Virus record (IMG/VR): IMGVR_UViG_3300027906_000153
Span: 1 to 23,986 of that record
Origin: a virus
Reading direction: 5' to 3' (one strand)
DNA length: 23,986 bases
The translations under genes were made by a program, and so were the position numbers. The notes beneath the pieces are model-generated. The model was not told where the DNA came from and did no database searches. It saw only the letters and a program-made list of their open reading frames with translations. Position 1 is the stretch's first letter. Each line of letters begins with the position of its first letter. Below, piece after piece: positions 1 to 23,986 of this stretch.

Positions 1-1
1 A

Positions 2-3000
2 AATTTAACTCATGTTTCTGGAACACAAGTTGGTAGTTATAAAATTAAAAAAATAGACAGTTCGACAATTACATATCAGTTAAATGAAGATGCATATCAA
101 ATGAATTGTGCTTATACTGCTACAAATCCTGTAGTTATTACAAATGTTGGTCATGGTTTAGCAGATAATGATATAGTACAAGTTTACGATATGGTTAGTG
201 GAAATGCAATTGCCGTAGGATCATATGTTGCAACTGAACTTACCTCTGATACTTTTTCTATTCCTGTAGATGGAACAACAAGTGGTGCAGGTCGTTTAAA
301 TTATTATAGAAATTTAATGAAGGGGGATCAAGTTAAATGTACATATGTGAGAGGACAGGAATCAGACGGTACGGGTGGTACAACATACGTATCACGAAAA
401 AAAATAGTATCTGTGCCACAAATGGTTTTCAATACTCCTTCAGAGATGACCAATAACACATTTAATTTAATTAAACAAAGTGATACTGTAACTACTCCTT
501 CACTTCAAGGAAAATTAGTAAAATTTAATGAAGATGATAATGTATTTAAATATGTTGCAACTACTTCTGCTGGAGCAATTACATCTGATTCATTTGCAAA
601 TAACACTATAATTGATTTAGAGGGAGGTGATTTACCTCTTAGAATTCATATAAAGGCGAACACATATCCTACACATAATATACATCCCTTTAATTCTTCT
701 GCACCAAAAGTAGAAGGAACCTTTCCTGAAGATGGGGAATCATTTCCAAGAAAATTAACAGTTTCAAATATTTTAAGACGAGGAAAAACTGCTATTATAG
801 AAACAAATCATCCACATAATTTATCTAAAGGGGATGAAATTAAGATATTGGGTTCAACAAATAGTGTTTATAATTTAGAGACAAAAGTATTAGCCGCACC
901 TACGGCAAATACTTTACATTATGAATTAACGGCATCATCATTTATAGGTGTACAAAGTCCTGCTCCTGGTCCTGTAAAAATACAAACAAAGGCAACTGGT
1001 TCTTTTGCAGATGCTTTTAATGCTATTATTATAAATTTTAGTCAGTCAATGAATACGAGTACGATTTCTGTTTCTAATAGTTCTCATATTATTTCCGCTG
1101 ATGGATCATCGGCGGTATTTGCTGGAGAACAAGATTCTGCTTCAAGTACAGTACAAATGTCTGATGATGGATTTGAAAATATTGAACAATGTGTTTCAAT
1201 AACTCCAAGTAAAGGTAATTCGTCTTTTGCACTTCTTCCTTCAACTATAAAAAGAAATCATAGTTATAAAATTAGAGTTACAGATGATGTTCAGGATTTA
1301 GGAAAAACAAATCTTGTTTATCAGTATGAATCTACAGAGGGGATTGATGTTGGATTAAAGATTATTGATCCTAAAACAGGGCAATCAACCATTTATTCAA
1401 GAGATGAAGATCCTCCCGAAATTAAAAAGATATCAATTTCATCAACTGCGGGAACTGCTGGATTTGCTGGAAAAGTTTTAGAAAGTAAAACTGCTTCTGA
1501 AATAAGTTCCCCTAGTACGTATCAGGACGTTGATATTGATCTGGATACTGAATCTATAATTATACAATTTACTGAAGAAATGAATATTGCTTCTGTGACC
1601 ACTGCTACTAGCAATACAACTCCTGTGGGAACGGTTCAATTGTCTTGTGATAGTTTTAATACAGTTGTTCAAATGACTTCTACTTCACCAGTAGTTTCAA
1701 AGACCGAAGAAGAGAATGATACATTTACTTTTACTCCTGTAGCAAATTTAGCAGGAGGTGCAAATTATACATTAAAGGTTTCAAAAGGTGTTTCAGACGG
1801 TTCTCCAGAAAATAATCAGATGGCGGAAGATAATGTTACTTCTTCTATAATTCTAACTTTGAATTCAACGAGTACAATAGATTCTACTAATACTTTTGTT
1901 GCTGGAGAAATTATTAATGGTCTTAGAACAATAAGCATTAAATCAAATACAAACCCTGCTAACACTCCTATAGATGTTGGAGACTTAGGCGATGGTGTTT
2001 TTCCTGCTAATAGTGATGCAACTGTAACATTGGGAGATGAATTTATAGGATTAACTTCTAAAGGTAAAGGTAAAGTTTTTGATTATCTTCCAGATGCATG
2101 GACTCCCAATGGTAGTACAAATCCTGCGGCTACAAATTATGTAAGTGCAATAACAAGCATGAGATATACAGAAATTCCTGGATTAGATGGGACTATTACA
2201 AAATTAATTCCTGGTGAAACCTGTAGAATTAATGCAACTCATAGTTTTGTAATCGATAATGTTGCTATTACACCTGATCCAGAAGGAGAAGTTATATCAG
2301 TGGATCTTTCTTCTTCACCAAAAACTGTTACTTATAGAAATCTTAAAGTTGATGCTGATTTTATAACAGGCAGTACAACTATAGGGTCTTCTTCAGATAG
2401 AATTATAGGAAGAGAGTCTAATGGACATTTTGTTGGGCATGAAAGTACCAAGCAAACTGGACCAGGATTTAAAATGGCCTCTACGGCTGTAGTTTCTGAT
2501 GTAAAATTTGCAAATACAGATGGAGATGTAGTATCAATTTTAAGTGCAAATCAAAATTCTATTAATTGTACTGCAAATTTTAAAGTTGGATTTACACAAA
2601 CAATGAATGTCGATAGTTTAAATTATCCTGCAAGTTCTCTTGTACCTGCTAATCATGATTATAATATTATATTTTCATATGATAGTAGTTTTAAAAATGC
2701 AATTCCATTTGATTCAATTACTGGTTCGAATAATGATACTTCTTTTGAGTTAAGACCTGCAATATTAGCAAATACAAGTTTAAATTTAACACAAAATTCA
2801 AAAATTTATGCAACTGTAACTGATACTGCAAAAAGTAAGGGTGGGACAACTCTTGCATCAACTGCTACTTATACAACATATTATGCTAATACTGCATCGA
2901 ATCATGATTTTAAAGCAATACAATGTGAAGTAATGACTTATGATGGACAGATTATTGAATTAGGAGTAGGAGGGTCTGGATCTATGCCTAATCAGTCTTC

Positions 3001-3316
3001 AATAATTTCTAGAAATTATCCCATTGTAATTCATTTTAATGAGGCGATCTTATTATCAACATTCGCAATAGGTTCAGGTAATGAAATAGAATTGTCTACT
3101 GCATCTGGATTTGGTTCTGGACATTTTACGGATATGAGAGTTGAGAGATCAGGAGAATTTGGAAATAAAATTGTTTTAACTCCAACAACTACTACTGGAT
3201 TAGCGGCATCTACACAATATTATATAAGAGTTGTTTCAGGTGTAGGTGGAACGAATGAAACAGGAGTAACATTAGCATCAACTGTATATTTTAATTCATT
3301 TACAACAACTTCATAG
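2..3316 (+). CDS. Large Ig-like (Big_5/SbsA-like) virion protein, 5'-truncated by window edge
   Basis: The reading frame is open from base 2, so the ATG at 101 is probably internal and the protein begins upstream of the window; about 1104 residues are visible. It looks like a multidomain extracellular/virion protein. The N-terminal part holds two HGL-type beta modules (131-309 and 788-982), and base 2 onward resembles the back half of another. The rest holds four Big_5/SbsA-like Ig units. Each opens with an F-S/T-x-x-M-N type strand (IIINFSQSMN near 1030, IIIQFTEEMN near 1555, FKVGFTQTMN near 2580, IVIHFNEAIL near 3025) and closes with a Y-x-I/L-x-V strand (YKIRVTDDV, YTLKVSKGV, YYIRVVSGV). 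Family knowledge: such domains occur in phage fibres and surface proteins. Its place directly before the baseplate wedge genes suggests a baseplate-attached decoration or fibre; that is inference. No catalytic motif was seen. Confidence 0.8.
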   Translation, partial: NLTHVSGTQVGSYKIKKIDSSTITYQLNEDAYQMNCAYTATNPVVITNVGHGLADNDIVQVYDMVSGNAIAVGSYVATELTSDTFSIPVDGTTSGAGRLNYYRNLMKGDQVKCTYVRGQESDGTGGTTYVSRKKIVSVPQMVFNTPSEMTNNTFNLIKQSDTVTTPSLQGKLVKFNEDDNVFKYVATTSAGAITSDSFANNTIIDLEGGDLPLRIHIKANTYPTHNIHPFNSSAPKVEGTFPEDGESFPRKLTVSNILRRGKTAIIETNHPHNLSKGDEIKILGSTNSVYNLETKVLAAPTANTLHYELTASSFIGVQSPAPGPVKIQTKATGSFADAFNAIIINFSQSMNTSTISVSNSSHIISADGSSAVFAGEQDSASSTVQMSDDGFENIEQCVSITPSKGNSSFALLPSTIKRNHSYKIRVTDDVQDLGKTNLVYQYESTEGIDVGLKIIDPKTGQSTIYSRDEDPPEIKKISISSTAGTAGFAGKVLESKTASEISSPSTYQDVDIDLDTESIIIQFTEEMNIASVTTATSNTTPVGTVQLSCDSFNTVVQMTSTSPVVSKTEEENDTFTFTPVANLAGGANYTLKVSKGVSDGSPENNQMAEDNVTSSIILTLNSTSTIDSTNTFVAGEIINGLRTISIKSNTNPANTPIDVGDLGDGVFPANSDATVTLGDEFIGLTSKGKGKVFDYLPDAWTPNGSTNPAATNYVSAITSMRYTEIPGLDGTITKLIPGETCRINATHSFVIDNVAITPDPEGEVISVDLSSSPKTVTYRNLKVDADFITGSTTIGSSSDRIIGRESNGHFVGHESTKQTGPGFKMASTAVVSDVKFANTDGDVVSILSANQNSINCTANFKVGFTQTMNVDSLNYPASSLVPANHDYNIIFSYDSSFKNAIPFDSITGSNNDTSFELRPAILANTSLNLTQNSKIYATVTDTAKSKGGTTLASTATYTTYYANTASNHDFKAIQCEVMTYDGQIIELGVGGSGSMPNQSSIISRNYPIVIHFNEAILLSTFAIGSGNEIELSTASGFGSGHFTDMRVERSGEFGNKIVLTPTTTTGLAASTQYYIRVVSGVGGTNETGVTLASTVYFNSFTTTS
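131..309 (+). repeat. HGL-type beta module, copy 1
   Basis: The translated stretch begins VVITNVGHGLADNDIVQVYD and continues with a G-S-Y and T-F-S-I pattern. It matches the consensus H-G/N-L-x-x-G-D-x-V-x-V-x-G shared with the copies at 788-982, 7960-8130 and 12889-13062. The similarity is at protein level only. Boundaries are approximate. Confidence 0.6.
788..982 (+). repeat. HGL-type beta module, copy 2
   Basis: The translated stretch contains HPHNLSKGDEIKILG followed by a Y-N and a T-L-H-Y pattern. It is the second copy of the HGL module in the same truncated gene. Boundaries are approximate. Confidence 0.6.
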
Positions 3317-3327
3317 GAGAAAATATT

Positions 3328-3570
3328 ATGCCATTAAGTAGTGCTAAATCAGGATTAGAAGCGGAACTTAAAAAAGCGTTTAAAGAAGGTTCTGCTAATA
3401 ATTCCGAAGGATATGTTGCAACTGCAATTGCAACGGCCGTACACAACTATACTTCTCAAGCATTAGTAGAACTTACAATGTGTACTACTACAGTTTCAGG
3501 TGCTTCGGTTTCGGGAGGACCAGTTACAGGAAGCGGAACACTTATAAAGGGTATAGGAAAATTAACATAG
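3328..3570 (+). CDS. Small protein of unknown function (80 aa), virion cassette
   Basis: An 80-residue protein starts 11 nt after the Ig-like gene with a clear Shine-Dalgarno (AGGAGA, 3315-3320, 7 nt before ATG). The first half is likely helical (SSAKSGLEAELKKAFKEG, then an Ala-rich ATAIATAVHNY stretch). The last third is a Gly/Ser/Thr/Val-rich tail (VSGGPVTGSGTLIKGIG). The general look, an LSSAK-type helix followed by a Gly-rich tail, resembles small proteins found beside structural genes in marine T4-like phages, but I know no assigned function. There is no signal peptide, membrane segment or catalytic motif. Tight coupling to the preceding gene suggests the two are made together; a role as a small virion or assembly component is inference. 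Confidence 0.75.
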   Translation: MPLSSAKSGLEAELKKAFKEGSANNSEGYVATAIATAVHNYTSQALVELTMCTTTVSGASVSGGPVTGSGTLIKGIGKLT

Positions 3571-3579
3571 GTATTTCTG

Positions 3580-3587
3580 ACTAAATA
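3580..3587 (+). promoter_or_regulatory. Putative T4-type late promoter for gene 25 (ACTAAATA)
   Basis: The octamer ACTAAATA differs from the T4 late consensus TATAAATA at its first two positions. It lies exactly 5 nt (aacat) before the ATG at 3593, the same spacing as at genes 8 and the minus-strand gene. The 15 bases 3582-3596 are identical to 10241-10255 at gene 8. No Shine-Dalgarno is visible before this ATG. In T4 the start site is about 5-7 nt past the octamer, which here is the A of the ATG. Confidence 0.6.
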
Positions 3588-3592
3588 AACAT

Positions 3593-4093
3593 ATGGGTTA
3601 TAACACAGACATAAACAGTAAAAATTTCGGAAATTGGGAAGAAGATGTAGTTTTTGAAGAGGTTAATATATCTGATGAACAGGCAAAGATTAATAACATC
3701 CTCTCAGAAATGCATCAACCCAAAGATTTAAGTTTAAAGTTTATTAACAATCCTAATACAGGAGATGTTGGACTAAAAACTGGTTCTAATGCAGTAAGAG
3801 AATCTATAAAGAATTTAATACAAACAGGAAGATACGAAAGGCCGTTTCAACCAACCTTAGGATCAAACATACAAAATTTATTATTTGAACCAAATGATTT
3901 GATCACTATGCAATTGCTTGAAGATGAAATAAGAACAGTAATAGAAAATTGGGAAAAAAGAGCAAGAGTTATGGATGTTGGTATTGAAAGTATAAGGGAT
4001 GGTTTTGAATATAAAGTTGTAATAACTTTTTCAGTTGTTAATGAAACTGAACCAGTAACTTTTACAACATTTTTACAACGGACAAGAGGGTAA
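3593..4093 (+). CDS. 25: Baseplate wedge subunit gp25
   Basis: A protein of the GPW/gp25 family, a baseplate wedge component next to gp6 that helps link the wedge to the sheath initiation region. The conserved core is visible: RYERPFQPTLGSNIQNLLFE at about residues 82-101, then a region rich in I, E and W (VIENWEKRARVMDV), ending in the strand pair VVITFSVVNETEPV. T4 gp25 is 132 residues. This one is 166, the extra being an acidic N-terminal extension of about 40 residues before DLSLKF. An in-frame ATG at codon 40 (3710) would give a T4-like length but has no ribosome site, so the first ATG is preferred. The chosen ATG also lacks a Shine-Dalgarno and sits 5 nt after a late-promoter octamer. 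It is followed at 4 nt by gene 6. Confidence 0.93.
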   Translation: MGYNTDINSKNFGNWEEDVVFEEVNISDEQAKINNILSEMHQPKDLSLKFINNPNTGDVGLKTGSNAVRESIKNLIQTGRYERPFQPTLGSNIQNLLFEPNDLITMQLLEDEIRTVIENWEKRARVMDVGIESIRDGFEYKVVITFSVVNETEPVTFTTFLQRTRG

Positions 4094-4097
4094 TTAA

Positions 4098-5987
4098 ATG
4101 GCTACAGAAGCATCTAAATTAAGAGTTTCGGAATTAGATTTCGATCAAATAAAAAATAATTTTAAATCTTTTCTTAGAGAACAAGATATCTTTAGGGATT
4201 ATAATTTCGAAGGTTCAACTATTGCTCATCTTTTAGATATTTTAGCATATAATACACATTATAATTCTTTTTATTTGAACATGGTTGCAAATGAAATGTT
4301 TATAGATTCTGCTACTACTAGAAGTGCTATGGTATCTTTATCAAAAATGTTGGGTTATACGCCAAGATCAAGAACAGGTGCTAAAGCGAATGTCAATATA
4401 TCAGTAACTCCTGATGATTCTCCATCGAATATAACGATAGCAAAAAACACAAAATTTAATACATCAATTAATGGTGTTAATTATGTTTTTGTTACAGATC
4501 AAGCATATTCACAAACTGCAAATAATGATAATTCTACTATCACTCTTCAAAACGTATCATTAGTTGAAGGGGAGCCACTATCTTTTAGATATACAGCCAA
4601 TACAAAAGATAGTTCGCAAAGATTTACAATTCCTAATCGAGGAGTTGATCATTCAACTGTTACGGTTTCGATTAAAGAAAATTCTTTTACTACAGATTTA
4701 GTTCCTTATACACAAGCAACAGATTTACTTGAAACTTCTTCTTCTTCAAACATATATTTTGTCGAAGAAAATACAGATTTTTTGACTGATATAAAATTTG
4801 GTGATGGGGTTTTAGGTAGAAAATTAAAAAACGGAAATATTGTTATTATTGATTATAATGTTTGTGGAGGAGTATTAGGGAATGGTGCAAATAATTTTAC
4901 TGTTTCTTCAACTGCTGGTGGTTATGCAACTGTTACAGTAGCCACTAATGTTAAAGCAGAAGGTGGTTCTGATGAGGAGGCTTTAGATTCTATTAGATTT
5001 AACGCACCAAGACATTACAATACTCAAAATAGGGCAGTAACTAAAGACGATTATAAACGAATTATAATGAGAGACTATCCATTAGCAGAATCTATAGTCG
5101 TTTATGGTGGCGAAGAAGCAGATCCTCCTGAATATGGAAAAGTGTTTATAGGTATCAAACCTAAATCTGGACTCTATTTAACAGATTCCGTAAAAACAAA
5201 TATTAGAGATAATGTACTTAAAAAATATAATGTAGCATCAATTACACCAACATTTGTTAATATTGACTATATTTACATATTATTAACAACTACTGTTAAT
5301 TTTGATTCAAGATTGACTACAAGGCCTTCTCAAGCATTGAGAAAGTCAGTTATAGCATCAATAAACAATTATGTTAGTTCCGATCTTTATAAATTTGAAC
5401 AAACATTTAGACTGTCTAAACTACAAACACAAATAGATGATACTGATTCTTCTATTCTAGGAAACGATAGTGCTATTAGATTGAAAAAAACAATTACACC
5501 TACATTGAATCAAAAATTGTCTTATACTTTAAAGTTTAATAATGCTATTGAACATCCACAGTCTGGTTATGTATCTTTAGTTTCTACTGAATTTTCTATA
5601 AATGATGAACAAAATATTTTAAGAGATGAATGTAAATTAAAAGATGTTGATGGAACATTAAAAGTATACAGAGTGGATACTGAAGGAACAGAAATTACAG
5701 TCAGAGAAAATATAGGTAGTGTAGATTACATAACTGGAAAAGTAATATTAAACTCTTTTGATCCTGCTTCATACGAAGGAGCGGAACTTAGTATAACAAT
5801 TCTTCCTGTTTTAGGGGATGTTTTATCTTTAAGGGAACAGTTAATAACAATTGAAGAAGTAGATATTAATTTAAAAATGAATGATATTTCTATTGTAACT
5901 AAACAGACTCAGGTTGTAACTGCTGAAACCTCGGATACTTCTAGTGGAACCACGAAGACAATTCAAACAACAACGGTAAATTATTAA
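4098..5987 (+). CDS. 6: Baseplate wedge subunit gp6 (Baseplate_J-like)
   Basis: A T4 gp6 homologue, the main wedge protein that dimerises to form the inner baseplate ring. Length (629 aa) is close to T4 gp6 (660 aa). The N-terminus carries a typical stretch: DFDQIKNNFKSFLREQDIF, then FEGSTIAHLLDILAYNTHYN and SATTRSAMVSLSKMLGYTPR (residues about 14-95). Around residues 230-320 the Baseplate_J-type segment shows FGDGVLGRKL and GGSDEEALDSIRFNAPRHYN with RAVTKDDYKRIIMRDYP, a pattern widely shared with gpJ/gp6 proteins. The start is supported by a GAGGG Shine-Dalgarno (4086-4090, 7 nt before ATG) inside the end of gene 25. The stop is 1 nt before the next start, implying translational coupling. 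Confidence 0.94.
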   Translation: MATEASKLRVSELDFDQIKNNFKSFLREQDIFRDYNFEGSTIAHLLDILAYNTHYNSFYLNMVANEMFIDSATTRSAMVSLSKMLGYTPRSRTGAKANVNISVTPDDSPSNITIAKNTKFNTSINGVNYVFVTDQAYSQTANNDNSTITLQNVSLVEGEPLSFRYTANTKDSSQRFTIPNRGVDHSTVTVSIKENSFTTDLVPYTQATDLLETSSSSNIYFVEENTDFLTDIKFGDGVLGRKLKNGNIVIIDYNVCGGVLGNGANNFTVSSTAGGYATVTVATNVKAEGGSDEEALDSIRFNAPRHYNTQNRAVTKDDYKRIIMRDYPLAESIVVYGGEEADPPEYGKVFIGIKPKSGLYLTDSVKTNIRDNVLKKYNVASITPTFVNIDYIYILLTTTVNFDSRLTTRPSQALRKSVIASINNYVSSDLYKFEQTFRLSKLQTQIDDTDSSILGNDSAIRLKKTITPTLNQKLSYTLKFNNAIEHPQSGYVSLVSTEFSINDEQNILRDECKLKDVDGTLKVYRVDTEGTEITVRENIGSVDYITGKVILNSFDPASYEGAELSITILPVLGDVLSLREQLITIEEVDINLKMNDISIVTKQTQVVTAETSDTSSGTTKTIQTTTVNY

Positions 5988-5988
5988 A

Positions 5989-8900
5989 ATGTCAGAATAC
6001 GATTTTTTAAAAGATGAAGAAAATATAAAACTATTAGGTAAAATATCTAATTTAGTTGATAGTCAATTACCTCAATTTGTTAGAGATGAGGGTGGAAACT
6101 TTTCTGAATTTTTAAAATTTTATTATAAGTGGATGGAAGCCCACGAACTTACGATAAAAGAAATTGTTCAAGATGAATTCTTTGTTACTTTAGAAAGTGA
6201 GCAAGGTGCTTTTGTTTTAGAGGACGGTTCTAATCTTAATTTAGAGGGACCTAGAACAGATAGTAGTGCATATGAGAAAGATGAAGTTATAACTGGACTA
6301 ACTTCAGGTGCAATTGGAATAGTTGATAGAAATTCGAATACAACATCATATAAAATTTATGTAACTGGTGAAACAAAAACAGATTTCGAACCTGGCGAAC
6401 TTATACAAGGAACTAATAATCGCACAAAAGGTACAGTAGTAAGTTTTTATAAAAATCCTGTTTATGCTTCAAGAACATTACTTAAATCAAGAGATATTGA
6501 TAGTGTTTCAACATCTATGTTGGATAATTTCACTAAAGAATTTTTAGTAAATCTTCCAATATCTTTAAGTAGTGATAAGGGACTTTTAATAAAACATATA
6601 GCAGATGTTTATAGATCAAAAGGAACAAGCACTTCATATGAATTTTTATTTAAATCATTATATGATATTCAAAATCTTACGTATTATACCCCAAAATTAG
6701 ATTTATTAAAACCTTCTTCAGGTGATTGGCAACAAGATAAATCTATCAGAATTATAACAGACGATCCAATGTCTGCATTTGAAAGTCATATTGTTACTGG
6801 AAAACAGTCTGGTGCAACTGGTATTGTTAATCGTATTGAAAAATTTGCGGCTGGTGTTTTTAATGTAACAGAATTATTTTTAACAAATATTACAGGAACA
6901 TTTGTTGTGGGGGAAACAGTTACTTCAAATGAAGTTGAAGGAGTATCTGGATCTGGAGTGACACAAGGATTGTTACAATCAATAAGAATTAGTGGTGCTG
7001 GATCAAACTATAGAATAGATGATAAACTTACATTTTCTGGTGGAGGTGGTGTAGAAGCAAAAGGAAAAGTAACAACTGTTGGTTCAGGATCTTTAACAGA
7101 TTTTACAATATATGATGGAGGAGATGGATATGTTGAAGATAAGGCATTAACAGTAAATAATTTTGCTACATTGGGAGAGGGTTTTGCAGGAAAAATTAAA
7201 GATGTTGTTGATACATTTACTTTTTCTCAGAATGAAGATATAATAGGAAATTTTACTTCAGTTGTTTTAAACGATCTTGCATTTGAAATGAGTGGTAATA
7301 CTGATTCTAATGTGTCAGATAGACTTATTGATACTCTTGGGTTTTCTAAATTAGATGCAGGACATATTAGAACAGTACAGACAACTGGTACTGGATCTGG
7401 TTATGAGGCTATTCCCAAAATATCAGTTGTAGAAACTTCTACTGCACAATTTACAGAAAATTCTGTACAGATTTTAAACTTAAATTCAGATCCGGATGCT
7501 CTTGCTACAACAAATGCAATTACTGATTTTTTTGATCCAGGCGAAAAAATTTATGCGAATAGTGGTAATAAGATAGGAACATTTTTTGGTACTGTAGCCA
7601 CAGAAGATACTATTAAAGATCCTACTAGAATGAGAGTAAAAACTATAAAATTTTTAGATACTCTTGTTACACAAAAAATACCTACTGCTCAAAGAAATGA
7701 TATGCTTGTAAATAATAGTTCTTATTTAGGAAGTTCTTATCCTTCTGTTTATCATTTACAGTTTGTTTCCGGAGGAGCCTCAACTGTTAATACTATAAAA
7801 TATAGACGAGGTATTGATGCTAGAGAACTTTTTAATAGTGCAAACAATAATTCAAAGTGTGATTGGTATCCTACATCAGGAGGTGTAGATGTAACAGGTG
7901 GTTATCAAACACTAAGTTTTGGAATAACGGGTCTTACTCGGGATAGTTCAACTGCAACCGCAATTACATATGGTGCCCATGGATTATCAAATGGACAAAT
8001 ACTTGCTGTTTCAGGAGCAAATCAAACAGAATATAATGGTAATGCAACTATTACTGTAGCAAATTCAACCGCCTTTACATATACTGTAAGTGGATCTCCA
8101 GCCTCTCCTGCTACAGGAACAGTAACATATAATGAAAATGTTTCAGTAAAATTTACACTACCTTTTTCTCATACCACTGATGATGAGTATGCCTTTTCCA
8201 CTGTTGATTTTATATCAAATGAAGAAGTTACGGGTGCTAATTCAGGTGCGATAGCATCTGTAAATACTGGTGTTGCTTTTTCTCCAGGCGGAGAGTTGGG
8301 AAACAATTCTGTTATTGGAGTTTCCGCTGAAGATGCAGGTTCTGGTTCTATAAAATCTGTTTTGATTCAGGACGTTGGTGTTGGTTTTACATCTTCTCCT
8401 CAAATAACATTACCTGGTCTTGGTGCAAACAATGCAACTTTGAATGCAGTTATTGGAGCCGTCAGTTCTGGAACAGGAGTATATCTTGATGAAAATGGAC
8501 AATTGAGTTCAAGTAAAAAAATTATTGATAGTGATTTTTATCAAGATTATTCTTATTCTCTTATTGCGAATAAACAACTTAATGATTATCAAGAAATTAT
8601 TTTTAAATTATTACATCCTGTAGGAACAAAATTATTTGGAGAATTTACACCTGATGCCGTTGAATTAAATATGGGATTTGATAGTAGAATATCATTTGAA
8701 GGTGGAGACAAGGCTTTAAAAGAAGATGGTGATGATCTTTTAATGGAAGATTCTACTGATCCTAAACATAAAATTGTTTTTAATGATAATCAAAATTTAA
8801 GTTTAGGTACAGTTACTATAACAGGTAATTCAGATATTATGCTCGGAGTTGCAAATGCATATATGATTTCCGAAGCAAGTGAAACACTTGTTACAGAAAA

Positions 8901-10224
8901 TAATGAAAAATTAGCATTAAGTAATCCAATAGCAACTGATTTCCGAACAACATACCAAGAAGGAGATCAAGTAATCGTTGATAACGAACAGAGTTTTGAA
9001 GTTTCTTATGGTGAATTAAGATTAGAAAAATACATGACTGGAACAGTTGCATCAACATCAGCAAATGTTATTTCTATTATAGGACTAAAATCACCTAAGA
9101 CAATGACCGTACCTGCTACTTTTAGTGCTAATGCTAATTTTGTTGCAAATAGTGTAGTTACTCAAATAAGTGCCGAAACAGGTGGTCAAATACAAGGAAT
9201 TGTTTTAAGACATGAATTGGATGATTCGAACAACAATGTATTAATTTTACATTCATGTAATGGTCAATTTGATACTACCAGTAATGCTAATTCAACTACA
9301 GGAAATACGGCGGCAATTGATATTGATACATATAATTTGATATTAGAAGGAACTACAGGAGATTTAATAGGTGATCTCGTATTAGAAGAAGATGGAACAT
9401 CAATTATTGGTTTACAGGATAGTATATATCGAAACAATGAGGCAGTTACAACTTGTTCATTTGATTATGTGAAGTCTAACGCAATCTTTGGAGTTGGTAC
9501 AGATTTTCAAGCAGATTTTAGAATAGACGATAGAATAAAAGTAATATCGACATCTGAAGAAACAAAAGTTCTTGAAATCATTAATTCATCTTGTTTGATT
9601 GCAAATACACCGATAAGCACAGATACAGAATTTAATTTTATTTTGGAAGATGGTAATAATTTTATTACAAGTTCTGGAGAAACTGTAGTATTAAATGAAC
9701 TTGATCCTGTAGCAGTTAAATTTGATAATGAAGACATTCAACATTATCAGATGCATGAACCAACGGTAAGAGGAACAACTAATGTAAATGGAAGATTTAC
9801 AGGTAATGTAAGTTTAGTGGCATCAAATTCTTATTTTAGTATAGATTTGATGGTTGATGATGTTATTTCATTATCCTCTAATACGGCAGAAAGAGCAAAG
9901 ATATTAACAATAGATGGATCAACTTTAACTCTGAATAGAGCATTAGGTGATGGTACTAATAATCAATCTATAACTTTGCATTCATTAAGAAATTTTGATT
10001 TAGAAAGAAGTGAAGGAACTATATCTTTATCAAATCCTTATGATGGATCAAACAATTTTCTAAATTGTACAATTAATTCGACCGCTACAGGATTATTATT
10101 ACTTGAAGACGGAATAGGAACATCTAATGCGGCATACGTTGGAATTCGTTCAAATGAAGGTAAGTTTAAATTTGAAACATTAGCATCATTTGAAAACCAG
10201 ATTCCGAAGTATATTCAAACATAA
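5989..10224 (+). CDS. Large baseplate wedge protein in the gp7 position (1411 aa)
   Basis: This gene lies between 6 and 8, where T4 has gene 7 (1032 aa); identity as gp7 rests on position and marine T4-like gene order, not on clear similarity to T4 gp7. Visible parts: an N-terminal helical segment with FSEFLKFYYKWMEAHE (about residue 38-53); a conserved block at about 159-247 with YRSKGTSTSYEFLFKSLYD followed by YYTPKLDLLKP and GDW; and a block at about 851-886 with FYQDYSYSLIANKQL and LLHPVGTKLFGEF. Between and after these lie beta modules: G-E-x-I-x-G-x-T-S-G-A units (about 98, 136, 265, 744), G-x-G-Y units (about 340-385, 795), an HGL module (658-714) and L-E-D-G-rich units from about 910 to the end. 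No good Shine-Dalgarno precedes the ATG, which is 1 nt after the gene 6 stop. Confidence 0.85.
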   Translation: MSEYDFLKDEENIKLLGKISNLVDSQLPQFVRDEGGNFSEFLKFYYKWMEAHELTIKEIVQDEFFVTLESEQGAFVLEDGSNLNLEGPRTDSSAYEKDEVITGLTSGAIGIVDRNSNTTSYKIYVTGETKTDFEPGELIQGTNNRTKGTVVSFYKNPVYASRTLLKSRDIDSVSTSMLDNFTKEFLVNLPISLSSDKGLLIKHIADVYRSKGTSTSYEFLFKSLYDIQNLTYYTPKLDLLKPSSGDWQQDKSIRIITDDPMSAFESHIVTGKQSGATGIVNRIEKFAAGVFNVTELFLTNITGTFVVGETVTSNEVEGVSGSGVTQGLLQSIRISGAGSNYRIDDKLTFSGGGGVEAKGKVTTVGSGSLTDFTIYDGGDGYVEDKALTVNNFATLGEGFAGKIKDVVDTFTFSQNEDIIGNFTSVVLNDLAFEMSGNTDSNVSDRLIDTLGFSKLDAGHIRTVQTTGTGSGYEAIPKISVVETSTAQFTENSVQILNLNSDPDALATTNAITDFFDPGEKIYANSGNKIGTFFGTVATEDTIKDPTRMRVKTIKFLDTLVTQKIPTAQRNDMLVNNSSYLGSSYPSVYHLQFVSGGASTVNTIKYRRGIDARELFNSANNNSKCDWYPTSGGVDVTGGYQTLSFGITGLTRDSSTATAITYGAHGLSNGQILAVSGANQTEYNGNATITVANSTAFTYTVSGSPASPATGTVTYNENVSVKFTLPFSHTTDDEYAFSTVDFISNEEVTGANSGAIASVNTGVAFSPGGELGNNSVIGVSAEDAGSGSIKSVLIQDVGVGFTSSPQITLPGLGANNATLNAVIGAVSSGTGVYLDENGQLSSSKKIIDSDFYQDYSYSLIANKQLNDYQEIIFKLLHPVGTKLFGEFTPDAVELNMGFDSRISFEGGDKALKEDGDDLLMEDSTDPKHKIVFNDNQNLSLGTVTITGNSDIMLGVANAYMISEASETLVTENNEKLALSNPIATDFRTTYQEGDQVIVDNEQSFEVSYGELRLEKYMTGTVASTSANVISIIGLKSPKTMTVPATFSANANFVANSVVTQISAETGGQIQGIVLRHELDDSNNNVLILHSCNGQFDTTSNANSTTGNTAAIDIDTYNLILEGTTGDLIGDLVLEEDGTSIIGLQDSIYRNNEAVTTCSFDYVKSNAIFGVGTDFQADFRIDDRIKVISTSEETKVLEIINSSCLIANTPISTDTEFNFILEDGNNFITSSGETVVLNELDPVAVKFDNEDIQHYQMHEPTVRGTTNVNGRFTGNVSLVASNSYFSIDLMVDDVISLSSNTAERAKILTIDGSTLTLNRALGDGTNNQSITLHSLRNFDLERSEGTISLSNPYDGSNNFLNCTINSTATGLLLLEDGIGTSNAAYVGIRSNEGKFKFETLASFENQIPKYIQT
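7960..8130 (+). repeat. HGL-type beta module, copy 3
   Basis: Residues 658-714 of the gp7-position protein: GAHGLSNGQILAVSGANQ, an E-Y-N-G turn and a C-terminal P-A-T-G-T-V-T-Y. It aligns end to end with 12889-13062. The similarity is partly visible in DNA, for example the shared GTTTCAGGAGCAA at 8008-8020 and 12937-12949. Confidence 0.75.
9781..9984 (+). repeat. GDG-NQ beta module, copy in the gp7-position protein
   Basis: Residues 1265-1332. The pattern is a V-D-D-V-I (VGD-like) turn, then A-E-R-A-K-I, S-T-L-T-L and finally ALGDGTNNQSI. It matches residues 419-481 of the 2301-aa protein (13291-13479), which has VGDSI, T-A-L-T-L and ALGDGSKNQKI in the same order and spacing. Confidence 0.65.
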
Positions 10225-10238
10225 ACTTTTTTAATTAG

Positions 10239-10246
10239 CATAAATA
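10239..10246 (+). promoter_or_regulatory. Putative T4-type late promoter for gene 8 (CATAAATA)
   Basis: The octamer CATAAATA has one mismatch to the T4 late consensus and fits the NATAAATA form. It is 5 nt (aacat) before the ATG at 10252, inside the only long spacer (27 nt) of the wedge block. There is no Shine-Dalgarno between it and the ATG. The 15 bases 10241-10255 are identical to 3582-3596 at gene 25. Confidence 0.7.
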
Positions 10247-10251
10247 AACAT

Positions 10252-12033
10252 ATGGCTAGATTAGTAACAACAAAATTTAAAATACATAACGCAGAACAAT
10301 TCATAGAATCCCTTAGTGAGACTACTGCAACAAATTTATATTTGTTTATCGGTAAGGTTCAGGAGTGGGGAGATGAAGATAATCCCCCTGCACCAAATGA
10401 GGCGTTAGCAAATACTACATTTTCTTATTGGGATCAAATGATTGCGGCCAAGAAAGTTACTGCTACAGATGTTAAACATATTCTTGCAAGAGAAGATTGG
10501 TCATCAAACTCGACATATACTGCATATACTCATAAAAATCCTGACCAATTAGCAAACAACTTTTATGTTCTTACTGAAGAAATGAATGTTTATAAATGTC
10601 TTCAAAATAATTTATCGAATGGAACATCTACTATTAAACCAACTGGTACAGGTACCGCAGTTATTGAGACTGCCGATGGTTATAAGTGGAAGTATATGTA
10701 TACCATTACTGCACAAGATACTTTAAAATTTGTAACTTCTGAATATTTTCCTGTACAACAAAGTGTTAGTGCTAAACAGGTTGCAGTAGAAGATGCCGCT
10801 ATTGACGGTCAAGTTGATATCATTAACAAACTATCAAATGGTGATTTTACAGTTACCTTTACTACAGGACCTACGAATGCAGTTGGAGATGATCAGGACT
10901 TTACTCCTGGAGAAGTTTTAATAGGACAAACATCAAATCAATATGGTACTCTTATTTCTCATGTTGCCGCGGCAAACAATTTGACATATAGACCATCTAC
11001 AGGAAATACTAAATTTATTAATGGAGAGGTGGTTCTGGGTGATACTTCTAATACAAGAGCAACAATTTCGATTGAACCACAGTCAACATATCAATTTGAT
11101 ACAGGACTTTTTGCAAGTGTGACAAATTCTACTGTATTACAGTTATCAACAAGTGCAAATAATAGTATAGATGGTTTATATGTAAATTCTACTATTTTTG
11201 TTGTAAACAACTCTGGACAAGGGGAACAGACTACAATTACACAATATGACTCCTTGCTTAGAAGAATAACAGTAGATCCTGCTTTTACAATTACACCAAA
11301 TGTTACTTCTGGATATGAAGTAACCCCATCAGTATCATTGAATGGTGATGGGACTGGATTTAAAGGTAGATCAAGAGGAAACGCAACTCATGGCGTAACA
11401 GAAGTAGTTGTTACTCAAAAAGGACAAAATTTTACTGTAGCAGAACCTACTATCTATGCTAATTCGTCACATGGAACAGGAGCAACTGCTGAAGTTGTCA
11501 TTGGACCTGTTGGTGGTCACGGTAAAAATTCTATTGAGGAATTGGGTGGAAATAGAGTTATGATTGATGTGCGTATATCAGGAAACGAATCTGGAAGATT
11601 TACAACATCTAATGATTTTAGACAAGTTGGATTAGTAAGAGATCCTTTACAAACTGCAAATAGTCTTGCATTTTTTACAGATTCTTTAACGGATCAATCA
11701 ACAACTTTAAAAGTTGGTGGTGTTGCAGGATCTTTTCAACCAGATGAAAAAGTATATTTAGGATCATCTTTAGCAGATAGTACCGCCAATGGGGTTGTTG
11801 TAGATTTTCTAAATAATAATACATTAAGAATAAATGAGGTTAAAGGAACCTTTGCTGATACTAATGTTGTGACAGGAGCAAATTCCAGTTCAACAGGAAC
11901 AATTTCAGAAGATGGTGTTTCAAAACCTGGAATGAAACCTTATAGTGGGGACATTCTTTACATAGAAAATAGAGCCAAAATTACTAGATTGCAGAATCAA
12001 GTAGAAGATTTTAAGATCGTATTGGAGTTTTAA
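10252..12033 (+). CDS. 8: Baseplate wedge subunit gp8
   Basis: A T4 gp8 homologue, the wedge protein that dimerises and binds gp7/gp10 and gp6. Family landmarks fit well: LYLFIGKVQEWGDEDNPPAP near residue 29, LAREDW near 79, YVLTEEMNVYKCLQNN near 103, DGYKWKYMYTI near 141 followed by SEYFPV, and the typical C-terminus DILYIENRAKITRLQNQVED before KIVLEF. T4 gp8 has 334 residues, this one 593. The extra part, about residues 210-560, holds G-E-V-x-x-G-x-T-S units (about 220, 258, 498) and a G-x-x-x-T-V-A-E-P-T-I unit near 385-425, modules also found in neighbouring proteins. The N-terminus MARLVTTKF resembles that of other gp8 proteins, so the start is credible although no Shine-Dalgarno is present and a late-promoter octamer lies only 5 nt upstream. 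Confidence 0.93.
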   Translation: MARLVTTKFKIHNAEQFIESLSETTATNLYLFIGKVQEWGDEDNPPAPNEALANTTFSYWDQMIAAKKVTATDVKHILAREDWSSNSTYTAYTHKNPDQLANNFYVLTEEMNVYKCLQNNLSNGTSTIKPTGTGTAVIETADGYKWKYMYTITAQDTLKFVTSEYFPVQQSVSAKQVAVEDAAIDGQVDIINKLSNGDFTVTFTTGPTNAVGDDQDFTPGEVLIGQTSNQYGTLISHVAAANNLTYRPSTGNTKFINGEVVLGDTSNTRATISIEPQSTYQFDTGLFASVTNSTVLQLSTSANNSIDGLYVNSTIFVVNNSGQGEQTTITQYDSLLRRITVDPAFTITPNVTSGYEVTPSVSLNGDGTGFKGRSRGNATHGVTEVVVTQKGQNFTVAEPTIYANSSHGTGATAEVVIGPVGGHGKNSIEELGGNRVMIDVRISGNESGRFTTSNDFRQVGLVRDPLQTANSLAFFTDSLTDQSTTLKVGGVAGSFQPDEKVYLGSSLADSTANGVVVDFLNNNTLRINEVKGTFADTNVVTGANSSSTGTISEDGVSKPGMKPYSGDILYIENRAKITRLQNQVEDFKIVLEF

Positions 12034-12036
12034 CGG

Positions 12037-15000
12037 ATGCCTAAATTAACACAAGATTTTAACATATCACCATATTATGATGATTTCAATGAAGTAAATA
12101 AATTTTACAAAGTTCTATATCGTCCTGGATATTCTGTTCAGGCAAGAGAACTAAACCAAATACAATCTATTCTTCAAAACCAATTAGAGAAGACAGGTGA
12201 TACTCTTTATCAAGATGGTTCTAGGGTCTTAGGTGCAGAACTTGTATTAAATAGTAAAATAAGTTCTTTGAAACTTCAGCCACAATATGCTGGTGCGGCT
12301 ATTGTCGCAAGTAATTTTGATGGTCGTATCATACAAGGTGTATCATCTGGTGCAAAAGCAGAAGTTGTAGTAAGTCAGGCATTCTCTACAACAACATTAG
12401 ATGTGTTAATGATTAATTATGTTGATGATACTAAATTCTTAGATAATGAAACGATTAACACAATTGATGAAGGAACAACATATTTTGCTCTTGTGGCAGG
12501 AGAAAACGAAGGTTTAACAGGAGCAGATACAACTACAAATTTAGCATCTGGCATAGGTTCTATAATTAGTGTTAATGAAGGATTATTCTATGTAGGCGGT
12601 TATTTTTTATATGTCTCTCCTCAATCTCTCATTTTAGATACTGTAAATAATAATCCTTCAAAAAGAGTAGGCTTGGCTATTGTAGAAACAATAGTTACGA
12701 GTATAGAAGATGCCGATCTTTTAGACAATGCTATAGGAACTCCTAACTATACCGCTCCTGGAGCAAATCGATATAAAATTGATTTGCAACTTGCTTCTAA
12801 AGATTATTATGATGAAGGAAAAACAATAGCATCTTCCGGTCTTACTTTTTCTGTAAACACAAAAGACAATAGATCAGGTACAGTAAGTATAACAACAACT
12901 ACTGACCACAACTTATCTGTTGGAGATACTATAGTAGTTTCAGGAGCAACTGAAGCAGAATACAATGGTAAATTTACGATTTCCGGAGTTGGATCAACTA
13001 CAACATTTTCTTATTTAATTCAAGGAAAACCTTCAACGCCTGCAACAGGTAGTCCAGAATATGTTAAAGGTGTTACTGATCCAATAACTAGAAGTGCAGA
13101 TAATGATTTTATTGAATTATTGAGACTTGAAAATGGTGAAAAAATTGAAGAAGTTAAATTTCCTGTTTTAGGTAATATAGAAAAGATTTTAGCACGAAGA
13201 ACATTTGATGCTTCAGGAGATTTTACTGTTAGACCATTTTTACTTGATGTTGTAGATCATAAGATAGGAGGAACTGCAACTGAAAGAACAGTAAGTAACA
13301 CAAGTACAACTGTTACTGCAAATGGTGCTAATTTTATTGCTGATGTAAATGTAGGTGATTCTATATTTTATTCTGGTAATACAATGAAAACTGCTGAAGT
13401 TGCAGGAGTAACAAATACAACCGCTCTTACACTAACTACTGGATCTGCATTAGGTGATGGAAGTAAAAATCAAAAGATAGGAATTTCATCAAAAGTAACT
13501 GCGGAAATGAGTGCAGGAAAAGCATATGTAAAAGGTTTCGAATTTGAAACGATTACTCCTACATATATTAATTTAAATAAAGCAAGAGATACAGAATCAG
13601 TTACCGCAGAAAAGCAAGGAGTGGAGTTTGGTCCTTATGCAGTTGTATCAGATGTTGTTTCTAATACTGCTTGGGAATTAGGAGTAAATGCTTCAACTAT
13701 TAATGCAACATCTGGTGGTACAGGAATGGACCTAATGGATTTGCATTGTGTTAAATGGCCCGCAACAAGTTATTGTCATGGATCAGTATCAGCAAATGCT
13801 ATTATTTCTACTTCTAATGGAGCATTTAAATATGTCGCAATCGATACAACAAGTGCGGCAACAATTGCAAATACAAAAATAGGAACAGTTAGACTAAGAC
13901 AATTAGATCACAAAAAAGGAAGGTCTTCTACTGTTAGTTCTGAATTTGGATATGGAGCAGATGCAAACGGAACTTATCATATAAAATTTCCAGCAGTTTT
14001 TGATGCCCATTTATTTGATTTTAGATTTTCTAAAGTAGAAGGAACTGTAGAAGCGGCCATAGCCGCAAATTCATCTCTTGTCAATTTAAGAGAAACCGCT
14101 AATGCTCATCCATCTTCTACAATTTCAACCACTGCAATATATCCTACTGTAAATGCATTATACGGATCAACAATAACAGTTAATACTTCTTATTTGGGTG
14201 TTAATAGTTCAGACACAAGAAAAATTATTGCTTGGACAGGTGCAAATTCACAAGCCGCTATGGGATTTGATTTAAACGGTGATGGGTCTGCTCAAGCATC
14301 CGCTTATACTGCACAACTAGAAACTCCACTAACACAACCTACACAAGCAGATACTACTTATTCTTTAAATTTCGGAGTTAAAGATATCAGTTCAATTGCT
14401 ACTTCATCAGGTACAACAATAACTAAGGCGATGAACATTGATATTAGTGGAAAAGATGATGCAACTGAAACAGGTAATACTGTATTGTTTGACAATAGTG
14501 AAGATCAAAGGTCTCTATTATTTCCTTTTCAAAACAAAACACTTGGAAGTTTGACAAAAGCATCTTATAAATTAAAAAGGTCTTTTACTACAACTCTTAC
14601 TGGTAACTCTGCAACTCTAACGGCATCAGAAGCAGGAGAGGTATTTTATCCCGCATCTGGAGCAGGAAATGTTTCTGGTACTGTAGCAGATTCTAATTAT
14701 CAAGTTTTTATTCCTGGAGAAGGAGATTATGTAGAGTTTAGTAATACTTCAGGTTCTTCTTTAGGAGATGGTAGATACATTTCATTAAATGATGACGGTG
14801 ACCAATTAACAATTAACGTACAATCAACTACTTCAGGTGCAAAAGATTATAGTGCTAATACTATTTGGGTTTATGCGACAATGATGTATAAAGCGGCTGG
14901 AGCAACGAGGTCTAATGGTGGTATCGGAACAAAGACTTTAGTTTCAGGAAATGTTACTGTTTCTAATGTGGGCCCATCATCTACAAATACGATTCAAGCA

Positions 15001-18000
15001 AATTCTGGACAGATTTATATGGGAACATCAATAAATGTTGTTCCTGGTGTAGCAAATAGTTTAAAAATAGCAGATATTAAAAATTTAGTTGCAGTTGTAG
15101 ATTCATTAAATCCAACTAAAGAACTTACTAATGCTATGATTTCCGCGGCCGTTAGTGAAGGAGCGGCGAATGCTCATAATATAACTAGCAAGTTTGTATT
15201 TGATAATGGACAAAAAGACAATTATTATGATTATGGTACTATAACTTTAAAAACTGGACAAGACAAACCAGTTGGACAAGTAATAGCAATTGTAGATTAT
15301 TATAATCATACAGGTTATGGACCATTTACAGTAGACTCTTACATTTATGCGGGATCAGGAAATACATTATATGATGATGTTCCTTCATATACAAGTCCAA
15401 CAACTGGTGTTAAAGTAGAGTTAAGAGATATGATTGATTTCAGACCTAAAAGATTAGGATATGAAACTTCTGATGGAGTCAAATCTCAAACAAACGATAT
15501 TACTGCTACTGCAAATGTGTTTAATGAAAAGGCAATGCCTGATTACGATTATACATTTGATACAGATTATGAATATTATATTCCTAGAAAAGATAAGATT
15601 GTATTAAACAGAGATAAAACATTTAGTGTTCTTGAAGGTGTATCAGATAAGTTTCCACAATTACCTGCTGATGATGACGATTCAATGACATTGTATAATC
15701 TTGAAATGCCAGCATATACTTTTAATTCGGATGATATAAAAGTAAACTATGTTGATAATAAAAGATTTACAATGAGAGATATTGGTAAACTTGAAAGAAG
15801 AATTGAAAATCTTGAATATTATGTGTCTCTCAGTTTGTTGGAAAAAGAAGCAGATGGTTTAATTATTACAGATGCCAATAATCAAGATAGATTTAAAAAC
15901 GGCATTCTTGTTGATCCATTTGGAGGTCACAATATCGGAGATGTATTTAATCCAGATTATGCTTGTGCGATTGATTTTGAAAATAAACATTTAAGGCCTG
16001 GATTTAGTTCAGATTTACATAGAATGAATTTTAATGCAAATTCATCTGGTGGTACTGCCTTTTCAACCTTAGTAAACAATTCTGGAATATTAACTCTTCC
16101 ATTTGCGGCAAATACTTTTATACAAATGCCTCTTACAGGAACGAATGAAGGAAAGAATATTCAAAAAACTTTAAAGATAAATCCTTTCTCGGTTCAAAAT
16201 TATATTGGACAAATGAAATTAGATCCTTATAGTGATATTTGGTATGATCAAACGAGTAAGGTTACTGTTAAAGTTAATGTAGAAGGACAGTATGATGGAT
16301 GGAATTCAAGTGCATTAACTAATAAAGGTCATGGTACTCATTGGAATGATTGGGAAGAAATTTGGTCTGGCGCACAGATTAATAAGAATGTTAAAGAGGG
16401 TATTAGAGATGTTGGTGATGTAGGTACTAATGATAGAAAAGCAAAAACAACTAATCAAACAAAAACATTAACTGGATTAAGTACAGGAAGTGTTCCAGAA
16501 AAAATAATTAAAACTATTGGAAACAAAGTAGTTAATTTAAGTGTAATACCAAAAGTAAGACAACAGACAGTATCCTTTATTGCTAAAGGTTTAAAACCTA
16601 ATCAAAATGTATATGCATATTTTGGCGATAGAAATGTTAGTGCAAATGTTAAACAGGCCACACTTTGCGGTTTATCTAATGTAAGTACATCTAATGTATT
16701 TCGAACAACTCCAGGAAATTTTGAGCAAGTTACAATTCAAGGTTCTGGTGCGAATGCTGGAAATACTGCTAAAATTGTTTACATGGGTGATAGAAATACA
16801 CAAAATAATGTTACAGTATTGCTTACTGACTTGTCTACCGAAGCCGCTTTTTCTTCCGGAGCAGTAATACGAGGAGATCAAACTGGTGCGAATGGTGCTA
16901 TCTCTACAATTGTAAAATACGGATGGGAAGATTCACAACTTAGAGTTTCTAATGATGGGGTTGTTGGTGGTGAATTTAATATTACACCAGACACTTATAC
17001 AGGATCACAAAATCTGTTTAGAATAACTGATGAACCAGATAATATTCCTGCTCTAACAACTTCAGTTGCAGAAGATATATTTTATTCTGCAGGAGTAATT
17101 GATGCTAAGAATGAATTAGGATTGATCTCACCTAGACCATTTATTTCTAGGCGTGAGAATATGAAAGAAGAAAGAGTTACTAGATCCTCTTCTGATGGAA
17201 GGGCATCAAAGTCTACAGATTATATGAATCCAATGGCTCAAACTTTCTTTGTCGATAAAAATTTATATCCTGCAGGAGTTTTCATTGATTCAGTAACATT
17301 ATTTTTTAATTCAAAAGATACGGCAGTAGGAACAAAAACACCTGTTAATTTACAGTTACGACCTATGGTTAATGGGATGCCAAGTACATCATTGATTATA
17401 CCTGGAAGTGAAGTTGTATTAACTCCTGGAAAAATTACTGCAAATACAAGTACGCCAGTTGCAAACACATCAGGTGGTTTTCCAGAAGGATTTTTAGGAA
17501 ATTCAGGAACTGCAAATAAAAGTAATTCTAATAGAGGATCAAGAACACAGTTTAAATTTGATCATCCTATCTATCTTGCTCCAGATGAATATGCAATTTG
17601 TTTACAGACAAATAGTAGTTCGTATAAAATATATGGTTTTGAATATGGTGCATTTCATACAGGAACATCAAAGAAAATAACAAAGCAACCTTATATTGGA
17701 AGTTTCTATAAACCTTCAAATGCAGGTGTTTGGGAAGAAGTGTTAGACTCAGGACTAATGTTTCAATTAAATCGATGTGAATTTACTTCTTCAAATGCAT
17801 ATGCTAGACTGGATAATTCAGATATTTCCGCGGCCAATGGTTCTTCAAATACATCATTCGATTCATTTAATTTAATGACAGAAGTATTGGAGTTTGCAAA
17901 TACATTCACAGAATTTAAATATTTTGCTACAGATGTTGCTGGTGCAACAAAAGGTACTGCAACTAAGTTTAAGTTGAATAAAAATGTTGAACTTAAAAAA

Positions 18001-18942
18001 CAGAAACAAATTACATATCCACAAGCCGCAAATAATAGTTTTACTATTAATGCATTTTTTGAAACTGCCAATACTTTACTAACTCCTGTAATAGATGAAT
18101 TAAGAACAGGTGTAATTACTATTGAAAATGTTATTAACAATGGAAGTATATCAAATTCTGATGTTGTAGTTTCAAATTTTGGTACTGGGTATATTGGATC
18201 TCAAGTTGGAAACGCATCAAGTAATGTTGCTTCTGATGGTAATACAAGTGTGTTTGTAGTTTCTGATCCTGATACAGGCTCAAATACTGCAACATTAGCG
18301 GCCAATGTTCATGCAAATGGTATCATAAATCAAGTTGTTGTTAAGAACGGTGGTGCAGGATATTATTCCACACCAACTGTTACAATTTACGATGGTGGTA
18401 CATCTTCTGTATCTGATAATGTACAAGTTACATCAAGTGCCGTTGTTAGTATTGTGGGAGAAGGTGCTAATAATACTGCAACTTTATCAACAACAAATGT
18501 AATATCATTTTCTTCTGGTGGTAATGGAACCGCTAAATACATTTCAAGACGGGTTACTTTGGAAGAAGGATTTGATGCAGTTGATCTTAAAGTATATCTT
18601 GATGCATACAAACCAAGAGGTGCCAGCATTTATGCTTACTGTAAAGTTCTTTCTGGTGATGATTCAGAAAATTTTGACGATAAACCATGGTTTCTCATGG
18701 AACAAAAAACGGCAGATACAACATATTCATTAAACGAAGCAGATTTTAAGAGATTTGAGTTTAAAACTTTTGATGAAGTAATTTCTTATGTAGATAGTGG
18801 TGGAGCAAAATATACTAGATTTAGAACATTTTCAATAAAAGTTGTTATGCATTTAGATAGAGCATCACAAGATTCTTTTATAGGAATGCCTAAGATGATT
18901 AATTTACGTGCAATTGCTCTTGATAGTGAGGGTAAGCCTTGA
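12037..18942 (+). CDS. Giant DUF4815-type virion structural protein (2301 aa)
   Basis: A very large structural protein of the marine T4-like group, placed where T4 has genes 9-12; probably baseplate/fibre associated (inference). Residues 1-80 carry the DUF4815-like start: SPYYDDFNEVNKFYKVLYRP, QARELNQIQSILQNQLEKTG and YQDGSRVLGAE. KAYVKGFEFE near 493 fits the same domain. Further landmarks: IDFRPKR near 1135; IPRKDKIVLNRDKTF near 1180; RFTMRDIGKLERRIENLEYY near 1243, a possible short coiled coil; GQMKLDPYSDIWYDQ near 1392; MAQTFFVDKNLYPAGVFIDS near 1732, then LQLRPMVNGMP; and a C-terminal region from 2170 with SRRVTLEEGFDAVDLKVYLD. Repeat modules: HGL at 285-342, GDG-NQ at 419-481, GGAGY at about 2105. 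The start is supported by GGAG at 12024-12027. TGA overlaps the next start by 4 nt. Confidence 0.88.
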   Translation: MPKLTQDFNISPYYDDFNEVNKFYKVLYRPGYSVQARELNQIQSILQNQLEKTGDTLYQDGSRVLGAELVLNSKISSLKLQPQYAGAAIVASNFDGRIIQGVSSGAKAEVVVSQAFSTTTLDVLMINYVDDTKFLDNETINTIDEGTTYFALVAGENEGLTGADTTTNLASGIGSIISVNEGLFYVGGYFLYVSPQSLILDTVNNNPSKRVGLAIVETIVTSIEDADLLDNAIGTPNYTAPGANRYKIDLQLASKDYYDEGKTIASSGLTFSVNTKDNRSGTVSITTTTDHNLSVGDTIVVSGATEAEYNGKFTISGVGSTTTFSYLIQGKPSTPATGSPEYVKGVTDPITRSADNDFIELLRLENGEKIEEVKFPVLGNIEKILARRTFDASGDFTVRPFLLDVVDHKIGGTATERTVSNTSTTVTANGANFIADVNVGDSIFYSGNTMKTAEVAGVTNTTALTLTTGSALGDGSKNQKIGISSKVTAEMSAGKAYVKGFEFETITPTYINLNKARDTESVTAEKQGVEFGPYAVVSDVVSNTAWELGVNASTINATSGGTGMDLMDLHCVKWPATSYCHGSVSANAIISTSNGAFKYVAIDTTSAATIANTKIGTVRLRQLDHKKGRSSTVSSEFGYGADANGTYHIKFPAVFDAHLFDFRFSKVEGTVEAAIAANSSLVNLRETANAHPSSTISTTAIYPTVNALYGSTITVNTSYLGVNSSDTRKIIAWTGANSQAAMGFDLNGDGSAQASAYTAQLETPLTQPTQADTTYSLNFGVKDISSIATSSGTTITKAMNIDISGKDDATETGNTVLFDNSEDQRSLLFPFQNKTLGSLTKASYKLKRSFTTTLTGNSATLTASEAGEVFYPASGAGNVSGTVADSNYQVFIPGEGDYVEFSNTSGSSLGDGRYISLNDDGDQLTINVQSTTSGAKDYSANTIWVYATMMYKAAGATRSNGGIGTKTLVSGNVTVSNVGPSSTNTIQANSGQIYMGTSINVVPGVANSLKIADIKNLVAVVDSLNPTKELTNAMISAAVSEGAANAHNITSKFVFDNGQKDNYYDYGTITLKTGQDKPVGQVIAIVDYYNHTGYGPFTVDSYIYAGSGNTLYDDVPSYTSPTTGVKVELRDMIDFRPKRLGYETSDGVKSQTNDITATANVFNEKAMPDYDYTFDTDYEYYIPRKDKIVLNRDKTFSVLEGVSDKFPQLPADDDDSMTLYNLEMPAYTFNSDDIKVNYVDNKRFTMRDIGKLERRIENLEYYVSLSLLEKEADGLIITDANNQDRFKNGILVDPFGGHNIGDVFNPDYACAIDFENKHLRPGFSSDLHRMNFNANSSGGTAFSTLVNNSGILTLPFAANTFIQMPLTGTNEGKNIQKTLKINPFSVQNYIGQMKLDPYSDIWYDQTSKVTVKVNVEGQYDGWNSSALTNKGHGTHWNDWEEIWSGAQINKNVKEGIRDVGDVGTNDRKAKTTNQTKTLTGLSTGSVPEKIIKTIGNKVVNLSVIPKVRQQTVSFIAKGLKPNQNVYAYFGDRNVSANVKQATLCGLSNVSTSNVFRTTPGNFEQVTIQGSGANAGNTAKIVYMGDRNTQNNVTVLLTDLSTEAAFSSGAVIRGDQTGANGAISTIVKYGWEDSQLRVSNDGVVGGEFNITPDTYTGSQNLFRITDEPDNIPALTTSVAEDIFYSAGVIDAKNELGLISPRPFISRRENMKEERVTRSSSDGRASKSTDYMNPMAQTFFVDKNLYPAGVFIDSVTLFFNSKDTAVGTKTPVNLQLRPMVNGMPSTSLIIPGSEVVLTPGKITANTSTPVANTSGGFPEGFLGNSGTANKSNSNRGSRTQFKFDHPIYLAPDEYAICLQTNSSSYKIYGFEYGAFHTGTSKKITKQPYIGSFYKPSNAGVWEEVLDSGLMFQLNRCEFTSSNAYARLDNSDISAANGSSNTSFDSFNLMTEVLEFANTFTEFKYFATDVAGATKGTATKFKLNKNVELKKQKQITYPQAANNSFTINAFFETANTLLTPVIDELRTGVITIENVINNGSISNSDVVVSNFGTGYIGSQVGNASSNVASDGNTSVFVVSDPDTGSNTATLAANVHANGIINQVVVKNGGAGYYSTPTVTIYDGGTSSVSDNVQVTSSAVVSIVGEGANNTATLSTTNVISFSSGGNGTAKYISRRVTLEEGFDAVDLKVYLDAYKPRGASIYAYCKVLSGDDSENFDDKPWFLMEQKTADTTYSLNEADFKRFEFKTFDEVISYVDSGGAKYTRFRTFSIKVVMHLDRASQDSFIGMPKMINLRAIALDSEGKP
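12889..13062 (+). repeat. HGL-type beta module, copy 4
   Basis: Residues 285-342 of the 2301-aa protein: DHNLSVGDTIVVSGATEAEY, then N-G-K-F-T-I, T-F-S-Y and P-A-T-G-S-P-E-Y. It is the best match to copy 3 at 7960-8130. Confidence 0.75.
13291..13479 (+). repeat. GDG-NQ beta module, copy in the 2301-aa protein
   Basis: Residues 419-481: NVGDSIFYSGNTMKTAEVAG, then T-A-L-T-L-T and SALGDGSKNQKI. It is the partner of 9781-9984 in the gp7-position protein. Confidence 0.65.
18928..18932 (+). promoter_or_regulatory. Shine-Dalgarno supporting a TTG start
   Basis: GAGGG lies 6 nt before the TTG at 18939, inside the last codons of the 2301-aa gene. It decides the start of the small downstream gene, since the first in-frame ATG (19020) would lose 27 residues including the conserved-looking IIKTDDPRYNRD. 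Confidence 0.6.
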
Positions 18943-19166
18943 TAATAAAAACAGATGACCCAAGATATAATAGAGATCCATTTTCTAATGCGATTATAAG
19001 AACAGATCAAAAGGCTTTAATGAAGCACAGACAAAAATTAATGCAAGTGACTTCAATAAAGAATTCTGAAAATGAAATAAATAATTTAAGGTCTGAAGTT
19101 AATGATATAAAAGAAAATGTAAATAAAATATTACAGTTGTTAAAGGACAAAGATGGCAATATCTGA
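18939..19166 (+). CDS. Small coiled-coil protein (75 aa), TTG start
   Basis: A 75-residue charged protein. The start is TTG, overlapping the TGA stop of the 2301-aa gene by 4 nt and preceded by a strong GAGGG at 6 nt. Residues 1-20 (IIKTDDPRYNRDPFSNAII) resemble the N-terminus of small conserved proteins I recall from marine T4-like phages, without known function. Residues about 44-70 show heptad-like spacing (SENEINNLRSEVNDIKENVN, then ILQLLKD), a likely short coiled coil able to oligomerise. Its end overlaps the fibre-like gene by 14 nt, so the three genes are probably translationally coupled. A fibre chaperone or small trimeric virion linker are possible roles, both only inferred from position and coiled coil. 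Confidence 0.8.
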   Translation: MIIKTDDPRYNRDPFSNAIIRTDQKALMKHRQKLMQVTSIKNSENEINNLRSEVNDIKENVNKILQLLKDKDGNI

Positions 19167-20883
19167 TACCACGGTATCGAGTGTAGAATTAGTTAATACA
19201 TTTGAACAGTGGCGTACAAAAACAAATCAAATTATTACAGTATTAAATGAAAATTCAGATACGGATCCTGCATCTAATTTGATTTCTGCTAATTCATTAG
19301 GCGGTCTTCAGATTAATACAATAACTTCAAATCTTGTTTCAGGTGCGAATGTAACGGGATCTAAATTGCTATTTTCTGGTGGTACTGTAGATTTTTCTGG
19401 AGCAACTGTTACAGATGCGGGTACTGTTAAAAAGTTTGCATTAACTGAAAATGTTGGTGCAACTATTACTGGTGCTACTCCTGACAGTAAAATTGAAAGA
19501 GCCCAAATAAATGAATGTGAGATAAATTTAAATGGAGCAAATTTACAAGCCAACGGTGCATCTACTATTACTCTTACTGGTGCGACAATTGCTGACTTAG
19601 GTACAGTTTCTTTGTTTAATGCTGAAGGCGGAACACTTAATAATGTGAATGTTAGTGTGACTGATACCGCTAAAGTTTGGGTGATGTCCGCTCCTGGTCC
19701 TCACGTTATGACTGGTGCGGCATTTGCAAATGGACAATATAATAATGCAACTTCTGTAGGTGGATTTACTCATTCTGCAAACATATCAGTAAATACTTCA
19801 TCTTATCTTGTTTCAAATACTGCTCCAATTCTTGGTGCTGATGTTACAAATGCTAATGTTGCGATTGGAAATTTTCCAGAATGGGATGGTGTAACTTTAA
19901 CTGCCGCTACTTCTGCTAAAGGACGATTGCATATAAGAACGCATTTTGCGAATCCTGGAGGTGCGGCCACTGCTTCAGAAACAAACGCAGATGAATTAAT
20001 ACTAGAAGGAAACACTAATGTAGGTATGACATTATTTGCAAATAATACTGCAAATGTTACAATTGCTTTTGGTGATTCTGATGATGCTGATAGAGGTGGT
20101 ATTTTATATAATCATGCAAATGATGAAATGCACATTGTTACTGATGCCGCTAATACAGTTGTATTTGGAAATGAGTTTGGTGGATTTATGCAAATTGTTG
20201 GGTCAGATACGTATTCAGGATCTGCCGCACAAGCAGGTAAATTGCATATAAATGTTGGATCAACTGATGGGACTTCGGGAGTTTTTATAGATTCAAATGA
20301 TATAGATCAAATAGCAATTTCAGTTGATGCCGCACAAACTACTGGAAATGTTATTGATATTAATGCGGATACTTATACAGAAGGACATGTTATTTCATTA
20401 CATAATGGTTTGGGAACAGGAACTTCTCATTCTTCAAATGGATCTTTAATAAAAATAACAGATAATAATAGTTCTACAAATGCTAGAGCGGTAATGGATA
20501 TAATACAAGACGCCGGTGGAGCAACAGGAACTATGGGTATAAGAGTGACAACTGATGGTGGTCAAGGAATGTTTGTACTGCAAAATGCAGATAAAAATGG
20601 AGTACGTTGTGATTCAACTGCGGATCATGCAGAAGCACTAGGATATTTTTTGTCAAATAGTGCATCTTCAACAGGTAGTACATTATTTGTTCAAGGAAAA
20701 AGTTCAACAGCCGGCACAAAAGTGTTTAATGTTCAAAATTCTTCAGCAGATGTAATGTCAACTCTTGCTAATGGTTCAATAACATTTCATAATCAAGCCG
20801 TACTTGCGGCTAATGCGACCGCTAATGTTAATTGTAGATTAGCAGTTTTAGATACATCTGGTAACATTTTAAATGGAACGTAA
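19153..20883 (+). CDS. Fibre-like virion protein (576 aa) in the fibritin/wac position
   Basis: A beta-rich, Gly/Ala/Thr/Asn-rich protein without cysteine-rich or enzymatic motifs. The N-terminus (about residues 14-31, NTFEQWRTKTNQIITVLN) has the short amphipathic W-R-x-K-T-N segment common at the N-terminus of fibre-like proteins of marine T4-like phages, probably the virion attachment end. Residues about 60-175 show short turns of alternating hydrophobic and N/G/T residues (VSGANVTGSKLLFSGGTVDF, INLNGANLQANGASTITLTG), compatible with a beta-helix or repeated beta-prism. Later parts (GILYNHANDEMHIVTDAANT near residue 316) resemble fibre shaft domains. AAAGGA at 19142-19147 is a good Shine-Dalgarno 5 nt before ATG. 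T4 has wac (fibritin) directly before gene 13; this gene has that position but no fibritin-like coiled coil, so homology is not claimed. Confidence 0.8.
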   Translation: MAISDTTVSSVELVNTFEQWRTKTNQIITVLNENSDTDPASNLISANSLGGLQINTITSNLVSGANVTGSKLLFSGGTVDFSGATVTDAGTVKKFALTENVGATITGATPDSKIERAQINECEINLNGANLQANGASTITLTGATIADLGTVSLFNAEGGTLNNVNVSVTDTAKVWVMSAPGPHVMTGAAFANGQYNNATSVGGFTHSANISVNTSSYLVSNTAPILGADVTNANVAIGNFPEWDGVTLTAATSAKGRLHIRTHFANPGGAATASETNADELILEGNTNVGMTLFANNTANVTIAFGDSDDADRGGILYNHANDEMHIVTDAANTVVFGNEFGGFMQIVGSDTYSGSAAQAGKLHINVGSTDGTSGVFIDSNDIDQIAISVDAAQTTGNVIDINADTYTEGHVISLHNGLGTGTSHSSNGSLIKITDNNSSTNARAVMDIIQDAGGATGTMGIRVTTDGGQGMFVLQNADKNGVRCDSTADHAEALGYFLSNSASSTGSTLFVQGKSSTAGTKVFNVQNSSADVMSTLANGSITFHNQAVLAANATANVNCRLAVLDTSGNILNGT

Positions 20884-20891
20884 GATAATTC

Positions 20892-21902
20892 ATGGCAAAA
20901 CCTAGCACAAGAGAAGAATTAAAACAATATTGCCTTAGAACTTTAGGTAAACCAGTCATTGAAATAAATGTAGAAGATGATCAACTGGAAGATCGCATAG
21001 ATGAAGGCTTGCAATTTTTTCAAGAATATCATTTTGATGGTGTTGAAAGAATGTATAACATACATCAAATCACTGGTTCAACTGTAACTATTGCTTCAAA
21101 TACAGGAGCATTTACAGTAGGTGAAAAAATAACTGGAGGAACATCAAATGCAACTGCAAATGTAGTCGCCGCCAATACTACAGTTATTACTTTCAAACAT
21201 CATAGAGATACAAATGATATTGCAAATAATAATGTATCATCTAGTTTTTCGAATGGCGAAACAATAACAGGAAGTTCAAGTGGTTCAACGGCAGTAGCCG
21301 CTACAGCCGAAACAATAGTTACTTTTGGAGATGTAGATAATCGTTATATACCGATAGACGATTCTATAATTGGAGTAACAGGTATTTTTGACATACAAGA
21401 TATAAGTGGAACAAATAGAACAAGTGATTTGTTTTCTTTTAGATATCAATTTCATTTAAATGAAATGCCATATCTTACTGCTACTTCGGTGATAAATTAT
21501 AAAATGTCTATGCAACATCTTTCATTATTAAATGATATGTTTGCAGGAAAAAAACCAGTTAGATTTTCAAGACATCAAAATAGATTGTATCTAGATATTG
21601 ATTGGGATCAAGATGATATAAAAATAGATGAATATATTGTTGCAGAATGTTATAGAATAATTGATCCTACAAAATTTTCAGATGTATATAATGATATGTT
21701 TTTGAAGAAGTATACAACTGCATTGTTTAAACGACAATGGGGTGCTAATTTAATAAAGTATGAAGGTGTACAACTTCCAGGAGGAACAACATTAAATGGA
21801 AGAACACTATTTGAAGAAGCAAATCAAGAGATTACTAATGTAGAAGAACAAGCATCTCTTAAATACGAATTACCAGTAGACTTTATGGTTGGTCCAGGAT
21901 AA
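20892..21902 (+). CDS. 13: Neck protein gp13 (head completion/connector)
   Basis: A T4 gp13 homologue, which with gp14 forms the neck that closes the filled head and accepts the tail. Typical N-terminus: STREELKQYCLRTLGKPVIE and DQLEDRIDEGLQFFQEYHFD (residues about 4-50). Typical second half: DNRYIPIDDSIIGVTGIF near 150, SRHQNRLYLDIDWDQDD near 227, ECYRIIDPTKF near 253, LFKRQWGANLIKYEGVQLPG near 281 and an E-rich end. T4 gp13 is 309 residues, this one 336. The core is interrupted at about residues 60-147 by an insertion with two G-E-x-I-T-G-x-S/T-S units (77 and 122), modules seen in the baseplate genes. Spacing to the fibre gene is 8 nt; the Shine-Dalgarno is weak. Its stop and the gene 14 start share one base (TAATG). 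Confidence 0.94.
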   Translation: MAKPSTREELKQYCLRTLGKPVIEINVEDDQLEDRIDEGLQFFQEYHFDGVERMYNIHQITGSTVTIASNTGAFTVGEKITGGTSNATANVVAANTTVITFKHHRDTNDIANNNVSSSFSNGETITGSSSGSTAVAATAETIVTFGDVDNRYIPIDDSIIGVTGIFDIQDISGTNRTSDLFSFRYQFHLNEMPYLTATSVINYKMSMQHLSLLNDMFAGKKPVRFSRHQNRLYLDIDWDQDDIKIDEYIVAECYRIIDPTKFSDVYNDMFLKKYTTALFKRQWGANLIKYEGVQLPGGTTLNGRTLFEEANQEITNVEEQASLKYELPVDFMVGPG

Positions 21903-22762
21903 TGCCTACAAACGCTTATTTTAATCATTTTCAAAATACATCAGAACAAAATTTACATCAAGATTTGATTATAGAATCTATAAAAAATTTTGGCATAGAC
22001 AACTATTATCTCCCAAGACAATATATGAATGAGGATCTTCTTTACGGAGAAGACACTATTTCTCAATTTAATCAATCTCATTTAATAGAAATGTATGTTA
22101 AATCAGTTGATGGTTTTGAGGGAGAAGGTGATTTCATTTCAAGATTTGGATTAGAGATAAGAGATCAAGTAATTTTTTCTGTAGCAAGAAGAAGATGGGA
22201 AAATCTAGATACAGGTTATGATAGACCAAGAGAAGGTGATATAATATTTTTTCCATTAAACAAAAAATTATATGAAGTTCGATTTGTTGAGCATGAGTCG
22301 ATGTTTTATCAGTTTGGTAAATTACCTATTTTTGATTTAACATGTGAATTGTTTCAATATGACGATCAAAGAATTGATACTGGTATTGATGATATAGACG
22401 AAATAGAAGATAAATATGCTTATTCAATAGAAGTAAATCTTGATTCAGGAGGTTCAGGAAATTATGTAGAAGACGAATATGTATATGTTGGTAGTACGGA
22501 AAGTTCTGCTAATACGAAAGGAAGAGTAATTTCTTGGAATTCCACTGATAGAGTATTGAAACTAACAGATTTAATGGGAACTTTTTCATTAAGTCAAAAT
22601 GTAGTTGGAAATACAAGTGGTGCTTATTTTACGGTTGGTACTACACCTAATACACAAACATTCGTTAATGATACATCTGCAAATAATATTACAATTCAAA
22701 CTGAATCAGATTCTATTATAGATTTCTCTGAATCTAATCCATTTAGTGAAAGTAATTATTAA
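21902..22762 (+). CDS. 14: Neck protein gp14
   Basis: A T4 gp14 homologue, partner of gp13 in the neck. Family features: N-terminal YFNHFQNTSEQNLHQDLIIE, then NYYLPRQYMNEDLLYGED; GFEGEGDFISRFGLEIRDQV near residue 71; RRRWENL; REGDIIFFPLNKKLYEVRF near 110; FYQFGKLPIFDLTCELFQYD near 135; then IDTGIDDIDEIEDKYAY. T4 gp14 is 256 residues, this one 286. From about residue 178 an inserted beta stretch carries VEDEYVYVGSTE near 190 and VVGNTSGAYFTVG near 233, again the G-x-T-S-G-A type module. The start overlaps the gene 13 stop by one base and has AGGA only 2 nt upstream, so coupled re-initiation is likely. Its TAA is shared with the stop of the minus-strand gene through the palindrome TTAA (22759-22762). 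Confidence 0.94.
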   Translation: MPTNAYFNHFQNTSEQNLHQDLIIESIKNFGIDNYYLPRQYMNEDLLYGEDTISQFNQSHLIEMYVKSVDGFEGEGDFISRFGLEIRDQVIFSVARRRWENLDTGYDRPREGDIIFFPLNKKLYEVRFVEHESMFYQFGKLPIFDLTCELFQYDDQRIDTGIDDIDEIEDKYAYSIEVNLDSGGSGNYVEDEYVYVGSTESSANTKGRVISWNSTDRVLKLTDLMGTFSLSQNVVGNTSGAYFTVGTTPNTQTFVNDTSANNITIQTESDSIIDFSESNPFSESNY

Positions 22763-23109
22763 GTTGTAGATTCTGGTAAGACTGTAATCATTCCTCCAAC
22801 AACTCTCTCCCTTGTCACGTTATCACTTTGAAGATATTCAATATCATATACATATAAACCAGAAGCCATTTCACCAGTTGTTGTAGAATTTGCAGTAATT
22901 GTAACATTACTACCTGAAACAGATGTTGAAAAGGTAAGAATCCAAGAAGTATTAGTAGTTGTGTGGTTCTTTTTCATTTTAGAAGCACAGGTACCGGTAC
23001 TTATGGTCACATTGGAGTTATTTGCATCTTTAGCAGTAAAAACTTTTTCAAAGTTACTGCCTTGATACATTGTTAAATTTTCGCCTTGAGTTTTTATTGA
23101 TAGTGCCAT
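22759..23109 (-). CDS. Small Ig-like virion protein (116 aa), only minus-strand gene
   Basis: A 116-residue, beta-rich protein. The pattern is an initial beta strand with Q-G-x-N-F (NLTMYQGSNFEKVFTAKD), a central V-T-I-T-A-N strand and a final GLYVYDIEYLQSDNVTRERV plus GGMITVL. This layout, with the terminal G-x-Y-x-Y-D-I/L-E motif, resembles a common small phage protein type with an Ig-like or BppU N-terminal-like fold; that is by pattern only, no search was run. It breaks the gene 14-15 order on the opposite strand: tail to tail with 14 (4-nt overlap) and head to head with 15. No Shine-Dalgarno is visible. A perfect late-promoter octamer on the minus strand ends 5 nt before the ATG, so it should be expressed late. 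A decoration or baseplate role is inference. Confidence 0.85.
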   Translation of the reverse strand: MALSIKTQGENLTMYQGSNFEKVFTAKDANNSNVTISTGTCASKMKKNHTTTNTSWILTFSTSVSGSNVTITANSTTTGEMASGLYVYDIEYLQSDNVTRERVVGGMITVLPESTT

Positions 23110-23114
23110 AAGAC

Positions 23115-23122
23115 TATTTATA
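23115..23122 (-). promoter_or_regulatory. T4-type late promoter TATAAATA, minus strand
   Basis: A perfect match to the T4 late consensus on the minus strand (plus strand reads TATTTATA). It is followed by gtctt and then the ATG of the minus-strand gene, so the usual late start site would fall on or beside the A of the ATG. Two bases separate it from the plus-strand octamer at 23125-23132. Confidence 0.75.
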
Positions 23123-23124
23123 CA

Positions 23125-23132
23125 ACTAAATA
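23125..23132 (+). promoter_or_regulatory. Putative late promoter for gene 15 (ACTAAATA)
   Basis: The same octamer as upstream of gene 25. The expected start site is near 23138, leaving a leader of roughly 19 nt with a TGGAG Shine-Dalgarno (23148-23152) before the ATG at 23157. It is a divergent, back-to-back partner of the minus-strand TATAAATA. It is weaker than a perfect consensus in this AT-rich DNA. Confidence 0.5.
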
Positions 23133-23156
23133 ATACTGTAAACTTTATGGAGTATT

Positions 23157-23986
23157 ATGTTAGGACAAACTTTTTATCATCAGACAATAAGAAAATATGT
23201 TGCATTATTTGGAACATTGTTTAATGATATTAATATAGAAAAAAAGAATTCGTCTGGAATAGTTGTATCTAGACAAAAGGTCCCTATATCTTATGGACCA
23301 AAACAAAAGTTTCTATCAAGAATAAATCAAGATGCTAGTTTAGATAGACAAGTTGCTATTCAATTGCCTAGAATGGCTTTTGAAATGACGGGTATGGCTT
23401 ATGATCCTGTGAGAAAATTAAATTCCGTAGGAACAGTAACGCATAAAGAAACATTGAATGGTAATAGAAATGTCAAAAAAATGTATAATCCTTCTCCATA
23501 CATTTTTGATTTTTCTTTATATGCATTTGTTGATAATGCTGAAGATGGCACTCAAATATTAGAACAGATTTTACCGTTCTTTACTCCAGAATTTAATGTG
23601 AGTGTAAATATTTTAACAGATATGGGAATTAAGATAGATGTTCCTATTATTTTTCAAAGTGCCACAAGTGAAGATTCTTATGAAGGAGAATTTTCTGCTA
23701 GAAGAACGATTATTTGGTCAATAGCATTCATGTTAAAGGCGTTCATTTATCCTGATATCAAAGAAGGTGGTTCAATTATAAAAACAATTGAAGTCGCATT
23801 TAAAGAAATGATTCCTGATATTCCAGCAAATGGAACTTTTGATAGATTCTCTTTAGAATCTAGTACAAATTTTTCAGAAGATTTCTTTCAATTAGAAACA
23901 GGTGATCATTTGATAACAGAGGAAAGTGAAACGAAACTAGGACTTGATAACGTGATAAGTAAAATTACAGTTGTTCCTGAAGGTGG
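23157..23986 (+). CDS. 15: Tail terminator / sheath stabiliser gp15, 3'-truncated by window edge
   Basis: A T4 gp15 homologue, which forms the hexameric ring closing the tail tube and sheath and docks to the neck. The frame is open from ATG 23157 to the window end, 276 residues visible without a stop; T4 gp15 has 272. Family matches: FYHQTIRKYVALFGTLFNDI at residues 6-25; VPISYGPKQKFLSRI near 46, equivalent to T4 V-P-I-T-Y; NPSPYIFDFSLYAFVDNAED near 110; ILEQILPFFTPEFNVSVN near 133; and SARRTIIWSIAFMLKAFIYP near 181. A TGGAG Shine-Dalgarno ends 4 nt before the ATG. It is separated from gene 14 by the inverted small gene and has its own candidate late promoter, so it may begin a new late transcript leading into genes beyond the window. 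Confidence 0.93.
   Translation, partial: MLGQTFYHQTIRKYVALFGTLFNDINIEKKNSSGIVVSRQKVPISYGPKQKFLSRINQDASLDRQVAIQLPRMAFEMTGMAYDPVRKLNSVGTVTHKETLNGNRNVKKMYNPSPYIFDFSLYAFVDNAEDGTQILEQILPFFTPEFNVSVNILTDMGIKIDVPIIFQSATSEDSYEGEFSARRTIIWSIAFMLKAFIYPDIKEGGSIIKTIEVAFKEMIPDIPANGTFDRFSLESSTNFSEDFFQLETGDHLITEESETKLGLDNVISKITVVPEG

Follow-up and report, generated by a model that had tools for sequence, protein, structure and literature searches.

Clade-wide absence of the GCWGC motif in marine T4-like phages and its probable origin in host restriction

The stretch of DNA analysed here (the window: the whole 23,986 bp, positions 1 to 23,986 of the linear virus record IMGVR_UViG_3300027906_000153, with 32.5% G+C) is a fragment of a T4-like phage genome of marine lineage. 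It contains ten complete genes on the + strand, among them several encoding baseplate wedge proteins, recognised by PHROG matches, and the neck protein gp13 (Table 1). The best isolate matches of its gp6, which was the first query in the search for relatives, were Pelagibacter phage HTVC008M (39.8%) and Methylophilales and Synechococcus phages. For the TerL of a relative, the best isolate matches, with identities of about 58%, came from phages of Synechococcus and Methylophilales. With the nearest isolates at about 40% (gp6) or 58% (TerL), these matches do not point to one host.

Table 1. Genes and features of the window, with the positions of GCSGC Ala-Ala codon pairs
Feature	Coordinates	Strand	Remarks
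Whole window, T4-like phage fragment	1..23986		0 GCWGC, 0 AGCT, 0 AGTACT
1071-aa protein, without PHROG match	101..3316	+	GCSGC pairs: 893, 2126, 3203
80-aa protein, without PHROG match	3328..3570	+	
Baseplate wedge subunit	3593..4093	+	phrog_261; presumably gp25-like
Baseplate wedge subunit gp6	4098..5987	+	phrog_219
1411-aa baseplate-wedge-like structural protein	5989..10224	+	GCSGC pairs: 6847, 9310, 10129
Baseplate wedge subunit	10252..12033	+	phrog_438; GCSGC pairs: 10444, 10795, 10966, 10969
2301-aa protein	12037..18942	+	phrog_358 (function not assigned in PHROG); 13 GCSGC pairs, 12295 to 18298
576-aa protein, without PHROG match	19153..20883	+	7 GCSGC pairs, 19717 to 20806
Neck protein gp13	20892..21902	+	matches HTVC008M neck protein; GCSGC pairs: 21168, 21297; basis of the tree
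286-aa protein, probably neck protein gp14 (from position)	21902..22762	+	
116-aa ORF	22759..23109	-	
Incomplete ORF at window end, probably tail-sheath stabilisation protein (from position)	23160..23986	+	

Neither GCAGC nor GCTGC occurs in the window, whereas GCGGC and GCCGC are found 19 and 13 times, respectively; a count on one strand suffices for both, because GCWGC is its own reverse complement. A first-pass annotation had claimed precisely this absence beside common GCGGC and GCCGC, and computation bears it out. Each of the 32 GCSGC sites coincides with an in-frame Ala-Ala codon pair that opens with GCC or GCG. The annotation had the first codons right but counted 31 pairs; the positions 6847, 10966, 15145 and 15163 that it gave are exact, while 20144, 21167 and about 2113 become 20146, 21168 and 2126. 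As it had also claimed, the Ala codons of the ten complete + strand genes are mostly GCA (264) or GCT (141), against 52 GCC and 49 GCG. The share of GCA/GCT falls to 0/32 when the next dinucleotide is GC, compared with 43/53 before GA, 29/34 before GG and 18/27 before GT, and at overall Ala usage 32 out of 32 GCC/GCG codons would arise with a chance of 4e-23. When synonymous codons were shuffled with protein and codon usage held fixed (n=400), 26.6 GCWGC sites were expected (sd 2.5) and the lowest shuffle retained 19, so that a zero by chance, an outcome for which the annotation had allowed, arose in 0/400. A stricter shuffle that also preserved codon-junction dinucleotides led to 20.1 expected sites, and a plain Markov model from 4-mers to 9.5, the latter figure being low because 4-mers already absorb part of the GCWGC depletion. 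With protein and codon usage held constant, the site count therefore falls far short of expectation, as in restriction-site avoidance.

The annotation had passed over an even bigger hole in the same DNA, since AGCT is also wholly missing against 63.2 sites expected from the synonymous-codon shuffle. AGTACT is likewise absent (0 versus 10.8 expected), and ACAGC/GCTGT is partially depleted (5 versus 46.4). No complete motif emerges from the depletion of ACAGC: among contigs of the AGCT-free group, ACAGCC appears at a normal frequency (22 versus 16.8) and ACAGCA is scarce (13 versus 82). AGTACT is missing throughout that group as well, with 31 sites expected.

Relatives were collected by gp6 and by gp13 (at least 80 loci each), and a gp13 tree of 51 rows was rooted at the midpoint. 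Among the matches listed, the clade containing the window comprises 37 rows (support 98/95), 36 of which are free of GCWGC, several of them being short rows with 1 to 3 sites expected. The sole exception among these matches, L108, has one site at positions 7468-7472 of a 7474-base contig, 3 bases from its end. Extending the check to 27 clade contigs and loci among the matches listed (648,569 bp) revealed that the loss is clade-wide, with 0 GCWGC sites versus 489 expected and 578 GCSGC versus 112, although these sequences are interrelated, some being near-identical phages, and do not amount to 27 independent trials. Near outgroups among the same matches have the site at about its expected frequency (observed/expected 14/15 in L117, 8/8 in L118 and 15/12 in another), and further outgroup contigs carry 28 sites in 48.6 kb (G025) and 16 in 39.7 kb (G010). 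Locus L010 had seemed purged (0/3) and was dropped, as its contig G010 has 15 + 1 sites in its halves, which makes L010 an outgroup. L120, to which the gp13 tree gives no resolved position, shows 0/6. An assembly or sampling artefact of one sample was rejected because normal contigs come from the same metagenome: 3300009104 yields both the purged L082 (0/18) and the normal L036 (29/27) and L310 (29/34).

Nearly all of the sites expected in the window (25.5 of about 26) would be in-frame Ala-Ala, so the window alone cannot separate an effect on DNA from one on codons. This composition would suit a different account, in which translational constraints or mutation, and not restriction, eliminate GCA and GCT before GC. 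The pooled clade decides against it. In frames 2 and 3 there are 0 GCWGC sites versus 28.2 expected, compared with 11 versus 7.2 in the outgroups; the absence is thus independent of frame, as in restriction-site avoidance, and since out-of-frame sites are also missing, the pressure acts on the DNA and not on codon pairs. The noncoding and intergenic DNA of the clade, at 0 versus 2.7 expected, holds too few sites to judge. Moreover, outgroups with the same genes are near normal in total GCWGC (143 versus 168.3 expected), and in 44 overlapping comparisons of homologous Ala-Ala pairs, GCW opens 27/44 pairs in the outgroup while GCC or GCG opens 44/44 in the clade. Mutational decay of a modified cytosine was discarded because deamination would destroy the GC dinucleotides, and here both are retained and the middle base alone is altered. 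We therefore consider a codon-pair or mutational bias extremely improbable.

The phylogeny of the clade also separates the two largest holes. Its basal members (L113, L114, L115 and the window) have neither AGCT nor GCWGC, while in a derived subclade of 32 rows AGCT has returned to about 45% of expectation (318 versus 704 in the derived contigs) and GCWGC is still at zero, a history supported by gp13-tree branch values of 92/88, 96/94 and 96/93 under the midpoint root. Because AGCT was regained there and GCWGC was not, selection against GCWGC is separate and ongoing. What remains of the AGCT shortage in the derived contigs lies in longer words (CAGCTG 2 versus 67, AAGCTT 4 versus 63, GAGCTC 1 versus 9), and further words are depleted in this group (AGCGCT 1 versus 18, GAGCAC 0 versus 19.5, GTGCAC 0 versus 9, AGATCT 11 versus 74). 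Such a landscape is as expected from several Type II specificities.

The best explanation, which we hold to be probable, is host restriction at GCWGC by an orthodox Type II enzyme of the TseI/ApeKI/BbvI type, BbvI having a GCWGC-type restriction specificity. Bacteria in the host range would carry a Type II enzyme cutting GCAGC and GCTGC, and each fresh site would reduce phage survival at entry; given this cost, new sites would be removed by synonymous changes that keep the proteins, and in Ala-Ala pairs the first codon would shift to GCC or GCG despite the AT-rich genome. The avoided word is the site of known enzymes, since GCWGC is cut in unmodified DNA by the Type IIP enzymes TseI and ApeKI (PMC4926085, excerpts); their specificity is identical to the purged word and tolerates GCSGC, a likeness that here concerns the match of site. 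Non-temperate phages are reported typically to avoid orthodox Type II sites (PMC6286503, excerpts), and the clade resembles the non-temperate dsDNA phages of that survey in the near-total loss of Type II-type short palindromes with the protein kept. It differs from them in that the loss is absolute, without a single site in roughly 0.65 Mb of related contigs. The pattern of the purge thus makes a Type II host nuclease the most likely agent. Selection against a TseI/BbvI-type site had been proposed in the annotation, and its pressure is now seen to act on DNA, across the clade, up to the present and along with the loss of other short palindromes. On the other side, no nuclease or methyltransferase specific to GCWGC came to light in the phage regions examined. 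A nuclease encoded by the phage itself, for example one degrading host DNA, with its own sites purged for immunity, would also account for permanence across the clade whatever the host. We find this very unlikely, as the annotated regions contain no visible candidate and GCWGC loss arose in parallel in clades 2 and 3, in L197 and in L237/L240.

The annotation had suggested a phage-encoded modification system as another possible cause, and a search of the relatives for methyltransferases did uncover one. Contig G021, which has gp13 and no GCWGC in 76.9 kb, encodes a C5-methyltransferase (PF00145) homologous to CmoX of Synechococcus phage S-B43 (PDB 8yf3, E 2e-105) and 49% identical to SpCmoX. 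The homologues belong to the C5-methyltransferase fold family, have the SPPC motif and an Arg replacing HhaI Asn304, and in 10/10 aligned sequences the catalytic Cys (C112) and the Cx-SAM Arg (R395) are invariant, the assignment of the latter (R350) following PMC12783734 (excerpts). CmoX occurs in seven clade loci, each on its own contig (L186-L191, L207), and the six clade contigs that cover the relevant region have it together with an adjoining CmoY homologue; the cassette lies between gp46 and ORF777 and near gp45/gp44; the other clade contigs searched, which are fragments, yielded no CmoX. CmoA was detected in two contigs (L191 and L207), both AGCT-free, whereas L186-L190 and the portions retrieved of the incomplete contigs G021 and G034 yielded none; CmoX contigs without CmoA have AGCT back. 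In L191, CmoX and CmoA stand beside a CmoY that is divided between two frames. This locus shares its metagenome of origin (3300009593) with L002 and L081, which are 99.9% identical copies of the window, and has the window's signature (AGCT 0/37, GCWGC 0/10, AGTACT 0/4, ACAGC 0/9). From L191 we infer that the phage of the window probably carries the cassette as well, although window and cassette lie on separate contigs.

In S-B43, CmoX is described as adding a carboxymethyl group to cytosine in GC motifs with Cx-SAM supplied by CmoA, after which CmoY adds glycine (PMC12783734, excerpts). The clade homologues are 44-51% identical to this system, adjacent to each other, and keep the catalytic Cys and Cx-SAM Arg, and the clade CmoX is accordingly predicted from its sequence to carboxymethylate cytosine in GC dinucleotides. 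The clade departs from S-B43 in that the cassette lies outside the window, is known from its genes, and accompanies an avoidance of GCWGC that S-B43 lacks. Hence the suggestion of a modification system holds as to the presence of a CmoX/CmoY/CmoA-like cassette in relatives, but the published CmoX targets GC generally and not GCWGC (PMC12783734, excerpts), and its presence does not predict the loss.

This cassette bears on the Type II reading too. If GC dinucleotides of the clade bore the S-B43 modification, they would be expected to resist a conventional Type II enzyme, and selection against the site should relax: HhaI is reported to be blocked by the S-B43-type modification (PMC12783734, excerpts), and avoided sites are given as 2.4% in five hydroxymethylase coliphages versus 55.8% in four without the enzyme (PMC6286503, excerpts). 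Unlike those hydroxymethylating coliphages, which avoid almost nothing, the clade is purged despite a predicted cytosine-modification cassette. Further, in the derived clade-1 set depletion is stronger for palindromes containing GC than for the rest (median O/E 0.45 versus 0.97, p=0.0055 uncorrected, 1 of 14 sets), a bias not necessarily expected from Type II enzymes drawn at random; yet clade 2, in which no CmoX was found, has the same bias (p=0.035), the remaining 12 sets giving p>0.05. Where purge and GC modification coexist, either the modification is incomplete, too late or non-blocking, or the enzyme wants a modified site.

The last of these options would make the cassette part of the cause, with GCNGC carrying four CmoX-modified cytosines (5-carboxymethylcytosine or its glycine amide) and a host BisI-type nuclease preferring GCWGC. 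BisI enzymes are reported to need several modified cytosines in GCNGC, and some of them, NhoI and Dsp20I, to prefer GCWGC; what these enzymes naturally target is termed unclear, because GC-specific methyltransferases are known only from a chlorella virus and viral metagenomes (PMC4926085, PMC11347163, excerpts of both). The link of this family to the clade is hypothetical, and the conserved CmoX residues, the neighbouring CmoY and the coincidence of CmoA with absent AGCT agree with it, although the last match is a single evolutionary event. Comparison across lineages shows no such association. We examined 72 loci bearing CmoX and 63 where it was absent from the neighbourhood of gp46 (a span of about 10 kb around that gene, not the whole genome), leaving out loci <9 kb except L286 and L308 and dropping, per test, lineages with <8 expected sites; a first grouping by DNA identity merged nearly all loci and was not usable. 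GCWGC was lost in 4/28 CmoX lineages versus 1/20 without CmoX near gp46 (p=0.39; thresholds of 75, 80 and 85% gave p of 0.28, 0.39 and 0.37), and AGCT in 4/31 versus 3/29, so that CmoX is not supported as a general cause of GCWGC loss. S-B43, where CmoX was tested, keeps the site (59 versus 53 expected), whereas clade 2 is purged (in G027, GCWGC 1 versus 147 and AGCT 0 versus 320) with no CmoX found in its 125.9 kb and an N6/N4-type methyltransferase plus a 2OG oxygenase at the cassette position. Taken together, the lineage test, S-B43 and clade 2 indicate that the purge is not brought about by CmoX, and that having CmoX does not protect a phage from it; avoidance does not depend on GC modification, which lowers the general rule and not the case of this clade. 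We also know of no BisI enzyme that cuts carboxymethylated DNA. In addition, NhoI is reported to fail on glucosylated hmC (PMC11347163, excerpts), and only weak avoidance is reported for modification-dependent sites (PMC6286503, excerpts). Modification-dependent restriction of the clade is for these reasons unlikely. A broader proposal, that phage hypermodification drives the purge by blocking ordinary restriction while exposing GCWGC, and AGCT in the CmoA branch, to modification-dependent nucleases, so that the phage must be both modified and site-free, appears to us slightly less likely again; if true, it would supply the BisI family with its natural target.

Within the clade a natural experiment has taken place: one branch was released from the pressure on AGCT and regained such sites, while the pressure on GCWGC stayed. 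That a modification cassette and complete avoidance of GC-containing sites occur together is at odds with what is reported for cytosine-modified phages (PMC6286503, excerpts) and makes the role of BisI-type enzymes a testable question. Because the purge is complete and lineage-wide, the missing words can be read like fossils, as traces of the restriction enzymes that these uncultured marine phages have faced, and as a clue to their hosts.

In addition to GCWGC, two further words were wholly missing from the window (1-23986) when compared with a synonymous-codon shuffle, namely AGCT (0 sites versus 63.2 expected) and AGTACT (0 versus 10.8). ACAGC/GCTGT was under-represented as well, a shortage not seen, within the basal AGCT-free group, where C comes next. 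AGCT sites were present again in the branch of contigs G021 and G034 (derived clade 1), which retained CmoX and CmoY and in whose loci (L166-L169 and L372-L375, respectively) no CmoA was found, both contigs being incomplete. Derived clade 1 (L166-L174, L184-L185 and L372-L374) had near-zero counts of CAGCTG, AAGCTT and AGCGCT, lacked GAGCAC/GTGCAC/GAGCTC (jointly GWGCWC), and was poor in AGATCT.

Complete or almost complete loss of GCWGC also occurred in parallel in other CmoX-bearing lineages, namely contig G038 (L376-L379; 5 sites versus 127 expected in 80 kb) and loci L197 (0/15), L237 (1/31) and L240 (0/26).

Predicted modification cassettes in relatives of the window and in clade 2
Feature	Coordinates	Strand
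Predicted CmoY-CmoX(-CmoA) DNA carboxymethylation cassette, window relative	L191:7202-9937	
Predicted CmoY-CmoX(-CmoA) DNA carboxymethylation cassette, window relative	L166:7865-9924	-
Predicted CmoY-CmoX(-CmoA) DNA carboxymethylation cassette, window relative	L207:1024-3762	
Clade 2 cassette, different from the CmoX cassette but syntenic with its place	L366:15489-19744 = G027 35489-39744	

The CmoY homologue of L191 is made up of two overlapping frames (7202-8013), reflecting either a true frameshift or a sequencing error.

As judged from sequence, the clade 2 cassette would encode a 2OG-Fe(II) oxygenase, a small methyltransferase and a 519-aa N6/N4-type methyltransferase, and it also gave a weak PALP match. 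Many palindromes were missing together in this clade (L365-L371, G027), among them TTTAAA (0 versus 84), AGATCT (0 versus 44), TGATCA and AACGTT (each 0 versus 38).

Of the 14 sets of T4-like loci compared, at least eight showed a strong shortage of CGWCG, with or without CmoX, and this shortage is perhaps a general bias of these T4-like phages.
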